NCBI GenBank assembly: GCA_016865015.1
Contig: CP018226.1
Location: forward strand, 837,001 to 901,000
DNA length: 64,000 bases
Source: Rhizobiales bacterium IMCC20636
GTDB lineage: Bacteria > Pseudomonadota > Alphaproteobacteria > Rhizobiales > GCA-2746425
Direction of reading: 5' to 3'
How positions within the stretch are numbered: the first letter of the stretch is position 1; each line of letters starts with the position of its first letter. Both the position numbers and the translations under genes were made by a program. The notes beneath the pieces were generated by a model. That model was not told the DNA's origin, did not search any database, and saw only the letters and a list, made by a program, of their open reading frames with translations. This document shows, one piece after another, positions 1-64,000 of the stretch.

Positions 1-155
1 GCGACCGCTTCCTGTCCTGAATACATATGGGTCAGTCCAGGCATCTTGGCGGTCAGATAGAGCTGGTTGGCCTGATCTTCAAAGGTCCGGATGCGGACCA
101 TCTGTCGGTACATGCGCAGATAGTCTTCCGAATTTTCAGTGCTCTTCTTTGCCAT
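1..155 (-). CDS. TPP-dependent dehydrogenase E1 alpha subunit, N-terminal part (cut by window edge)
   Basis: Reading the minus strand from the ATG at 155 gives about 51 residues before the window edge. The segment has the typical start of E1-alpha subunits of 2-oxo acid or acetoin dehydrogenases: a YLRMYRQMVRIRTFEDQ helix followed by GLTHMYSGQEAV, the region that leads into the TPP-binding fold. Such subunits pair with an E1-beta and decarboxylate a 2-oxo acid or acetoin-like substrate in the cytoplasm. The gene starts only 4 nt after the stop of the M24 hydrolase, so it is probably co-transcribed with it and with the transporter operon upstream. The substrate cannot be read from this fragment. 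Confidence 0.85.
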   Translation of the reverse strand, partial: MAKKSTENSEDYLRMYRQMVRIRTFEDQANQLYLTAKMPGLTHMYSGQEAV

Positions 156-159
156 CGGA

Positions 160-1461
160 TCAGTACCGATTTGCGATGGGAAGGTTTTCCGCAGGGAACA
201 GGCTGATCACCTTGCAGCCGGTGTCGGTCACAATAACCTCTTCCTCGATCCGGGCTGCTGAATAGCCATCCGTCGCGGGGCAATAGGTTTCCAGTGCAAA
301 CACCATGCCGGTCTTGATCTCCATTGGGTTTTCAAGACTGACCGCCCGGCTGATGATAGGCCTCTCATGAAGCGCCAGGCCAAGGCCGTGGCCAAATTGC
401 AGGCCAAAGGCATCCAGTTCATTGGCAAAGCCCAGGCTTTCAGCTGTTGGCCAAACCTTTGCCACGACGTCGGTGGAGACGCCCGGTTTGATCAGGGCGA
501 TGGCCGCATCGAGCCAGTCACGTGCCTTGATGTAGGCATCGTTTTGCGCGGGCGTTGACATGCCCACATTGAAGGTCCGGTAGTAACAGGTGCGATAGCC
601 CTGATAGCTTTGCAGAATATCAAAAAAGGCCTGATCACCGGGCCGGATGATGCGATCTGTGAAATTATGCGGATGCGGGTTGCAGCGCTCACCAGAGATG
701 GCGTTGATCGCCTCAACATCATCGGACCCCATTTCATACAGAAGCTTGTTGGACATTGCGACAATGTCGTTCTCGCGAATGCCGGGTTTCAGCTCCTCAT
801 AAATCATGTGGTAGACGCCATCGACCATCGCAGCGGCCTGGTTGAGCAGTTGAATTTCATCGATGTTCTTGATTTCGCGTGCACCCAGCATGACCTGCTG
901 ACCATCCACTACATTCACACCAGCGGCCTGCAAGGCGAAAAACATGGCAGTCTCCGCGTAATCAACGCCGACCGGCATGTCTGCAACGCCGGCCTTTTGA
1001 AGCAGACGATAGATATCTTCGGCGTATTTCTTCATCAATCCGAATGAGGGCGGTATGGTTCCGCGCATGCCGACAACTCCGGCCAGCATCCGGTCCGGGT
1101 CGAGCCAGTCGCAATATTCCCTGTGATGCACAGCGGCAGATCCGAAGTCCCAGACATAGGGTTCTTCATCACCGGCCAGCAGGCAGAAACGGCACATCTT
1201 GTCGCGTTCCCACTCGCCGATTTTTGTCCCCGACACATAGCGGATATTGTTGACGTCAAACATCAGCAATGCGCCAAGCCCGGATTCCTTCAGGGCATTC
1301 TTTGCGCGCGACAGGCGGTAACGGCGCAATCGGTCCTGATCAACCCGGCGCTCAAAATCGACAGAGGTATGACCCCAGGCCGGGATGTGTTTTTCCCAAC
1401 GCCAGTTTGGATCCATATCACCGGGCTGCAAGATGCGGGGATTAAGTGCATTCGTATTCAT
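160..1461 (-). CDS. M24-family (creatinase/aminopeptidase P fold) hydrolase with altered metal site
   Basis: The 433-residue protein has the two-domain layout of M24 enzymes: an N-terminal creatinase-like domain (about 45-185, with GALLMFDVNNIRYVSG) and a C-terminal pita-bread domain (about 200-425). The usual five metal ligands are Asp, Asp, His, Glu, Glu. Here Asp281, His358 (FGHGLG), Glu391 and Glu406 are present, but the second Asp position in the GYxxDxxRTF motif is Cys292. The N-terminal part resembles the DddP and creatinase-like branch more than true peptidases. It may act on a small amide, betaine or similar compound rather than a peptide. The start has a good Shine-Dalgarno (AGAGGAAACCTG ATG). 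It lies between the regulator and the E1-alpha gene. The substrate is unknown. Confidence 0.8.
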   Translation of the reverse strand: MNTNALNPRILQPGDMDPNWRWEKHIPAWGHTSVDFERRVDQDRLRRYRLSRAKNALKESGLGALLMFDVNNIRYVSGTKIGEWERDKMCRFCLLAGDEEPYVWDFGSAAVHHREYCDWLDPDRMLAGVVGMRGTIPPSFGLMKKYAEDIYRLLQKAGVADMPVGVDYAETAMFFALQAAGVNVVDGQQVMLGAREIKNIDEIQLLNQAAAMVDGVYHMIYEELKPGIRENDIVAMSNKLLYEMGSDDVEAINAISGERCNPHPHNFTDRIIRPGDQAFFDILQSYQGYRTCYYRTFNVGMSTPAQNDAYIKARDWLDAAIALIKPGVSTDVVAKVWPTAESLGFANELDAFGLQFGHGLGLALHERPIISRAVSLENPMEIKTGMVFALETYCPATDGYSAARIEEEVIVTDTGCKVISLFPAENLPIANRY

Positions 1462-1501
1462 CAGGTTTCCTCTCAGAGCCCCGATGCTTGTTGTGCCGGG
1501 G

Positions 1502-3292
1502 TCAGTAATGTCCGTTTGTTCGCATCAACGCATCGGCGCGGTTCTGAGCATTGTTCAATGCCTGATCCACGGTTTTTGCACCGAGCAGCATGTCGTGCAT
1601 TTCTTCGCCCGCGATGGCGATGATTGCCGAAATTTCCGGGACCGGTGGCCTGGGCCAGGATTGCAAAACGCCAGATCGTGCCATTTCATCCACAATGGAT
1701 ATCAGGGGCGAAATCTTCTTCACCTCCGGGTCCATGCAGACGCTGAACCGAGGGCTCACCAGGCTCCCATTCTCGATATAAAGTTTTACGGTTTGTGCCG
1801 AAGTAAGCGACGCCAAAGCTGTCCAGATTGGATTTATTCGCTCCGGAGCGATGTTGGAGGGAATGGCAAGGGCATAGCCACCAATGGGGGCCACGGGCCG
1901 TGCGCCGGGACCTGTGGGGTGTGGCAGATATTGTGTCTTGCCATATGCTGCCGAACGGCTGTCTGTTTCAAACAGCGGTGCAAGCAGGGTGGCACAATAG
2001 GCCATGGCAACTTCGCCATCAGCATAGCATCTGGCGCGTTCATACCATGACATGTTTAGAATTCCCGGAGGCGAATAGGAAACAAGTTCCTTGAAATATT
2101 CCGCCGCATTTCGGGCCTGACTTGAGTCAAACATCGGACGAAAATTTTCCCCCTCGACGCGTTCCCCATCAAAGCCGGATGCGGTTCTGGTCAGGTTCAG
2201 GACCGGTTGCCCGAATGCGCCCATCACAAACAGGAAAGTATGTCCCAGCGGTGTGCCGCGCGCGGCGTTCCAGGCAATTCCTGACATGCCGCTGAACGGA
2301 TCATGCAATTGTTTGGCGGCGGTCAGTGTCTTTTCAATATCCGTCGGTGGTTCCAGGTCATGATTTTCGAAGATATCCCGGCGATAGACCAGCAATTCAG
2401 GCGTTGTCTGCACTGGTATGCCATATTGCTTGCCCTTGTATCGGGCACTGGCCAGAGCTTCGGGATGGAAGTCAGACGTGTCCAGCCCGGTTGCATCTAT
2501 CAGAGGATCAAGGGGCAGAAAATGGCCCTTTTCGGCCATTTCCCCGAACCAGGGAAGATCACAGGCGATAATATCATAGGTCGAATTGTTGGCCGTTGAA
2601 TTGGTCAAAATTTCGTCGCGCAGTCGATCAATCGAGAGGGCACGGCTGCGTACACCAACCCCGAAGATCGTTTCGAACTGTTTCTTCAGCACATTCATTG
2701 CCATGAAGGTCGGGTCAGCATGAACCAGGATGCGCAGATCATTGTTTATGGAGAGTTTGGAATTCAGAATGCTTGGGGGTGGCAGAACGCTGCCCTGAGA
2801 GTATGAGGCACCAAAAAAATAGTCAGAGCTTTGCGATTGACCTGTGGGAAGGTTCACACCAAGCGTGCTGCCAATGAGGGAGTGGCTGCGACGGGCTAGT
2901 TCCTGCCATTCCTGAAGCATTTTTTCTGACGGATGCAGTGAAAAGGATTTGCCGGTCGCTGTCTTGACGCGTTTGACAATGACCCCCCGTTTCACCAGAG
3001 AGTCGATGCCGCGCATGGCAGTTCCGTAGGACAGATCGGAATTGGCCACCAATGAAGAACTGGTGGTGAGTTTGCCGCTCAGATGATTGCGCAGCAGATT
3101 GATCAGCATGCGTATTTCGGAGTAACCCGACTTGACTGAGAGCGCCCGCTCTATTTCGGTCTGCATCTGTTCCATGAAATCAAGAAATCGAGCCATTTCG
3201 TGGCTCGATTTCCCGAATGACGGCCGTTGGTCGCCCGTCTCATAGGGACCTTCCGGTTTTTTGCGACTATTCATTGCTGAATAGGTCGGCAT
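1502..3292 (-). CDS. Fusion regulator: MarR-like winged helix + family-1 extracellular solute-binding domain
   Basis: The protein has 596 residues and no signal peptide. Residues about 55-125 form a winged helix-turn-helix (TSSSLVANSDLSYGTAMRGIDSLVKRG recognition region followed by a wing). After a linker (126-184), residues about 185-590 resemble MalE-type family-1 binding proteins, with typical blocks such as YDIIACDLPWFGEMAEKG, YKGKQYGIPVQ and the late GGYALAIP. The start at 3292 is chosen because GGAGG lies 6 nt upstream; an in-frame ATG at 3322 has no such site. The ligand domain is of a different family from the RbsB-like binding protein of the adjacent importer. It probably acts as a cytoplasmic sugar-responsive transcription factor for the operon at 3372-8100. 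The role is inferred from architecture and position. Confidence 0.85.
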   Translation of the reverse strand: MPTYSAMNSRKKPEGPYETGDQRPSFGKSSHEMARFLDFMEQMQTEIERALSVKSGYSEIRMLINLLRNHLSGKLTTSSSLVANSDLSYGTAMRGIDSLVKRGVIVKRVKTATGKSFSLHPSEKMLQEWQELARRSHSLIGSTLGVNLPTGQSQSSDYFFGASYSQGSVLPPPSILNSKLSINNDLRILVHADPTFMAMNVLKKQFETIFGVGVRSRALSIDRLRDEILTNSTANNSTYDIIACDLPWFGEMAEKGHFLPLDPLIDATGLDTSDFHPEALASARYKGKQYGIPVQTTPELLVYRRDIFENHDLEPPTDIEKTLTAAKQLHDPFSGMSGIAWNAARGTPLGHTFLFVMGAFGQPVLNLTRTASGFDGERVEGENFRPMFDSSQARNAAEYFKELVSYSPPGILNMSWYERARCYADGEVAMAYCATLLAPLFETDSRSAAYGKTQYLPHPTGPGARPVAPIGGYALAIPSNIAPERINPIWTALASLTSAQTVKLYIENGSLVSPRFSVCMDPEVKKISPLISIVDEMARSGVLQSWPRPPVPEISAIIAIAGEEMHDMLLGAKTVDQALNNAQNRADALMRTNGHY

Positions 3293-3300
3293 GGCAATCC

Positions 3301-3371
3301 TCCAGATTGAAAAGGATACCATAAAGTCCAGAATGGATTTTTGCCTATCTAATTATATCCAGATTGGATAT
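3301..3371. promoter_or_regulatory. Repeated TCCA-N3-TGGA palindromes upstream of the fusion regulator
   Basis: ATATCCAGATTGGATAT (3355-3371) is a perfect palindrome with 7-bp arms and a 3-bp centre. A second TCCA-GAA-TGGA lies at 3327-3337 and a partial copy (TCCAGATTGA) at 3301-3310, just before the Shine-Dalgarno. The first abuts the stop codon of the upstream permease. The array is a good candidate for an autoregulatory operator of the regulator at 1502-3292. Confidence 0.6.
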
Positions 3372-4430
3372 TTATATAGGCGACTCCCGCTTCTTGTTCA
3401 GTAATTCCCCTCGGACAAGATCAACATCCCCCAAAACCTGTTGTCGCCTTTGATAGGTGTCGAACATCTGTGATCCGGTCTGGAACACAATGACCACCAT
3501 CAACAGGACCCCAAGATAAAGTTGAACCATGAAGGCTGGCGTTACATTGAACACCAGTCCGGTATTGAGGAAATTGACGGTCAGCGTTCCAATTGCGGCA
3601 CCGATGACCCCGCCGCGTCCACCAAGAATGCTGACCCCGCCAATGAAGGCAGCGACAGTGCCGGCCAGCAACAGATATTGCAGTCCAAGCGCCTGCGCGG
3701 TGCCGGATCTGAGGCCAATAATACAGCCTCCAAGGCCGGCACAGAAACCGGAAATACTGAACACCACCATCATCGGGCGCTTCAGATCGATGCCGGAGGC
3801 CAGGGCTTCCTTGCGGGCACCTCCAACGGCATAGATTTCTCGTCCATAGCGAGTGAATTGCATGAACAGGGCAACGGCCACAAACACGGCAATCACCAAA
3901 AGACTGGCGGGTGAAAAATACATGAACATCTTGGTGGAGATAAAATCGGGGATTGTGAAATCCGTCAGCATCACGGTTTTTTCTTCAGCGGCAAACAGCG
4001 AAACACCGCGCAGCAACATCAGTGTACCAACGGTCAGCACGATGGCCCGGATGCGCAGATATGCGATGAAGTAGCCTTGAATCAACCCCACAAGCGTTGA
4101 GATCGCAATGGCGATCAAAGCCGCATTTATGGCCCCGAGACTGTCTGTAAAGCGCACGACTATAACCGCTGCCAGGGCTGCATTGGAGCCAATCGAAAGA
4201 TCAATTTCGCCTGCGATGATACACAATGTCAGCGCAAGGCCGACCAGACCCAGAACGGCAAACCGTTCCATGATCGCATAGGTGGTTCGGTGGGTTGCAA
4301 ACAAATCATTGGAGAATGCGAAATAACCATAGACACAGACAGCCAACAAAACTGCGAATGCAAGATCGGGATTGTTGGTCACCCATAGCTTGGCTTTGGA
4401 GATGAAGCTGATATTGCTGGAATTGCTCAT
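3372..4430 (-). CDS. Ribose-type ABC transporter permease (second of two)
   Basis: The 352-residue membrane protein is of the RbsC/BPD_transp_2 family. It has 8-10 hydrophobic segments, the conserved GEIDLSIGSNAAL loop after the second or third segment, and the late GGRGGVIGAAIGT block that contacts the ATPase. It forms the membrane channel together with the permease encoded just upstream, which it overlaps by 4 nt (ATGA), suggesting translational coupling. The C-terminal tail after the last segment is charged and longer than usual. The substrate is probably a sugar or polyol, but the family does not define it. Confidence 0.93.
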   Translation of the reverse strand: MSNSSNISFISKAKLWVTNNPDLAFAVLLAVCVYGYFAFSNDLFATHRTTYAIMERFAVLGLVGLALTLCIIAGEIDLSIGSNAALAAVIVVRFTDSLGAINAALIAIAISTLVGLIQGYFIAYLRIRAIVLTVGTLMLLRGVSLFAAEEKTVMLTDFTIPDFISTKMFMYFSPASLLVIAVFVAVALFMQFTRYGREIYAVGGARKEALASGIDLKRPMMVVFSISGFCAGLGGCIIGLRSGTAQALGLQYLLLAGTVAAFIGGVSILGGRGGVIGAAIGTLTVNFLNTGLVFNVTPAFMVQLYLGVLLMVVIVFQTGSQMFDTYQRRQQVLGDVDLVRGELLNKKRESPI

Positions 4431-5455
4431 TCTTGAACCCTGCTTCCCCGGCGCACAAGCGCGAATACGATAATGCTGAAGACGATCATCAGGCCAACGG
4501 CCAGCACACGGGGGCCGCTGTTGAAGCCATGCAAAACCATCATGTTATCAACAGTTGAAATGAAGACTGCGCCAAGGCTTGAGCGCAGGGACGAGCCGAA
4601 CCCGCCCATGATCGAATTCCCCGCCACCATCACGGTTGCGATCACGAGAATGGTCATGTCTCCCGATGAACCGAATGATGAGGAGAAGTAGTTCACATGT
4701 GCGCTGGACACCTGTGCCGAAAAAGCGATGGCGACGAAGGCTGAACAGGCTGAGGCGATGATGCAGGTCTTGATGGCCATCGAGAAATTCTCATGACCTG
4801 TCGCCTTGCCTGCGGCCCGGTTTGATCCGATCAGATAGACCTGTCGACCAAATGTGGAATAGCGCAGCACCAATTCAGCAACGATGGCAATCAGGATGAA
4901 GGCCACTGTAATATTGGGCAGTCCCATAAATGAACCGGATCCCAACCATTCAGCGCCGTGAGGCCGGCGGAAGGAAATCACAAGATTGTCGCTCCACCAG
5001 GACGCGATCCCGAAGAACAATCCGGCTGCGCCAAGAGTTACCACAATCGGGTTTCCACCAAGGCCGATGAGTATCCCCTGAAGTGCGCCTGCAACAACAG
5101 CAACACCCATTGTGAACAGAAATGATAATTCGAACCCGTAGCCTGCGGACATAGCGGTGGCAAAGGCGACGATTGCGAGCGCGGCCGTCTCCTTCATCGA
5201 CAGCAGGAAGAAATTTCCGGAAAGCGTCACAAAGGTCAGCCCGATTGCCATGATTCCGACAAGGGCTGCATCCCGAATAATGGTTTTGAAATTGAACCAG
5301 GTCAGGAAGTTGGGTGCCGTGATCATTCCATAGGCAAAGGTCAGGACAAACAGTGCTACCAGTATGACAACCAGCCATGTGTATTTGTCGACGAGGTTCG
5401 CCAACCAAATCGGAGTTTTGGGCTGTCTGGAAATGGCAGGAGCATCAGCGTTCAT
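4427..5455 (-). CDS. Ribose-type ABC transporter permease (first of two)
   Basis: The 342-residue protein of the RbsC family has a cytoplasmic N-terminus (about 30 residues), repeated transmembrane segments, the TLSGNFFLLSMKETAA motif, which corresponds to the SGGIDLSVGS loop but is diverged, and a late GGFGSSLRSSLGAVFIST block. The divergence of the usual DLS loop suggests specialisation within the permease heterodimer. The gene lies 10 nt after the ATPase gene and overlaps the second permease gene. The two permeases most likely assemble as a heterodimer with the ATPase at 5466-6980. Confidence 0.92.
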   Translation of the reverse strand: MNADAPAISRQPKTPIWLANLVDKYTWLVVILVALFVLTFAYGMITAPNFLTWFNFKTIIRDAALVGIMAIGLTFVTLSGNFFLLSMKETAALAIVAFATAMSAGYGFELSFLFTMGVAVVAGALQGILIGLGGNPIVVTLGAAGLFFGIASWWSDNLVISFRRPHGAEWLGSGSFMGLPNITVAFILIAIVAELVLRYSTFGRQVYLIGSNRAAGKATGHENFSMAIKTCIIASACSAFVAIAFSAQVSSAHVNYFSSSFGSSGDMTILVIATVMVAGNSIMGGFGSSLRSSLGAVFISTVDNMMVLHGFNSGPRVLAVGLMIVFSIIVFALVRRGSRVQE

Positions 5456-5465
5456 GGTCTTGCCT

Positions 5466-6980
5466 CTAAAGGTTGGTTTCGTTGAAAGGATCGGTGATTT
5501 GCTTGAGAATGGCTGCTGCGGTCATATCTTTGAGGCCGATCTCGCCGATCTGCATGCCGCGGTAGAATGTGATCACCCGATCAGGCAGATTGGATATTTC
5601 CTGGATGTCGGTGGATGCCACGACAATTGCGGTGCCCTCGGCTGCCAGGTCACGGAGCTTTTGATAAATCTCCGCCCGTGCGCCAACATCAACGCCACGC
5701 GTCGGCTCATTTACGAGAATGACTTTCGGCCCGATTGAGAGCCATTTTCCAAGCGCCACTTTCTGCTGATTGCCGCCACTCAACACACCGGCCTGATCAT
5801 TCATCCGGCTGGTGTCGACGGTAAACTTTTCCGCAATGTCATATGCCAAGGTGTTTTCGGCCGAACGGGACATCCAACCCAGTTTCGAGACTGAGCCCAG
5901 TGACGGGGACGACAGGTTTTCCTTGATCGGGCGGCCCAGAAACAGACCATCAAGTTTACGGTCCTCCGAGCAATAGGCAATGCCCTTGGCGATAGCCTGT
6001 TTGGGATTGGCAGGCAGAAAACTCTCATCGCCAAAATCCAATGTTCCGGCGCGGGTTTTTCGTGCGCCGGCGATGGCTGCCAAAATCTCTCCGGAGCCGC
6101 TGCCAAGTTGACCTGCAAGGCCCAATATCTCGCCGGGGCGTATGTCGAAATTCACGGGCTCCAATAAACCATCGGGCCAAAGGTTGATGACCTGAATCAC
6201 GGGGTTCGCCACAGCTTTTCCGGCCTCGGGTAAGGCGCGAGCGGGGAACATATTGTCCAGTTCGCGGCCCAGCATCAGTTCAACCAGAGAATTGACATCC
6301 AGCGTGCTTGCAGCGCGGGCTTCCTGACTTTCTCCGTCGCGCAGAACTGTGATGCGATCGGTAATCTTGAAAATTTCATCCATGCGATGGCTGACATAGA
6401 TGATCGACTTGCCGCGCTTGGACAGACGCTTCACCATATCCAGAATGCGGATACTGTCAGACTCGCCCAGAGCGGCGGTCGGCTCATCCAGAATGAGAAC
6501 CTTGGGGTCATGAGCGATAAGCCGCGCAACTTCGACCAGATGCTGCTCGCCGACCGACAGACGGTCAACGCCAATGGCTGGGTCAATGCTGTCGAGCCCG
6601 ACTTCGTTGAGAAATGGCCGTGCCATTTTCACAAGCGTGCGCTTGTTGGCAAATGTTGGAACGTTATGACCGGCCAGAAACACGTTCTCGGCCACGCTCA
6701 TCGTATGGATCAGGCTCAGTTCCTGCTGGGCAATTGCTATTCCGGCCTGTTCCGCCCTGCCTGGATGAGGAAACCGGACATCCTCTCCATTGACCTGATA
6801 TTCACCGGTGAATCCGTTGTCAAAGCCACTGATGATTTTCACCAGAGTGGATTTTCCTGCGCCATTTTCACCAACAAGTCCCATCACCTCGCCAGGCAAT
6901 ATCTCGAAATCCACTCCTTTGAGGGCATGGATTGCGCCAAATGATCGTTTGATTGATGAGAGTTTCAGCAATGGCTGCAT
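5466..6980 (-). CDS. Ribose-type ABC transporter ATPase, two nucleotide-binding domains
   Basis: This is an RbsA-like fused double ATPase of 504 residues. The N-terminal half has Walker A GENGAGKST, an LSVGEQ signature and Walker B LILDEPTAAL. The C-terminal half has a degenerate Walker A (GQLGSGSGE), an LSGGNQQK signature and LVNEPTRGVD. The degenerate second site is usual for this family. The start at 6980 (MQPLLKLSSI) follows an AGGA site and matches the family N-terminus; earlier in-frame TTG and ATG codons at 7019 and 7013 would add about 13 unrelated residues. It powers import by the two permeases downstream. Confidence 0.93.
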   Translation of the reverse strand: MQPLLKLSSIKRSFGAIHALKGVDFEILPGEVMGLVGENGAGKSTLVKIISGFDNGFTGEYQVNGEDVRFPHPGRAEQAGIAIAQQELSLIHTMSVAENVFLAGHNVPTFANKRTLVKMARPFLNEVGLDSIDPAIGVDRLSVGEQHLVEVARLIAHDPKVLILDEPTAALGESDSIRILDMVKRLSKRGKSIIYVSHRMDEIFKITDRITVLRDGESQEARAASTLDVNSLVELMLGRELDNMFPARALPEAGKAVANPVIQVINLWPDGLLEPVNFDIRPGEILGLAGQLGSGSGEILAAIAGARKTRAGTLDFGDESFLPANPKQAIAKGIAYCSEDRKLDGLFLGRPIKENLSSPSLGSVSKLGWMSRSAENTLAYDIAEKFTVDTSRMNDQAGVLSGGNQQKVALGKWLSIGPKVILVNEPTRGVDVGARAEIYQKLRDLAAEGTAIVVASTDIQEISNLPDRVITFYRGMQIGEIGLKDMTAAAILKQITDPFNETNL

Positions 6981-7019
6981 TGAAAATTTCCTACCGAGGT
7001 CGGCGATTGTCATTTGCAA

Positions 7020-7049
7020 ATCCGGGGAAAGGTGAACCTCTCCCCGGAT
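7020..7049 (-). other. Intercistronic hairpin between binding protein and ATPase genes
   Basis: ATCCGGGGA (7020-7028) and TCCCCGGAT (7041-7049) are perfect 9-bp complements around a 12-nt loop, 22 nt after the stop of the binding protein gene. There is no T-run next to it on the transcript side. It probably stabilises the binding-protein mRNA or attenuates the downstream genes, a common arrangement in ABC operons. Confidence 0.6.
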
Positions 7050-7071
7050 CGTCAGTCAGTCAATTTTTTGC

Positions 7072-8100
7072 TTACCAGGCGCCGGAGCAGAGCTCGGAGA
7101 TGCCATAAAGCTTGCCGTCATAGCCACGCAGAGCGGTGGTTTCGATGGTATCTTTCGTCACGGCAGGGTTTGGCGTGAAGTTGATGTAGTTGGCCAATTT
7201 GCCGGTTTCGAGATATTCTTCCACCAGTTTGATTGCAAGCTGGCCTTCATGCAGAGGAGACTGCAATGTTGTGCCGAACTGTTTGCCTTCTTCGATGAGC
7301 TGTTTGTCACCATTGCACACTGTGCCAACAGCAATCACGTCGACGCCCATTTCATAACCAGCTTCTTCCAAGGCGTTAATTCCGCCTGTCAGAATTGCAT
7401 CATCCATACCATAGACAAAGTCGATGCCCTGATCTTTTACGCTGGCGATCAGTTTGGCTGCGCCCTTGTATCCATTGGCCTGACCAAAGCCTTCATCAAC
7501 ATCGCCGATGATCTTCAGATCAGATCCGGCAATGGCTTCCTTGAAAGCATTGATGGACAGACCATAGCCGCCATAGGAATGCGGATAGGACAGGGCGATC
7601 ACGTTGAAGCTTGTACCGCCGGCTGCTTTCTTGGCAGCGGCTGCTTCACGCATCATATAGCCAGCATTTCGTGCACGCAGACGATCATCAGGTCCCGCAT
7701 AACCAAAGATGTATTGTTTGTCCTGCTCGTTCGGCAGCTGATTGATCTTCAGGACCGGAACGCCGGTTTTGTGAAGAGCACGCAAGGAGCCCAGACCAGC
7801 AGTGGCATCGGACGGCCACCAGATGAAGACGTCTGGCAATTGGCCGGCAGCCAGAACCTGTTGGACCTGTTGATCCTGCTCGGCCTGATTGAACTGGTTT
7901 TCAAAGACTTTTATGTCGAAGCCCTTGAGAGCAGCCGTTTCCTTGATGCCCTTGATGAAGCGACCGATATAGGCCTCTCCGGCAGGGCCGTTAAATGAAA
8001 CGATAGATGCTTTTGCTTGCGCTAAAGCCGCTGATGACATGATGCCAACAGTCAGACACGCCGCAGCGGTTACGCCGACGGCCTTCTTAAAAAATGACAT
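7072..8100 (-). CDS. Ribose-type periplasmic substrate-binding protein
   Basis: The 342-residue protein has a clear Sec signal peptide (KKAVGVTAAACLTVGIMSSAALAQA) and an RbsB/Peripla_BP_4 fold: SIVSFNGPAGEAYIGRFIKG at the start of the mature part, the FIWWPSDA strand, and YGMDDAILTGGINALEEAG near the hinge. It binds a sugar-like ligand in the periplasm and delivers it to the permeases at 3372-5455. It is the first gene of the minus-strand operon, with a strong GGGAGG ribosome site. A late Cys (ELCSGAW) at the C-terminus could pair with the internal Cys of TVCNGDK. The ligand is not predictable from the sequence. Confidence 0.93.
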   Translation of the reverse strand: MSFFKKAVGVTAAACLTVGIMSSAALAQAKASIVSFNGPAGEAYIGRFIKGIKETAALKGFDIKVFENQFNQAEQDQQVQQVLAAGQLPDVFIWWPSDATAGLGSLRALHKTGVPVLKINQLPNEQDKQYIFGYAGPDDRLRARNAGYMMREAAAAKKAAGGTSFNVIALSYPHSYGGYGLSINAFKEAIAGSDLKIIGDVDEGFGQANGYKGAAKLIASVKDQGIDFVYGMDDAILTGGINALEEAGYEMGVDVIAVGTVCNGDKQLIEEGKQFGTTLQSPLHEGQLAIKLVEEYLETGKLANYINFTPNPAVTKDTIETTALRGYDGKLYGISELCSGAW

Positions 8101-8316
8101 GGTTTCCTCCCAATAGAATACTAGCTAATTTTTAGCCTGTGTCAGCTTGGCAGAATGACACAGGGAGTCTGAACATGTGATTTATCCAATTTGGCTAAAA
8201 TTTGTTCACTTTGGACAGAATGGGGATTTCATACTTGCCAGCAGATCACCAGACTTGGCCAAAACCTGCCGGGCACCGATGGTTCCGGCCAACGAGAATT
8301 TCAGGGGATGGTTCAG
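8101..8316. promoter_or_regulatory. Divergent control region between ABC operon and SDR gene
   Basis: This 216-bp region separates the minus-strand ABC operon from the plus-strand SDR genes. CCTGTGTCA (8136-8144) and TGACACAGG (8156-8164) form a perfect 9-bp inverted repeat with an 11-bp centre. About 20 bp further on, ATCCA-ATT-TGGCT (8184-8196) resembles the TCCA-N3-TGGA palindromes found upstream of the regulator at 1502-3292. Both are candidate operators. No clear -35/-10 pair was assigned. Confidence 0.5.
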
Positions 8317-9120
8317 ATGGACAAGACACGGCTCGCGGGAAAACATGTATTGATCACCGGAGGCGCCCAGGGGATGGGTGCTGCAATTGGGGAGTATTAT
8401 GCAGCGCAAGGCGCAAAAGTCTGCCTGGGCGATGTCAATCTGAAAGGCTGTCAGGATGTAGCTGACCGAATCAACTCAGCAGGCGGCGAGGCAATTGCCG
8501 TTTCGCTGGATGTTACCGAGCGCACCCAGATGGTCGCGGCGGTTCAGGCAACTGTTGATGCCTTCGGCTCCATCAATGTCATGCTGAATAATGCGGGCAT
8601 CAACAAACCCTTGATGTTCCTTGATGTGACCGAGGAGAATTTCCGCAAGATCATGGATGTCAACGCGCTTGGGGTTCTCATTGGCATGCAGGAAGCGGCC
8701 AAGCAGATGATCAAGCAGGGCAAGGATAATGGCCCCTACAAGATCATCAATGTGGGCTCGATCCTGTCGCGTCAGGCGTTTGATGACGTTGTTCCCTATG
8801 CATGTTCCAAACACGCGGTTCTGGCCATGATCAATGGTGGCGCCAAGGCATTGGTTGATCACAATATCACGGTCAATGGCTATGGTCCCGGCGTCGTTCG
8901 CACCGAGCTTTGGGAGCAATTGGACAAAGACCTTGTTGCCATTGGAAAATTCGAGAAAGAAGGCCAGTCCATGGACGAGTTGGCCGCAAATATGATCCTC
9001 ATGAAGCGCTATTCCTACCCGGAAGATGTGGTGGGCTCTGCTGCATTTCTGGCGTCGTCTGAATCCGATTACATGACAGGCCAGCTGTTCATGGTGGATG
9101 GCGGCATGATCATGCAATAG
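8317..9120 (+). CDS. Short-chain dehydrogenase/reductase (NAD(P)-dependent)
   Basis: The 267-residue classical SDR has a TGGAQGMGAAIG cofactor loop, NNAG, catalytic Ser in NVGSILS, and a YACSK catalytic Tyr/Lys pair. The Asp after the second strand (LGDVN) suggests preference for NAD. Such enzymes oxidise a sugar, polyol or hydroxy acid in the cytoplasm. The start at 8317 (MDKTRLAGK) is 6-9 nt after AGGGG; a longer frame beginning at 8191 would add 42 residues with no SDR similarity. It is divergent from the importer at 3372-8100 and is followed by an ABM protein and another SDR, so it probably works on the imported compound. Confidence 0.9.
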   Translation: MDKTRLAGKHVLITGGAQGMGAAIGEYYAAQGAKVCLGDVNLKGCQDVADRINSAGGEAIAVSLDVTERTQMVAAVQATVDAFGSINVMLNNAGINKPLMFLDVTEENFRKIMDVNALGVLIGMQEAAKQMIKQGKDNGPYKIINVGSILSRQAFDDVVPYACSKHAVLAMINGGAKALVDHNITVNGYGPGVVRTELWEQLDKDLVAIGKFEKEGQSMDELAANMILMKRYSYPEDVVGSAAFLASSESDYMTGQLFMVDGGMIMQ

Positions 9121-9148
9121 AGCGCAGCTCTTAGGGGAAACGAAGTTT

Positions 9149-9448
9149 ATGATTATTGTTGCTGGTACGATCCAGTTTGCACCATCGGATCTCGAGCAGA
9201 TCGAACCTCATATCATTGAGGTCACGGCCCACACGGTGAAAGAGAATGGCTGCATCTGCTATCGATTTTGTCGGGACATGAGCGTTGAAGGGCTGTTTCA
9301 GATCTATGAAGAGTGGGAAAACGAAGCTGTATTGGAACGTCATCTGGAAACCGATCACATAACGGCATTCCTCAATGCTTTGTCGGATTTCAAGGTGCTT
9401 GCGCAGGACGTCAAGGTCTTTGAAGCTACCAAGCTGCGCTCACTTTAG
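9149..9448 (+). CDS. ABM-fold (antibiotic biosynthesis monooxygenase-like) small protein
   Basis: This 99-residue protein has the ferredoxin-like ABM pattern: an N-terminal strand (IIVAGTIQF), a helix, ENGCICYRFCRD, then YEEWENEAVLERHLETDHI, the region typical of YgiN and LsrG-like proteins. Members include quinol monooxygenases, but also isomerases such as LsrG, so the reaction is open. It lies 28 nt after the SDR gene and 75 nt before the next SDR, in the same direction, probably in one operon. Confidence 0.8.
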   Translation: MIIVAGTIQFAPSDLEQIEPHIIEVTAHTVKENGCICYRFCRDMSVEGLFQIYEEWENEAVLERHLETDHITAFLNALSDFKVLAQDVKVFEATKLRSL

Positions 9449-9523
9449 GAGCAATCCAGGTTTTCTGATCTGAGGCTCAGACAGGCGTGCCGGTCATTGT
9501 AAGACAGATCAGGGGATGTTTTC

Positions 9524-10351
9524 GTGAATCGTATTGATGGAAAGAACGCGGTTGTGACTGGCGGTACACAGGGCCTTGGTGCGGCGATTGCCCGGACTTT
9601 TGCTGATGCAGGTGCAGCCAATCTCACGATCTGTGGGCGCAATGTGGCGAATGGGGCCAGGGTCGCCAGCGATATTGCCAATGCTACGGGGTGCCAGGTT
9701 CACTTTGTCCAGGCTGATCTTGCGGTTGTCGCGGATTGCCGAAAGGTCATTGCGGAAGCAAGCAAGCAGTGCGGCCAGATCGATATTTTGGTGAATGCCG
9801 CCGGCCTGACCGATCGAGGCGATATTCTCAACACAACGGAAGAGCTGTTTGATCGTATGTTTGCGGTCAATACTCGAGCGCCCTTTTTCCTGATGCAGGA
9901 TGCGATCAAGGTGATGCTTCGCAACGACACGAAGGGAGCGATTGTGAATATCGGGTCGACTTCGGCACTGGCAGGGCAGCCCTTCATCGCCGCCTATTGC
10001 GCTTCAAAAGGCTCCCTTGCAACGCTGACCCGCAACACGGCATTCGCGACCATGCGTAACCAGATCTGTGTTAATCAACTCAACATTGGCTGGATGGCAT
10101 CAGACGGAGAAGACCGCATTCAGCGTGAATATCACAATGCAGATGAAAACTGGTTGGCCGAGGCGGCCGCAGAACAACCTTTTGGACGGCTGCTGGCACC
10201 GGAGGAAGTCGCCAGGGCGGTCACTTTCCTTGCGTCCAGTGATTCTGGAATGATGACTGGTTCGGTGATCAATTTTGATCAATCCGTCTGGGGCGGCTAT
10301 TCATTTGCACCGCCCACACCGGTTGAGCCGCTCTCAATGAACGAAGAATAA
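9524..10351 (+). CDS. Short-chain dehydrogenase/reductase (second of the cluster)
   Basis: The 275-residue SDR starts with GTG at 9524, 8 nt after an AGGGG ribosome site. It has the TGGTQGLGAAIA cofactor loop, an Arg after the second strand (CGRNVANG) that suggests NADP(H), NAAG, NIGSTS and the YCASKG catalytic motif. The C-terminal 20 residues extend beyond the usual end of the family (VWGGYSFAPPTPVEPL), which may cover the active site of a neighbouring subunit. It is the last gene of the plus-strand group that diverges from the importer. The substrate is unknown. Confidence 0.9.
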   Translation: MNRIDGKNAVVTGGTQGLGAAIARTFADAGAANLTICGRNVANGARVASDIANATGCQVHFVQADLAVVADCRKVIAEASKQCGQIDILVNAAGLTDRGDILNTTEELFDRMFAVNTRAPFFLMQDAIKVMLRNDTKGAIVNIGSTSALAGQPFIAAYCASKGSLATLTRNTAFATMRNQICVNQLNIGWMASDGEDRIQREYHNADENWLAEAAAEQPFGRLLAPEEVARAVTFLASSDSGMMTGSVINFDQSVWGGYSFAPPTPVEPLSMNEE

Positions 10352-10704
10352 CACGACACAATTTAAGTGTTTGATGAGCCAGATTGCAACGCCTCAATTG
10401 GCAGTTTCTGTGTCGATTCAGGACCTGTCGATTTACAGAACTTCGAATGATTGCCTGGAGCGTAGATCTGCGAATGTGCGCGAGGTTTCGACGTCAGCTT
10501 GCGCAAGATGCAGAACAAAACAGCGTTACTCGTTCCGGGGCACTATATGTTCAATTCCCAACGCGCCTGGCACGGGGTATTTGCTTCGCCATTGAGCGTG
10601 TCACATTCCATCGTGTTGACCACATCTCGCAAATTGCAGACCCAGCTGCCAAGTGTTAACCATCGACCAGCGGAGCAACTTTCAAAGGGCTGTTTGAACC
10701 AAGG
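10352..10704. other. Non-coding gap before the AraC-type gene
   Basis: These 353 bases contain no convincing gene. Short open frames here have no recognisable composition, start signals or family pattern. No strong hairpin or RNA gene was seen. The stretch presumably holds the promoter of the AraC-type regulator. Confidence 0.5.
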
Positions 10705-11865
10705 ATGGAATACCTTCTTCTCGTCGGCATTGTACAAGCAATTTTTACCACCGTTTTCCTTGTCTCCAAGCGGGAGCGCGCCCTCAGTGACAAGATTCTT
10801 GCGGTTTGGATGGTCTTTATTGCATTGCCTTTGATCGGAGGGGCCGTGATACGTCTGTGGCCGGAAATTCATTTCCCGATTCTGCGCTCAGACCTGATCT
10901 ATCCGCTCACCTACGGGCCTTTCATGTGGCTCTATGTCCGTGCGCTGACCGGGGAAGTCAGTGGGTTTGCACAGCGTGAATTGGTCCATTTTCTACCCTT
11001 TGTTGCGGTTAGTCTGTTCCAGCTCTCAACAGGATGGGCGCCCGTGCCCCCCAACCCGGAAATGGGCAGTTTCGATACAGCCACCCGCATTGTCGGCGCC
11101 ATCAATCTCGCTTCCATGTTGTCCTATTCCGCAGTTGTTGCCCTGCGTCTGAGGCAGCATGGCAAGGAGGTGGTTCGGCATTTTTCCAACCTGAGCAATC
11201 GGGTCACTCTGGCGTGGCTGTGCTGGCTTACCGCCGGGATCTCCACGGTGTTTCTTCTGCTGTTCCTGGCCTCTGTCCTGTCGCTTCCGGATCTCTTGCG
11301 GATACATCTCCCGGCTCAGATTATCATTATTCTGGCGTTGAGTTTCTTTGGCCTGCGGCAGGTGCAGGTTTTTGACCGCCGCCAGGAATTCCCAATGGAT
11401 CGAGCCGATCAAGACCGGAGCTTGATCGAGGGCGTGCCCCGGCAGGTTTTTCCGGAACTGTCAGAAATCCAAACACCGGAGGAGGTAAAGGAGCGTTACA
11501 GCAGGTCCGGGTTGACCGAGGAACGCGCCGAGAAGATTTCGCGGAAGCTCGACGCATATATGGAGACGGAACGACCCTATCTGTCTCCCGATCTGACTAT
11601 TGCGGAATTGGGTAAGCGGATGGGGGTCTCACGGCATCATCTGACTGAAGTCATCAGCACAAGACACAAGAAGAACTTTTACGTGTTTGTGAACGAATAC
11701 CGGATCGAAGCCGTCAAGCAGGCAATGCAAGACCCCAAGAACTCAGACATGACGCTTCTCGATCTGGCCTATGCCGTCGGGTTCAACTCCAAAGCCCCGT
11801 TCAATGCAGCTTTCAAGCGGCTGACGGGCATGGTGCCCTCGCAATACCGCAACCAGCTGTCATGA
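10705..11865 (+). CDS. Membrane-anchored AraC-family transcriptional regulator
   Basis: The 386-residue protein has about seven hydrophobic segments in residues 1-225 (for example YLLLVGIVQAIFTTVFLV and IIIILALSFFGL), a charged linker, and a C-terminal AraC/XylS DNA-binding domain at about 285-385. The domain contains LTIAELGKRMGVSRHHLTEVI (first helix-turn-helix) and LLDLAYAVGFNSKAPFNAAFKRLTGMVPSQYR (second). It would sense a membrane or periplasmic signal and act on DNA while embedded. Target genes may be the two secreted proteins that follow on the same strand. The ATG at 10705 is preceded closely by AAGG, so the start is only moderately certain. Confidence 0.88.
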   Translation: MEYLLLVGIVQAIFTTVFLVSKRERALSDKILAVWMVFIALPLIGGAVIRLWPEIHFPILRSDLIYPLTYGPFMWLYVRALTGEVSGFAQRELVHFLPFVAVSLFQLSTGWAPVPPNPEMGSFDTATRIVGAINLASMLSYSAVVALRLRQHGKEVVRHFSNLSNRVTLAWLCWLTAGISTVFLLLFLASVLSLPDLLRIHLPAQIIIILALSFFGLRQVQVFDRRQEFPMDRADQDRSLIEGVPRQVFPELSEIQTPEEVKERYSRSGLTEERAEKISRKLDAYMETERPYLSPDLTIAELGKRMGVSRHHLTEVISTRHKKNFYVFVNEYRIEAVKQAMQDPKNSDMTLLDLAYAVGFNSKAPFNAAFKRLTGMVPSQYRNQLS

Positions 11866-12007
11866 TTTGGCATCCCTGCGCAAGCCGCTACAGGTGCAAA
11901 CTCTGCATAGCGCGATATTGGTACGTTTCGGAACTCTGGCGAGGCGTACAGGCTTAGCGGCCAAGACGACGCTGCCGCAGGTTCAGCCTATATATGGGAG
12001 GAGCACA

Positions 12008-13255
12008 ATGACACCCGAAAGGAATGCGCCCGTGAGACCTTCACCGAAACAATTCATGCCCGCTTATACTGCGACCCTTTTCCTCACCCTGTCCGTGCAA
12101 AGCCTCGTGGCACAAGATTTGACCTACCCTCTTGTCGACACGATGCAAGACACCTGCTTCGATCTGGAAGGCGCTGAGATAATTTGCCCCGCTGCAGGAG
12201 AAGCGCTGTATGGGCAGGACGCACAGCATCCGGGCCTTGCCGCCTCTTACGCTGACAATGGAGACGGTACGGTCCTTGACAACAACACGGGTCTGGTGTG
12301 GCAAAAAACGCCTGTTTTTGATCGTCTGCAATATGCCGACGCTTTGAACTATTGCGGCTCGTTGAATCTGGGTGGACTGACAGACTGGCGTGTGCCGTCC
12401 ATCAAGGAGCTTTACTCGCTCGCTGATTTTCGTGGCGAACTTGTGAAGCCCGAAGAAGGTGAACCTGTCCCGTATCTGGACATCACGGTTTTTGACTTCG
12501 AGTATCCTGATAGCGGAATGATTTTTGCTGGCCAGTACTGGAGCTCCACGCTCTATATCAAGGGGCCGGTGATGAACGGACTCAACCAAGGTGTTTTTGG
12601 CTTCAACTTTGCCGACGGTCATATCAAATCCTATGGCACAGGGCTGGACTTTTACACTGGTGCAGCGGCGGCCAGCAGCGGTCTGTCCAACGGCCCAGAC
12701 GATGGTCAAGCGCCAGGAAATTACGTGCGCTGTGTGAACGGCGATGAAGGTGTCTATGGCGTTAACGTTTTTGACGACAACGGCAACGGCACGATCACCG
12801 ATGAGGCCACAGGTCGTATGTGGCAACAGGCCGATGACGGCACTCGCCGTGAATGGGCCGAAGCACTCGCTTATTGCGAGGCGCTCGAACTTGGTGGCTA
12901 CGATGATTGGTATTTGCCAAACTCCAAGGAACTGCAGAGCATCGTCGATTACCGTCGCTCGGGTTTCCCGGCGATCGATGAGACATTTTTCTCCGTCACA
13001 GAGGATTCTGAGTCGTTAGACTTTTGGTCCAGCACCACCTTTGGTGACTTCAAGAATTATGCCAATGTCATTGCCTTTGGCAAAGCGCTGAGCAAAGCGG
13101 GCGAACAGACCGAATACACCGACTGGCATGGCGCGGGTGCGCAACGCTCGTCGATCAAGACAAAAGTTGGTCAGGGCATGACGGAAGACACCACTTGCTC
13201 GGTCAACGCTTGCGATTACAACTGCTCCGACAATCTCGTGCGCTGCGTGCGCTAA
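12008..13255 (+). CDS. Secreted protein with two DUF1566 (Lcl C-terminal-like) domains
   Basis: The 415-residue protein has a signal peptide (FMPAYTATLFLTLSVQSLVAQ). It contains two DUF1566-type repeats, each beginning with DNGDGTVLDNNTGLVWQ or DNGNGTITDEATGRMWQ and continuing with WRVPSIKELYSLADF or WYLPNSKELQSIVDY. Both end with WSST and a VRCV motif, so the cysteines probably pair within each repeat. The family is found in secreted and surface proteins of poorly defined role, often with sugar- or matrix-binding partners. The start at 12008 has a strong GGGAGG site; the frame is open further upstream but lacks a start signal. The next gene also encodes a secreted protein. Confidence 0.85.
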   Translation: MTPERNAPVRPSPKQFMPAYTATLFLTLSVQSLVAQDLTYPLVDTMQDTCFDLEGAEIICPAAGEALYGQDAQHPGLAASYADNGDGTVLDNNTGLVWQKTPVFDRLQYADALNYCGSLNLGGLTDWRVPSIKELYSLADFRGELVKPEEGEPVPYLDITVFDFEYPDSGMIFAGQYWSSTLYIKGPVMNGLNQGVFGFNFADGHIKSYGTGLDFYTGAAAASSGLSNGPDDGQAPGNYVRCVNGDEGVYGVNVFDDNGNGTITDEATGRMWQQADDGTRREWAEALAYCEALELGGYDDWYLPNSKELQSIVDYRRSGFPAIDETFFSVTEDSESLDFWSSTTFGDFKNYANVIAFGKALSKAGEQTEYTDWHGAGAQRSSIKTKVGQGMTEDTTCSVNACDYNCSDNLVRCVR

Positions 13256-13306
13256 TCAAGAACATGACTTGGCGTGGCATGCTTTTTTCGGGCTGCGACA
13301 ATGCGC

Positions 13307-13330
13307 AATCCCATTCTCAATCCCATTCTC
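13307..13330. repeat. Two tandem 12-bp direct repeats
   Basis: AATCCCATTCTC occurs twice back to back (13307-13318 and 13319-13330), directly before the ribosome site of the lectin-like gene at 13347. It may be a slippage product or a protein-binding site. Confidence 0.7.
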
Positions 13331-13346
13331 AATCGAGGACACATCC

Positions 13347-13874
13347 ATGAAACACCTGACTTGCGCCGCACTTTCGGCCATCCTTCTGTTCACCGGCGCA
13401 GCACAGGCTGATACGGTCGAAATTTACCTGACAGACAAGCTGGACAATATTCAAAACGGCTATTGCCTTGATATCGGTGGCGCCAAAGGCAAAGACGCCA
13501 ACCCCGAGAAAGGGCTGCAGGGGCACACCTGCTATAGTCCGCTTGGCGCCCTTGGTGTGGACCAGATCTTTGAGACGGAAATGTTTTCTGATGGAACATT
13601 GTATATGCCAGAGTTCGACGTCTGTGCCGAGGTGGCCTCTGTTGACGCGGGCACGGTGATCGATCTGGCGAGCTGTAATGGTAGCGAGACCCAGTCTTTC
13701 GTGTTTACAGGCGAGGGGACGATCACTCCGGCCACGGCTACCGACATGTGTCTGACGCTGGCCGAGGACACACGTTTCGGCCGTAGCCAAGAGAACCAGA
13801 TCAAGAACCTGTCGCTGGAACCGTGCGATGATCACATCTCAGCCTACCAAAGCTGGGCGGTTCGCAGCGAATAG
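13347..13874 (+). CDS. Secreted ricin-type beta-trefoil (QxW) protein
   Basis: The 175-residue protein has a signal peptide (KHLTCAALSAILLFTGAAQA). The mature part carries the spaced Q-x-W/F pattern of ricin B-like trefoils (NGYCLDIGG, DLASCNGSETQSFVF, CLTLAED, and YQSWAV near the end) and paired cysteines. Such domains bind carbohydrates. It has no attached catalytic domain. The start at 13347 is preceded by GAGGAC at good spacing; the frame is open from 13269 but has no site there. It follows the DUF1566 protein by 91 nt. Confidence 0.78.
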   Translation: MKHLTCAALSAILLFTGAAQADTVEIYLTDKLDNIQNGYCLDIGGAKGKDANPEKGLQGHTCYSPLGALGVDQIFETEMFSDGTLYMPEFDVCAEVASVDAGTVIDLASCNGSETQSFVFTGEGTITPATATDMCLTLAEDTRFGRSQENQIKNLSLEPCDDHISAYQSWAVRSE

Positions 13875-14047
13875 GTTTCAAGCAATCGCGGCCCTGTTGG
13901 CCAAAACCTCGACAGGGTCGCAAGTGCGCTACTCGAAGAGCTGGTTCTGGCTAAACCTATCGACTGGCCAGCTCCCATCACTTTTGTTGGGAATATGGTC
14001 TGCTCGGGGCCCATGCCTGCCGACAGGCGCTGTGTTAGGTTGTCTGG

Positions 14048-14545
14048 ATGATGACTGCCAAAACCTACGGGTTTCGCCGCGTAACAATGGATGATCTCGA
14101 TTTGCTATGTAAATGGCAAGCACATCCGCATGTTCGCGAGTGGTGGGACTCGAATGCGTCCTATGATCGGGAAACAATAAACGATCCGCGTGTCGCGCGA
14201 TGGATTGTCTCAGCGGATGAACGCCCCTTTGCCTTCATGCAAGACTACACCGTGCATGGGTGGGAAAATCATCATTTTGCCGGGCTTCCCAAGGGCGCGC
14301 GGGGCATTGACCAATATATCGGAGAGCCGGACATGATCGGTGTCGGGCATGGATCAGCGTTTATCGGCGCAAGAATGAAGATGCTTTTTGATGTGGGTGT
14401 GCCCGTGATTGCGACCGATCCCCATCCTGACAACAAGCGGGCGATTGCTGTCTACAGGAAACTGGGTTTCGAACCGTTTGGGCCACCACAGGAAACTCAG
14501 TGGGGCTTGATCTTGCCAATGCGGACGAGGCGGCAAACGAGGTGA
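14048..14545 (+). CDS. GNAT acetyltransferase, AAC(6')-like
   Basis: The 165-residue GNAT protein resembles aminoglycoside 6'-N-acetyltransferases of the AAC(6')-Ib type: WQAHPHVREWW near the start, a central RGIDQYIGEPDMIGVGHGSAFI block and the late TDPHPDNKRAIAVYRKLGFE acetyl-CoA region. Many chromosomal relatives have other acceptors, so resistance is possible but unproven. The gene stands alone on the plus strand, before the convergent DeoR gene. An alternative start ATG lies one codon later. Confidence 0.8.
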   Translation: MMTAKTYGFRRVTMDDLDLLCKWQAHPHVREWWDSNASYDRETINDPRVARWIVSADERPFAFMQDYTVHGWENHHFAGLPKGARGIDQYIGEPDMIGVGHGSAFIGARMKMLFDVGVPVIATDPHPDNKRAIAVYRKLGFEPFGPPQETQWGLILPMRTRRQTR

Positions 14546-14711
14546 AGCAATCGGCAGCTTTGGCTGCACTTCAGCTGTTCAAGCATTGTCAATTTGTATG
14601 GGTCCTGATCCTGGACGGCCAGTGCTTTGTTGAAATCAGGGGTGCATTTACCGCTTCTGAACGAAGAGCGACACGACCAACTCAGAGAGTTCGATCAGCA
14701 GAGCTGCAACA

Positions 14712-15485
14712 TCAGGCCAAATCAAATGCGATTCCGGCTGAGCGCAGAGATTTGAGTGTATCGGCATCTGTATCTCGGGAGATGATCACGTGATCAAAAT
14801 CGGACAGATCTGCGATGTGGTTCAGTGCTGAATAGGTGAATTTGCTGGAGTCCACCAGCAGCACGCTTTTCTTGGCAATGCCCAGCATGACACGTTTCAT
14901 GCGCACCACCTGTTCATCTTGTGTGAACAGAGAATTGCCCTGGATGGTGGTTGACGACATGACTGCAACATCGACGATGTAGCGTGATGCGACCTGCTCG
15001 CATTGCAAACCGAAAAACCCGCTGAAGCCGCGGTGGTATTTGCCGCCAAGGGCAATCACCTCGACTCCCGGTTCCGTGCAAAGGCGATTCACCAATGGCA
15101 GGCCGTTGGTCAGCACGGTGACGGGCGTGATCTCCTGAATGAGATCAGCGATCTGATAGACGGTTGTGCTGTCGTCACAGGCCAGGGCGCTGCCGGGTTC
15201 AATAAATTTGAGGGCGGCTTTGGCGAGCCGCTTTTTTTCTTCGATCTGTTTTTGGCTTCTGAAGAGGTAGCTGCTTTCGAACAGCACTGATTTTTCGGCT
15301 GAAACGGCCCCGCGGACACGGGTTATCGCGCCGTTTTGCTCCAGTTCCACCAAATCGCGGTGGATGGTCATCAGGCTGACATCCAGCTTGTCTGCAATGT
15401 CCTTGATCGGAACTTCCTGTCCGCCCAGGAGCAGGTCCAGAATCCGCGCCCGGCGCGCATCGCTCTTTGATATACGCTTGTTCAT
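14712..15485 (-). CDS. DeoR-family transcriptional repressor
   Basis: The 257-residue protein has an N-terminal DeoR helix-turn-helix (RILDLLLGGQEVPIKDIADKLDVSLMTIHRDLVELEQNG) and a C-terminal sugar-phosphate sensor domain of the ribose-5-phosphate isomerase-like fold (DDSTTVYQIADLI, LTNGLPLV, ALGGKYHRG, VDSSKFTYSAL). These regulators respond to phosphorylated sugars. It is divergent from the importer and kinase/aldolase operon at 15776-26085 and is its likely repressor. ATG at 15485 is chosen; a TTG three codons upstream is possible. Confidence 0.9.
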   Translation of the reverse strand: MNKRISKSDARRARILDLLLGGQEVPIKDIADKLDVSLMTIHRDLVELEQNGAITRVRGAVSAEKSVLFESSYLFRSQKQIEEKKRLAKAALKFIEPGSALACDDSTTVYQIADLIQEITPVTVLTNGLPLVNRLCTEPGVEVIALGGKYHRGFSGFFGLQCEQVASRYIVDVAVMSSTTIQGNSLFTQDEQVVRMKRVMLGIAKKSVLLVDSSKFTYSALNHIADLSDFDHVIISRDTDADTLKSLRSAGIAFDLA

Positions 15486-15494
15486 ACTACCCAA

Positions 15495-15573
15495 TTCAGG
15501 TCAATTATGATATCTTCAACCCAAAATGACCTGAAAAACGTTAGAAACACAAGAGTTTCGACCAAATTTCAGG
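15495..15573. promoter_or_regulatory. Candidate DeoR operator array
   Basis: TTCAGGTCA (15495-15503) and TGACCTGAA (15527-15535) are perfect 9-bp inverted repeats whose centres are 32 bp apart, about three helical turns. A third half-site TTCAGG lies at 15568-15573. They sit just upstream of the DeoR gene in the divergent region and are likely to bind that repressor. The rest of the gap up to 15775 is AT-rich, as expected for the promoter of the operon on the plus strand. Confidence 0.55.
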
Positions 15574-15775
15574 TTTATCGAGGATTATCAACGGTATTGG
15601 CCGCGATATTCAGTGCCAAGAGCCATTTCAGTTCGTGTAACTGTCTGATATAAAACAAAAAACAATAATTTTGTTAAAAGTATCAAAAAAATGGTAGATA
15701 TAACAAAAAAAATGTTTAGGGTTACCTTGCGGAACGATGCGTAGACGTCAGATCCGCACCAACGAGGAGGAAGAA

Positions 15776-17182
15776 ATGAAAATCTCAACACGTCTGCTCT
15801 CAACAACCTCGGCACTTGCAATGGTCCTCTTGGGCACATCTGCACAGGCCGAAACAGAGCTTACCTTTGTCTGGCATGCGGGCACCTGCGCTGATGCGCT
15901 GGTCGACATTGCCAAGGATTATCCCGACAAATCTGTGAAAATTGTGCCGGCACTCGTCCCCTACGGCCCGGAGTGGCACAACAAGATTGCGTCCGAATTT
16001 GCCATTCAGGGCGACGGATTTGATTTTGCCATGTGGGACAGCCAGTCAACTGCGGAATTCGCCGGCGGTGGCCATGCGGTCAAGCTGAACGATATTTTTG
16101 CAAGCTCTGACGTTCTGTCTGCGGATCTGTTCCCGGCTGCCTCAATATCGCAATATGGCGAATATCCTGACAACTCCGGCGACTTTTACGGCCTGCCGAT
16201 GAATCAGGATGCCTATGGCATGATGTATCGTAGCGATCTGTTTGAAGATCCTGCGGAAATGGCTGCATTTAAGGAAAAATACGGTCGTGAACTGACCGTC
16301 CCGCAAACCTATCAGGAAGCTGCTGAAGTTGCTGAATTCTTCACCCGTCCTGATGAAGGCCTTTATGGCTGGGGCCAGATGGGTGGTCGCGAATATGATT
16401 TTGCAACAACCGCGTCGAACTCTTTCCTGTGGTCGTTCGGTGGCGAGCTGTACAATCCTGAAACGTATGAAGTGCAGGGCTATCTGAACTCTCCAGCTTC
16501 CATTGATGGCGTTCAGGCCTATGTGGACATGTTCAAATTTGCACCTCCTGGGTCCGGTAGCTGGGGCTTCGATGAAGTCAATGCTGCGTTTCAGCAGGGT
16601 CAGCTTGCGATGGCGATGCAGTGGTTCTACTTCAATGGCTCCAATGCTGATCCAAGCGTGAACAAGTTTGCTGACGGCACATCCTTTGGAATTCTTCCAG
16701 GTGCTGTTGGACGAGATGGCCTGTTCCGCCGCCAGTTCTCTGTTGGTGGTCAGGGCATGGGAATCAACAAATATTCCAAGAAGCTGCCTGAATTGACAAA
16801 ATTCATGGAGTGGTATTTCCAGCCGGAACAGCAAAAACGCTACGCTGCTGTGTGTCAGACGGGTCTCAAATCCGTTCTGGAAAGTGACGACTGGCAGAGT
16901 CTGAACAGCTACAACGCTCAGTTCTCCACCGCACTGCAGTACCTCAATGATTATTGGCATCTTCCGCAATATCCGGTTCTTCTGGATCAGCTGCAGGAAG
17001 AAATTTCCAATGCCATCACAGGTACCAAAACTGTCGAGGAAGCTCTGACTGATGCTGCAAAACGCCATGAGCGTACATTGGAGCGTGCAGGTTATGAAAT
17101 CACGCGCAGTGACAGCACACCTGAAGTGCCGGATCAGGAGATTACTCCGGTCGGCACCAAGGAAATCATCAAGGTAAACTGA
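15776..17182 (+). CDS. Family-1 carbohydrate-binding protein of a glycerol-type ABC importer
   Basis: The 468-residue binding protein has a Sec signal peptide (STTSALAMVLLGTSAQAE) and the family-1 layout: a first strand ELTFVWHAGTC, the FDFAMWDSQSTAEFAGGG segment, DFYGLPMNQDAYGMMYRSDLF and a late GGQGMGINKYSKK block. The family includes binding proteins for glycerol, polyols and oligosaccharides. It is the first gene of a ten-gene operon and has a strong GAGGAGGAAG ribosome site. The start at 15776 is supported by the signal peptide; an upstream ATG at 15737 would add 13 charged residues. Confidence 0.92.
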   Translation: MKISTRLLSTTSALAMVLLGTSAQAETELTFVWHAGTCADALVDIAKDYPDKSVKIVPALVPYGPEWHNKIASEFAIQGDGFDFAMWDSQSTAEFAGGGHAVKLNDIFASSDVLSADLFPAASISQYGEYPDNSGDFYGLPMNQDAYGMMYRSDLFEDPAEMAAFKEKYGRELTVPQTYQEAAEVAEFFTRPDEGLYGWGQMGGREYDFATTASNSFLWSFGGELYNPETYEVQGYLNSPASIDGVQAYVDMFKFAPPGSGSWGFDEVNAAFQQGQLAMAMQWFYFNGSNADPSVNKFADGTSFGILPGAVGRDGLFRRQFSVGGQGMGINKYSKKLPELTKFMEWYFQPEQQKRYAAVCQTGLKSVLESDDWQSLNSYNAQFSTALQYLNDYWHLPQYPVLLDQLQEEISNAITGTKTVEEALTDAAKRHERTLERAGYEITRSDSTPEVPDQEITPVGTKEIIKVN

Positions 17183-17201
17183 GCCTAATACAGTCTCCTC
17201 C

Positions 17202-17240
17202 TTGCGGGCCGGGTTGATCCTCCCGGGTTCCGGCCCGCAA
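17202..17240 (+). other. Strong hairpin between binding protein and permease genes
   Basis: TTGCGGGCCGG (17202-17212) and CCGGCCCGCAA (17230-17240) are perfect 11-bp complements, 19 nt after the stop of the binding protein gene. No T-run follows. It is a likely 3' mRNA stabiliser or partial attenuator that keeps binding protein levels above those of the membrane parts. Confidence 0.7.
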
Positions 17241-17301
17241 ACTTTGTTACGAGCCGCCATTGCGCGGCCGATCGATGAATTTTGACAAAGGACCGGATAT
17301 C

Positions 17302-18174
17302 ATGGCGGCAGTTACTCAACCGAGATCAGCATACCTGACCAGATGGTTTATTCTGGCGCTGCTTGCGGCGTATACGTTTTACAATCTCGGGCCGATCCTG
17401 TGGCTTCTGGTCTCTTCCTTCAAAGGCCGCGCAGACCTTTTTGCGATGCCGCCTGTCTGGATCTTCGACATTGACACATCCGGATATGAAAGCGTCTTCG
17501 GCGTCGGCGCAGCAGCTGGAACCGCGTCGGCCTATGGTGTCGTTGATGCCCTGATCAATTCGGTCGTGGTGTCGTCCATTGGCACGGTGATGGCGGTGTT
17601 TCTGGGCACGCTCGCCGGTTATGTCTGTTCGCGCTACGACTTCAGGGGTAAAGGCGACTTCCTGTTTTTCGTCCTTTCCACCCGCATGTTGCCGCCGGTC
17701 GCCGTGCTGGTGTTTTATCACCTGATGTTTGCGCGCCTTGGGCTGGCTGATACGCGCACCGGACTGGTCCTGGTGGCAATCTTTGCAAATGTTGGCCTGG
17801 CGACATGGATCATGAAGGGCTTCTTTGACGGGGTGCCCAAAGAGGTTGAGCAGATTGCGCAGGTCAACGGATATAGTCGGATGTATGCCTTTATCCGTCT
17901 GGTGGTCCCCATGGTGCGGGGCGGAATAGCAGCCACTGCCGGCTTCTGCTTCATCTTTGCCTGGAACGAATTTGCCTTCGCGTCGATCCTGACGACGACA
18001 AAAGCCAAGACACTCCCGGTCAAGATTTCTGCCGCATCTGGCGCGACGGGTATTGAATGGACCCAAATCATGTCAGCGGGGGTCGTGTTGATCATCCCGG
18101 TTCTGATCTTCTTTTATCTCATCCGAAAGCACCTTCTCATGGGCATGACTTTCGGCGTGCTGGGACGGAGTTGA
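17302..18174 (+). CDS. Carbohydrate ABC permease, MalG type
   Basis: The 290-residue protein has six hydrophobic segments and the EAA cytoplasmic loop EVEQIAQVNGYSRMYAFIRLVVPMVRGG that docks on the ATPase. It belongs to the MalG/UgpE family and forms the channel with the MalF-like permease encoded next (3 nt gap). The start at 17302 (MAAVTQ) follows AAGGA; ATG at 17275 lacks a site. The stretch between the fifth and sixth segments is rich in Lys/Thr and Ala, with no unusual insertion. It imports the ligand captured by the protein encoded at 15776. Confidence 0.92.
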   Translation: MAAVTQPRSAYLTRWFILALLAAYTFYNLGPILWLLVSSFKGRADLFAMPPVWIFDIDTSGYESVFGVGAAAGTASAYGVVDALINSVVVSSIGTVMAVFLGTLAGYVCSRYDFRGKGDFLFFVLSTRMLPPVAVLVFYHLMFARLGLADTRTGLVLVAIFANVGLATWIMKGFFDGVPKEVEQIAQVNGYSRMYAFIRLVVPMVRGGIAATAGFCFIFAWNEFAFASILTTTKAKTLPVKISAASGATGIEWTQIMSAGVVLIIPVLIFFYLIRKHLLMGMTFGVLGRS

Positions 18175-18177
18175 GCC

Positions 18178-19122
18178 ATGACCGTAACCGATCAATCCCA
18201 ACAGCCGACAGCGACGAAGCGTCGTTCAGCCGCCACGGACAAAAAGAAATCCAGTGGCCGCATGATGATCCTGGGCTTTTTGTCCCCGACGCTTTTGATC
18301 CTGATATTCATGGTGGCCTATCCGATCATCTCGTTGATCGATTACAGCTTCTACAACTTTTCTGCCCTCAACCCGCATGAGGGGTACAAATGGGCCGGGC
18401 TGGACAATTACACCTATCTGCTGAGTGACAAGGCCCTGTGGCAGCGCTTCATTTTCACCGGCAAATTCGTCTTTGTCTGTGTCAGCCTGCAGATGATCAT
18501 CGGCATATTCGTGGGCTACCAACTGCAGAAGAAGTTCAAGGGCCGGGATGTGATTTTCACATTGCTGATGATGCCCATGATGCTGTCTCCGGTGGTTGTC
18601 GGCTTTCTGTGGCGCTACATGCTGAACTCGGAATGGGGCGTTGTGAATTATCTGATTTCCAGCGTTGGTCTGGACAAGGTCAGCTGGCTCAGCCAGACGA
18701 CGCCAGCGCTTTTCGCAGCGGCTGCTGCCGATACCTGGATGTGGACGCCTTTCATCATATTGCTCGCCACTGCCGCATTTCGGGGCATTCCGGACACGAT
18801 TTATGAAGCCGCCGAAGTGGATGGGGCCAGCGCTGCTTACAAGTTTTTCCGGCTGACCCTGCCGATGTCCGCACCGGTGCTGTTCATCGCGCTGATCCTG
18901 CGGCTGATCGATAGCTTCAAGCAATATGATCTGTTCTTTGCTCTGACAGGCGGCGGTCCGGGGTCGAGTACGGAAACTGTTTCCTTTGCCGTGGCAAAAA
19001 CAGCGTTCAACTATTTCTACACAGGCGAAGCTTCGGCACTGGCGGTGATCCTTCTCTTCATCATTATTGGCCTGTCCATGATCCTGGTCCGCCACCTGAA
19101 TAAAATGGGGGATAAGTACTGA
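18178..19122 (+). CDS. Carbohydrate ABC permease, MalF type
   Basis: The 314-residue protein has a charged N-terminus (about 25 residues), six hydrophobic segments and the EAA motif YEAAEVDGASAAYKFFRLTLPMSAP. The sequence TGGGPGSSTETVSF between late segments is typical of MalF/UgpA-type permeases. It lies 3 nt after the MalG-like gene and 2 nt before the first ATPase gene. The order permease-permease-ATPase-ATPase resembles the glycerol importer GlpPQST of Rhizobium, although the substrate here may differ. Confidence 0.92.
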   Translation: MTVTDQSQQPTATKRRSAATDKKKSSGRMMILGFLSPTLLILIFMVAYPIISLIDYSFYNFSALNPHEGYKWAGLDNYTYLLSDKALWQRFIFTGKFVFVCVSLQMIIGIFVGYQLQKKFKGRDVIFTLLMMPMMLSPVVVGFLWRYMLNSEWGVVNYLISSVGLDKVSWLSQTTPALFAAAAADTWMWTPFIILLATAAFRGIPDTIYEAAEVDGASAAYKFFRLTLPMSAPVLFIALILRLIDSFKQYDLFFALTGGGPGSSTETVSFAVAKTAFNYFYTGEASALAVILLFIIIGLSMILVRHLNKMGDKY

Positions 19123-19124
19123 TC

Positions 19125-20213
19125 ATGGCAAAGGTTGAGCTGAAGAATCTGTCCATTGAATTCGGCGCTTTCAAAGCCGTCGATGATGTGAATCTGACCG
19201 TTGCGGATGGCGAGTTTGCTGTCTATCTGGGCCCTTCCGGCTGTGGCAAGACCACGACTTTGCGCGCAGTTGCAGGGTTGCAGGAGGCTACAAGCGGCGA
19301 CATTCTGTTTGATGGACAAAAGGTCAATGATCTAAGCCCGAGCGCGCGCAATATCGCCATGGTGTTCCAGTTCGTTTCGCTCTATCCGAATTTGAACATA
19401 CGGGAAAACATCATTTTCCCGCTGAAAGCGCGCGGTGTTGCCAAAGCCGAGATTGCCCGCAAGCTGGATTGGGTTGTGGACATCTTCAAGTTGGGCGGCG
19501 AGTTGAAACGCTACCCCAGTGCATTGCCGCCTGGCACGACACAAAAGGTTGCGCTGGCGCGTGCTGTTGTGCGCGACCCTGCAGTGCTGCTGCTGGATGA
19601 GCCGCTGTCAGCGATTGATGAACAGTTTCGTGAAGAGATGCGCTGGGAACTGGGCCATCTGCAACGCGAGTTGGGTGTGACCACAATCTATGTCACCCAT
19701 GATCAGCGCGAAGCGATGTCCCTGGCCGACCGGATCGTGCTGATGAATGACAGCAAGATCGTTCAGGTTGCAGATCCGCAAAGCATGTTCTTTGAACCCA
19801 ATTCCGAATTCTCCGGCCAGTTCATTGGCTCACCGAGCATGAATTTTGTCGATCTGATACCCATGGGCACAGGGTTCCGCCTTGGGGACAGTCAGGCGAT
19901 TTTACCTGCGGAAGCGGTTCCCGAAAACGTACGCACGTCTAAACAGCCGATCCGAATGGGCGTGCGCCCCCGGGATCTGCAATTGATTGATGGTGCAGCA
20001 CCGATCGAAATCGAACTGCCGGTGGAGGACGTGTTCTCTGTCGGACGGGAGCGTTTTTTCACCTTCAAGATCGGTGACGGTATTGCGCAAGGCGTTGATG
20101 TGCGGGCTGAAGCACACGGGCCTGCAAACAGTATCGGGATTCGCCCCGAAGGCCTGAAATTCTTCGACGCCCAGACCGGCCATCGCATTGTGACACATGA
20201 GGCTGCAGCATGA
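19125..20213 (+). CDS. ABC importer ATPase 1, with degenerate signature motif
   Basis: This 362-residue MalK-like ATPase has Walker A GPSGCGKTT, Q-loop MVFQF, Walker B LLLDEPLSAID and H-loop THD, and a C-terminal OB-type regulatory domain (about 235-355). The ABC signature, normally LSGGQ, reads LPPGTTQK. In an ATPase dimer this weakens the ATP site that includes the Walker motifs of the partner. The partner is encoded immediately downstream with a 4-nt overlap and has a matching change in that same site. The protein acts at the inner face of the cytoplasmic membrane. Confidence 0.93.
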   Translation: MAKVELKNLSIEFGAFKAVDDVNLTVADGEFAVYLGPSGCGKTTTLRAVAGLQEATSGDILFDGQKVNDLSPSARNIAMVFQFVSLYPNLNIRENIIFPLKARGVAKAEIARKLDWVVDIFKLGGELKRYPSALPPGTTQKVALARAVVRDPAVLLLDEPLSAIDEQFREEMRWELGHLQRELGVTTIYVTHDQREAMSLADRIVLMNDSKIVQVADPQSMFFEPNSEFSGQFIGSPSMNFVDLIPMGTGFRLGDSQAILPAEAVPENVRTSKQPIRMGVRPRDLQLIDGAAPIEIELPVEDVFSVGRERFFTFKIGDGIAQGVDVRAEAHGPANSIGIRPEGLKFFDAQTGHRIVTHEAAA

Positions 20214-21313
20214 GTGATGCATTGCTCGAACTAAAGGGCCTCAAGAAATCCTATCGTGGCAAACCTGCCTTGCGCGGCATCGATCTGGAGGTGCGGCCAA
20301 ACGAGATTTTTGCACTGCTGGGGCCCACCGGTGCTGGCAAAAGCAGCACGGTTCAGGCCACTGCCGGTCTTCTGGATCTGGACGCTGGCGAGATCATTCT
20401 TGATGGCCGCGATGTCACGGATATCGATCCGGCCGGCCGTGATCTGTCGATTGTGTTTGAGGGCTTCAACCTGCTGCCGGTTCTCAACGTCTTTGACAAC
20501 ATTGCTTTCGCGCTGCGCTCCCCCAGTTTTCGTGAGGATGAGGCCGAAATCCGTAAACGGGTGCAGCACACGGCTGAATTGTTGCGCATTGCGCAGCATC
20601 TGGATCGGGATGTGAATACATTGTCGGGTGGCGAAAAACAGCGGGTTGCCATTGCACGGGCACTGGTCCGTCAGCCGCTGATGTTCCTGCTGGATGAACC
20701 GCTCTCGGCACTGGATCTGAAGTTGCGTGAAGGCTTGCGGTCCGAGCTGCGTCAGATCCATCGCGAACAGAACTCGACCATGCTGTATGCGACCCATGAT
20801 TATCACGGTGCCATATCAATTGCGGATCGTATCGGCGTTATCAATCATGGCCGCATTTTGCAGTCAGGCACGATTGAAGAGATTTTTGAACGGCCCGCCA
20901 ACGCATTTGTCGGCAGGCTGATTGGCAGTCCGGCCATGGCGTTTTTTGATGCTGCACTGGATGGTGATGACATCAGGATCAAGGGCTGTGAGCAAATCTT
21001 GCCTGCAGGCCAGTTTGCTTTGCGATCAAACATCAGGGGCGAGTTTGAACTGGGTGTCTGGCCAGAAGACATCCGCATCACTGACGCCGGGTCTGGTGCC
21101 AGTTCGGCGTCGGTCTATGCTGTGGACAATCGTGGTTTTGAATGCGCTGTCCAGATCGACTATGGCGCGGGTCTGTTTCGCAAGGTGCTGGAGGAGGGAC
21201 AACTCCTCAAGCAGGGCGAGACTTGCGGCTTTCGCATCGCAGACGGGGCCGGGTTCCTGTTCGACAAATCCAGCGGCGAGCGGGTTTCGCATCAGATCGA
21301 AGGAGCGCGATGA
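20210..21313 (+). CDS. ABC importer ATPase 2, with Gln-to-Glu Q-loop
   Basis: This 367-residue MalK-like ATPase has Walker A GPTGAGKSS, an intact signature LSGGEKQR, Walker B FLLDEPLSALD and H-loop THD. The Q-loop, normally VFQ, reads VFEGF, so the glutamine that links ATP to the membrane domains is Glu. A C-terminal regulatory domain follows (about 235-360). It pairs with ATPase 1 (19125-20213), which it overlaps by 4 nt. The two ATPases are of about equal length but clearly different, as in glycerol-type importers of Rhizobium. Confidence 0.93.
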   Translation: MSDALLELKGLKKSYRGKPALRGIDLEVRPNEIFALLGPTGAGKSSTVQATAGLLDLDAGEIILDGRDVTDIDPAGRDLSIVFEGFNLLPVLNVFDNIAFALRSPSFREDEAEIRKRVQHTAELLRIAQHLDRDVNTLSGGEKQRVAIARALVRQPLMFLLDEPLSALDLKLREGLRSELRQIHREQNSTMLYATHDYHGAISIADRIGVINHGRILQSGTIEEIFERPANAFVGRLIGSPAMAFFDAALDGDDIRIKGCEQILPAGQFALRSNIRGEFELGVWPEDIRITDAGSGASSASVYAVDNRGFECAVQIDYGAGLFRKVLEEGQLLKQGETCGFRIADGAGFLFDKSSGERVSHQIEGAR

Positions 21314-21507
21314 TGGGGTTCAACAAGTTTCTCAGTTCCGCCTATCGGGTGGCGACGTTCATGATCGTGGCCGGATTTCTGATGCTCTGCCAGCCAGTTT
21401 CCCTGTTTCTATTCTCCTTTGGGTTTCCGGTACTGTTGATTGGCGTAATCCTGTTTATGATCCTCGATCATATTCCGGAAAAACCTGTCATTGAAGAGGA
21501 CATGTAA
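21310..21507 (+). CDS. Small membrane protein with two hydrophobic segments
   Basis: The 65-residue protein begins with ATG overlapping the stop of ATPase 2 (ATGA) and ends overlapping the DhaK start (TAATG), so it is translated as part of the operon. It has two hydrophobic stretches (TFMIVAGFLMLCQPVSLFLFSF and FPVLLIGVILFMILDH) and a short acidic tail. I do not recognise the family. It may be a small accessory of the transporter, since glycerol-type importer operons often carry a small membrane protein at this place, but the DUF2160 type is not obvious here. Confidence 0.7.
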   Translation: MMGFNKFLSSAYRVATFMIVAGFLMLCQPVSLFLFSFGFPVLLIGVILFMILDHIPEKPVIEEDM

Positions 21508-22517
21508 TGGCGAAAGTACCAAAGAAAATACTCAACGATCCGCGCAATGTTGTGACCGAGATGCTGGACGGTCTGGCACTGGCAAATGACGGTCGGGTGG
21601 AACGGCTGGACGGCAAGGATATTCTGATCCGCACAGATCTTCCAGATAGCAAGGTTACGTTGCTGATTGGTGGGGGCAGTGGCCATGAGCCCATTTTCCA
21701 CGGTTTTGTCGGACAGAATATGGGTGATGCTGCGGCCTGTGGGCAGGTCTTTGCTGCGCCGTCTCCTGATACGATCATGGATGCAGCCATGGCTGCGCAT
21801 CGCGGCAAGGGCATCCTGTTCCTCTATGGCAATTATGCCGGCGACAACATGAATTTCGACATTGCTGCCGAACTGCTTGAGGAAGAAGAAGGCATCGATG
21901 TGCGCACGGTGCGCGTCAATGATGACGTGGCAGCTGCTCCGCCAGAGCGCGCAGATGACAGGCGCGGCATTGCCGGTGACATTTATGCCATCAAGGTTGC
22001 AGGCGGGGCAGCCGAAGAATGCGACACGCTGGACGAAGTTGAGCGCATCGCGCGCAAGGCGGTTGGTAATTTGCGGTCGATGGGCGTTGCTGTTGCGGCA
22101 GGCTCCATTCCCGAGACCGGCAAGCTGACATTCGAACTGGCCGATGATGAAATCGAGATCGGCATGGGCGCCCATGGTGAGGCTGGGATCGCAAAGCAGA
22201 AGATCGCTTCTGCCGATGACGTCGCCGACCAGATCATGGAAAAGATCCTTGACGACATGCCACTTGGAAAGGGCGATGAAATTGCGTTGATGATCAACAA
22301 TCTTGGCGCAACCACCATGATGGAAATGCTGATCGTGAACCGCCGTGTGCGCCAGATCCTGGCAGATCGTGGCACCATCGTGCACCGCACCGATGTGGGC
22401 ACATTCCTGACCGTGCAGGAAATGGCGGGCTTTTCCATAACTGTCATGAAGCTTGATGATGAACTGAAACATTACCTCGACCTGCCAGCGCGCTCGGTTG
22501 GCCTGTCGAACATGTAA
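21507..22517 (+). CDS. dhaK: DhaK-like dihydroxyacetone kinase substrate-binding subunit
   Basis: The 336-residue protein has the DhaK hallmarks: GGGSGHEP (about 55-62) for substrate binding, FLYGNYAGDN, and the GAHGEAG motif, where His223 corresponds to the His that forms a covalent hemiaminal with the keto group of the substrate. DhaK binds short ketoses such as dihydroxyacetone, erythrulose and related sugars. It is followed 11 nt later by DhaL. No DhaM phosphotransferase subunit is in the operon, so ATP is the likely phosphate donor. The true substrate may be a longer ketose given the aldolases downstream. Confidence 0.9.
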   Translation: MAKVPKKILNDPRNVVTEMLDGLALANDGRVERLDGKDILIRTDLPDSKVTLLIGGGSGHEPIFHGFVGQNMGDAAACGQVFAAPSPDTIMDAAMAAHRGKGILFLYGNYAGDNMNFDIAAELLEEEEGIDVRTVRVNDDVAAAPPERADDRRGIAGDIYAIKVAGGAAEECDTLDEVERIARKAVGNLRSMGVAVAAGSIPETGKLTFELADDEIEIGMGAHGEAGIAKQKIASADDVADQIMEKILDDMPLGKGDEIALMINNLGATTMMEMLIVNRRVRQILADRGTIVHRTDVGTFLTVQEMAGFSITVMKLDDELKHYLDLPARSVGLSNM

Positions 22518-22528
22518 GGACGCAGACG

Positions 22529-23155
22529 ATGAAGGAACTGACAGACAGCCAGGTCGTCGAGATGCTGAGGCAGGTGTCAAAGGCGGTGATTGCCAATGTT
22601 GATGTGCTGACTGACGCCGATCTGGCGACCGGGGATGGGGATCACGGAATCGGTATGCGGCGCGGTTTTGAAGCCGCGCTTGAGGTGCTGGTTCCCGGCC
22701 TTTCGGTGCAGGATGCATTCAAGAAAACCGGGATGGCAATCATGTCGAAAACCGGCGGTGCAGCAGGTGCGGTTTTCGGCACCTTCTTTCGCGGTGGTGC
22801 CAGCGCTTTTGCTGACGCACAGACGCTTGATGCCGCACGGTTTGCAAATTTCCTCGCCCTGTCCGCGCAAGCTGTCTCGAAGCGTGGTGGCGTTGAAGAG
22901 GGCGCAAAAACCATGGTGGATGCCGTGATGCCTGCGGCCCGTGCCGTTGGTGCGGAAGCAAGCGATGATTTGCTGGCGGTGTTCACAGCAGCCGAACGTG
23001 GCGCACTTGAGGGCGTCGAGGCCAGCAAGCCCATGATCGCGACAACCGGCAAGGCGCGGTCACTGGGGGAACGCTCCATCGGGCATCCCGATCCAGGAGC
23101 GATTTCGGTGTCGATTATCCTCGGTGCGATGAAGTCCTACGCTGCTTCGCTCTGA
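22529..23155 (+). CDS. dhaL: DhaL-like kinase nucleotide-binding subunit
   Basis: The 208-residue protein has the DhaL motif GDGDHG (about 35-40), with the Asp residues that bind Mg-ADP/ATP, and the glycine-rich [16 protein letters not shown] turn. It hands the phosphate to the ketose held by DhaK. In PTS-type systems bound ADP is recharged by DhaM; without DhaM here the subunit may exchange nucleotide directly, like ATP-dependent DhaKL-type kinases. It ends with a [13 protein letters not shown] segment typical of the family. The start has a GGACGCAGACG upstream sequence of moderate quality. Confidence 0.9.
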
Positions 23156-23184
23156 CAATACCCATTCGAACAAGGAGACAACAC

Positions 23185-24072
23185 GTGGCAGATCTTGACG
23201 ATATCAAGGATGGCAAGGATTGGGGCGAAGACCGCCCGGTAGATGTCAGCCGGTTCTTTCTGAAAGGAAGTGAACATTACGACTGGGGCATGAAAGCCCG
23301 CCTCTCCAACATTTTCCGCCCCGAAAGCGGACGAACGGTGATGCTGGCTTTTGATCACGGATATTTCCAGGGTCCCACCACCGGATTGGAACGCCTGGAT
23401 CTCAGCATTGCACCTCTGGCACCTTATACAGATGTGTTGATGTGTACGCGCGGTGCCTTGCGGACAGTTATCCGGCCGGAAACGAAGAAACCTGTCGTAT
23501 TGCGCTGTTCTGCTGGCAACAGTATTTTGACAGAGCTGTCAAATGAACTGATCAGTGTCGAGATTGAAGATGCGATCCGGCTTGGTGCGTCCGCGATGGC
23601 TGCACAGGTCTATATTGGTGCCGAGTATGAGCACAAATCCATTTCCAATGTGGTCAAGCTGATCGACAGCGGTACGCGCTACGGCATTCCAACCATGGCG
23701 GTCACCGGCGTGGGGGCGGACATGGTCCGCGATGCGCGGTATTTCGGGCTGGCAACGCGTATCGCTGCAGAGATCGGCGCGCAGTTGGTCAAATCCTATT
23801 ACGTCGAGGAAGGTTTTGAGAAGATCGTGCTGGGTTGTCCGGTTCCGATTGTCATCGCCGGTGGCAAGAAGCTGCCGGAGCGCGATGCGCTTGAGATGGC
23901 TTACCGTGCGATTGATCAGGGTGCCGCAGGCGTGGATATGGGACGTAATGTGTTCCAGTCTTCAAACCCCGTTGGCATGCTTCAGGCGCTGGAGCAGGTC
24001 GTGCATCACAACATGACGGGCGCTGATGCCTATGCCCTTTTCCAGGATGCAAAACCATTGAACGCGGATTGA
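23185..24072 (+). CDS. LsrF-like class I aldolase/thiolase family protein
   Basis: The 295-residue protein matches E. coli LsrF closely as I recall it: the start [45 protein letters not shown], and [21 protein letters not shown]. Lys203 ([11 protein letters not shown]) aligns with the catalytic Lys of LsrF. LsrF transfers an acetyl group from phospho-AI-2 derivatives to CoA; related proteins of the DhnA family are fructose-bisphosphate aldolases. No LsrB, LsrK or LsrR is present here, so the substrate could be another phosphoketose made by the DhaKL-like kinase upstream. The ribosome site is AAGGAG. It lies 29 nt after dhaL. Confidence 0.88.
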
Positions 24073-24089
24073 TTTTTAGACCCAAGACT

Positions 24090-24112
24090 GTCCGTCCGGC
24101 TGCCGGGCGGAC
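24090..24112 (+). other. Intercistronic hairpin after the LsrF-like gene
   Basis: GTCCGTCCGG (24090-24099) pairs with CCGGGCGGAC (24103-24112) with one G-U pair and a 3-nt loop. It is 17 nt after the LsrF-like stop. No T-run follows; it may stabilise the upstream mRNA or reduce transcription of the aldolase/dehydrogenase gene that follows. Confidence 0.55.
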
Positions 24113-24135
24113 CATAGAATGAGTGAGGACACCCA

Positions 24136-26085
24136 ATGCAGAACCGATGGAACGAGCGCGACGCGGCGGGTTACACGTCAGATCTGGAATTGCGTGCCTA
24201 TAGCTCTCGCCTGGTCGGCATGGACACTGATCTGGTTCTGCATGGCGGCGGCAATACATCGGTCAAATCCGTGCATCGTGATCGCTTCGGTGTGGAACAT
24301 GAAGCGATCTGGGTCAAAGCCAGCGGCTATGATCTGGGTCAGATGTGGACCGAGGGCTTCACGGGGCTGAAGCTGGAGCCGCTGTTGCAACTGGCACAGC
24401 TTGATCTGCTGTCTGACTCTGACATGGTCAATGAAGTGAATTGTGCCCGGTTGGATTCCAATGCCGCCAATCCCTCCATCGAGGCGATCGTGCATGCGGT
24501 CATTCCCTTCAAATTCGTCGATCACACTCATGCCAATGCCGTGCTGACAATTTCCAACAGCGCACCAGAGATGTTTCAGGACATTTTTGGAGATGAAGTT
24601 CTGGTGCTGCCCTATGTCAAACCGGGGTTTGATCTGGCGTTGCAGTTCCGCGATGCGGTCGAGCGCGGTTTGCTGGAGCAATACAGCGCCATCATCTTGC
24701 AGCATCATGGCGTCTTCACATACGCTGACACAGCGTGCAGTGCTTACGAGCGGATGATCGATGTGGTGGCGCGCGCCGAGACTGCGCTGGCTGACAAAGC
24801 GGGCCATGTGTCGCGCCCCGACCTAGGCCCTCAGAACACGGTTGATATTGCCCGTACGCGCGGCGCTGTCGCTGATGCGGCTGGCAAAGCGGTGCTGTCG
24901 CTTCCGGTGTGCAGCGTTGAACCCGGACAGGTGCATGCCATGGCTGAACAGGCCAGGCACGGCACGTTGACGCCGGAGCATGTCATTCACAACAAACCGT
25001 TTCCGGCGGTGATCGGCGATGACCCGACAAAGGCCGTCGCGTCGTTCTCCAGCGCTTATGAAGAATATGTCGATCCGCACAACAATCCGCATTTGACGAT
25101 GCTGCCTGCTGCGCCCAATTGGGCGCTGTTCGAGACCGGCCATGTGCGCAGCTTTGGGGTAAACCTCAAACGCGCGACCATTTCGCGCGACGTTGCCCTA
25201 GCTACGACGCAGGCTCTTGGTCTTGCTGCGGAACTGGGCACCTGGCAGGGCCTTTCGACTGAAGATCTGCGTGATCTGGAATATTGGGAACTTGAGCAGG
25301 CCAAGCTGAAGAACCAGAAGCCTGATGCCGATCTGGCTGGCAAAGTCGCGCTTGTCAGCGGTGCCGCGACCGGCATTGGACATGCCTGTGCCCATGTGCT
25401 GCGTGAGCGTGGCGCTGTGGTCGTTGGTCTGGACATCAACCCGGATATTCTGACCTCAATGAACAGTCCTGATTTTCAGGGAATTGTCGTTGATTTGACG
25501 GATGAGGGACAAATCATTGCTGCCCTGGCGCATGTGGTTGAAAATTATGGTGGGCTCGACATTGTTGTGTCCAATGCGGGTGTTTTCGAAACCGGTCATA
25601 CAGTGGAAACGATGGAAGATGCGGTCTGGGACAAGACCCTGGCAGTGAATCTCACTTCTCACCGGGTGCTCATCAAGCATGCTGTTCCCTTTCTGCGTCA
25701 CGGTATCGACCCGGCCATTGTCTTTATCGGTTCACGAAATGTTGCGGCTCCGGGGGCAGGTGCTTCCGCATATTCTGTCTCAAAGGCCGGTCTGACCCAG
25801 TTGATGCGTGTTCTGGCGCTTGAACTGGCGGGAGAGGGGATCACTGTCAACGCGGTTCACCCTGATGCCGTTTTCGATACGGAACTGTGGACACCCGAAG
25901 CGTTGAAAAGGTCGGCAGAGCGTTACGGACTGACGATCGAACAGTATAAGATGAGAAACCTGCTTGGGCGGGAGGTGACGTCCCGCCATGTCGGCCTTGC
26001 GGTCGCAGCATTTGTTGATGGTACCTTGCGGCGGACGACCGGCGCGCAAATGCCCGTCGATGGGGGCAATGACAGGGTGATCTGA
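24136..26085 (+). CDS. Bifunctional class II aldolase / short-chain dehydrogenase (RhaD-type fusion)
   Basis: The 649-residue protein is a fusion. Residues about 20-230 are a class II (zinc) aldolase/RhaD domain: HGGGNTSVKS, SIEAIVHAVIP, HTHAN and QHHGVFTYAD. Residues about 400-645 are an SDR with SGAATGIG, NAG, GSRNVAA and the YSVSK catalytic motif. RhaD-type fusions usually cleave rhamnulose 1-phosphate to dihydroxyacetone phosphate and lactaldehyde, which the dehydrogenase half oxidises. Here no rhamnose isomerase or kinase is seen, and the operon instead has DhaKL and LsrF homologues. The start ATG follows GAGGA. It is the last gene of the operon. Confidence 0.87.
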   Translation: MQNRWNERDAAGYTSDLELRAYSSRLVGMDTDLVLHGGGNTSVKSVHRDRFGVEHEAIWVKASGYDLGQMWTEGFTGLKLEPLLQLAQLDLLSDSDMVNEVNCARLDSNAANPSIEAIVHAVIPFKFVDHTHANAVLTISNSAPEMFQDIFGDEVLVLPYVKPGFDLALQFRDAVERGLLEQYSAIILQHHGVFTYADTACSAYERMIDVVARAETALADKAGHVSRPDLGPQNTVDIARTRGAVADAAGKAVLSLPVCSVEPGQVHAMAEQARHGTLTPEHVIHNKPFPAVIGDDPTKAVASFSSAYEEYVDPHNNPHLTMLPAAPNWALFETGHVRSFGVNLKRATISRDVALATTQALGLAAELGTWQGLSTEDLRDLEYWELEQAKLKNQKPDADLAGKVALVSGAATGIGHACAHVLRERGAVVVGLDINPDILTSMNSPDFQGIVVDLTDEGQIIAALAHVVENYGGLDIVVSNAGVFETGHTVETMEDAVWDKTLAVNLTSHRVLIKHAVPFLRHGIDPAIVFIGSRNVAAPGAGASAYSVSKAGLTQLMRVLALELAGEGITVNAVHPDAVFDTELWTPEALKRSAERYGLTIEQYKMRNLLGREVTSRHVGLAVAAFVDGTLRRTTGAQMPVDGGNDRVI

Positions 26086-26228
26086 GGAATTGGCGGCTGC
26101 AAAGTGTCGCTCTCTGTCGATTCCCTCCTGGTGCCCGATCATAAGTCCTTGTTCCGGGGCATCGAACAATTCCGCATCAACAAGAGCCGCTCTCATTCTG
26201 CCTGAGGTTGTATCTTCACGCATTGATA

Positions 26229-26242
26229 TTGATTGAGATCAA
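26229..26242. promoter_or_regulatory. Fnr/FnrL-type binding site
   Basis: TTGATTGAGATCAA is a perfect TTGAT-N4-ATCAA match to the Fnr/Anr/FnrL consensus, centred about 61 bp before the start of the SpoIIAA-like gene at 26297. It suggests oxygen-responsive control of that gene. A weaker TTGATCACATCA follows about 10 bp downstream. Confidence 0.7.
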
Positions 26243-26296
26243 CACCATCTTTGATCACATCAGTTAAAATTCACTGTAGAACAGGAGAACCCGGAC

Positions 26297-26671
26297 ATGT
26301 TCAAGATCACACAACCATCCGCGAACCGGTTGGATATAGAAATTAATGGCAGTCTTGACGCAGAGACTATGCGCACAGCGCTGGATGATCTGATCGAAAA
26401 ATCCGAGAATATCCAAAATGGTTGCATGCTTTACAGGATAACTGATTTTTCCCTGCCGACTATGGGTGCACTCGGTGTTGAGATGGCCCGCCTGCCGAAG
26501 CTGTTTGGCCTTCTTGGCAAGTTCGATAAATGCGTCGTTCTGAGTGATTCAAACTGGCTCAGAAAAGCCGCTGTCGTTGAGGGCGCGCTGTTACCGGGCA
26601 TCGACATAAAAAGCTATGAGTTTGACGAGATCGATGCGGCAGAAGCCTGGTTGAACTCCGGTACCTCATAG
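26297..26671 (+). CDS. SpoIIAA-like (STAS-fold) small protein
   Basis: The 124-residue protein has the alternating strand-helix pattern of SpoIIAA-like proteins: FKITQPSANRLDIEINGSLDAETMRTALDDLI, then VVLSDSNWLRKAAVVEGALLPG and EIDAAEAWL. Members are single-domain cytoplasmic proteins of uncertain function, sometimes linked to stress or membranes. It stands alone on the plus strand, has an AGGAG ribosome site, and carries an Fnr-type box upstream. The conserved Ser of true anti-anti-sigma factors is not clear, so it is unlikely to be a sigma partner switch. Confidence 0.8.
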   Translation: MFKITQPSANRLDIEINGSLDAETMRTALDDLIEKSENIQNGCMLYRITDFSLPTMGALGVEMARLPKLFGLLGKFDKCVVLSDSNWLRKAAVVEGALLPGIDIKSYEFDEIDAAEAWLNSGTS

Positions 26672-26713
26672 AGGGTCCCGCAATCCAGAGTATGCATTTG
26701 GCATGAGCCGGTC

Positions 26714-27868
26714 CTATTCCTCACGTGATGGCGTGTGATGGATGTTGTGAAGACCAATTTCTGAGATTGAGTTGACCCCACAAAGACCCATTGTGGTTTC
26801 AAGTTCGTTGATTATCATTGCGAATGCCTTTTCCACGCCTGCCTGCCCACCGGCACCCAAACCATAGAGCATTGCGCGTCCCATCAATACGCCATCTGCC
26901 CCGTATGCGATGGCGCGAAAGATATCCTGACCCGAGGTGAAGCCGCCGTCGATAAGTATCTCGCAGCAATTGTTCAGCTCCCTGACAATGGAGGGAAGCA
27001 CTTCTATGGTTGCGGGTGCACCATCGAGCTGGCGTCCGCCATGGTTGGACACGATGATTGCATCTGCACCCGCATCAACCGCGAAGAGCGCATCTTCGGG
27101 CGATAGAATTCCCTTCAGAACAAGCTTGCCTTTCCAACGATCACGCAGACGTTTGACATCATCCCAATTCAATGTCGGGTCGAATTGTTCATTGGTCCAT
27201 TCGGCCAGGCCCTTACGGCTGTCCAGACCTTTTACGTGTCCCTGCAGGTTTCCAAAACGCATATCCTGATGACGCAACATTCCGTAGCACCATGCGGGGC
27301 GTCGCATGAGGTCCAGAATATTTGCCAATGTTGGCTTTGGAGGCGACGACAGGCCATTGTGGATGTCCTTGTTGCGCTGACCGACCATTTGCAGGTCCAG
27401 TGTCACAACCAGCGTCTCGACTCCGACTGCTTCCGCCCTCTGGATGAGGCGCTCGATGAAATCCCGGTCCCGGATTACGTATAGTTGAAACCAGAAATTC
27501 CTGGATGCTGCATTGGCGACCTTTTCAAGGGACGCGATGCTGACAGTCGACAGGCAATAGGGAATTCCCACAGTCTCGCAGGCTTTCATTGCCTGAATTT
27601 CACCATTTGGCCAAATGACACCGGTCAAGCCAGTTGGAGCGACGGCCAGAGGCAAACGCGTTGCCTCTCCCAGCAGTGACGTGCGCGCTGTCCGGTTTGA
27701 TACATCAACAGCCACGCGTTGCCTGAACCGAATTTTGGCAAGTTCCGCACTGTTTGAAATATGTGTACTTTCTGTCCATGACGCCCCGTCGACATAGTCG
27801 AAGAACATCTTTGGAATGCGTCGCCGGGCTATCTTCCGCAAGTCCTCGATGCAAGCTGCTCTTTTCAT
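26714..27868 (-). CDS. FMN-dependent alpha-hydroxy acid dehydrogenase (LldD-like)
   Basis: The 384-residue TIM-barrel flavoprotein has the LldD family layout: FFDYVDGASW, APTGLTGVIWPNGE, QLYVIRD, and IIVSNHGGRQLDGAPA, with the catalytic His at about 276. It oxidises an L-2-hydroxy acid such as L-lactate or an aldonate and passes electrons to quinone or oxygen. The C-terminal end is LETTMGLCGVNSISEIG. It is the last gene of the minus-strand operon with a mutarotase-like protein and an SMP-30-like lactonase, overlapping the former by 4 nt. The acid made by the lactonase could be its substrate. Confidence 0.92.
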   Translation of the reverse strand: MKRAACIEDLRKIARRRIPKMFFDYVDGASWTESTHISNSAELAKIRFRQRVAVDVSNRTARTSLLGEATRLPLAVAPTGLTGVIWPNGEIQAMKACETVGIPYCLSTVSIASLEKVANAASRNFWFQLYVIRDRDFIERLIQRAEAVGVETLVVTLDLQMVGQRNKDIHNGLSSPPKPTLANILDLMRRPAWCYGMLRHQDMRFGNLQGHVKGLDSRKGLAEWTNEQFDPTLNWDDVKRLRDRWKGKLVLKGILSPEDALFAVDAGADAIIVSNHGGRQLDGAPATIEVLPSIVRELNNCCEILIDGGFTSGQDIFRAIAYGADGVLMGRAMLYGLGAGGQAGVEKAFAMIINELETTMGLCGVNSISEIGLHNIHHTPSREE

Positions 27869-28893
27869 AGTGCTTGCACCTCAATGGCGTAATCTGTTGT
27901 CCACTTCTCTCCGGCAGTGAATTGAACGCCAGTTTTCACATTTGATGCGGCAAGGGGGGCTGCACCGCTATTGGCAACGGCACATCCCAGGTCAAACGGG
28001 GCTGATACAGGTTCGATTCCTAGCGCCTGAAAACGGCCGTTCCAAGGGTATGCGGTTCTTCCCCTGTTTGATATCCAGAGATTGCAGCTTCCAAAATCTT
28101 TTGGATTCCATGAGACAGTCGCTGAATAATTCTCAGCGTAATTTTCCAGTGTGGCACGTCCGTTTGCGCCCGCAACAAGCACGATTTCTTCGGTTTGGAT
28201 ATCCAGTGGGTGTCGCGTCAAATCAACAGATGAACCGTCTGCCCAGCGAGCGGTTTCAAGGCTTTCAAAAGTTGCTCCGTGTGGCAGTTTGGAAACGCCA
28301 AGCTCGGCATCGACAGGATAGGTGTGAACAGTTGTGGCGCCCGCCACACTCAGTTTTGCGTCACCCTGTTTTTCTGGCAGCTTGAAGACAGGATGAATCC
28401 CGATTGGCAGAAAGCAGTCCTGACGTGGATGGATTTCAAGCTCGAACTCCAGTCTTGGTCCGGCATTCGAACCGGAAATTTTCCGTACCAGACGTTTGAT
28501 GGGATGGGTTTGCGGATAGAGAAGCTCAAGTTCAATTCCACCATCGAAGAGATCAATGACAGTCCATCGTGCATTCGCACCGGGACCATGGAACCAATCC
28601 CCTATATCACCTTTGTATTGGCTTGTCGGAGCCCAAGCTGGTGGGAGGTCGGTTCGTGTTTCCGGCATGCCGAAGGGAACACAGACCCATTCACCGCGGA
28701 GCTTTTTCAGCAGTTGTGGAAGTTCTTGAAATTCCGCAGTTGCATCATGCTCCCAAGGAGCAATTGCAAATGGCTGGATCAAACGGCCATCTTCAAGTCG
28801 AAAATTCACAGGCGCACACATCGCCCCTGGCAGGGCAATGGTGAATGCACCATGTTTCCATGGAACCGTATAGCTGTCTTCACGTGCATTCAT
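27865..28893 (-). CDS. Aldose 1-epimerase-like (galactose mutarotase fold) protein
   Basis: The 342-residue protein has the beta-rich aldose 1-epimerase pattern: PHGEF-like region MPETRTDLPPAW, a PIGIHPVFKLPE segment with a His typical of the active site, and a late SCNLWISNRGRTAYPW. Such enzymes interconvert the anomers of a free sugar. The gene overlaps both neighbours by 4 nt and shares their operon. It is probably cytoplasmic; no signal peptide is present. Confidence 0.8.
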   Translation of the reverse strand: MNAREDSYTVPWKHGAFTIALPGAMCAPVNFRLEDGRLIQPFAIAPWEHDATAEFQELPQLLKKLRGEWVCVPFGMPETRTDLPPAWAPTSQYKGDIGDWFHGPGANARWTVIDLFDGGIELELLYPQTHPIKRLVRKISGSNAGPRLEFELEIHPRQDCFLPIGIHPVFKLPEKQGDAKLSVAGATTVHTYPVDAELGVSKLPHGATFESLETARWADGSSVDLTRHPLDIQTEEIVLVAGANGRATLENYAENYSATVSWNPKDFGSCNLWISNRGRTAYPWNGRFQALGIEPVSAPFDLGCAVANSGAAPLAASNVKTGVQFTAGEKWTTDYAIEVQAL

Positions 28894-29825
28894 GGTTTCA
28901 CCCCGCTGTCGGCGGAAAGGGAAAACTGGTTTTCAACCACTCCATTTGAACCTGCAGGCATTGAAAACAGCGATCCGGCATCGGGACTTGCAAGGAAATC
29001 TGCCGTGGTGAAATCGACCGTGGCTGATGTGATGACAATCTGGTCCATATCCGGTCCAAAAAAGGTCGCCGAGGAGGGGCGTCGCACAGGCATCGGGAAC
29101 TCCTTCACAAGATGGCCGTCTGGTAAAATTTTTCGGATGTTCCAGCCGTCCCATTGGGCCGACCAGATACAGCCATCGGCATCAACCGAGAGGCCGTCTG
29201 GAAAACCTGCCCCATGCGAATGGTCATAGAAGACGCGCTGGTTGGACAGCGCGCCATTGTGTGCATCAAAGTCGAAGCAATATGTCATCCGCGCTGTTGT
29301 ATCGTTGATATACATGATTGCTCCATCGCGGCTCCAGCCAATCCCGTTGGGCAACTCAAACTCGCAATCGACCATCTCGATATGTCCGTCCGGATCGACG
29401 CGGAAGAGACGCCCGCCACTGAATTGTTCGGGTGCATTGATGTCATCAATCATGGTGCCAACCCATAGACGCGCTTGCGCGTCTACGCAGCCATCATTGG
29501 CCCTGAAGGTCGGAGCGTCGATGGGCAAGGTCGCGCGCGTTGATGTGGTTCCGTCTAGAAGATTCAGAATCAGGATGTCAGCTCCAGCGGCCACAACCAG
29601 CTTGTCAGGGTCGGATGTAAGAGCAATGCAGCCGGGCCTGTTTGGCAGTATCCAGACCCCGGTCTGGCAACCTTTCCTTGGATCGAAACGCGAGACCCGG
29701 CGACGTCTGATATCGAGCCAGTATAGGAGCTCAAGCCGGTTGTCCCATAGTGGTCCTTCAGCGAGCGTGGCATTCGCCTGAAACAACACCTTCACGCCAT
29801 CTGTCTCCGCACTGTCGAATTTCAT
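28890..29825 (-). CDS. SMP-30/gluconolactonase family protein
   Basis: The 311-residue six-bladed propeller has the SMP-30 metal and catalytic signatures: LAEGPLW (Glu at about 23), FRANDGCVDAQARLWVGTM, LPNGIGWSRDG and FPDGLSVDADGCIWSAQWDG. It hydrolyses sugar lactones to aldonic acids with a divalent metal. It is the first gene of the minus-strand operon, divergent from the binding protein gene at 29941. Neighbours suggest that the lactone comes from an imported sugar oxidised by the SDR at 33712-34494. Confidence 0.9.
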   Translation of the reverse strand: MKFDSAETDGVKVLFQANATLAEGPLWDNRLELLYWLDIRRRRVSRFDPRKGCQTGVWILPNRPGCIALTSDPDKLVVAAGADILILNLLDGTTSTRATLPIDAPTFRANDGCVDAQARLWVGTMIDDINAPEQFSGGRLFRVDPDGHIEMVDCEFELPNGIGWSRDGAIMYINDTTARMTYCFDFDAHNGALSNQRVFYDHSHGAGFPDGLSVDADGCIWSAQWDGWNIRKILPDGHLVKEFPMPVRRPSSATFFGPDMDQIVITSATVDFTTADFLASPDAGSLFSMPAGSNGVVENQFSLSADSGVKP

Positions 29826-29843
29826 GAAACATTCCTTGCCAAC

Positions 29844-29861
29844 TTATATGATGTCATATAA
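29844..29861. promoter_or_regulatory. 18-bp perfect palindrome between divergent operons
   Basis: TTATATGATGTCATATAA has 8-bp perfect arms around TG. It lies just upstream of the lactonase gene and 80 bp before the binding protein gene. Its size and ATGATGTCAT core fit a GntR/FCD-type operator, and a FadR-type regulator is encoded in the plus-strand operon (34521-35237). Confidence 0.65.
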
Positions 29862-29940
29862 CCTTACAACATTGGTGCCGATGGGCAAGGGTTTATTTCC
29901 CGTTCGAAATGGTGCCGCTACAAGGATTGGAGGAGACATT

Positions 29941-31065
29941 ATGTTAAAAATGAAAAAGTACCTTTTAGGGGCTGCCGCAATATGTGCTTTCGGGACCGCC
30001 GGTTACGCTCAGGATGCTGTAACGATTGCAGCCAACACATTCTCAACAGAGCTTTGCGATGTTGCTGATCCGGCCGCTGTGGCAGACATTCCGGCTGCTG
30101 TTTCCGGTTTTACCGGCTATGATTCAGCTGCTGGCGACTGGTTGTCAGAACCTGAAGCAAGTGCGCTTTCAGGAAAGCGGGTTGCGCTCACGGTGATGGG
30201 TTTGGGTCAACCGTATTTCCTCGCAATTTCGAACCATTGGGAACGGCTTGCAGAGAAATATGATTTTGAACTGAGAGTGTTTGACGGTCGTTTTGATGCG
30301 GGCACCGTTCAACGTCTTGTCGATGATGCCATTTCCTGGGCACCAGACGCAGTGGCTTTCGCTCCGCTTGACAGTGATGCTGCCGTTCCACAGGTCAAGC
30401 GTATGCAGGATGAGGGGATTACAGTCGTCACCTATAATGTTCAACCTTCGCAGGTTGTCGCTCCTCGTGTCTTTGCAAATGACTTTGATGGACCCCGTTT
30501 GGTGGGATGCAACACTGCGAGCTATTATCTCGAGCGCTTTGGTGACAAGCCAGCGGTTATTGGCGTTGTTGATTATCCCCAATTGCCTCAGGTTCAGGAC
30601 CGCAGAAACGGCTTCCTGTACGGATTTTTGTCTTTGATTCCAACCGCGACTGTTGCTCAGATGGTTGATGGTGGTGCCGTTATCGATCGTGCAAACGCTG
30701 CTTCTGCCGACATGTTGCAGGCGCATCCGGATATCAATGTGATATTTGGCATCAACAATGACAGTTCACTGGGTGCGTTGGCAGCGCTTCGTGCGACCGG
30801 CAATTATTCTGCCGATTGGGGTGTGGTCTCTTCGGTGGACGGATCTGAGCCAGTCATGTCTGAACTTGGCAGCAATGATTCACCACTGAAAGCTGAAAGC
30901 GGATATCCGCCATATGATTTCAGCATTGCAACCTTCAACCTGCTTGCGGCCGCCCTGTCCGGGGATGCTGACGAAAACACCCAGGTGGTTGTCGGATACC
31001 CACCTGTATTGCCGACAGAAGAAGGTATCGCGAGCTGGCTTGATCAGCAATATCCGCGCAACTGA
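29941..31065 (+). CDS. Periplasmic sugar-binding protein (Peripla_BP_4 type)
   Basis: The 374-residue protein has a Sec signal peptide (KKYLLGAAAICAFGTAGYAQ) and a PBP type I fold: VALTVMGLGQPYFLAISNHWERLAEKY at the start of the first lobe, SWAPDAVAFAPLDSDAAVPQVKRM, and INVIFGINNDSSLGALAAL. It captures the sugar for the ATPase and permease encoded downstream. The start at 29941 is chosen for its GGAGGAG site and signal peptide; a longer frame from 29824 overlaps the divergent control region. Confidence 0.92.
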   Translation: MLKMKKYLLGAAAICAFGTAGYAQDAVTIAANTFSTELCDVADPAAVADIPAAVSGFTGYDSAAGDWLSEPEASALSGKRVALTVMGLGQPYFLAISNHWERLAEKYDFELRVFDGRFDAGTVQRLVDDAISWAPDAVAFAPLDSDAAVPQVKRMQDEGITVVTYNVQPSQVVAPRVFANDFDGPRLVGCNTASYYLERFGDKPAVIGVVDYPQLPQVQDRRNGFLYGFLSLIPTATVAQMVDGGAVIDRANAASADMLQAHPDINVIFGINNDSSLGALAALRATGNYSADWGVVSSVDGSEPVMSELGSNDSPLKAESGYPPYDFSIATFNLLAAALSGDADENTQVVVGYPPVLPTEEGIASWLDQQYPRN

Positions 31066-31071
31066 ATGACT

Positions 31072-31096
31072 GCGCGCGGCCCCAGGGGTCGCGCGC
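31072..31096 (+). other. Very GC-rich hairpin after the binding protein gene
   Basis: GCGCGCGGCCCC (31072-31083) and GGGGTCGCGCGC (31085-31096) are complementary with one G-T pair around a single A, so the loop is formed by the innermost bases. It starts 7 nt after the stop. It has no T-run and probably protects the upstream mRNA or reduces transcription into the ATPase gene. Confidence 0.65.
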
Positions 31097-31171
31097 CTGT
31101 CTTCAAGTGTGGAGCGGGTTTACAGTCTTGCCAAACGACCATCTTGCAAAGAATAAAAAAGGGAAACAATC

Positions 31172-32683
31172 ATGGGTTCCAGTCCCCTCCTGGAGGTGAA
31201 AGGGCTGTCGAAAGCGTTTCCCGGTGTTCAGGCTCTGTCGCTGGTTGATTTCGATGTCAATGCTGGCGAGGTCCATTGCCTGATTGGAGAGAATGGCGCT
31301 GGCAAATCAACGCTCGTCAAGATACTTGCCGGAGCGCAGCCGCAGGATGCCGGTTCCATTGTCCTGGATGGCAAAGAGGTCAGCTTCAACAATCCTCTGG
31401 ACGCTCAATTGGCCGGTATTGCATGTATCTTCCAGGAGCTGAATGTTGTTGGTGGATTGACGATTGCAGAGAATATTGTGCTTGGAAGCGAACCAACCCG
31501 AATGGGTTTTTTCGACAAGGGCGCTGCTCAGAAAATTGCTCAGGATTTATTGACCGAGATCGGGTTTTCGGAAATTGACGAGACGCAAATCTGTGGCGGA
31601 TTGTCGACGTCTGAAAAGCAGGCTGTGATGATCGCGAAGGCACTGCGCCAGAACGCAAAGATCATCATCATGGATGAGCCGACATCTCCGCTCGAGGACG
31701 CCGAGGTGCGGAAGCTCTTCAATGTGATCCAGAAACTCAAATCAGCGGGCAAGGGCATCATCTATGTGTCCCACAAGATGCGTGAAATTGACGAGCTTGG
31801 GGATCGTATTACCGTTTTCAAAGATGGCGCGCAGGTTGCGACAGTGACGCGTGGTGAGGCCAATAGCGAAGATCTGGTTCGCTTGATGGTTGGCCGCCAG
31901 ATCAATGAAATGTTTCCCGAAAAAACTCACACGCCCGGCGATGTTGTTTTGAAAGTCAGGCAGATCAGTGGCCCGAAAATCCGGAATGTGAGTCTGGAAG
32001 TTCGCAGGGGTGAAGTTTTGGGTGTCGGAGGACTTGATGGCGCCGGAAGAACGGAATTGTTGAGATCGATTTTCGGTGCCGACCCTGTGAGACAGGGTTC
32101 GATCGAGGTTGATGGGCGTAACATACCGTTGAATTCCACAGCCGCATCGATCAGGGCAGGCCTTGCTCTGGTGCCGGAGGAACGGCGCAGCCAAGGCCTT
32201 ATTCCTGTGCTGTCGGTGTATGAAAATGCAGCTCTTGTCTGGGACGAGTATCCTGATCGGAGAGCGAGTTCAGACCCCAAACCACGTGCAATCGGTGACG
32301 TAATCAGTCGCTTGAACGTCAAGACGCCAAGCTTGTCACAACGTATCTCCAAGTTGAGTGGGGGCAACCAGCAGAAGGTCGTTCTGAGTAAATGGTTGCT
32401 CGCAGAAACCACCGTGTTGCTGCTTGATGAGCCGACGCGCGGCATAGATGTTGGCGCCAAACGAGAAATCTATCAGATCATGTGCGAGCTCGCACAACAG
32501 GGCATGGCCATTGTTGTGGTGTCATCGGAATTGCCAGAGCTTCTGGGATTGGCTGATCGCATCATCGTGATGAACTCTGGTGAAATCGTCGGTGAACTGC
32601 CCGGCGATACCAGTGAAGAGGAAATTGTGGCGCTCTCAATGACACACGGCACGCCGTCGACAAGAGCTCAAAATGAAAAATAA
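31172..32683 (+). CDS. Ribose-type ABC ATPase, two nucleotide-binding domains
   Basis: This is a 503-residue RbsA-like ATPase. The N-terminal half has Walker A GENGAGKST, a diverged signature LSTSEKQ and Walker B IIMDEPTSPL. The C-terminal half has GGLDGAGRTE (degenerate Walker A), LSGGNQQK and LLLDEPTRGID. These deviations are usual in the family, although LSTSE is among the weaker versions. It works with one permease (32673-33704), which presumably forms a homodimer. The ribosome site is AAGGGA. Confidence 0.93.
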   Translation: MGSSPLLEVKGLSKAFPGVQALSLVDFDVNAGEVHCLIGENGAGKSTLVKILAGAQPQDAGSIVLDGKEVSFNNPLDAQLAGIACIFQELNVVGGLTIAENIVLGSEPTRMGFFDKGAAQKIAQDLLTEIGFSEIDETQICGGLSTSEKQAVMIAKALRQNAKIIIMDEPTSPLEDAEVRKLFNVIQKLKSAGKGIIYVSHKMREIDELGDRITVFKDGAQVATVTRGEANSEDLVRLMVGRQINEMFPEKTHTPGDVVLKVRQISGPKIRNVSLEVRRGEVLGVGGLDGAGRTELLRSIFGADPVRQGSIEVDGRNIPLNSTAASIRAGLALVPEERRSQGLIPVLSVYENAALVWDEYPDRRASSDPKPRAIGDVISRLNVKTPSLSQRISKLSGGNQQKVVLSKWLLAETTVLLLDEPTRGIDVGAKREIYQIMCELAQQGMAIVVVSSELPELLGLADRIIVMNSGEIVGELPGDTSEEEIVALSMTHGTPSTRAQNEK

Positions 32684-33704
32684 AGGCGAGGCACGAGCGT
32701 TGAATCAAGAAATACCAGGCCTTTCAGCAAGAACGGATTTTCAGATAATGGGCATGCTCAAGAACAGCCATAACCTTCAGACCGTAGCGACCCTGACGGT
32801 GCTCGTTTTGATGAGCGCGGTTTTCGCATCATTCAGTGACAGATTTTTCACTGTTTCCAATTTTCAGAATGTCATGAGAAATGCAGCTCCGCTGATCATT
32901 GCAAGTTGCGGAATGACCGCAGTCATGATTGCCCGTGGACTCGATCTGTCGGTCGGCAGCGTTCTGGCGGCCGCTTCTGTTCTGGCGGCGTCACTCGCAG
33001 TGGCCGGTTTCCCCTTATATATCGCATTCGCATTGGGTGTTTCTTTTGGCGCCTTTGTCGGGCTTGTGAATGGACTTATCATTGCAAAGATATCGGTCAG
33101 CCCGATCATCGTGACTCTGGGAATGCTCAATATTACCCGCGGTATTGCCTATCTGATTACGCCAAGCGCGATATTGGTTGGTCTTCCCGGCAATTGGAGT
33201 GACCTTGGAACAAGCAAGGTCATTGGTCTACCCCTGCCGATTGTCATCGCTGCACTTGTCGCCATGTTCTTTCACGTCCTGATGAGCCAAACGACGTTCG
33301 GCAAGCGCATATATGCGGTTGGCGGCAATGAGGAGGCCGCCCGATTGTCGGGTCTCAACGTATCTCGCACATTGATACTCCTCTATCTGCTGTGTGGTGC
33401 AACTGCTGCGCTGGCAGGCATTGTTTTGTCGTCACGCGTCGGCGTCGGTGACCCTAATGTTGGCATCGGTTTTGAGTTGCAAGTCATCGCGGCTGTCATC
33501 ATCGGAGGCACCAGCCTGTCTGGTGGTGAGGGGCGGATCATAGGGACAATAATCGGGGCGTTGATCATCGCTGTTCTGGGCAATGGATTGAATTTGGTTG
33601 GCGTTGAGCCGTTCTGGCAATGGGTCGCTCAGGGGACTGTTCTCATCGTCGCAATCATCGTCGATCGACAAGTGCAGGATGGCGTCAACCGCGCTAACAA
33701 ATGA
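32673..33704 (+). CDS. Ribose-type ABC permease
   Basis: The 343-residue RbsC-like membrane protein has the ARGLDLSVGSVLAAASVLAAS loop, repeated hydrophobic segments and the late GGTSLSGGEGRIIGTIIGALI block. It overlaps the ATPase gene by 11 nt if the ATG at 32673 is used; an alternative TTG shortly downstream has a GAGG site and would avoid most of the overlap. As the only permease of the operon it would act as a homodimer. Confidence 0.92.
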   Translation: MKNKGEARALNQEIPGLSARTDFQIMGMLKNSHNLQTVATLTVLVLMSAVFASFSDRFFTVSNFQNVMRNAAPLIIASCGMTAVMIARGLDLSVGSVLAAASVLAASLAVAGFPLYIAFALGVSFGAFVGLVNGLIIAKISVSPIIVTLGMLNITRGIAYLITPSAILVGLPGNWSDLGTSKVIGLPLPIVIAALVAMFFHVLMSQTTFGKRIYAVGGNEEAARLSGLNVSRTLILLYLLCGATAALAGIVLSSRVGVGDPNVGIGFELQVIAAVIIGGTSLSGGEGRIIGTIIGALIIAVLGNGLNLVGVEPFWQWVAQGTVLIVAIIVDRQVQDGVNRANK

Positions 33705-33711
33705 GGGTGAA

Positions 33712-34494
33712 ATGATGAATTGGAAAGATCAGGAAAAAATCGCAGTTGTTACGGGGACCTCGGGAATTGGTCTGGGTGTCGCTCAAAGGTTGCTCAAGGA
33801 TGTGTTCGGTATTGTTCTTTGTGGCATTGACGCAACCGCCAATGCCGAGGCCGCCAGGGTCACTGCAGGCAAGCCCATAAAAATTGTGCAAATTGATGTG
33901 TCTCAAGAGGATGCGGTAAAGGCTTTTGCAAGCGGTCTGGCATCCGAAATCGACGGCATAGATGCGTTGGTGAATTGCGCAGGCATACAGCCATATGGAA
34001 CCATTTCAACCACAACTCCCGAGGCGTGGCGGCGGGTCATTGACATTAATTTGACCGGCTATTTCAACATGTCGCATTTCCTGTATCCGCTGCTTTCATC
34101 CCGGAAAACAGCTTCAATCGTGAATATTGCGTCGGTTCAGGGGCATTCCAATCAGAACAACGTGCTTGCTTACGCGACCAGTAAAGGTGCCATTCATGCG
34201 CTGACGCGGGCTATGGCGGTTGATTGTGCGAAGGACGGCGTACGCGTGAATTCAATTTCACCGGGGTCGATCCGCACGCCACTGCTTGAGTATGCGGCCC
34301 AGGAACTGACACCGCCGGGGGGAGATCAGGAGGAGACGCTTCGAGAGTTTGGCCGATCGCACGCGATTGGCAGGATCGGGACCGTCGAAGAGGTTGGTGG
34401 GCTTGTTGCGTATCTGGTTGGGCCTGAATCGGGTTTCTGTATCGGGGGTGACTTTCTGATTGACGGTGGCCTGAAGGCCAAGCTAGGCGTCTAA
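33712..34494 (+). CDS. Short-chain dehydrogenase, sugar oxidising candidate
   Basis: The 260-residue SDR has TGTSGIGLG, NCAGI, NIASVQG and the YATSKGA catalytic motif. The Asp in CGIDA after the second strand favours NAD. It follows the permease by 7 nt and the regulator gene follows it. It may oxidise the imported sugar to a lactone for the SMP-30-like enzyme encoded divergently. Two ATGs (33712 and 33715) follow a GAGGG site; spacing favours the second slightly. Confidence 0.88.
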   Translation: MMNWKDQEKIAVVTGTSGIGLGVAQRLLKDVFGIVLCGIDATANAEAARVTAGKPIKIVQIDVSQEDAVKAFASGLASEIDGIDALVNCAGIQPYGTISTTTPEAWRRVIDINLTGYFNMSHFLYPLLSSRKTASIVNIASVQGHSNQNNVLAYATSKGAIHALTRAMAVDCAKDGVRVNSISPGSIRTPLLEYAAQELTPPGGDQEETLREFGRSHAIGRIGTVEEVGGLVAYLVGPESGFCIGGDFLIDGGLKAKLGV

Positions 34495-34520
34495 GTTGAA
34501 CCGATACCGGGAGATTGAAC

Positions 34521-35237
34521 GTGAAAACCGGACTTAGTGGGACACCTGCAGGCTCAAAGCGTGCCAAGGCCGACCTTCCCGAAATCATTGCGGATAATAT
34601 CCGGATGCAGATTGTGAAGGGCGAGCTTACAACCGGAAGCAAATTGCCAACAGAGCAGGAACTTTGCAACTACCATGAAGTCAGTCGCGTTGTGGTTCGG
34701 GAAGCGGTGGCCCGGCTCCGTCACGAGGGGCTTCTTGTTTCTCAGCAAGGCAAGGGGGTCTTCGTCGCCTCTTTGGAAAATGCACGTTTCTTGAGCATCT
34801 CGGACGGTTATCGCACCAAGCCTGATGATTTCCGGAAACTGTATGAACTGCGAAATATTCTCGAAAGTGGAACGTCAGCTCTTGCGGCTCTGCATCATGA
34901 CGCTGACGATATGACGTTGCTGGAAAGCACGCTTGAACATATGAGCAATGGAGATATCGACCCGGATGATTATGTCGCCGCTGACATGGCATTTCACCGG
35001 GCTATTGCATCCGCCAGCAAGAATGCTTTCCTGGTCTTGTTCATTTCCTTTGTGGATTCCAAATTGAAGGAAGCAATTTCCATCTCTCTGTCGCGTCTGG
35101 ATTTTGAGAAAACGGTTTCAATTTCAGCTGACGAGCACAGCGTAATTCTTGAATGTATCAAATTGCGGGATTCTGAAGGTGCCCGGCTTGGTATGCAAAC
35201 CCATCTTGGGAATTCAGCCAAGCGTTTGGGAATATGA
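34521..35237 (+). CDS. GntR-family regulator, FCD (FadR-type) subfamily
   Basis: The 238-residue protein has an N-terminal GntR winged helix (GSKLPTEQELCNYHEVSRVVVREAVARLRHEGLLVSQQGKGVFVA) and a helical FCD domain (DFRKLYELRNILESGTSALAA, ADMAFHRAIASAS, DEHSVILECIKLRD), with the Asp/His residues that often bind a metal and a carboxylate effector. Aldonate or another sugar acid would be a plausible effector given the operon. The GTG at 34521 is 7 nt after GGGAG, which is better than the TTG at 34515. Confidence 0.9.
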   Translation: MKTGLSGTPAGSKRAKADLPEIIADNIRMQIVKGELTTGSKLPTEQELCNYHEVSRVVVREAVARLRHEGLLVSQQGKGVFVASLENARFLSISDGYRTKPDDFRKLYELRNILESGTSALAALHHDADDMTLLESTLEHMSNGDIDPDDYVAADMAFHRAIASASKNAFLVLFISFVDSKLKEAISISLSRLDFEKTVSISADEHSVILECIKLRDSEGARLGMQTHLGNSAKRLGI

Positions 35238-35305
35238 AAATTTCTATAAACTCATTCGCTTGAGTTCGTGTCTGGAAGACGGGCTTGGCTGCGCGTGGAA
35301 ATATG

Positions 35306-35330
35306 CCATCTGTCAAGAATTGTCAGATGG
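35306..35330. terminator. Weak hairpin between convergent genes
   Basis: CCATCTG (35306-35312) and CAGATGG (35324-35330) pair with an 11-nt loop, between the convergent GntR and metallophosphoesterase genes. There is no T-run, so it is at best a weak terminator. Confidence 0.35.
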
Positions 35331-35361
35331 TATCCGTCCAATGCTCGGCCCCGACACGTTT

Positions 35362-37302
35362 TCAGTCAGACAGGCAAATTTCAATCCTGTGTGATCCCGA
35401 CGTCAAGATAACGGTCTCACCCGTGCTGTCTTTCTTGCGATCCTCGAGATTCCAACTTGTTGAGCCGGATAGTTTCCCTGCTAATCTATCGATTGCGATG
35501 GCGCTCGCGCCGGGGTTAGAGCGTCCATCGACAAGCCCCAGCCGCGGAAAGTATCCTCGGTCTACATCCGATATGGTATCGAGCCAGATTGACGTGCCCT
35601 CAGCGCAGCATCGACTGGAGATATAGGCGAGGCGTGCGCGGTCTGCGGCCTTGCTCTCGCTGTGGTCCATTTTAGCCGGGTTGCTGTCGCCTGTGGCAAT
35701 CTGGATGTGCGCCTTCTTGCCAGCAGCACGCGCTTGCGCCGCACATTGCGGTGCCTGCTCGAGCGGATCCTGGTCGTGTCTGATGCGGAAACTCAATCCG
35801 CTAATGTTGCTTTGCAAAAGCCATTCGGGAATCGTGGCATCTGGTGCAAAGCCATGCGCAATGAAATGTATGAAGGTTCCCTTGCCGGATTCACCTCCGG
35901 ACTGCATAAGGGGAGAGACAACAGTCTCGCAATCAAGTTCATTGCCCAACGCTTCGATGGCAGGAATTGCGGCTTCCATATCGTCCAGAGGTAGAATGAT
36001 CTCGACTGATGCTATGTTGCCCCGCGCAGCTGTCAGCGCTTCATGCGTCTTGGCGTCCGGAAGGCCGAAGCCAAAGACCTGAAACACATAACCATCCGAG
36101 GCCAGCAGTTGCACGCGCGCGCGTTTCTCGGGATCGACAATGTCATCCAGCGGGATGCGAAAGCGGCTTAAACCGGACTCCCAAAGCGCTGCGATGAAGT
36201 AATCGTCACGCGCGGGCTTGCGTCTGAATTCATCGACTGCGCCCGACGGGGCGATTTCTGTCACATGCGCCCAACTTGCTCGCATGGTTGCGCCAAAACC
36301 GGACGAAACGGGTCTGGATGATCCAAACGTTTCCCGAAATGGTTCAGCCTGGTCAGGGATGTGGTCGCCCTTGCCGATTTCGGGCTTTGTTTCCGGTGAA
36401 TGTTCTATACCGGCCTGCACACCCAAGCCGTGGCTGCGAAGAAACCTGATGCGGTGGGCTGAAGGTTCGATATCGACCACCAGAAAACCAAGTTTTGCGC
36501 CATCGTCGCGTCCGAAACTGTCATCGCCCGGCGGGACAGCAAACAATCCGGAATAATCATGTCTGACGAACGAAAGAGCGGGCAGGGTATAGGACCGAGT
36601 CTTGCCGTAATTGTTATAGAAAAAATTATGAACGTGGCCTGAAAAACAAGCCTCGACCGCAAACTTCTCGAACAGGTCCAAAAGGCGACTGCGCCCTGGT
36701 TCACCCAGATTGTCATAATGCTCATGCTCATCTGGCGCGCAGATAAAGGGTGGATAATGGACGAAAAAGAAAATCCGTTTTCCGTTTGCTGTCTGCAGCG
36801 TTCTTTCGATCCAGTCCCATTGTTCGATTTCGAAATCGAGGCCTGAATTGAGAAGCTGCGCATCGATACCGACGAATACGCATCCGGCGTGTTCAAAACA
36901 GACCCGGTCGTGCCCATAATCGCGCCGAAATGCATTGACGAAAAAATCCGAGACCGGTTTTGCCGGGTTCCATGTGAGCGGTTTGTCTCCCACATCATGA
37001 TTGCCTGGAATGATGGTCAGAGGGCATTTCAACTGGTCGAGAATGTCACCGGCCCGCCGGGATGCCTCATCATATCCGGCATGACCTGGAAGCGGCTGGA
37101 TGACATCGCCCAGATGCACCGCAAAATCCGGCGCGAGTTTATTGATTGCGGTGACAGCAGCTCTGGCACGCGCGTTGGAGTGGCGATTGATGCTCCAGGG
37201 CGAAGAGGTTTCTGTCTCGCTGGCATTGATATGGGTGTCGGTCAGGACAACAAAACGAAATGACGCTTCGGCCTTGCCGTTCGGTGATGGATTACCTTCC
37301 AT
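35362..37302 (-). CDS. Calcineurin-like metallophosphoesterase with large unknown C-terminal region
   Basis: The 646-residue protein has a complete calcineurin-type metal site in its first 230 residues: DTH (Asp22, His24), GD (Asp66), GNHD (Asn101, His102), His182 in FVHYPP and GHVH (His223, His225). Residues about 330-640 do not match a family I recognise; they hold regular strand-helix blocks such as ASVEIILPLDDMEAAIPAIEALG and KAHIQIATGD. No signal peptide is visible. It would hydrolyse a phosphodiester or phosphomonoester, perhaps of a sugar or glycerophosphodiester. Its start is adjacent to the stop of the GntR gene upstream, so both are one operon. Confidence 0.82.
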   Translation of the reverse strand: MEGNPSPNGKAEASFRFVVLTDTHINASETETSSPWSINRHSNARARAAVTAINKLAPDFAVHLGDVIQPLPGHAGYDEASRRAGDILDQLKCPLTIIPGNHDVGDKPLTWNPAKPVSDFFVNAFRRDYGHDRVCFEHAGCVFVGIDAQLLNSGLDFEIEQWDWIERTLQTANGKRIFFFVHYPPFICAPDEHEHYDNLGEPGRSRLLDLFEKFAVEACFSGHVHNFFYNNYGKTRSYTLPALSFVRHDYSGLFAVPPGDDSFGRDDGAKLGFLVVDIEPSAHRIRFLRSHGLGVQAGIEHSPETKPEIGKGDHIPDQAEPFRETFGSSRPVSSGFGATMRASWAHVTEIAPSGAVDEFRRKPARDDYFIAALWESGLSRFRIPLDDIVDPEKRARVQLLASDGYVFQVFGFGLPDAKTHEALTAARGNIASVEIILPLDDMEAAIPAIEALGNELDCETVVSPLMQSGGESGKGTFIHFIAHGFAPDATIPEWLLQSNISGLSFRIRHDQDPLEQAPQCAAQARAAGKKAHIQIATGDSNPAKMDHSESKAADRARLAYISSRCCAEGTSIWLDTISDVDRGYFPRLGLVDGRSNPGASAIAIDRLAGKLSGSTSWNLEDRKKDSTGETVILTSGSHRIEICLSD

Positions 37303-38049
37303 TCAGCAAGCTTCCCCTGTCCGTCCAGCCATCAGATCGCGTTCCAGTCGGACCATATCGCCGCGATAGGTCGCCAGACCGATATAGACTGCGGTTCCGT
37401 CCTGATCACAAATGACGCGCCTGACCTGTCCAACCGGCGCGCCAGGCTCCAGATTGAGCATGTCGGAGATTTCAAAGTCGGCGGCCTCGATGGTGAGGCA
37501 CTGCCGGGCGCTCGACAATTCGATGTCTTCCATTCCATCCAGCAGCCGGATGATCATCTCGGAATCAAAGCGTGCCGGTGCACGCTGATAGAGGCGACGG
37601 TCAATGAAAATTTCCAGAACGGCATAAGGAATGTCGTTGGTGAGATGGATTCGGCGCATGAAGCGGTAAGCCGGCGCCGGCGTTCCTTCACCTTCGTTCA
37701 GGGTTGGGCTTTGTACTTCGTCATCGACGCGGATCATCCTGACTTTCGAGGTTTCCACCATCTTCAGCAGATCGTCCCAACCGGTTTCAAGTGTGATCCA
37801 GCGTTTGGGCGTGACGGTATCCGCAACGAAAGTTCCGCTGCCCTGCTGTCGCCTGAGCAGACCTTCATTCTCCAAAACCTGAATTGCCTGCCGAATTGTC
37901 ACAACTGCAACCTGGTATTTCTTTGCAAGCGCCTGATGCGAGGGGAGGCGCTCTCCCGGCGAAAGCAAGCCGTTGTAAATCCGGCGACGGATCAGGGAGG
38001 CGATGGTCGTGTAAAGCCGCCCTTGGGGTATAGTCATCTGGTTACTCAT
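37303..38049 (-). CDS. GntR-family regulator, UTRA (HutC-type) subfamily
   Basis: The 248-residue protein has a GntR winged helix (LPSHQALAKKYQVAVVTIRQAIQVLENEGLLRRQQGSGTFVAD) and a UTRA effector domain (YRFMRRIHLTNDIPYAVLEIFID ... DGTAVYIGLATYRGDMVRLE). It is divergent from the tripartite tricarboxylate transporter genes at 38244-41291 and upstream of the metallophosphoesterase gene, so it probably regulates both. ATG at 38049 is chosen; an upstream TTG at 38085 would add 12 residues, and ATG at 38037 would remove 4. Confidence 0.88.
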   Translation of the reverse strand: MSNQMTIPQGRLYTTIASLIRRRIYNGLLSPGERLPSHQALAKKYQVAVVTIRQAIQVLENEGLLRRQQGSGTFVADTVTPKRWITLETGWDDLLKMVETSKVRMIRVDDEVQSPTLNEGEGTPAPAYRFMRRIHLTNDIPYAVLEIFIDRRLYQRAPARFDSEMIIRLLDGMEDIELSSARQCLTIEAADFEISDMLNLEPGAPVGQVRRVICDQDGTAVYIGLATYRGDMVRLERDLMAGRTGEAC

Positions 38050-38160
38050 ATGATTATGATAAATTCCTTGGAAACGTAAAGTCAATCAGCCAGCGCCAGA
38101 AACCGCCCTTTTTGTTGCAATTTAGGCGTTTCACGCTCGATTAAAACAAGATGTTGATCG

Positions 38161-38209
38161 AAATTCATTCTGTGGTTAGGATGATTAAATTCATTCTGTT
38201 CTTAGGATG
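38161..38209. repeat. Tandem 23-bp near-identical repeats before tctC
   Basis: AAATTCATTCTGTGGTTAGGATG (38161-38183, shown here only by its parts AAATTCATTC and TTAGGATG) recurs at 38187-38209 with two changes and a 26-bp period. They lie in the promoter region of the TctC-like gene and may be a pair of regulator sites. Confidence 0.6.
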
Positions 38210-38243
38210 TCTTAAGAAGATTTCATACACGGAAGGTAACATA

Positions 38244-39203
38244 ATGACCAGACTGATTTCCGCGCTCGCAGCGTGCATCCTGGCGGCGACGCCAGTGGCA
38301 GCCCAGGATTACACACCGGACGAAGTAAAACTCATTGTCAATTTCGGGGCCGGTGGTACCACCGACACCGCAGCCAGAATTATTGCCCAGAATGCAGCCG
38401 AACGCCTTGGCATCGAGATTGCCGCAATGAATAAACCCGGTGCAGGCGGCACCCTTGGTATCGCAGAGCTTTCGAAAAGCAAAAATGATGGGTCCGTGAT
38501 TGGAACTGTCAACATGCCGGCTATCGCGATCATCCCGCAGATGCGGTCGGTTCCTTACAATCCCAAAGAAGATCTGGTGCAGATAGCAGCGGTGATGCCT
38601 TATGAATACGCCATATTCGTAAGGGGAGATTCACCCTGGCAAACATGGGAAGATCTGGTTGCAGCTGCGAAAGACAAGCCCGGTTCGATCACCTATGGGC
38701 AGGTCGGAACAGGCACAACCAATCATCTGGTGATGTCACGCATCGCAGAAGATCTCGGAATTGACTGGACCGATGTTCCGTTCCAGTCTGGCGTCGAAGC
38801 GACCAGTGCTCTGCTTGGCGGTCATGTGGATCTGATCAACAACACAATCGCTTCACTGGTTTCCTCACTTGAAAGTGGCGATGTGCGGGCTATTCTCATC
38901 ACCAGCGAAGAGCGCTTCAGCACAACGCCGGATGTGCCAACCATGTCGGAAAAAGGATTTGCCTTTTCGCAGATATCCTGGATGTCGATTGCAGCGCCTG
39001 CCGGAATAGCTGACGACAAGCGGTCACTTCTGGAAGCTGCTTTCCGCGACGCAGTCGCTGATCCGAAGGTGCTTGAGGCAACGGGCAAACTTGATCTGCA
39101 TCCTCGCTTCATGTCCGGCGCAGACTACGAAACCCTGCTCGGCAACATGGAAACAGAATGGTCACCGATTCTGGATGAGATGGGTCTGAAGTCAGGTAAC
39201 TGA
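38244..39203 (+). CDS. TctC-like periplasmic binding protein of a tripartite tricarboxylate transporter
   Basis: The 319-residue protein has a signal peptide (SALAACILAATPVAAQD) and the Bug/TctC fold: VKLIVNFGAGGTTDTAARIIAQ, NKPGAGGTLGIAELSKSK, YGQVGTGTTNHLVMSRIAEDLGI and FQSGVEATSALLGGHVDL. It binds a carboxylate or similar small anion in the periplasm and feeds TctA/TctB. The start at 38244 has a GGAAGG site. The Bug family is broad, so the ligand cannot be read from the sequence. Confidence 0.92.
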   Translation: MTRLISALAACILAATPVAAQDYTPDEVKLIVNFGAGGTTDTAARIIAQNAAERLGIEIAAMNKPGAGGTLGIAELSKSKNDGSVIGTVNMPAIAIIPQMRSVPYNPKEDLVQIAAVMPYEYAIFVRGDSPWQTWEDLVAAAKDKPGSITYGQVGTGTTNHLVMSRIAEDLGIDWTDVPFQSGVEATSALLGGHVDLINNTIASLVSSLESGDVRAILITSEERFSTTPDVPTMSEKGFAFSQISWMSIAAPAGIADDKRSLLEAAFRDAVADPKVLEATGKLDLHPRFMSGADYETLLGNMETEWSPILDEMGLKSGN

Positions 39204-39208
39204 AGATA

Positions 39209-39784
39209 ATGGGGGACGATCAGAAAAACGGATCGTCCCGCCATCCGACTGATATGTCGGGCGGACGGGACAAGGATTTGGCCGTCGCGGTTGCGTCGTT
39301 GGCTTTTGGCTTTCTGGTGCTTGCTGTTCTGATCCCCCAAAGCATCGGACCGATTGGTTCAAACACGACAATCCTGGCGCTTATCGGAGCGGTCGGCCTT
39401 GTCGTGTTTGGGGCCGTTTTAGGATTGGCCGCCTATCGGGTGCGCCCGGTCGGCGGAGATTCCCCGAAAACAGATGCAAGCGGTGACGCGGTTCGAAAGA
39501 GCGGAAAGGTGCAGGCGGTCGGCCTCGTGATCGGGGCAGTCATCTATGCCTGGGCGCTTGAGTGGATCGGGTTTCTGCCAGCTTCCTATCTCACACTTGC
39601 AGGGCTTTTGTTACTGATGGGCGTCAGGTCAGTTCTGATCGTGCTGGTTCTGCCGGTTGTCGTGCTTCTTGCAATCTATCTCGGTATTGATGTCGGCTTG
39701 GGCGCGTCCTTACCGGAAGGCCGCCTGGAGTGGCCGTTCTTGACCCAATCCGGAGCTATTGGCACGGAACATTTCCATGTTTGA
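39209..39784 (+). CDS. TctB-like small membrane subunit
   Basis: The 191-residue protein has four hydrophobic segments (LAVAVASLAFGFLVLAVLI, TILALIGAVGLVVFGAVLGL, AVGLVIGAVIYAWALEWIGF, VLIVLVLPVVVLLAIYLGI), with a charged cytoplasmic loop between the second and third. This is the layout of TctB subunits, which associate with TctA. It begins 5 nt after the TctC gene and overlaps TctA by 8 nt. Confidence 0.88.
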   Translation: MGDDQKNGSSRHPTDMSGGRDKDLAVAVASLAFGFLVLAVLIPQSIGPIGSNTTILALIGAVGLVVFGAVLGLAAYRVRPVGGDSPKTDASGDAVRKSGKVQAVGLVIGAVIYAWALEWIGFLPASYLTLAGLLLLMGVRSVLIVLVLPVVVLLAIYLGIDVGLGASLPEGRLEWPFLTQSGAIGTEHFHV

Positions 39785-41291
39785 ACTTCTGGCAGATGCA
39801 GCTTCCCTGGCCTTTACAATCGAAAATGTAATCGGCGTGCTGATCGGGTTGATGTTAGGGGCAACACTGGGCGCGATTCCAGGCCTTAATGGCACAATGG
39901 CAATTGCGCTGATTGTGCCTCTTACCTATTTCTGGCAGCCGCTATTTTCCATTGCTCTGCTGATGGGATGCTGGAAGGGCAGCATTTATGGTGGATCGAT
40001 CACCGCGATCCTTCTCAACACCCCGGGCACTCCGGAAGCGGCAGCCACTGCTATTGACGGGTTTCCGCTTCAGCAAAAGGGGCAGGGCCGCAAGGCGCTT
40101 CACATGGCACTCTTCGCATCGGTGGTCGGCGCGATCATCAGTGATGTGCTCCTGCTTGGGGCCTCGGGGCCAATTTCGACCCTGGCGCTGAAGTTCGGTC
40201 CGGCAGAACTTGCCATGCTGATCCTGTTCTCACTGGTTCTTGTGGCGGGAACGGGCGGCGAGTCGCATCTGAAAGGGCTGATCTCCACCATGCTCGGCAT
40301 TCTGATCGCCGTGGTTGGGCTTGATCCCATGACCGCGCAGCGTCGAATGACATTCGATATTCTCGAACTTGATGGCGGTTTCGATTTGCTGGCGATGCTG
40401 ATCGGCTTGCTTGTTCTGTCCGAGATCATCAACCAGATATGGGAAGGCGGAGCGCGGGATGATTACGCGGGAGACGCACCCAAAGGGCTTGATCGGTCGC
40501 GTCTGACTTTTGCCGAGATCAAGGATTCTGCCGGGGTCATCTTTCGGTCGAGCATGATTGGATCCTTCTGCGGTGCGCTCCCCGGTGTTGGCGCCATCAC
40601 TGCTGCCTTTCTGGGCTATGATCAGGCAAGGATGTCTTCGCCAACCCCTGAAAAATTCGGCAAGGGTGAATTGCGCGGCGTCGCCGCTCCGGAGGCTGCG
40701 AATAATGCGGTTTGTGGATCAGCGCTGATCCCTCTCGTCACGCTCGGCATTCCCGGTTCCCTGTCGGTCGCCGTGATCATGGGTGCGTTCATGGTTCATG
40801 GTGTCTCGCCCGGACCGATGCTGATGATTGAACACCGTGAACTTGTCTATGCGCTGTTTCTGCTTCTGTTGCTGTCGGACATTCTTCTGCCACTGGTCGC
40901 GTTGCCCTTGGTTGCGGTTGGTCAGCGGCTTGTCGCGATCCCGAAGAAGTATCTCTTTCCCGTCATCGTTGTGCTGTGCGGCACCGGTGCCTACAGCACC
41001 CATCAGAGCCTGTTCGATGTAAAGGTGATGGTCGGCTTTGCAATCCTCGGCTTTGTCATGAAACGTTTTCAGCTCAGCCCGGCCGCGCTGCTGATCGCCT
41101 TCATTCTGGCTCCAATGGCCGAGATCTATATTCGGCAAGCTTTGCGTATCTCACGCGGGGAACTGTCAGTCTTTGTGGCCAGCCCACTGGCAGGCGGCTT
41201 CGCCCTTGCCACCGTCGCCCTGTTTGGCTGGTCCTATTATCGCGGCCGCAGAGCTTCGCGTCAGAGCGCTCATGCGCGATCAGCAGAGTGA
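39777..41291 (+). CDS. TctA-like large membrane subunit
   Basis: The 504-residue protein has about 10-12 hydrophobic segments and the TctA signatures GATLGAIPGLNGTMAIALIVPLTY, LLMGCWKGSIYGGSITAILLNTPGTPEAAATAIDGFPL and GLPGVGAIT (here CGALPGVGAIT). It forms the transport channel of a proton- or sodium-driven tripartite carboxylate transporter. ATG at 39777 is chosen over an upstream TTG. The last 20 residues (YYRGRRASRQSAHARSAE) are a charged tail. Confidence 0.93.
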   Translation: MFELLADAASLAFTIENVIGVLIGLMLGATLGAIPGLNGTMAIALIVPLTYFWQPLFSIALLMGCWKGSIYGGSITAILLNTPGTPEAAATAIDGFPLQQKGQGRKALHMALFASVVGAIISDVLLLGASGPISTLALKFGPAELAMLILFSLVLVAGTGGESHLKGLISTMLGILIAVVGLDPMTAQRRMTFDILELDGGFDLLAMLIGLLVLSEIINQIWEGGARDDYAGDAPKGLDRSRLTFAEIKDSAGVIFRSSMIGSFCGALPGVGAITAAFLGYDQARMSSPTPEKFGKGELRGVAAPEAANNAVCGSALIPLVTLGIPGSLSVAVIMGAFMVHGVSPGPMLMIEHRELVYALFLLLLLSDILLPLVALPLVAVGQRLVAIPKKYLFPVIVVLCGTGAYSTHQSLFDVKVMVGFAILGFVMKRFQLSPAALLIAFILAPMAEIYIRQALRISRGELSVFVASPLAGGFALATVALFGWSYYRGRRASRQSAHARSAE

Positions 41292-41336
41292 CCCGATTGC
41301 GCAGGCCAGCCATGGATCAAAAGGAATACAAATCTG

Positions 41337-41987
41337 ATGTATGTTCCTGACAAATTCTCGTTTGAAAATCAGGCTCAGGTCTTCGATTTCATTGAAGAGA
41401 TCAGGCTTGGCTCCCTTGTATCAACCACACTTGATCCGCACTCAAAAACCGCTTTTCACGCCTCCCATATTCCATTCATGGTGGATCGGGATCGTGGCAA
41501 GAAGGGCGTATTGATCGGCCATGTTGCGCGGGCCAACCCGCAATGGCAAGCGCTTCAGGACGGGGGCAATGTCCTTGCCCTGTTCATGGGGCCGTCTGCC
41601 TATATCAGCCCCAGTTGGTATCAGACGTCGCCCCGTGCGCCGACCTGGACTTACGTGTCTGTGCAGGTGCAAGGCACCGTTCGTCTGATCACGCAGCTCG
41701 ATGCCCTGAAATCGATGGTCTTGCGCCTGTGCAATGAAAGTGAGCCGCCCTCAACAGGCTGGGCAGCACGGGATTTGCCAGACAGTTTTGTCGACCGGCT
41801 GATCAAGGGGATCATCGGATTCGAGATCGAGATTGACGTTCTCGAAGGCGCGCTCAGGCTCGGTCAGAACAACAATATGGAAGACCGCAAAGGCGTTGCT
41901 GAAGCGCTCGCGCAAGGCACGGGACAGCAACCAATTGTGGCCAGTTTGATGCAATCCATTATCGAGCAAGAAACCGCAGACAGCTAG
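41337..41987 (+). CDS. PaiB-like FMN-binding protein
   Basis: The 216-residue protein has the PaiB family pattern: MYVPDKFSFE at the start, HASHIPFM, LIGHVARANPQW, and ISPSWYQT with VQVQGTVRLI. PaiB-type proteins are FMN-binding split-barrel proteins named for negative regulation of sporulation in Bacillus, but in proteobacteria they may be oxidoreductases or regulators. It is 45 nt downstream of TctA and on the same strand, so it may belong to that operon. Confidence 0.85.
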   Translation: MYVPDKFSFENQAQVFDFIEEIRLGSLVSTTLDPHSKTAFHASHIPFMVDRDRGKKGVLIGHVARANPQWQALQDGGNVLALFMGPSAYISPSWYQTSPRAPTWTYVSVQVQGTVRLITQLDALKSMVLRLCNESEPPSTGWAARDLPDSFVDRLIKGIIGFEIEIDVLEGALRLGQNNNMEDRKGVAEALAQGTGQQPIVASLMQSIIEQETADS

Positions 41988-42044
41988 ATTTTCTGCGCTC
42001 GATGTTCAGAAGCTGACCGGCATAAACAATCGTGTCGTATGGAC

Positions 42045-42836
42045 TTAATTGCAGCGACCAGCGAGGTCGCTGAGCAGTGCCGTGAATGCGTCGGGATGAT
42101 CCATGCAGGGCAGGTGCCCGGCGTCGTCGACCACATGCAGCGCGGCTCCGGGGACTATATCTGCCAAGCCTTGTACGACAGCTTCCGGCGAGATTGGATC
42201 TGCGCCGCCAGCAACGCAAAGCGTGGGCACAGCGATGTTTCGATCACTTTCGGTGAAATCTGCATCTCTCAAGGCCGCACAGGTGCCGCAATAACCTGCT
42301 GTGCTGGTCTGAATGAGCATTTTACGGATGCCGGCCATCTCGGCGTCATTCTCAGCGCGATAGGCTGCGGTGAACCATTTGTCCATGACGCCGTCCACAA
42401 TCGCTTCGACCCCGCCTGCACTGACAGTTTCGATCCGAGCATTCCACATGTCGGGCGTTCCCACCTTGTTGGCGGTGCCGCACAACATCAGTCCACACAC
42501 CAGTTCCGGTCTTTCGGCATAAAGGCCCTGGGCCACAACACCGCCTGCCGAGATGCTGCAGATGATCGATTTGTCCACGCTCAGATGAACGAGCAGCGCT
42601 GCCAGGTCATTTGCATGATCCTTGATCGAAGTGGCGGGAACGGCATCACCAGACAGGCCGTGACCGCGTAGATCGTGCAGCACCAAGCCGAACTGGTCGC
42701 CCAAGCGGTCAACCACCTTGTCCCAGATGCGCATGTCGGTGCCAACGGCATTGATAAAGGCAATGACCGGCTTGCCAGACGCCAGATTATGCGTCTGGTA
42801 GTGGAGGGAAACGCCCTCAGGAGTTTTATAAAACAT
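42045..42836 (-). CDS. Alpha/beta hydrolase (3-oxoadipate enol-lactonase-like)
   Basis: The 263-residue protein has the alpha/beta hydrolase core: VIAFINAVGTDMRIWDKV, HDLRGHGLSG, a nucleophile elbow CSISAGG with Ser96, and DAGHLPCMDHPDAF with the catalytic His. It resembles PcaD-type lactonases. The first Gly of the usual GxSxG is Ser here (S-I-S-A-G). It is 21 nt after the amidohydrolase gene and co-directional, so the pair may open a ring or ester and an amide in sequence. Confidence 0.85.
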   Translation of the reverse strand: MFYKTPEGVSLHYQTHNLASGKPVIAFINAVGTDMRIWDKVVDRLGDQFGLVLHDLRGHGLSGDAVPATSIKDHANDLAALLVHLSVDKSIICSISAGGVVAQGLYAERPELVCGLMLCGTANKVGTPDMWNARIETVSAGGVEAIVDGVMDKWFTAAYRAENDAEMAGIRKMLIQTSTAGYCGTCAALRDADFTESDRNIAVPTLCVAGGADPISPEAVVQGLADIVPGAALHVVDDAGHLPCMDHPDAFTALLSDLAGRCN

Positions 42837-42857
42837 AGGGCATTCCTTCGGTATTGA

Positions 42858-44144
42858 TTACCAAATCTGGGTTACGAGTTCGGTCTGGAAATTCGGACGA
42901 CGCCAATCCTTGTGCATCTTGCCGTCCTTCATGATCATGTGGAAATGGTCAGGACCCACCAGGATCGACTGATCTTCCAGCGGGTTTCCATCGATCAACA
43001 GGATGTCAGCCAGTGCACCATCCTTGATAATGCCCAACTCGCCCTTGTGACCCATCAGATCGCCGCCCACTTCAGTGGCGCATTTCAGGGCTGCGGCGGG
43101 TGAGTAGCCGAAAAACTTGACGAAATGACCAATGTCACGTGCGTTTTGACCCATCGGCGTAATGGTGAAGCCGTAATCGCCGCCAACCACCACACGCATG
43201 TTGCGCTTGCGCATTTCGTGATAGGTGGCGCAGGTGTGTTCAAGCTTGCGTGGCAAACCCATGGACTCAACGATATCTTTGGTCATGCCAACCACATCAC
43301 CCTCGAACACTGAATTGTGCACGAGCCCAAATGCCGGGCCAACGATAACCCGATCCTTGACCGATTCCAGCATGTCGAGCGCTTCTTCATCGGCAAAATC
43401 GCAGTGATATATGCAGTCAACCTTGGCGCGGACGGCGCGTTTGACGGATTCTGCGGCGCGGGAATGGCAGGCCACACGCTTACCCCAATCATGCGCCAGC
43501 GCGACACCTGTTGACAGTTCTTCCTGAGTCATCGAGATGATTTCTGCACGCGCATGACTGACGAACTCATCGCCGGACACGTTGAATTTTACATTGTCCA
43601 CATCTTCGCGACAGCAAAGCCGCACCGCCTGTGCGATTTCCACCGGCCCATCGGCAATCCAGCCAAAGCTTTCCGCCGGCATATGCAATTTTCGCTCGTC
43701 ACCGAGACCGCCCGTGGTGGTGATTTCCGGACCGGCGGCGCGATAGCGCGGCCCGGCGACATAGCCATTGGCGATTTCTTCGCGCAATACCACATCCAGT
43801 CGCATTTTTGAGGAGGCTGCCGAATAGGCCGAAGTGAACCCGTAATCCAGCAACATGCGGGCCGCACGGCAGGTCATCAGCATATGTTCTTCAGGAGGGA
43901 TTTCTCCCAGATCCTGGTTGCGCGCCGGTCCGCAGAAACTGAGATGGCAATGCCCCTCGACCAAACCCGCCATCAGGAACTTGCCTTCACCGTCGATGAC
44001 GTCGCTGGCGTTTTCTTCACTGATCTGGTCTTTGCCGCGTGCCACCGTGACAATCCGGTTGCCCTCAATCAGGACTTCACCCGCAAATGGTGTGTCGTCG
44101 ATCGAGTCAAAAATGGTGACATTCTTGATCAAATATGAACCCAT
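42858..44144 (-). CDS. Amidohydrolase-superfamily enzyme (metal-dependent)
   Basis: The 428-residue amidohydrolase has a complete binuclear-type site: HCH (His65, His67), Lys186 (VKFNVSG) as the likely carboxylated lysine, His227 (CHSR), His247 (YHCDF) and Asp323 (GGDYG). The composite barrel and beta-sandwich layout (MGSYLIKNVTIFD at the start, DILLIDGNP near the end) fits imidazolonepropionase/prolidase-like members. The start at 44144 has a strong GAGGAGG site. It is likely the first gene of the minus-strand pair. The substrate is unknown; it presumably matches the ligand of the importer at 47157-51848. Confidence 0.9.
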   Translation of the reverse strand: MGSYLIKNVTIFDSIDDTPFAGEVLIEGNRIVTVARGKDQISEENASDVIDGEGKFLMAGLVEGHCHLSFCGPARNQDLGEIPPEEHMLMTCRAARMLLDYGFTSAYSAASSKMRLDVVLREEIANGYVAGPRYRAAGPEITTTGGLGDERKLHMPAESFGWIADGPVEIAQAVRLCCREDVDNVKFNVSGDEFVSHARAEIISMTQEELSTGVALAHDWGKRVACHSRAAESVKRAVRAKVDCIYHCDFADEEALDMLESVKDRVIVGPAFGLVHNSVFEGDVVGMTKDIVESMGLPRKLEHTCATYHEMRKRNMRVVVGGDYGFTITPMGQNARDIGHFVKFFGYSPAAALKCATEVGGDLMGHKGELGIIKDGALADILLIDGNPLEDQSILVGPDHFHMIMKDGKMHKDWRRPNFQTELVTQIW

Positions 44145-44359
44145 GATTTCCTCCTCAAGGCCATTTAGTTTGCAGCAATTCGTTGATTGCCTGTCGGAAC
44201 TCGGTGTCCCGATTGCGTGTCTGGCCAGTTGCTGAAATCTTAGGATCAGGAATGGCAAGTGGCCAGAATGAAATGGGTTGAGCAGTCTTGTATGTGAGAC
44301 ATTCAACTTGAACTCTGTAACAATCATGTCATGCTGATCCGGCGTGTTGGGAGGGGTTC
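44145..44359. promoter_or_regulatory. Divergent control region of the IclR-PBP and amidohydrolase genes
   Basis: This 215-bp region separates the amidohydrolase gene (minus) from the IclR-PBP gene (plus). CTGGCCAG (44221-44228) is a perfect palindrome, and TGGCCAG recurs at 44260-44266. They may be operator half-sites. No -10/-35 pair was assigned. Confidence 0.4.
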
Positions 44360-45748
44360 ATGGCTGATAAAAATCGCACTGGTGTCGACATGGCGATCGA
44401 GCTGCTGAAGGCGCTGACAAACGCTGGTGGTCAGTCACGAACCTCTGAGCTGACGACCGCTCTCGATATTCCTCGACCCAGTCTACACAGGATCAGTAAA
44501 ACCCTGGCCGGCGAAGGGTTTCTGGATCTTAGCCGAGGTGAAATTTCTGTGGGACCGACAGCCGGTCGGTTTGTAGACCGTCGGCGGCAGCAATTTGACA
44601 AGGAGTATCAGCGACGGATTTCTGCCCGCGGTAACAAGCGGCCCTCGCGAGCCTCCATCCAGACCGGCGATTGGCAGTTTTCCGAGCCGGTAAAATTGTC
44701 TGCACCACATGTCAATTCAGGCAACCGCCCCTTGCGGATCGGGTTTTCCAACGCCTCGCTGAGCAATCCCTGGCGCATTGCCCTGGTTCATTCCATCGAA
44801 TATGGGGCCGCCAGACTGGGCAAGGCAGTGGAGCGTTTGTCAGTACGCCATGCCGATGATAATTCCGCTCAGCAATGCCAGCATATCGAGGAATTGCTGA
44901 GCGAAGGTGTCGATGGTTTGATTGTCAGCGGGGCTGGCACGCTGCAGGTCGATGACTGCATCCGATCCGCCGTTGAGCAGGGCGTGACGGTTGTGTTTGT
45001 CGATCGCGGTCCGGTGGCTGATGTGGGAGCGAGCAGTTTTGTCACCAGTTCAGATGCCATCATCGGTCAGATGACAGCTCTGTGGCTGGCGGAAACCCTC
45101 AAAGGGCAGGGTAAGCTGTTACTGTTGCCGGGCGAACGATCTGCCAAGCCAGCCAAGCTGCGCCTGGCCGAAGCGATGAATGTTTTCTCAAGATTTCCGA
45201 ATCTGGAAATTCTGGACATTGCGTGGACCAAATGGAGCGCTGCCAAGGCCAGAGAGATCAGCACGGATTGGATCGGAAAAAGCCGGATTGATGGGGTTTG
45301 GTGTGATAGCGGCCAGCATGGGATTGGCTCTCTGATGGCCTTTCACGACGCCGGGTTTGCAGATGGCACAATCCCACCCCATACCGGCGGCGATCTGAAT
45401 GGCGCGTATAAAATGGCGGTCCGTCACAAGGTGCCGCTTGGCGCAGTCGACTACCCGCCTGCGATGGGTTTGGTGGCTGTGGAAACCCTGCATGCTGCCA
45501 TGAGCGGACAATGGGTGCAAAAACGTATCGATGTCCCATCAGATGTCATTCTGACAAAAGGTCATGCGACTGCATCGGTCAAACCAACATTGTGGGCAGA
45601 AGATCATCTGCGCTGGGATTTGCCCGATGATCTCATTCTTCATGCTGGTATCGGAGAGAGCTACAGTCCGGGGTCTTTTCGGATCAACTATCCGGGCAAC
45701 AGCTATAATCGGTCCGCAACTCAATTGGCCAAAGTGGTGCAATCATGA
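44360..45748 (+). CDS. Fusion regulator: IclR-type HTH + periplasmic-binding-protein (type I) domain
   Basis: The 462-residue protein has an N-terminal winged helix of IclR type (about 8-75: AIELLKALTNAGGQSRTSELTTALDIPRPSLHRISKTLAGEGFL) and, after a linker of about 45 residues, a PBP type I domain (about 124-400). It lacks a signal peptide. The PBP part begins with FSNASLSNPWRI and contains FVDRGPV, closely paralleling FSNAGVNNPWRV and VFDRGVN in the binding protein at 47157-48284. It probably senses the same ligand in the cytoplasm and regulates the importer and hydrolase genes. The C-terminal 60 residues are unfamiliar. The IclR gene follows with a 4-nt overlap. Confidence 0.88.
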   Translation: MADKNRTGVDMAIELLKALTNAGGQSRTSELTTALDIPRPSLHRISKTLAGEGFLDLSRGEISVGPTAGRFVDRRRQQFDKEYQRRISARGNKRPSRASIQTGDWQFSEPVKLSAPHVNSGNRPLRIGFSNASLSNPWRIALVHSIEYGAARLGKAVERLSVRHADDNSAQQCQHIEELLSEGVDGLIVSGAGTLQVDDCIRSAVEQGVTVVFVDRGPVADVGASSFVTSSDAIIGQMTALWLAETLKGQGKLLLLPGERSAKPAKLRLAEAMNVFSRFPNLEILDIAWTKWSAAKAREISTDWIGKSRIDGVWCDSGQHGIGSLMAFHDAGFADGTIPPHTGGDLNGAYKMAVRHKVPLGAVDYPPAMGLVAVETLHAAMSGQWVQKRIDVPSDVILTKGHATASVKPTLWAEDHLRWDLPDDLILHAGIGESYSPGSFRINYPGNSYNRSATQLAKVVQS

Positions 45749-46278
45749 GTGTTTCGGGCACGGCGGGTGTGCGCGCCATGGCAGCCATATTGGCAACGCT
45801 GGCCGAGCAGGATCATCAAACAGTTGCGGGTCTGTGCGCACGGCATCAGATACCGCGCTCCACTGCTTTTCAAATTGTTGGCAAACTCCTGTCTGCGGGG
45901 TTTCTGACACGTCAGGGCAAAGGCCGATTGACGCTTGGTCCTGAAGCCGTGCGTCTTGGTTATGCCGGTTCGGATCTGGCACAATTGGCCGGGCCGGGCG
46001 AAGCCATCCTGTCGTGGTTGCGTACTGAAACCGGCGCAGATGTGGCCTTGCTGGCAAACACGCAACCCGCCATCCGTCTTGTGAGCATTCCTGACCGGCC
46101 ACTTGCACATGATATTGAAGTGCCTGTTTGCGACAATCGGGGAAATCCGGTGGCTTTGGTACAGGTGCTGTGTCGCAAGGGTGCGACACGCGCCGAAAGC
46201 GCCTATGCGCTTCATTGCTGTCAACGGGCGAAGGAAAGCCTTGAAACCTATCTGGAAGAAACGGGAGAACAGAGTTGA
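45745..46278 (+). CDS. Short IclR-family regulator
   Basis: The 177-residue protein has an IclR helix-turn-helix (QTVAGLCARHQIPRSTAFQIVGKLLSAGFLTRQGKGRLTLG) but only a short effector part (about 80-170) compared with the usual 170 residues. It retains LSWLRTETGADVALLA, a segment typical of the start of the IclR effector domain. It overlaps the fusion regulator gene by 4 nt and the hydrolase gene by 1 nt. It could work alone or as a partner of the fusion regulator. Confidence 0.8.
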   Translation: MSVSGTAGVRAMAAILATLAEQDHQTVAGLCARHQIPRSTAFQIVGKLLSAGFLTRQGKGRLTLGPEAVRLGYAGSDLAQLAGPGEAILSWLRTETGADVALLANTQPAIRLVSIPDRPLAHDIEVPVCDNRGNPVALVQVLCRKGATRAESAYALHCCQRAKESLETYLEETGEQS

Positions 46279-47105
46279 TGCCTACCAAAGACCCATTCAA
46301 GATCAGTGACCATGTGGCTGATTTTGCAGAGATATCGAAACACTATTCTGAACGCAGTGCGCAGACGTTGGCGCGGCATCCTCACCAACTTGATATTCCC
46401 TATGGCAACAACGCTGCCGAGCAACTGGATCTGATTTATCCCAAGAACCTCACGCAAGGCGCGCCGGTGCACATGTTCATTCATGGTGGATATTGGCGTT
46501 CTGGTTCAAAGGCCGATTATTCATATATGGCGGAGCCGGTAATCGCCTCGGGCGGCATCGCCGTTCTGGTCGATTATCCGCTTATGCCGCAAGCGCGTAT
46601 GCCGCAATTGGTGGCGCAGGTGCGACAGGCGCTGGCGTGGATTAAACATCATATCGCCGATCATGGCGGTGATGCGCAGCGGATCACGGTAAGCGGGCAT
46701 TCTGCGGGAGCGCATCTTGCCAGCTATATGGCTGCCACCGGTCCACAGGATCAAGAACAGGCGCAAAATGTGCAAAAACTTGTGCTCGTAAGCGGGATTT
46801 ATGATCTGGCTCCAATCCCCGAGAGCTTTCTTCAGCCTGAAATTGGGCTGACGTGGAATGAGGTTGAAAACTGGTCGCCGCTTGATGCTGATCACGATCC
46901 CAATGTTGACCGGGTCATTGTGGTTGGCGGGAACGAGACGAGACCGTTCCACACGCAGGCCGAAGAATTTCAGGCGCTCCTGCCGGAAACAGATGGCAAT
47001 TTGCGCATTTTGCCCGGACTTGATCACATGTCGATCATTCTGGAAATGGGCGATCCGAACACAGATGCGGGCCAGATTCTGGCAGATGTTGTCGCCAATT
47101 CCTGA
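46278..47105 (+). CDS. Alpha/beta hydrolase, arylformamidase/esterase type
   Basis: The 275-residue protein has HGGYW (about 69-73), the oxyanion motif of kynurenine formamidase-like enzymes, and the nucleophile elbow SGHSAGAH (Ser142), with a late LDHMS His. Family members hydrolyse N-formyl or carbamoyl amides and esters. ATG at 46278 overlaps the IclR stop (TGATG). It is convergent with the importer at 47157-51848 and shares the ligand-sensing locus. Confidence 0.87.
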   Translation: MPTKDPFKISDHVADFAEISKHYSERSAQTLARHPHQLDIPYGNNAAEQLDLIYPKNLTQGAPVHMFIHGGYWRSGSKADYSYMAEPVIASGGIAVLVDYPLMPQARMPQLVAQVRQALAWIKHHIADHGGDAQRITVSGHSAGAHLASYMAATGPQDQEQAQNVQKLVLVSGIYDLAPIPESFLQPEIGLTWNEVENWSPLDADHDPNVDRVIVVGGNETRPFHTQAEEFQALLPETDGNLRILPGLDHMSIILEMGDPNTDAGQILADVVANS

Positions 47106-47109
47106 CGAA

Positions 47110-47133
47110 AACGGGCGCCCGAAGGCGCCCGTT
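47110..47133 (-). terminator. Intrinsic terminator with TTCG loop for the minus-strand importer operon
   Basis: On the minus strand AACGGGCGCC-TTCG-GGCGCCCGTT is a 10-bp stem with a UUCG tetraloop, followed by TTTT. It lies 24 nt after the binding protein stop (47157). The plus strand lacks the T-run, so it mainly serves the minus-strand operon. Confidence 0.85.
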
Positions 47134-47156
47134 CCCAGATCAATTTATCAAGAGGC

Positions 47157-48284
47157 TTACTGACCGCCCCAGGCAGCCGGATAGTTGGCCATATCTTCAC
47201 AGCCGCACATTGCATAATGCAGCGGTGGCATAGCCGGATTGACCATGCTGTCCAAAGTCTCCTGCGTGATTGCTGGCTGCGGCAGAACCCATTCCGGACC
47301 AGGTACCGCTTCACCATTCAACACACGTTCTGCAGCGATGATCGCAGTGCGCCACTGATAGTTCGGGTAAGTCGGTGCAATCGCCGTCAGTTTCAAATCC
47401 TGCCATTTGCGCAGGAAGTCCTGCTGGTCTTCACCAACGAAGACAGGGATGTCATAGCCGCCGTCTTCGAAAGCTTCGACAGCTGCAACAGCAGTTGCAC
47501 CGGCATCCATCCACACGGCGTCAATGCTGCCGCGCTGCAGATAGTCTTCCACGATCGATTTGGTTTTTGCATTGTCGCCGTCAGTGAATTCGGCACCAAC
47601 AATGTTCAAACCGGCATTTTCAAGAATTTTGCGGCCCGCAGAATAACGGGTTTCCAGCACATCCACGCCCGGAAGAATCCGGAGCATCAGAACATTCGCG
47701 CCTTCTTCAACATTGTCGACGATGAATTCAGCACCCTGAATGCCGAAACCATAGCCACCCACCGGGTGAACAAAGGTGACAGGGCAGTCGGTGTTGACGC
47801 CGCGGTCAAACACCACGACCGGCAACTGGGCACAGGCTTTTTCGACTGCAGGCGTGAGTGCTGCAGTTGTGTTTGGCGAAACGATCAGCAGATCGCATTT
47901 GCCGCCCGCCAGCAAATCGTCAATATCGGCAATCTGCTTGTCATCGGAACCTTCAGCGTCGACGTGAATGAATTCACCGATGCTTGGGGTGGCAGCAACC
48001 TCTTCGGTCATGTTGGTGTAGCCTACAACACGCCATGGGTTGTTTACCCCGGCATTGGAGAAACAAATGGTGTGCTTGCCTTCCACTGCCATGGATGATG
48101 TGTCGACCATGTTATCTTCAAGATATTGCACCCAAGGCATGCCTTCGGGGCCCATCGGGGTCGCAGTCAGCTGTTCCTGCTGTTTTGCAAACTCCGCCGG
48201 ATCATCAAAATTCTGGGCCTGCGCAAGCGTGTTTACGGAAAACGCCACTCCCGCAGCCACAAACAATCTCAATATTTTCTTCAT
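47157..48284 (-). CDS. Periplasmic substrate-binding protein (Peripla_BP_4 type)
   Basis: The 375-residue protein has a signal peptide (KKILRLFVAAGVAFSVNTLAQAQ) and a PBP type I fold: FSNAGVNNPWRVVGYTNM, DLLIVSPNTTAALTPAVEKAC, VVFDRGVNTDCPV and AVWMDAGATAVAAVEAF. A C-terminal tail has paired cysteines (CGCEDM). It is the last gene of the minus-strand operon that starts at 52696, so the SBP follows the permeases. It closely resembles the sensor domain of the regulator at 44360-45748. The ribosome site is AGGAGG. Confidence 0.93.
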   Translation of the reverse strand: MKKILRLFVAAGVAFSVNTLAQAQNFDDPAEFAKQQEQLTATPMGPEGMPWVQYLEDNMVDTSSMAVEGKHTICFSNAGVNNPWRVVGYTNMTEEVAATPSIGEFIHVDAEGSDDKQIADIDDLLAGGKCDLLIVSPNTTAALTPAVEKACAQLPVVVFDRGVNTDCPVTFVHPVGGYGFGIQGAEFIVDNVEEGANVLMLRILPGVDVLETRYSAGRKILENAGLNIVGAEFTDGDNAKTKSIVEDYLQRGSIDAVWMDAGATAVAAVEAFEDGGYDIPVFVGEDQQDFLRKWQDLKLTAIAPTYPNYQWRTAIIAAERVLNGEAVPGPEWVLPQPAITQETLDSMVNPAMPPLHYAMCGCEDMANYPAAWGGQ

Positions 48285-48358
48285 ATTACGGTCCTCCTGT
48301 TTGGTTTAGGTCAGTTACTTCGCAGTGATTGATACGCCGCAAAATCTTGTGGTCGGGC

Positions 48359-49348
48359 CTAGCGCCCCGTTCGTTTACGCCGGTACATAGCCAGCGCCAC
48401 CGCGATGATCAGGATCAAGCCCTGAACAACCTGGCGCACGGGTTGTGGCAGCCCAAGAAAATTCAATAGTGTGAATATGGCCTGCAGGCTGAGTGCCCCG
48501 GCAATCGCAGCTGGCACCGAGCCGCGTCCGCCAAGCAATTGCGCGCCGCCGAGCACGGCGGCGGTGATCGCCTGCAATTCGTAACCATTGCCAACATCTG
48601 TCGATACACCGGCAAATCCGCCGAGTAGAATTCCGGTGACCACAGCGCTGAGGGAAGACACCACGAATGCCAGAATGCGCACGCGATTGACTGGCACGCC
48701 GCCAAGCCGGGCTGCTTGCGGATTGTCGCCAATGGCGTGAACCATGCGGCCAAAATTGGTGCGATGCATCAGCCAATACAGTGCAAAACCCACCACGATC
48801 AGCACGATCAGCGCAACCGGCAGCATGCGGATGACCGGTATATCCATGATGTTGACGCGGCCGAAGAACCTGAACGTGTCAGGCAAATAGCCACGGGGTG
48901 ATCCGCCCGACCACATGAACGACACGCCGGTCAGCGTGATCATCATGCCAAGCGTGGCGATCAGTGATGGCACTTTGAGGAAGCAGACCACCAAACCGTT
49001 GATCAGGCCAACCGCAAGGCCGATGCATAACATCACTGGGATGACCCACAGCGTGGCGCTCGGATCATTATTGGTGAGCATTGAGGATCCGACCACGACC
49101 AGCGTGATCAGCGAGCCAACAGACAGATCAAAACCGCCTGACACAAGTACATAGACCTGACCTGCGGCAAGGATCGCCAGAGGGGCAGCCCGTTTCAGAA
49201 AATTCATATAGCCGGTTGGCTCGGCAAAATTCGGATTTTGCAACAGGATCGCAGCAATCAGCGCCGCCAGCAGGAAATAGACCGGATTGATGTGCGGCAG
49301 AGCGCGTTTTTTGGGCGCTTCGGCTGAACTGAGGGGTTGATCGGTCAT
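48359..49348 (-). CDS. Ribose-type ABC permease (second)
   Basis: The 329-residue RbsC-like protein has repeated hydrophobic segments, the SGGFDLSVGSLITLVVVGSS loop and the late GGAQLLGGRGSVPAAIAGAL block. It overlaps the first permease gene by 4 nt and is 74 nt before the binding protein gene. The two permeases probably form a heterodimer. Confidence 0.93.
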   Translation of the reverse strand: MTDQPLSSAEAPKKRALPHINPVYFLLAALIAAILLQNPNFAEPTGYMNFLKRAAPLAILAAGQVYVLVSGGFDLSVGSLITLVVVGSSMLTNNDPSATLWVIPVMLCIGLAVGLINGLVVCFLKVPSLIATLGMMITLTGVSFMWSGGSPRGYLPDTFRFFGRVNIMDIPVIRMLPVALIVLIVVGFALYWLMHRTNFGRMVHAIGDNPQAARLGGVPVNRVRILAFVVSSLSAVVTGILLGGFAGVSTDVGNGYELQAITAAVLGGAQLLGGRGSVPAAIAGALSLQAIFTLLNFLGLPQPVRQVVQGLILIIAVALAMYRRKRTGR

Positions 49349-50331
49349 GCCACCATCCTCTTGGATCGAACGGCATAAAAGGCCACGGCGGCAACAATGA
49401 TGACGCCGCGCATGACCTGTTTTGCAAAGGCGTCAACGCCAGCAACATTGAAAATCGAGTCGATCAGCGAGAAGATCATCATGCCAGCCATGGTGCCCCA
49501 GATTCCGCCGCGTCCGCCTGCCAACACCGTGCCGCCAATGACAACCACGGCAATGGATTCCAGATCATAAACGCCGTCCGATCCGATCCAGGGCGCACCG
49601 GAGCGCAGCCGACTGGCCAGATAGAGACCGGCAATGGCTGCCAGAACGGAGCAAATGATATGGGCATACACAACCACCCGGTCGGTCTGGATGCCGGCAA
49701 ACCGTGCCGCGTCCTTGTTGCCGCCAACCGAATAGATGTCGGATCCGAATTTGGTGAAGCGCAACACCACCCATGCGGCAATCGCCAACACCAGTAGAAA
49801 GATCAGACTGGCCGGCAGTCCGCCAATTTCGCCATAGGCAAACAGCTGAAACTCGACGGGTACCGAGCCGGCAAAATTCGAAACGACGGCAGACAGGCAC
49901 CCCTGGATGATCAGGCTCATGCCCAGAGTGGCAATCAGCGGATTGACTTCCAGCTTGGCGATCACAAGCCCGTTGAGCAGACCAACCAGACCGCCAAGAG
50001 CCAATGCGGCAAGGATAGCGGGCAGGATCATGGCCGGATCACCATTCATGATCACCGAGGCCAACACCGCTGTTGCGGAAATCAGGCTGGCAACAGAAAG
50101 ATCAATCGATGCGACCAGAATTGCAAATGTCTGGCCGATGGCGGTGATCCCCAGAGCAATCGACCGACCCAGAATCGAGATCAGATTGGAGGCCGTCAGA
50201 TATTGGGTCTGGCCGGTGCTGACAGCGATGATCACGTAGATCATCAATGCGGCCAATAACAGGATGGCGGGTGCCCAGACCTCAAATCGAAAGCCGGTTT
50301 TGGAAGCGGTTGTCATGGCCGGGTCGCTCAT
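49345..50331 (-). CDS. Ribose-type ABC permease (first)
   Basis: The 328-residue RbsC-like protein has the ASIDLSVASLISATAVLAS loop and the late GGTVLAGGRGGIWGTMAGMMI block. It overlaps both the ATPase gene and the second permease gene by 4 nt, a pattern that implies translational coupling. It forms the channel with the permease at 48359-49348. Confidence 0.93.
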   Translation of the reverse strand: MSDPAMTTASKTGFRFEVWAPAILLLAALMIYVIIAVSTGQTQYLTASNLISILGRSIALGITAIGQTFAILVASIDLSVASLISATAVLASVIMNGDPAMILPAILAALALGGLVGLLNGLVIAKLEVNPLIATLGMSLIIQGCLSAVVSNFAGSVPVEFQLFAYGEIGGLPASLIFLLVLAIAAWVVLRFTKFGSDIYSVGGNKDAARFAGIQTDRVVVYAHIICSVLAAIAGLYLASRLRSGAPWIGSDGVYDLESIAVVVIGGTVLAGGRGGIWGTMAGMMIFSLIDSIFNVAGVDAFAKQVMRGVIIVAAVAFYAVRSKRMVA

Positions 50332-51848
50332 GCTGCCACCTCGGTTTCACCGGTTGCAGCCAGCATGATATCGTGTTCCGTCGCACCATGGGTGAATTCG
50401 TCCACAATTGTGCCGGCACGCATGACCAATATCCGGTCTGCGGCGCCGATGACTTCCGGCAGATCCGAAGAGATCATCATCACGGCAGCGCCACCGCGCG
50501 CCAGATCACGCATGAGATGGTAGATGCCCGCCTTGGCGTTGACATCGATTCCGCGGGTCGGTTCGATGAAAATGAGAACTTTGGGCTTGAGCGCCAGCCA
50601 GCGTGCGACAATGGCTTTCTGCTGATTACCTCCGGATAAATTTCCAATATCCTGATCGTATGAGGAGGCTTTGACCTCCATGGCGTCAAGCAAACTGTCC
50701 ATTGAAGCAAGGTCTGCGTATTGATTGGCCTTGTGGCTGGAAAGCAGAGTGTCAAAGGCGCGGGCGGTCAGCATGCCATTGTCACGCACCGACTGCATCA
50801 ACACCAAACCTTCTCCCTTGCGGTCTCCAGGCAAAAGGCCAATGCCAGCCTGAATTGCATCGCGTGGATTGGTGAATGCCACTGTCTTGCCGTTCAACCT
50901 TACCTTTCCGGATGTAAACGGGTGCTCGCCGAAGAGAGCCATTGCCAATGCTACCCGACCCGCCCCCTGAATTCCCGCAAACCCGAGAATTTCACCGGCT
51001 GACAAATCAAAATTGATATTCGACACGCGATCATTCTGGCCATTTCGAACGGACAGGACCTTGGCACCAATTTCATTTTCTGTGGCAAAGGGCGCATAAA
51101 AATCTGCGATGTCGCGCCCCACCATGGCGCGGACGATGTCGCCTGGTTTTGGAACATGATCGAATTGGGCCGCGACTTCGCCATCCTTGAGAACGGTGAC
51201 GCGGTTGGCCAACCGGGTGACTTCACGCATCCGGTGGGTGATGTAGATGATCGCAGTGCCTCGCTCGCGCAACCGGTCCACGGTTTCGAACAGGACCTCG
51301 CATTCTGCTTCATTCAAGGCAGCTGTTGGTTCGTCCATAACGACGACCTTCGCATTCAGCGAGATAGCCTTGGCGATTTCGACCATCTGCTGGGTCGCAA
51401 CGTCGAGGTCGGCGACGATTGCGTTGGGGTCGACACGGGTTCCGGCCCCGAACAGATCCAGGACCCGTCGCGTTTCAGCGCGCATCGCTGCATAGTCGAT
51501 GATGCCGCGCCGCGTGGGTTCGCGCCCGAGAAAAATGTTTTGTGCAACCGTGCGTTCCGGCAGCAGGGAGAATTCCTGATAGATAACGGAAATTCCACCC
51601 TTCAAAGACTGAACCGGATGGGTGAAGCTCTTGGTGGCACCATTCAGAAGAATTTGACCAGCATCGGGCTGATAGACCCCTGAGAGAATTTTGATCAGAG
51701 TGGATTTACCCGCGCCATTTTCCCCGACAAGTGCGTGCACTTCGCCAGGCTCAACCGCGAAACTGACATCATTGAGTGCCCGCACGCCCGGAAAGCTCTT
51801 GGAAATTCCGCGCATTTCAATGACGGGAGTAACGCCGTTTTTGTTCAT
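50328..51848 (-). CDS. Ribose-type ABC ATPase, two nucleotide-binding domains
   Basis: The 506-residue RbsA-like ATPase has Walker A GENGAGKST, a diverged N-terminal signature (LDVATQQMVEIA), Walker B VVMDEPTAAL, and a C-terminal half with GIQGAGRVA, LSGGNQQK and LIFIEPTRGID. The second Walker B has Ile instead of the usual Asp before EP, but the family often degrades this half. It overlaps the isomerase gene upstream by 4 nt and the permease gene downstream by 4 nt. Confidence 0.92.
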   Translation of the reverse strand: MNKNGVTPVIEMRGISKSFPGVRALNDVSFAVEPGEVHALVGENGAGKSTLIKILSGVYQPDAGQILLNGATKSFTHPVQSLKGGISVIYQEFSLLPERTVAQNIFLGREPTRRGIIDYAAMRAETRRVLDLFGAGTRVDPNAIVADLDVATQQMVEIAKAISLNAKVVVMDEPTAALNEAECEVLFETVDRLRERGTAIIYITHRMREVTRLANRVTVLKDGEVAAQFDHVPKPGDIVRAMVGRDIADFYAPFATENEIGAKVLSVRNGQNDRVSNINFDLSAGEILGFAGIQGAGRVALAMALFGEHPFTSGKVRLNGKTVAFTNPRDAIQAGIGLLPGDRKGEGLVLMQSVRDNGMLTARAFDTLLSSHKANQYADLASMDSLLDAMEVKASSYDQDIGNLSGGNQQKAIVARWLALKPKVLIFIEPTRGIDVNAKAGIYHLMRDLARGGAAVMMISSDLPEVIGAADRILVMRAGTIVDEFTHGATEHDIMLAATGETEVAA

Positions 51849-52696
51849 TCAGCGGCCTCCCATTGGGTGCGGATAAAACCGATCGATTGAGAAAACAATG
51901 TTTCAAAATCTGGAAATAGTGGACGCCAGACGCGGGTGGCGGCTGCCAGTTCCGGTAATCCGGCACCAAAAGCCTCAACAATCAACCAACCATTATAGTC
52001 CTGTCGTTTGGCAGCAGAAAAAATCTCGGCAAAATCAATGTGCCCGGTGCCGGGGATGCCCCGGTCGTTTTCTGAGACGTGCAGGATACCCATATGCCCT
52101 GCGATTTTTGCCATGGCTTCGGTCTGGTTCTTTTCCTCGATATTGGCATGGAAGGTGTCGTACATGATCTTGAACGCAGGGTGATCAACCGCTTTTACAT
52201 AAGAAGCAGCCTGATCCATCGTGTTCAGGAAATGTGTTTCGAAACGGTTGAGTTGTTCAAGACTGAGAATATAGCCATTTCTCTGCGCCCGCTCCGCCAT
52301 GGCATGGTGCGCCTCTGCGCCAAACCGGATTTCGTCATCTGACGGGCCCGATCCGGTGAAATGTCCGATGGGAGCGTGGAATGGTCCGCCGATACTTTCT
52401 GATTCCAATGCCTCGGCACAATCCATGATCCATTCAAGGTGATTTTTTCCGCGCGCCCGCGTGTCAGGATCGGTGCTCAGCGGGTTGACGGACGGGTCCG
52501 GAATGACAGACGTGGAGGTGCGGCGCAGGCCGATGGAATCCAATTCTTTGGCGAGCCAGGCATAATGGCCCGGATCGCCGGTCAAGATTGGAATCTCGAC
52601 GCCGTCATAGCCCAAATCCTTGAGCCGCCGGATGTGTGGCAGATGCGCTGCCTCAATCTGCCCGGCAAGGCACAGCAAATTGATGCTGACTTGCAT
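51845..52696 (-). CDS. TIM-barrel sugar isomerase/epimerase (AP endonuclease 2 fold)
   Basis: The 283-residue protein belongs to the xylose isomerase-like TIM-barrel family: LKDLGYDGVEIPIL, ILSLEQLNRFETHFLNT (Glu at the metal site), IMYDTFHANIEE (Asp and His) and LIVEAFG (Glu). These match metal-binding residues of hydroxypyruvate isomerase and ketose 3-epimerases. It is the first gene of the minus-strand importer operon, with a GGGAGGAC ribosome site, and probably acts on the imported sugar. The substrate is not predictable. Confidence 0.88.
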   Translation of the reverse strand: MQVSINLLCLAGQIEAAHLPHIRRLKDLGYDGVEIPILTGDPGHYAWLAKELDSIGLRRTSTSVIPDPSVNPLSTDPDTRARGKNHLEWIMDCAEALESESIGGPFHAPIGHFTGSGPSDDEIRFGAEAHHAMAERAQRNGYILSLEQLNRFETHFLNTMDQAASYVKAVDHPAFKIMYDTFHANIEEKNQTEAMAKIAGHMGILHVSENDRGIPGTGHIDFAEIFSAAKRQDYNGWLIVEAFGAGLPELAAATRVWRPLFPDFETLFSQSIGFIRTQWEAAE

Positions 52697-52857
52697 AGTC
52701 CTCCCTTACCAACGTTTGCCGTCAGCTTGTGCTTTTAAACATTATTATTTTGGAAGTCAGACCAACACACAATGCAAAAGCTGCGTAGTTAGTCTGATAT
52801 ATGAGACAAGCAGGCGCCGGAAATCGGGGATTATCGTGTCAGACGTGCAATGCAGGC
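52697..52857. promoter_or_regulatory. Promoter gap with weak TCAGAC inverted repeat
   Basis: TCAGAC (52757-52762) and GTCTGA (52792-52797) are inverted copies about 35 bp apart, between the isomerase gene start and the end of the leaderless binding protein gene. They could flank the promoter of the importer operon. No stronger signal was seen. Confidence 0.35.
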
Positions 52858-53883
52858 CTATTTCGATTGCAGAAGATCGAGTCCCATCAAAATGTCGCGA
52901 GACGCAGGTTTGCGCCAGATTGACTGGTAGCATTCAATCACATTCGACCGATCGACCATGACGCCTGGCAGCGCAACCCAGTCGGGGCAGGGGCGTTCCA
53001 ACAATGCTGTGATGGTGGTGCGTGCGACGACCTCACCCAGTTGAAAAGGACGTTGTCCGGCAATCCCAACGACAGGGCCGCCTTTTGCTAGGTTTTCCGT
53101 GACTTCCTGTCCAAGGTCCACTGTGGTGACAGGCAGGGAGGGATTTCGTTTCGAAACGGCCCTGATGACGTCAATACAGGGTGAATCCCAAACCACGAAC
53201 AAACCTGCAATGTCGGGATGATCATTCATCAACTGATCAGCTTCGTTTCCGGCGCTGTCGATGGTTGAGAACCGCGTTGTTTTCACCGAAACGTCACTGC
53301 GGTTGACTTCCATCCACCGGTTGAAAGCGATTTCGCGCTCGTTTGTGGCAAAGAAATCCGCATCATAGGCGACCACTCCGACAGTTGCGCCAGGTGGAAG
53401 GTGGGTGGACAAGAGTTCGGCCCCGATTTTTCCCAAACCAAAATTGTCTGCCGAAACAAGAGACACATAATCTTTGCCCGGAAGCATTCCGGTGGGGGCA
53501 TTGTCAATCAGGATGAGTTTCGTGCCCGCGTGTGAGATTGCAAGATGGGCGTCCGTGACGTTGGTATTGTCGATGGGGAGTGAGATAATTGCATCGGGAG
53601 ATTCCTGGCTCAAACGCTCCAATGCAGCGATTTGCGATCTGGAAGAGAAATTGCAGTCAACCACGTCTATGACAATTGCGCCGCATTCACCCAGTGTTCC
53701 GACCATGCCCTGAACGAGCTGTTTGGCCATGTCACTTTCAAGGGTGTGCATGACAATCGCGATTCGCAGTTTTTTGGCACGAGCCGCAGCTATGTCCTGT
53801 GGCAAAAGCGAAACCCGTGCAGGTGGCGACGCACGTTCACCGTGTGGTCCAAGTCCGACTATTGTCATCGTGTTTTCCCTCAT
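52858..53883 (-). CDS. Leaderless (cytoplasmic) periplasmic-binding-protein-like sensor
   Basis: The 341-residue protein has a PBP type I fold without a signal peptide or a helix-turn-helix: the N-terminus MRENTMTIVGLGPHGERASP is hydrophilic, and the fold begins with LRIAIVMHTLESDM. It is paralogous to the binding protein at 56289-57407: GKDYVSLVSADNFG against GKDYVSVVSADNYG, and TTVDLGQEVTENLA against TTIDLGENVAINMA. It is encoded 10 nt after the ROK-type regulator, so it is likely to be a cytoplasmic ligand sensor for it. ATG 53883 or 53868 both have GAGGG sites; a TTG at 53943 would overlap the ROK gene. Confidence 0.82.
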   Translation of the reverse strand: MRENTMTIVGLGPHGERASPPARVSLLPQDIAAARAKKLRIAIVMHTLESDMAKQLVQGMVGTLGECGAIVIDVVDCNFSSRSQIAALERLSQESPDAIISLPIDNTNVTDAHLAISHAGTKLILIDNAPTGMLPGKDYVSLVSADNFGLGKIGAELLSTHLPPGATVGVVAYDADFFATNEREIAFNRWMEVNRSDVSVKTTRFSTIDSAGNEADQLMNDHPDIAGLFVVWDSPCIDVIRAVSKRNPSLPVTTVDLGQEVTENLAKGGPVVGIAGQRPFQLGEVVARTTITALLERPCPDWVALPGVMVDRSNVIECYQSIWRKPASRDILMGLDLLQSK

Positions 53884-53893
53884 CTGCCCGCCC

Positions 53894-55276
53894 TCATCTA
53901 CTAGGTGGGGGCGGGGGGCCGTCATCAGCGGGTTGCGTGACAACGTCCAGAGTTTCTAATCCTTGCAACAGGCTGGGGTGCCGTGTCGGAGATCCCAGCA
54001 AGATCCAGGCTTTTAGGAAGACCGGATCAAACAACGCTTCGGCAGCGATGCCGGCAGCGCCCAGAAGGGCGGAGGAACTGCTCATCTGCGATCGCAGGAT
54101 GCGCAGATCCCGGGTGACAAGCGGATGTGATGCGCCATAAACAGCTTCCCGAATGGTGGCGAGCAGGATGTCATTTGTGTGGGCAATCGAGCCGGCCAAG
54201 ACAATGAGTTGCGGGTTCAGCATATTGGCAAGGGTTGCAACGATACCCCCGATGAGGCGACCGCTTTGCCCGACGATTTCCGTACTCACGACATCGCCTG
54301 CCTGTGCGGCCTGACAAACCTCAATTGCCGTGATTTCGCCTTCACGGGCAAGCACATCGGCCAGATAGGCACTCTCTCCCGACTGAGCCGCCGCGTTGCC
54401 GCGCTGCCTGATCATATCTGCCCCGGCCATGGCATCAAGCGAGCCTGTGGTGTCGCCTGATGTCACTGGCAGTTGCCCGATGAGACCAACCGCACCTGCG
54501 GCACCGTGATAGGGCTGGCCGTTGCTGACCAGGCCCGCAGCAATGCGCTGGCCGACTTTCACAAACAGCATGGTTTGTTGCCCAATCCCTGCGCCGCCCT
54601 GCAGTTCTCCCATCGTCATCGTCTCGACGCTGGAATGCATCAATACGGGTGCATGAAAGCGTTGCATCAAGGTTTCAACAAGACTGCTCTTGTCCCAATT
54701 GGGAAGAAAGTCGGGCGTCTCGAACAACAATTCAGAGTTGGGATCGGTGATCACCGGTCCGGGGACGGAAATTGAAATGCCCCACAAATCCGGCGTTTCC
54801 GATTGCCGGGTCATCAGCCAGTTGATCAGGGCGCAGATGCGGTCCACCGTCATGGCTTGATCGGTGATGTCGGTTGCTTCGTGATGCTCGGTCAGCAGCT
54901 TGCCGCTAAGATCGGCAAGGCCGACGCCAATTGCGGACTGATCCAGCGTGGCAACAATCAACCGCGCACGGTCTTTGGTGAACTGGACGAGGCGCGGTGC
55001 CCGGCCCCCTGTGGCAACGCCTGTTTCACTTTCATCGATCAGCCGAAGGTCTGAAAGGGTGGCAAGCCTGTCGGCGATGATGGCGCGCCCATATCCGCTG
55101 ACACGTTCCAGTTCCTGGCGCGTGGTCGCTTGGCCCAACCGCACAAGGTTGAGCACATCAACAAGGCTTGCTGCAGCGGTTTCGCCGCTGCGCTGGCGTC
55201 CTTTTGCCCTGTGTCGGTTCGGTGCTGATTGGTCTGCTTGCACGAAAATGCGTCTCTCATTGGTCAGTCGTTTCAA
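53894..55276 (-). CDS. ROK-family transcriptional regulator with degenerate sugar site
   Basis: The 460-residue protein has an N-terminal MarR-like helix-turn-helix (ATTRQELERVSGYGRAIIADRLATLSDLRLI) and a ROK domain. The motifs of sugar-binding ROK proteins are changed: the ENDANAA motif with the catalytic Asp reads HSSVETM (214-220), and GEIGH reads GLIGQ (264-268). The CxCGxxGC zinc site is absent. It therefore probably does not bind or phosphorylate a sugar in the usual way. A proline-rich tail (DDGPPPPPS) is present. The TTG start at 55276 has no good ribosome site and is uncertain. The leaderless binding protein follows directly. Confidence 0.85.
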   Translation of the reverse strand: MKRLTNERRIFVQADQSAPNRHRAKGRQRSGETAAASLVDVLNLVRLGQATTRQELERVSGYGRAIIADRLATLSDLRLIDESETGVATGGRAPRLVQFTKDRARLIVATLDQSAIGVGLADLSGKLLTEHHEATDITDQAMTVDRICALINWLMTRQSETPDLWGISISVPGPVITDPNSELLFETPDFLPNWDKSSLVETLMQRFHAPVLMHSSVETMTMGELQGGAGIGQQTMLFVKVGQRIAAGLVSNGQPYHGAAGAVGLIGQLPVTSGDTTGSLDAMAGADMIRQRGNAAAQSGESAYLADVLAREGEITAIEVCQAAQAGDVVSTEIVGQSGRLIGGIVATLANMLNPQLIVLAGSIAHTNDILLATIREAVYGASHPLVTRDLRILRSQMSSSSALLGAAGIAAEALFDPVFLKAWILLGSPTRHPSLLQGLETLDVVTQPADDGPPPPPSR

Positions 55277-55311
55277 CGATAGTCCGGGCGCATTGGCAGG
55301 GCAACTAGTTA

Positions 55312-55348
55312 CTTTTGCTGAAAATATGCAAAAGATTGCCTACTTTTG
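55312..55348. promoter_or_regulatory. Candidate ROK operator
   Basis: CTTTTGC (55312-55318) and GCAAAAG (55328-55334) form an inverted repeat with a 9-bp centre, and CTTTTG recurs at 55343-55348. The T-tract/A-tract arms with a 9-bp centre resemble NagC/Mlc-type sites. It lies between the ROK gene and the divergent isomerase gene. Confidence 0.55.
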
Positions 55349-55427
55349 TATTATACTAATTGACTATAGTCCGAATTATGCCTAAGAAATTGACCAACGG
55401 CTGGAATAGCTGAAGGGAGGACATCAA

Positions 55428-56240
55428 ATGAGTGACTGGAAGTTGGCCTATCACGCGAATTGCTGGGGTGATTTGGGTGGAAATGCAGAGGGTGTGACTT
55501 CGATCACGCAACTCAGCTATCGCACCTTTGGCGATATGGACCGGGCCTGTGCAGATATTGCTGCCGCAGGGTATACCGGCGTTGAATTGTTTGACGGTAA
55601 TTTGCTGGATTCCAGTGCCGCCGAGTTCCGCACCATGCTTGCCAATAATGGTTTGGTTCTGGTTGCGGCCTATTCAGGTGCCAACTTTATTTTCGATGAT
55701 ATCCTGCCAGAGGAACTGGCGCGCATCACCCGCGCTGCCGACCGCGCTGCAGAACTGGATGCCGAGCATCTGGTTGTTGGTGGAGGTGCCAAGCGTTTTG
55801 ATGGCATCCGCGATACCGACTATGACAAATTGGGCGCAGCACTCGACCGCGTGAAAGCGCTCGCTGAGGAGCGCAAGCTTACAGCGCATTATCACCCGCA
55901 TCTGTCCACGATTGTTGAAGGGCCGAACGAAGTGCGTCGCATCTTCGATCTGACTTCAATTGATTTCTGCCCTGATACAGCACATCTGGCCGCAGCCGGT
56001 GGCGATCCGGCGCAGATGATCCGCGAACACGCTGACCGGATTTCCTACATTCACCTCAAGGGTTTTCAAAAGGATCCTTTTGCATTCACACCGCTTGATC
56101 GCGGTGATGTGCCGACCGATGCGATTATCGCTGCCATGCGCGACACAAAATTCGCGGGCTGGGTCTGCACCGAACTCGATGCCTGGGACGACCCCGCTGC
56201 CGGGGCACGTGCCAGCATGGACTATCTCAACCAAGCCTGA
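55428..56240 (+). CDS. TIM-barrel isomerase/epimerase, IolE-like
   Basis: The 270-residue protein has the AP endonuclease 2 TIM-barrel: LAYHANCWGDLGG, AAAGYTGVELFDGNLL, AHYHPHLSTIVEG, IDFCPDTAHLAAAGG (Asp and His) and GWVCTELDAW (Glu). The pattern is similar to inosose dehydratase IolE and sugar 3-epimerases. The ribosome site is AAGGGAGG. It is the first gene of the plus-strand operon with the binding protein, oxidoreductase, ATPase, permease and ABM protein. Confidence 0.88.
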   Translation: MSDWKLAYHANCWGDLGGNAEGVTSITQLSYRTFGDMDRACADIAAAGYTGVELFDGNLLDSSAAEFRTMLANNGLVLVAAYSGANFIFDDILPEELARITRAADRAAELDAEHLVVGGGAKRFDGIRDTDYDKLGAALDRVKALAEERKLTAHYHPHLSTIVEGPNEVRRIFDLTSIDFCPDTAHLAAAGGDPAQMIREHADRISYIHLKGFQKDPFAFTPLDRGDVPTDAIIAAMRDTKFAGWVCTELDAWDDPAAGARASMDYLNQA

Positions 56241-56288
56241 CAGGCGAAAACCAACGGGGCGCGCCCCACTCTTCTGGGAGGAAGAAAT

Positions 56289-57407
56289 ATGCTAACACGT
56301 CGCACACTATTTGGATCCATCGCCGCTTTCGCGATGGTCCTGTCCGCAATGCCAGCAATGGCTGATCCGGATGCTGCATTGGCCGCATTGCAGGGTAATG
56401 TCCTGTCCAAGGGTCCTAATGGCGAAGACCCGAGCCCAGCCGCTGATCTGACGCTCAGCGCTGCAGAACTCGATCAAATCAAGGCGATGAATGCAACCGC
56501 AGCCATTGTCATGCATTATGGTGGCAATGATTGGTCACGCGCTCAGATCGAAGGCCTCAAATTCCAGTTTGGTGAAATGGGCATCGAAGTGATTGCCGTT
56601 ACCGATGCCGGCTTCAAGCCTGAAAAGCAGGTTGCCGACATTGAAACTGTCATGGCGCGCAAGCCCGACGTCATGGTTTCTGTTCCCACTGACCCATCCG
56701 CGACTGCCTCAGCCTATCTGGCTGTTGCTGCTGCAGGCGTCAAAATCGTGTTCATGGAAAACACCCCTCCGGGCATGACTGTGGGCAAGGATTATGTCTC
56801 GGTCGTTTCCGCTGATAATTACGGCAATGGTGTTGCAGCTGCTCATCTGATGGCGAAAGCTCTGGGTGAAGATGGTGGCAAGATCGGTCTCGTCTTTCAT
56901 GCCGCTGACTTCTTTGTGACACGTCAGCGCTACGACGCTTTCAAGGCGACGATCGCTGAAAACTATCCGAACATCGAGATTGTTGCTGAACAGGGAATCG
57001 GCGGACCGGATTTCAGTGGTGATGCAGACAAGGTTGCATCCGCCATGCTGACATCTCATTCCGATCTCGACGGCATCTGGGCTGTTTGGGATGTGCCTGC
57101 CGAAGGTGTGATCTCGGCGGCTCGTGTCGCAGGCCGTGACGACCTCGTCATCACCACCATCGATCTTGGCGAAAATGTCGCGATCAACATGGCGCAGGGC
57201 GGTTACGTCAAGGGTCTGGGCGCACAGCGGCCTTTCGATCAGGGCGTCGCTGAGGCCATTCTGGCGGGCTATGGCCTTCTGGGCAAGGAAGCACCAGCTT
57301 TTGTCGCGCTTCCCGCTTTGCCGGTCAGCAAGGATAATCTGCTGGAAGCCTGGCAGACTGTCTATCGCACCGAAGCGACAGACAACATCAAGAAAAGCAT
57401 GAACTAG
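56289..57407 (+). CDS. Periplasmic substrate-binding protein (Peripla_BP_4 type)
   Basis: The 372-residue protein has a signal peptide with twin Arg (LTRRTLFGSIAAFAMVLSAMPAMA), which may direct it through the Tat or Sec route. The fold has AAIVMHYGGNDWSRAQIEGL, VPTDPSATASAYLAVA, SADNYGNGVAAAHLM and a late TIDLGENVAINMAQGG. It supplies the ATPase and permease at 58697-61226 and is the extracytoplasmic paralogue of the leaderless protein at 52858-53883. The ribosome site is GGGAGG. Confidence 0.93.
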   Translation: MLTRRTLFGSIAAFAMVLSAMPAMADPDAALAALQGNVLSKGPNGEDPSPAADLTLSAAELDQIKAMNATAAIVMHYGGNDWSRAQIEGLKFQFGEMGIEVIAVTDAGFKPEKQVADIETVMARKPDVMVSVPTDPSATASAYLAVAAAGVKIVFMENTPPGMTVGKDYVSVVSADNYGNGVAAAHLMAKALGEDGGKIGLVFHAADFFVTRQRYDAFKATIAENYPNIEIVAEQGIGGPDFSGDADKVASAMLTSHSDLDGIWAVWDVPAEGVISAARVAGRDDLVITTIDLGENVAINMAQGGYVKGLGAQRPFDQGVAEAILAGYGLLGKEAPAFVALPALPVSKDNLLEAWQTVYRTEATDNIKKSMN

Positions 57408-57533
57408 CAGTTCTCCCCCCGGCGGTCGGCGGTCCTCAGGGATCGTCGACCCAAGGTCTGAACTTGTTGTTTATTTGCCAGGGCGGTGCGCAATGCGACC
57501 GTCAAAACCTACCCTTATCCCGGAACCAGACAC

Positions 57534-58697
57534 ATGACCAAAACACTGAACGTTGCCATGATTGGTGGCGGTTTCATGGGCAAGGCACATGCCTTGGCTT
57601 ATGCCGCGATGCCAATGTTTTTCTGGCCTGCTCCTGCAATCCCGCACCGCCAGGTGGTGGTTGATCTGACGGACAGTGCCGCACAGGAAGCCCGCGACCG
57701 TTTCGGATTTGACGAGGCTTCGAGCGACTGGAGAGCGACGGTCAACCGTGACGACATCGACATCGTTGATATTTGCACCCCCAACAATGCCCACGCTGAA
57801 ATTGCGATTGAAGCGCTGAAGGCTGGCAAACATGTCATTTGTGAAAAGCCGCTGGCTCGCACACTTGAAGAATCCGTCGCCATGGTCGAAGCTGCCCGTG
57901 CGTCGAAGAGCATCACAATGGTTGCCTTCAACTATCGCCGCACACCTGCCGTTGCCCTTGCCAAGAAGTTTATCGATGAAGGAAAAATTGGCGATATCAT
58001 CAATTTCCGCGGCACATATCTGCAGGATTGGTCTGCTGATCCCGACGGCCCGCTGTCATGGCGCTTTCAGAAGAAAATCGCAGGCTCTGGCGCTGTCGGC
58101 GATATCGGCACACATGTTGTCGATATGGCACATTACCTTGTCGGTCCCATCGAAACAGTTCAAGCGATCACGTCCACCTATGTGAAAACACGTCCCTTGC
58201 AACAGGGCGGTGTCGATAAATTGGGCGCATCCGAAAAATCCGCAGATGCTGAACGTGCAGAGGTGGATGTGGATGATGAAGTGATGTCCATGGTGCGCTT
58301 CAAATCTGGCGCTATCGGCAGTATTGAAGCCACCCGAAACGCCTGGGGCCGCAACAATTATATCACGCTGGAAATACATGGCACGAAGGGCTCGATCCTG
58401 TTCAACTATGAACGCCGGGATGAGCTGCAGGTCATGTTTGCCGATGATCCGGGTGACGCGCGTGGTTTCCGCACAATCTATACCGGTCCTGCCCATCCAC
58501 ATGGTGAGGGCCTTTGGCCGATCCCTGCGCTGGGAATCGGCTATGGTGAAACCAAGATCATCGAGTGTTATGATTTCTGCAAAGCCATCGTTTCAGGCAC
58601 CCAGCCATCACCCAATTTTGAAGAGGCGCTGTTGACTGAACAGGTTGCTGATGCGCTGATCAGATCAGGTGAAACCGGAGTCTGGGAGACCGTTTGA
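57534..58697 (+). CDS. Gfo/Idh/MocA-family oxidoreductase
   Basis: The 387-residue protein has an N-terminal Rossmann fold (MIGGGFMGKAHALAYAAM), the CTPNNAHAEIAIEALKAGKHVICEKPLA segment with the EKP motif, and a C-terminal domain with GDIGTHVVDMAHYLVG containing a catalytic His/Asp pair. It oxidises or reduces a sugar or inositol with NAD(P). It is 126 nt after the binding protein gene and overlaps the ATPase start by 1 nt. ATG at 57534 is chosen from family length; an upstream ATG lacks support. Confidence 0.92.
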   Translation: MTKTLNVAMIGGGFMGKAHALAYAAMPMFFWPAPAIPHRQVVVDLTDSAAQEARDRFGFDEASSDWRATVNRDDIDIVDICTPNNAHAEIAIEALKAGKHVICEKPLARTLEESVAMVEAARASKSITMVAFNYRRTPAVALAKKFIDEGKIGDIINFRGTYLQDWSADPDGPLSWRFQKKIAGSGAVGDIGTHVVDMAHYLVGPIETVQAITSTYVKTRPLQQGGVDKLGASEKSADAERAEVDVDDEVMSMVRFKSGAIGSIEATRNAWGRNNYITLEIHGTKGSILFNYERRDELQVMFADDPGDARGFRTIYTGPAHPHGEGLWPIPALGIGYGETKIIECYDFCKAIVSGTQPSPNFEEALLTEQVADALIRSGETGVWETV

Positions 58698-60271
58698 TGT
58701 CAGCTGTTGCCGTCCGAATGACTGGCATCTCCAAAAATTTTGGCGGTGTCAGGGCATTGGAAAACGTTGATTTCGAGGTTATGGCCGGAGAAGTCCACGC
58801 GCTTTTGGGCGGCAATGGCGCAGGCAAGTCCACCATCCTGAAAGTTCTCAACGGTGTGCATGAGCCATCGGCCGGGACGATTGAGGTGGCGGGCGTGCCG
58901 CTCACAACGCATACGCCCGAGGCGTCGCGCGCTGCGGGAATTGCAATGAATTATCAGGAGATGAGCCTGATCCCGACTCTGACCGTGGCCCAAAACGTGT
59001 TTCTGACACGCGAGGCAATGTCGGGCGGGCTGATCAACGACAAGGAAGCCGAGCGCAAGGCAGCCGAGCTGTTTGCGATGCTTGAGGTTGATGTCGATCC
59101 GCGTGCAATTGTTGGTGATCTTGGTGCTGGCCAAAAGCAACTGACAGAAATCGTCAAGGCGATTTCTCAGGATGCCCGCATTCTGGTGCTTGATGAGCCA
59201 TCCACTGCCTTGGCGGTGTCTGACGTGGACCGTCTTTTCACGTTCCTGCGCAAACTGAAGGCACAGGGCGTCGCCATCATATATGTCAGCCATCGCATGG
59301 ACGAAATCGCCCGCATCGCTGACCGCGCCACAATCCTGCGCGATGGCAAACATGTCACGACAGCCAATATCGCGGATCTTCCGATCGATTTGATGATCGA
59401 GCATATTGTCGGCAAACGGTCGCTCGGTCTTGCAGATGTAAAACGAAGCGATGCTGTGCGCGGTGAAATCGCGCTGGAGTTGCGCAATGTATCGGGCCGC
59501 AACAAACCCGATAACGTCTCGCTCACCATCCATAAGGGAGAGGTGGTCGGGCTGGCCGGGCTTCTTGGCTCGGGACGCACATCACTGGCCAAACTGATCG
59601 CCGGGATTGAACCAGTCGCTTCGGGAGAAATTCTCATCAAGGGCAAGCCGGTGCACATCCGCCGCACCGGTGATGCGATTGCGGCTGGTGTGGCGCTTGT
59701 ACCCGAAGCCCGCGCCACCCAGGGCATCATACCGACCCATTCCGTGGCCGATAACATGACGCTGGCCGTGCTTGACGATCTCTCAAAGGCCGGCTTCGTC
59801 AACGCCGCCAAGGTGCGCGCCACGACAGATGCCCAGATCGAGCGGTTGTCGATCAAAACGGCCAGCCGCGATCATGCCGTGAGCACTTTGTCTGGTGGTA
59901 ACCAGCAAAAGGTCGTCATCGGTAAATGGCTGGCGGCGGATCTGGATGTTCTGGTGCTTGATGAACCAACAGCCGGGATCGATATCGGCTCCAAATCCGA
60001 GATCATCAAACTGGTGCGTGATCTGGCCGCTGGCGGCAAAGCCATCCTGATGATTTCGTCCGAGCTGTCGGAACTTCTGACCGCCTGCGATCGCATTGTG
60101 GTCATGGCAGATGGCCGCGCTTATGACGATTTCCCCCGCGCCGCGCTGGATGATCCGACAGATACAAATACTGACACCGCACACCGATTGCAGATCGCTG
60201 AAAAAAATCTGCAAATCGCTATTCAAGAGGCCCTTACTCCGGGGCAAGAGGTTTCCCATGGCCAGCAGTGA
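58697..60271 (+). CDS. Ribose-type ABC ATPase, two nucleotide-binding domains
   Basis: The 524-residue RbsA-like ATPase has Walker A GGNGAGKST (Glu of the usual GENGAGKST replaced by Gly), a diverged first signature (LGAGQKQL), Walker B LVLDEPSTAL, and a C-terminal half with LGSGRTS, LSGGNQQK and LVLDEPTAGID. It has an extended C-terminal tail (TDTAHRLQIAEKNLQIAIQEA). The permease gene overlaps its last 14 nt. Confidence 0.92.
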   Translation: MSAVAVRMTGISKNFGGVRALENVDFEVMAGEVHALLGGNGAGKSTILKVLNGVHEPSAGTIEVAGVPLTTHTPEASRAAGIAMNYQEMSLIPTLTVAQNVFLTREAMSGGLINDKEAERKAAELFAMLEVDVDPRAIVGDLGAGQKQLTEIVKAISQDARILVLDEPSTALAVSDVDRLFTFLRKLKAQGVAIIYVSHRMDEIARIADRATILRDGKHVTTANIADLPIDLMIEHIVGKRSLGLADVKRSDAVRGEIALELRNVSGRNKPDNVSLTIHKGEVVGLAGLLGSGRTSLAKLIAGIEPVASGEILIKGKPVHIRRTGDAIAAGVALVPEARATQGIIPTHSVADNMTLAVLDDLSKAGFVNAAKVRATTDAQIERLSIKTASRDHAVSTLSGGNQQKVVIGKWLAADLDVLVLDEPTAGIDIGSKSEIIKLVRDLAAGGKAILMISSELSELLTACDRIVVMADGRAYDDFPRAALDDPTDTNTDTAHRLQIAEKNLQIAIQEALTPGQEVSHGQQ

Positions 60272-61226
60272 CACCAACCAAACTCCGAATGCATTCCAGG
60301 CGTTTCTGGGTAATTGGCGCCAGAACATCATCTATATCGGCTTTGTTGCAATCTTTCTGATTTTTGCCTTTACGCTGAATGACAAAGGCTTCCTGAATCC
60401 CAACAATCTGCTGAACATCGTGCGTCAGACAGCGATGATCGCTGTGATGGCGATTGCGATGACCTTCGTGTTGTCTGCTGGCGAGATTGATCTGTCCGTC
60501 GGAGCGGTTGCGGGGCTTGCCAGTGTGACCGTTGCCATGGCGATCAGTTTTGCAGGGCCGGTTGCCGGGATATTTGCCGGTCTGGCCACAGGGATCGCTA
60601 TTGGAATGTTCAATGGCTGGCTGACCACGAAGGTCGGGATCCCGTCGTTTCTGACCACCCTTGCGATGATGGGCATCGCAAAAGGGATTGCGATGTGGGT
60701 GTCGGACACCTCTGCCGTGCCGATTCTGTCACAGGATTATGCCTGGTGGTTTGGTGGTGGATCCATCGGGCCTATCCCGGTTCTGCTGTTCTGGATGCTG
60801 ATCCTTGGCGTCATAGGTCAGGTGGTTTTGCGGCGAACCAGTTTTGGCCGTCGGGTGTTGGCGACAGGTGGCGGCGAGCAGGCTGCCAGCTATTCCGGCA
60901 TCAACACGGCCAAGATCAAGTTTCGTGTGCTGGTGATCTCCTCGACCGCCGCTGCCCTTGCGGGGATGCTTTACGCGGGCCGTCTGCAGTCCGGCCGGTT
61001 CCAGCTGGGCGAGGGGGACGAATTGTCCGTGATCGCTGCGGCCGTTTTGGGTGGCACATCATTGTTTGGTGGCAAGGGAACCGTGATCGGGACCATTGTC
61101 GGTGCGTTGATGATTGGCCTGATCAACAATGGGTTGATCCTGATGGGGCTGGAATTCAGCCAACAATTGATCGCGCGCGGAGGCATCATCATCCTTGCCG
61201 TTGCGCTCAGCCAGAAGAGGTCGTGA
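60258..61226 (+). CDS. Ribose-type ABC permease
   Basis: The 322-residue RbsC-like protein has repeated hydrophobic segments, SAGEIDLSVGAVAGLASVTVA and the late GGTSLFGGKGTVIGTIVGALM block. As the only permease in the operon it would form a homodimer. ATG 60258 is preceded by AGAGG and fits the family N-terminus. Confidence 0.93.
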   Translation: MASSDTNQTPNAFQAFLGNWRQNIIYIGFVAIFLIFAFTLNDKGFLNPNNLLNIVRQTAMIAVMAIAMTFVLSAGEIDLSVGAVAGLASVTVAMAISFAGPVAGIFAGLATGIAIGMFNGWLTTKVGIPSFLTTLAMMGIAKGIAMWVSDTSAVPILSQDYAWWFGGGSIGPIPVLLFWMLILGVIGQVVLRRTSFGRRVLATGGGEQAASYSGINTAKIKFRVLVISSTAAALAGMLYAGRLQSGRFQLGEGDELSVIAAAVLGGTSLFGGKGTVIGTIVGALMIGLINNGLILMGLEFSQQLIARGGIIILAVALSQKRS

Positions 61227-61229
61227 CTT

Positions 61230-61532
61230 ATGAGCCATGTTACTATCATCGGCACAGTAACTGCCAAGCCTGAAACACGTGCCGAGCTGCACGCGCTATT
61301 ATCGAAGCAAGTGGAGCCGACCCGAAAAGAAGCTGGCTGCATCAACTATGATTTTCATGTCGATGCCGAAGATCCATGTGTGTTCGTGTTCTATGAAAAC
61401 TGGCGAAGCCAGCAGGATCTTGACGCGCATCTGGAGATGCCACACCTTGCGCCGCTGTTCTCGCAAATTGATCGGCTTCTGGCCTGCCCGGTGACTATTC
61501 GTCACCTGACAATGCTCAGCGACATCGCCTGA
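61230..61532 (+). CDS. ABM-fold small protein (second in window)
   Basis: The 100-residue protein has the ABM pattern: VTIIGTVTAKPETRAELHALLS, REAGCINYDFHVDAEDPCVFVFYENW and DLDAHLEMPHL. It is 3 nt after the permease stop, so it ends the operon. A relative stands at 9149-9448 in another sugar cluster. The family covers monooxygenases and isomerases, and its role here is unknown. Confidence 0.82.
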   Translation: MSHVTIIGTVTAKPETRAELHALLSKQVEPTRKEAGCINYDFHVDAEDPCVFVFYENWRSQQDLDAHLEMPHLAPLFSQIDRLLACPVTIRHLTMLSDIA

Positions 61533-61560
61533 CGCTGGGCTGATCCAAAGCTCTTTTTCG

Positions 61561-61585
61561 GGCGGATGTTTCAAATGCATCCGCC
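61561..61585 (+). terminator. Hairpin after the ABM gene
   Basis: GGCGGATG (61561-61568) and CATCCGCC (61578-61585) pair with a 9-nt loop, 28 nt after the end of the operon. No clear T-run follows, so it is a weak terminator or a mRNA-protecting stem. Confidence 0.5.
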
Positions 61586-61746
61586 TGCTATGCCACCAAG
61601 TTGGTATATTCTGATCCACTGAAACCAGGCAGACATTGCCGCAGTTTTCTTGATCTGGTCTCAAATTCTCTCTGAATGCACGTCGGGTCGTGAACGACCT
61701 TGCGACGCGCAATAAAACTCACAAATTACAAATATTTAATTATTAT

Positions 61747-61762
61747 ATGCTTATATAAGCAT
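61747..61762. promoter_or_regulatory. 16-bp perfect palindrome upstream of the peroxiredoxin gene
   Basis: ATGCTTATATAAGCAT is a perfect palindrome in an AT-rich stretch, about 35 bp before the peroxiredoxin start. It may bind a redox or metal regulator. The AT-rich setting allows a promoter, but no clear -35/-10 pair is assigned. Confidence 0.5.
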
Positions 61763-61797
61763 GTATAAATATATGATAATTTACACGGAGAAGCGTT

Positions 61798-62424
61798 ATG
61801 AGTCTGCGAATTGGCGACACTGCCCCGAACTTTGATGTCGATACGACAAACGGCAAGATAAATTTTCACACATGGATTGGTGACAGTTGGGCTTTCTTTT
61901 TCAGCCACCCGGCAGACTACACACCAGTGTGCACAACAGAGATGGGTCGCACCGCCCAATTGGCTGATCAATTCGAGGCGCGAAACACCAAACCGATCGG
62001 CCTTTCGACAGATAGTGTTGAAGAGCACAAAACCTGGATTCTGGATGTAAACGACACCCAAAACACCAATCTCACATTTCCTATTGTCGCCGACCCTGAT
62101 CTGAGGATCGCCAAGCTCTATGACATGATCCATGAAGAGCAAAGCACGACTGAAGCGGTTCGCTCGGTATTCATCATTGATCCAAACAAGAAGATTCGTT
62201 TGATGATGACCTACCCGATGAATGTCGGCCGGAACTTCGATGAGATTCTGCGGGTCATTGATGCGCTGCAATTGGCGGATGCAAAACAGATTGCAACACC
62301 GGCTGACTGGCGCCCTGGCGACAAAGTCATCATTCCTCCATCGATCAGCAATGATAAGGCGAAGGATATTTTCCCTCAAGGCTGGGATGAGGTCAGGTCC
62401 TATCTCAGACTGACAGACGTTTGA
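61798..62424 (+). CDS. 1-Cys peroxiredoxin (Prx6 type)
   Basis: The 208-residue protein has FFFSHPADYTPVCTTEMG with the peroxidatic Cys45, the Prx6-type C-terminal domain (DWRPGDKVIIPPSIS) and Arg/Thr positions of the family. It reduces peroxides in the cytoplasm using an external thiol. The ribosome site is ACGGAG. It is preceded by a perfect palindrome and followed by an EF-hand protein gene. Confidence 0.92.
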   Translation: MSLRIGDTAPNFDVDTTNGKINFHTWIGDSWAFFFSHPADYTPVCTTEMGRTAQLADQFEARNTKPIGLSTDSVEEHKTWILDVNDTQNTNLTFPIVADPDLRIAKLYDMIHEEQSTTEAVRSVFIIDPNKKIRLMMTYPMNVGRNFDEILRVIDALQLADAKQIATPADWRPGDKVIIPPSISNDKAKDIFPQGWDEVRSYLRLTDV

Positions 62425-62492
62425 AGCCTGCGCGTTATCGAATGTCTGCCGACATGACACAGAGAAACTGAAACAAGAATTGAGTTTGAAAC

Positions 62493-62930
62493 ATGAAAAA
62501 CATCCTATTCGCCTCAACTATGCTTGCCATGACAATTGCAACGGTGTCCGCTCAAGGTGTGCCCGGCGCGCATTTTTTGGAAAACTGGGACTTGAACCAG
62601 GATGGTAAAGTCTCCCTGGAGGACGCGGCAGAACGTCGTTCAGATATTTTCACGATGTTTGATGCCGACGAGAATGGCGAGCTGTCTGGTCAGGAATATC
62701 AACTTTTCGATACGACACGTGAAGAAGATGCTGCACTGAATGCGGGTGGTCACGGGCAGGGTGGCATGCGCCGTGCACAACAAGGTCTCACGCTCGAATT
62801 CAATGATGTTGATGAAAATGGTGTTGTCAGCAAGGATGAGTTTGTCAGCAAGACCACTGATTGGCTGGCACTGATTGATCGCAACGGCGATGGCACTGTC
62901 ACCGTCGAAGACTTTGGTCCGATAAAATAA
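62493..62930 (+). CDS. Exported EF-hand protein with four calcium loops
   Basis: The 145-residue protein has a signal peptide (KNILFASTMLAMTIATVSAQG) and four EF-hand loops: DLNQDGKVSLED, DADENGELSGQE, DVDENGVVSKDE and DRNGDGTVTVED. The spacing D-x-[DN]-x-[DN]-G-x-[IVL]-x-x-x-[DE] is intact or nearly so in each. It probably binds calcium in the periplasm. It lies just before the multicopper oxidase gene, with a hairpin between them. Confidence 0.9.
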   Translation: MKNILFASTMLAMTIATVSAQGVPGAHFLENWDLNQDGKVSLEDAAERRSDIFTMFDADENGELSGQEYQLFDTTREEDAALNAGGHGQGGMRRAQQGLTLEFNDVDENGVVSKDEFVSKTTDWLALIDRNGDGTVTVEDFGPIK

Positions 62931-62937
62931 TCTTTCT

Positions 62938-62963
62938 GAAGCCGTGCTATGATGCACGGCTTC
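62938..62963 (+). terminator. Hairpin between the EF-hand and multicopper oxidase genes
   Basis: GAAGCCGTGC (62938-62947) and GCACGGCTTC (62954-62963) are perfect 10-bp complements with a 6-nt loop. It follows the EF-hand stop by 7 nt. There is no T-run, so it may be an attenuator or a mRNA stabiliser. Confidence 0.55.
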
Positions 62964-62992
62964 ACTCCCGATGTGAAATTAAGGATCGTCTC

Positions 62993-64000
62993 ATGATAAA
63001 TCGCAGAAAATTCCTCGCGGGCGCAGCGGCTTCCGGATTGACGATGCCGTTTTTGCTGAAAGCTTCGTTGGCGGCGGAAAGTGGTCGGCCATTGCCTATC
63101 CCATCGGTGGTTTCGCTTGATGGTGCAGGCAATTCAATTGACGCAATTTATGGAAGCCATTCCTTTCTTGCGAACGGCAAGACGCGCACAATGGGATACG
63201 GACAGGATTATCTTGGTCCGGTGTTGCGCATGAAGCGGGGGCAGACATCCAAAATCAATGTTGGCAACAAAACCAACAATCCGATCACCGCACACTGGCA
63301 TGGGCTACACGTTCCGGGAAAGGTCGATGGCGGGCCTCAGCTTGCGTTTGGACCAGGCGAAACCTGGAGCCCCGAGCTGGACATTGATCAGCCCGCAGCC
63401 ACATTGTGGTATCACAGCCATGTTCACGGCCAGACAGCCGATCAGGTTTATGCCGGTCTGGCTGGCATGATCATCATAGACGATCCTGGCGCCGGCAGTG
63501 AGGGCCTGCCAGACACTTATGGCGTCGATGACATTCCCCTGATTGTGCAAGACAAGGCGTTTAACGACGATGCCAGTCTGCTCTATGTCAAACGCGGCCC
63601 AAGCCTGATGCATGGCTTCCGCGCCGAGAAAATTCTTGTCAACGGTGCAATCAGGCCCACAGCGAGCGTCCCATCAGGGCTGGTTCGGTTTCGACTGTTG
63701 AACGCATCGAATGCCCGTATTTACACCTTTAGATTCGAAGACAATCGAAGCTTTCATCAGGTGGCCAGTGATGGCGGGCTGCTGGGTGCTCCGTCAAAGA
63801 TGTCCAGTCTTGTGTTAGCGCCAGCCGAACGCGCAGAGATCATTGTCGATTTCAGTGACGGAAAAGCAGCGCGTCTTGTGTCCTTGCCCGACGCCAACAA
63901 CCCCATGGGTGGCGGAATGATGGGCGGTATGATGTCCCGCATGATGGGGGGCGACACAGGAGAACCGGAACCGGTTACCAGCAATGATGAATTCGAAATC
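62993..64000 (+). CDS. Multicopper oxidase (CueO-like), N-terminal part (cut by window edge)
   Basis: About 336 residues are visible. The N-terminus has a Tat signal (NRRKFLAGAAASGLTMPFLL). The copper-binding pieces are HWHGLHVPGKVDGG and WYHSHVHGQTADQVYAGLAG. A methionine-rich stretch (MGGGMMGGMMSRMMGG) near the visible end resembles the Met-rich insert of CueO. It probably oxidises Cu(I) or phenols in the periplasm. The start at 62993 follows AAGGA. The last copper motifs are outside the window. Confidence 0.9.
   Translation, partial: MINRRKFLAGAAASGLTMPFLLKASLAAESGRPLPIPSVVSLDGAGNSIDAIYGSHSFLANGKTRTMGYGQDYLGPVLRMKRGQTSKINVGNKTNNPITAHWHGLHVPGKVDGGPQLAFGPGETWSPELDIDQPAATLWYHSHVHGQTADQVYAGLAGMIIIDDPGAGSEGLPDTYGVDDIPLIVQDKAFNDDASLLYVKRGPSLMHGFRAEKILVNGAIRPTASVPSGLVRFRLLNASNARIYTFRFEDNRSFHQVASDGGLLGAPSKMSSLVLAPAERAEIIVDFSDGKAARLVSLPDANNPMGGGMMGGMMSRMMGGDTGEPEPVTSNDEFEI

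Follow-up and report, generated by a model that had tools for sequence, protein, structure and literature searches.

Regulators that sense a ligand through a domain resembling a transporter binding protein are a kind of system already known, as in LacI, AraR and SgrR. In XylR, an AraC-type DNA-binding domain is combined with a type I sensor domain similar to those of solute-binding proteins (SBPs). ChvE-VirA, LuxP-LuxQ and TorT-TorS are pairs of a periplasmic SBP and a sensor kinase, and among ROK regulators, control through a partner protein occurs, with PtsG acting in this way on Mlc. In the LacI family, the type I effector domain is homologous to SBPs, and the combination of such a domain with a GntR helix (AraR) is also stated in PMC4052901. 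For the SgrR homologue DsvR, an N-terminal HTH followed by a type II SBP domain is described in PMC13060122.

In the present study, a window of 64,000 nucleotides from the 4.79 Mb genome of Rhizobiales bacterium IMCC20636 (contig CP018226.1, positions 837,001 to 901,000) was analysed, and three cytoplasmic-type SBP sensors were observed: a MarR-like helix with a type II SBP domain (a), an IclR-type helix with a type I domain (b), and a ROK regulator paired with a leaderless type I SBP (c). A sequence-only reading had proposed these three, and they were borne out by Pfam, AlphaFold/Foldseek and hydropathy; SBP domains have indeed been recruited by three different DNA-binding partners, and a sugar-type ABC importer lies beside every sensor, on the same strand for (a) (3372-8100), downstream and convergent for (b) (47157-51848), and divergent for (c) (56289-61226). 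The use of an SBP-like type I domain to sense ligand in the cytosol for a DNA-binding domain is shared with LacI, AraR and XylR; however, the helices found here differ from those of the LacI family (IclR, MarR-like, DeoR), the sensor domains fall among SBPs outside the LacI clade, and the sensor of (c), unlike that of LacI, is a separate protein. Among 57 genome-wide Peripla_BP_4 matches whose N-termini were read, 32 were exported SBPs, 21 LacI-type proteins and 4 non-LacI cytosolic sensors; 22 of the 42 frames with type II SBP matches outside the window were also read. With the MarR-type fusion, five non-LacI SBP-type sensors are known in this genome, and four of them fall in a stretch of 75 kb, for which random placement gives a probability of about 1e-4 (post hoc test). 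Two further fusions, IclR+PBP and DeoR+PBP+DeoRC, were found outside the window, and the recurrence is therefore wider than the window. Taken as a whole, mechanism included, we consider it probable that (a), (b) and (c) are cytoplasmic sugar-type sensors recycled from importer binding proteins. No description of the ROK pair or of MarR- or IclR-SBP fusions was found in the open-licence literature, which is weak evidence of novelty.

The strongest of the three cases is (c), with the following features.

53894-55276, minus strand: sensor (c) part 1, ROK regulator with a degenerate sugar/zinc site (ROK PF00480, 2e-32)
52858-53868, minus strand: sensor (c) part 2, leaderless type I SBP, 336 aa (Peripla_BP_4, 4e-26, in the frame 52858-53943)
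55312-55334, no strand: candidate operator CTTTTGC-N9-GCAAAAG between ROK and importer operon, the sole exact copy in the genome
55428-61226, plus strand: opposite operon, with a TIM-barrel protein (55428-56240), an SBP (56289-57407) and three further genes
Rest of this operon, plus strand: Gfo/Idh/MocA oxidoreductase (57486-58697), ATPase (58694-60271) and permease (60096-61226), these starts being unrefined

First, the SBP of this pair has lost its leader. The conserved start is the ATG at 53868, 25 nt past the ROK stop and preceded by an AGGGA-like ribosome site recognized by eye, rather than the TTG at 53943 that gives the longest open frame; in 75 of 78 leaderless proteins the nearest Met stands 4 residues ahead of GLGP(H/R)GE. 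The most hydrophobic 12-residue stretch has a median of 0.36 and a maximum of 1.73 in these 78 proteins, compared with a median of 2.15 and a minimum of 1.71 in 75 linked SBPs. Thus, no signal peptide was recognized, as judged by hydropathy and the conserved start rather than by a dedicated predictor, and the protein is predicted to be cytosolic; both the SBP domain (Pfam) and the ligand pocket positions are present. Second, the pairing is consistent. From 132 relatives, 80 named loci were kept, two of them (L232, L237) having no called leaderless ORF, and ROK lies directly upstream of the leaderless SBP on the same strand in the other 78 of 78; the opposite operon has the same genes in relatives. 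Conversely, a leaderless SBP was present in 12 of 12 plasmid records with a ROK of at least 41% identity among the matches listed. On one Ochrobactrum plasmid, the only ROK accompanying the leaderless SBP is truncated at its 5' end. Alignment A3 omits the leaderless rows of G053 and G089, and A4 omits L099, a near copy.

Third, the ROK regulators of these pairs have lost their own site, which we take to consist of the catalytic Asp, E/DxGH and CxCGxxGCxE. The window protein combines a DNA-binding helix at the N terminus with the ROK domain, although Pfam gave no separate HTH match, and its best NCBIfam match is the NagC model (3e-39, 135 bits, below the cut-off of 650, covering residues 60-422). 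The ROK domain is thus in common with NagC and Mlc, unlike which the window protein has lost the sugar/zinc site and is followed by a leaderless SBP gene. In 88 rows of paired ROKs (84 distinct; L221, L256 and L263 of 91 loci fell outside the length filter), Asp never occurs in the catalytic column, the Glu column holds L, M or Q, and the His and the zinc motif are kept in 9 and 3 rows. In seven unpaired relatives, distant (30-35% identity) and chosen from one listing, Asp is kept in 6, Asp or Asn stands at the Glu column in 7, and the His and the zinc motif are kept in all 7; behind the unpaired ROKs of L314 and L315 lie genes for a transporter and a transposase rather than for SBPs, and in L318 a LacI gene comes after the ROK. 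Since the zinc motif is kept in the seven unpaired ROKs and the site is lost in paired ones, we infer that sensing has moved to the cytosolic SBP, the ROK site apparently having been lost because a separate internal SBP now senses. Site decay is not unique to pairing, as 4 of the 6 other ROKs of the genome lack the zinc motif and 2 lack the Asp. The relatives nevertheless offer a before-and-after series for a change of sensor: an unpaired ROK whose site is intact (Arthrobacter), a ROK with partner and zinc motif (L138, L139, L140), and a ROK with partner and lost site (the remainder of the 88 rows).

Fourth, a dyad is conserved between ROK and the importer operon. In 74 ROK/importer gaps (73 of the 80 named loci plus the window; 7 of the 80 gave no ROK/TIM gap), CTTTTGC-N9-GCAAAAG was found exactly in 19, with at most one mismatch in 49, at most two in 65 and at most three in 73, compared with 0, 0, 3 and 33 occurrences in the remaining 1,086,395 bp of the same loci. 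With spacers of 7, 8, 10 or 11, no gap region matched at up to two mismatches. The whole genome has a single exact copy; at up to two mismatches, 44 places matched, compared with 32 for the reversed pattern, and no wider regulon is therefore claimed.

Herein, we propose that (c) works as a split regulator. The ROK protein would bind the dyad in the gap between its gene and the divergent importer operon. The leaderless SBP, translated after ROK, would bind the imported sugar in place of the decayed ROK site and might signal its ligand state to ROK through contact, with relief of repression as the most likely outcome. By analogy, a separate SBP signals its ligand state by contact in ChvE-VirA, LuxP-LuxQ and TorT-TorS; in (c), however, both proteins are predicted to be cytosolic and the partner is itself the DNA-binding protein. 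We lean slightly towards the broader view that this is a widespread split regulator of Alphaproteobacteria, in which a ROK without a sugar site takes its signal from the leaderless SBP of the next gene while the importer operon is unchanged, and that together with the MarR, IclR and DeoR fusions it marks a repeatable route from importer to switch. With small, presumably soluble proteins and a short operator, such a regulator would be tractable.

Sensor (a) and its importer have the following features.

1502-3322, minus strand: sensor (a), MarR-like winged helix (about residues 40-154) and leaderless type II SBP domain (about 195-602)
3372-8100, minus strand: linked ribose-type importer, with permeases (3372-4430, 4427-5455), ATPase (5466-7019) and type I SBP (7072-8100)
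3326-3338, no strand: candidate operator GTCCAGAATGGAT, one mismatch to ATCCA-N3-TGGAT
3357-3369, no strand: candidate operator ATCCAGATTGGAT, an exact match, within the 49-bp gap that precedes the sensor gene
8184-8196, no strand: candidate operator upstream of the importer operon, one mismatch

The longest frame encodes 606 aa without a leader. Pfam found only SBP_bac_1 (3e-22, residues 233-491) and SBP_bac_8, and no HTH match at E<=0.1, MarR models included. The whole-protein AF2 model (pLDDT 84.8) has a MarR-like topology, and in the model of residues 38-158 (pLDDT 88) the MarR winged-helix fold was recognized by Foldseek (ST1889 as the best match, 2.6e-4; MexR, 3e-4; YusO, 1.3e-3; MepR, 2.3e-3), with five MarR-type structures matched at E<=0.001; the SBP part matches structure 5iai. 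An N-terminal HTH with a type II SBP domain is also the layout of SgrR and DsvR, which however carry SBP_bac5, a domain not found in (a), whereas (a) has SBP_bac_1/8 on a MarR-like winged helix and is linked to an importer. In 297 genomes of the order, 29 of the 30 matches listed were fusions, and in the congener L153 both the importer (95-98% identical) and the fusion (94%) are present. In promoter regions of the loci of nine relatives, 7 exact copies of ATCCA-N3-TGGAT occur in 2,910 bp, compared with 2 in 175,479 bp elsewhere. In one tree, the exported SBP L171 stood inside the MarR-SBP clade (98/90), which would suggest re-export of a sensor domain; this was rejected as a long-branch effect, and with nearer outgroups the nesting was gone and L171 was sister of all fusions (93/88).

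Sensor (b) and its neighbours are as follows.

44360-45748, plus strand: sensor (b), 462 aa, IclR-type HTH (residues 9-55) and type I SBP domain (127-384)
45745-46278, plus strand: small IclR/MarR-type HTH protein, overlapping (b) by 4 nt
47157-51848, minus strand: linked importer, with type I SBP (47157-48284), permeases (48359-49348, 49345-50331) and ATPase (50328-51848)
42858-44327, minus strand: amidohydrolase, accompanying (b) in 7 of 7 loci (the window and six others)

Pfam recognized HTH_IclR (2.7e-6, 27.5 bits, cut-off 22) and Peripla_BP_4 (3e-33), the latter in place of the IclR effector domain, for which there was no match at E<=0.1. The small HTH protein is likely a partner of (b); a similar gene adjoins the relatives of (b) in L142, L145, L146 and L147, and in one Paracoccus protein the two are fused. 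No conserved dyad or operator was found in the loci of (b), whose alignment comprises 7 sequences including that of the window, and a scan of viral contigs found nothing. Both (a) and (b) might act as one-component regulators, in which closure of the SBP domain on the imported ligand would alter DNA binding by the attached MarR-like or IclR-like helix.

The sequence-only reading saw in the recurrence a possible general way of matching the specificities of importer and regulator; in one form of this idea, each sensor would have been copied from the SBP of the adjacent importer. The ROK pair supports the matching in that its sensor belongs to the subfamily of the linked SBP and has a similar pocket, but copying is not supported as a general rule, and we regard it as doubtful. 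In the trees, the leaderless SBPs form one clade (99), and this clade and the linked SBP belong to a single SBP subfamily (100). The two agree at 35% of positions overall, at 63% of 15 pocket positions, which we take to be the contact list of ribose-binding protein, and at 84% of the 8 polar ones; random position sets reached 63% in 3 of 500 cases. However, it is the exported SBP L071, rather than the linked SBP, that stands nearest to the leaderless clade (support 93), and in the pocket L071 (63%) and three other SBPs (56%) agree almost as well. When five other members of the subfamily were compared, the corresponding values were 41% and 61% for the leaderless SBP and 27% and 50% for the linked SBP. 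The sensor and linked-SBP trees also disagree in part, the window SBP grouping with L261/L130/L131/L269 and its leaderless partner with L196/L203/L222. The IclR sensor domain is closest to L148-L151 (99), exported SBPs of other importers, with the linked SBP as the next sister and a pocket agreement of 65% with L148-L151 compared with 50% with the linked SBP. For the MarR type, copying would fit the observation that an exported SBP adjoining one fusion gene in G204 is sister to the whole set of fusion domains (93/88); however, 17 of 28 annotated loci have a ribose-type importer next to the fusion gene (in 16 of the 17, a gene for a type I SBP was seen), and the type II domain of the fusion is of another class than the type I SBP of that importer.

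It is unlikely that the leaderless SBP is instead a cytosolic sugar buffer or carrier feeding the Gfo/Idh/MocA dehydrogenase, with ROK controlled otherwise, for example by a pathway intermediate or the importer. The pocket positions are kept, the operon holds both the dehydrogenase and a TIM-barrel protein, and protein-partner control of ROK regulators has precedents, all of which this would accommodate, but in 78 of 78 loci the leaderless gene comes after ROK and not after the catabolic genes, and ROK decay goes along with the pairing. That the sensors are simply regulators of the LacI type, or exported SBPs whose start was wrongly called, the objection foreseen by the sequence-only reading, was tested and is extremely improbable, despite public annotation of relatives as 'extracellular solute-binding protein' or 'substrate-binding domain-containing protein': none is LacI-type (PF00356 gave no match at E<=0.1 to P0001, P0006 or the IclR fusion), the type I sensor domains branch within the SBPs and apart from the 17 classical LacI proteins of the genome, which form their own clade (99), and, with a conserved start and no hydrophobic leader, none resembles an exported protein with a mis-called start. 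Four further LacI-HTH proteins of the genome do fall among SBPs. Some database entries named 'extracellular solute-binding protein' are therefore likely to be regulators working in the cytosol, or components of such regulators, and both transporter counts and ligand assignments would be distorted by them.

The suggestion that such sensors spread with importer islands gains some support from the plasmid location of relatives. On a conjugative Agrobacterium plasmid, the MarR-SBP and ROK/SBP modules lie side by side, with a Tn3 transposase nearby.

The repeated recruitment of importer solute-binding proteins (SBPs) as sensors, presumably cytosolic ones, is real in the genome studied. All three sensors proposed by the sequence-only reading were found in the window, and domain searches revealed two further ones:

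1502-3322 (-): sensor (a), MarR-like winged helix fused to a type II SBP (P0001)
44360-45748 (+): sensor (b), IclR-type HTH fused to a type I SBP
53894-55276 (-) and 52858-53868 (-): sensor (c), ROK regulator and leaderless type I SBP (P0006)
L017:6153-7250 (-): second IclR-HTH and Peripla_BP_4 fusion of the genome
L030:5253-7109 (-): three-part regulator of DeoR HTH, Peripla_BP_4 and DeoRC, 11 kb beyond the window end

The window (837001-901000) sits on a single 4.79 Mb contig. Based on their N-termini, the 57 Peripla_BP_4 matches in the genome comprised 32 exported SBPs, 21 LacI-type proteins and four others, namely the window's IclR fusion and leaderless protein, L017 and L030. The type II survey gave 44 SBP matches, and outside the window 22 frames were inspected, so the genome may contain further type II sensors. 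Of the five non-LacI sensors known, four fall inside a 75-kb span, for which random placement would give a probability of about 1e-4 (calculated post hoc), and the abundance of importers in the region may be a partial cause of this clustering. The L030 regulator adjoins a type II importer, and L017 adjoins a gene that appears IclR-like by eye.

The fusion sensors are of a known kind with new partners. In a quick tree of type I proteins, the 17 LacI proteins of the genome formed one clade (99), and the leaderless proteins formed another (99), with the exported SBP L071 (signal peptide seen by eye) as sister (93); the leaderless proteins, the linked SBPs (exported SBPs of the importers beside the sensors) and others made up one subfamily (100). 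The IclR fusions (100) clustered with the exported SBPs L148-L151 (99), and the linked SBPs of the window's type were the next sister (95). Thus, the leaderless and IclR sensors stand separately among SBPs, and the recruitments were independent and SBP-derived; sensor (c) alone stems from its linked SBP's subfamily. The effector domains of four LacI-HTH proteins (G000:C1 1388774, 4654118, 4495982 and 1576085) also clustered with SBPs and not with the 17 classical LacI proteins.

The split pair of sensor (c) is the most surprising element and is open to direct test. First, the pairing is conserved. The leaderless protein and the divergent importer's SBP are 36% identical in an alignment that takes in the part following the signal peptide. 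Among 297 genomes of the order, relatives (43-56% identity) occurred in 12 others, all adjoining ROK, TIM-barrel protein, SBP and ATPase genes; two loci lacked a called oxidoreductase gene (L139 and L140) and two a called permease gene (L138 and L139). A wider contig scan found 132 relatives; the analysis used the best 80, and an ORF was called in 78 of them. The gene immediately upstream encodes a ROK in 78/78, and an SBP match is also present in the locus stretch for 74. Most of the named relatives are titled Rhizobiales or Rhodobacterales; the exceptions are one Vibrio and a small number of metagenome bins with other labels. No hydrophobic leader was found in the leaderless proteins, and the nearest Met precedes GLGP by 4 residues in 75/78, a conservation that fixes the predicted start and places it at ATG 53868 in the window. 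In L308, an Ochrobactrum plasmid, a 5'-truncated ROK remnant precedes the leaderless SBP.

Second, the paired ROKs (88 rows, 84 distinct) have lost the sugar/zinc site, in columns that we take to be the catalytic Asp, ExGH and the zinc motif. The alignment reference was a ROK of Arthrobacter whose gene stands opposite the same importer gene set, with no leaderless SBP. Asp occurred in 0/88 rows and Glu/Asp at the ExGH position in none; His remained in 9 rows, and 3 had the zinc motif. In seven unpaired ROKs (the Arthrobacter protein and six of 17 other plasmid matches listed, below 41% identity), behind which no SBP gene was found, Asp was present in 6/7, and Asp/Asn at the Glu column, His and the zinc motif in 7/7. 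Site loss alone is no proof, because the six other ROKs of the source genome are mixed (Asp in four, zinc motif in two). At L318:2893-5231 (Arthrobacter sp. ERGS1:01), the unpaired ROK gene is followed by a LacI gene that overlaps it by 4 nt; here a ROK may have been paired in parallel with a partner resembling an SBP.

Third, the gap between the ROK and TIM-barrel genes holds a candidate operator, CTTTTGC-N9-GCAAAAG, in 19/74 gaps exactly and in 49, 65 and 73 at up to one, two and three mismatches; the remainder of these loci (1,086,395 bp) has 0, 0, 3 and 33 such sites. With four other spacers, no gap region had a site at up to two mismatches. A half-site-like GCAtAact precedes the dyad in the consensus, and the window's copy (55312-55334) is the sole exact one in the genome. 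We infer that the ROK contacts the leaderless SBP and binds this dyad; the direction of control and the ligand are likewise conjectural.

Fourth, the pockets are similar. At 15 positions that we presume to be the ribose-binding-protein contacts (the sequence of that protein was checked), leaderless and linked SBPs agreed at 63%, versus 35% overall, and at 84% for 8 polar positions; random sets of 15 columns matched the 63% in 3/500 draws. With five other members of the SBP subfamily as the comparison, the figures were 41% and 61% for the leaderless proteins and 27% and 50% for the linked SBPs. Because the leaderless proteins also agreed well with L071 (63%) and three other SBPs (56%), the pocket sequence indicates a group of ligands and no single one.

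For sensor (a), the predicted structure joins a winged helix of MarR-like type to an SBP part, and matches at E<=1e-40 occurred in 27/297 genomes of the order. With genes labelled by best BLAST match to window proteins or one L125 SBP, 17 of 28 annotated loci of relatives adjoin importers of ribose type, 16 of them with a type I SBP gene seen, and 8 adjoin a type II importer; the other three were cut short or showed no importer. The sister of all MarR-SBP fusion domains is the exported SBP adjoining the fusion in G204 (93/88). The promoter regions of nine loci (2,910 bp) hold 7 exact copies of the dyad ATCCA-N3-TGGAT, versus 2 in 175,479 bp elsewhere, and two of the nine had no site at up to one mismatch. 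The gap before the window's sensor gene contains two copies, one of them exact, and a third copy precedes the importer operon; another exact match falls within the sensor gene itself (1688-1700), and five additional places differ by one mismatch.

For sensor (b), seven sequences were aligned; an amidohydrolase gene occurs with it in 7/7 loci and the linked importer in 4/7. The sensor gene shares a 4-nt overlap with a small IclR-type gene, and in Paracoccus pantotrophus the two are joined:

L312:5944-7941 (+), plasmid pPAN1: 665-aa protein of IclR-HTH, PBP and second IclR-like HTH

The identity is 36% across a first stretch of 412 residues and 27% across a following stretch of 91 residues (E 2e-6). 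This fusion suggests that sensor (b) and the small protein function jointly.

Plasmid records matched P0006 (55) and P0001 (36) at E<=1e-30, and the first 13 of 25 P0006 plasmid matches listed had at least 45% identity. The MarR-SBP and ROK/leaderless SBP modules occur together on one conjugative Agrobacterium plasmid with a Tn3 transposase nearby, and transposition genes adjoin MarR-SBP on a Skermanella plasmid. About 3 kb beyond the window end, an SBP-like frame lacking an evident signal peptide (L173:2521-3687, minus strand; weak SBP_bac_1 match at G000:C1:903821-904516) overlaps a CaiB-like CoA-transferase gene, with an SMP-30-like gene and a MalK-type ATPase nearby (names by eye).
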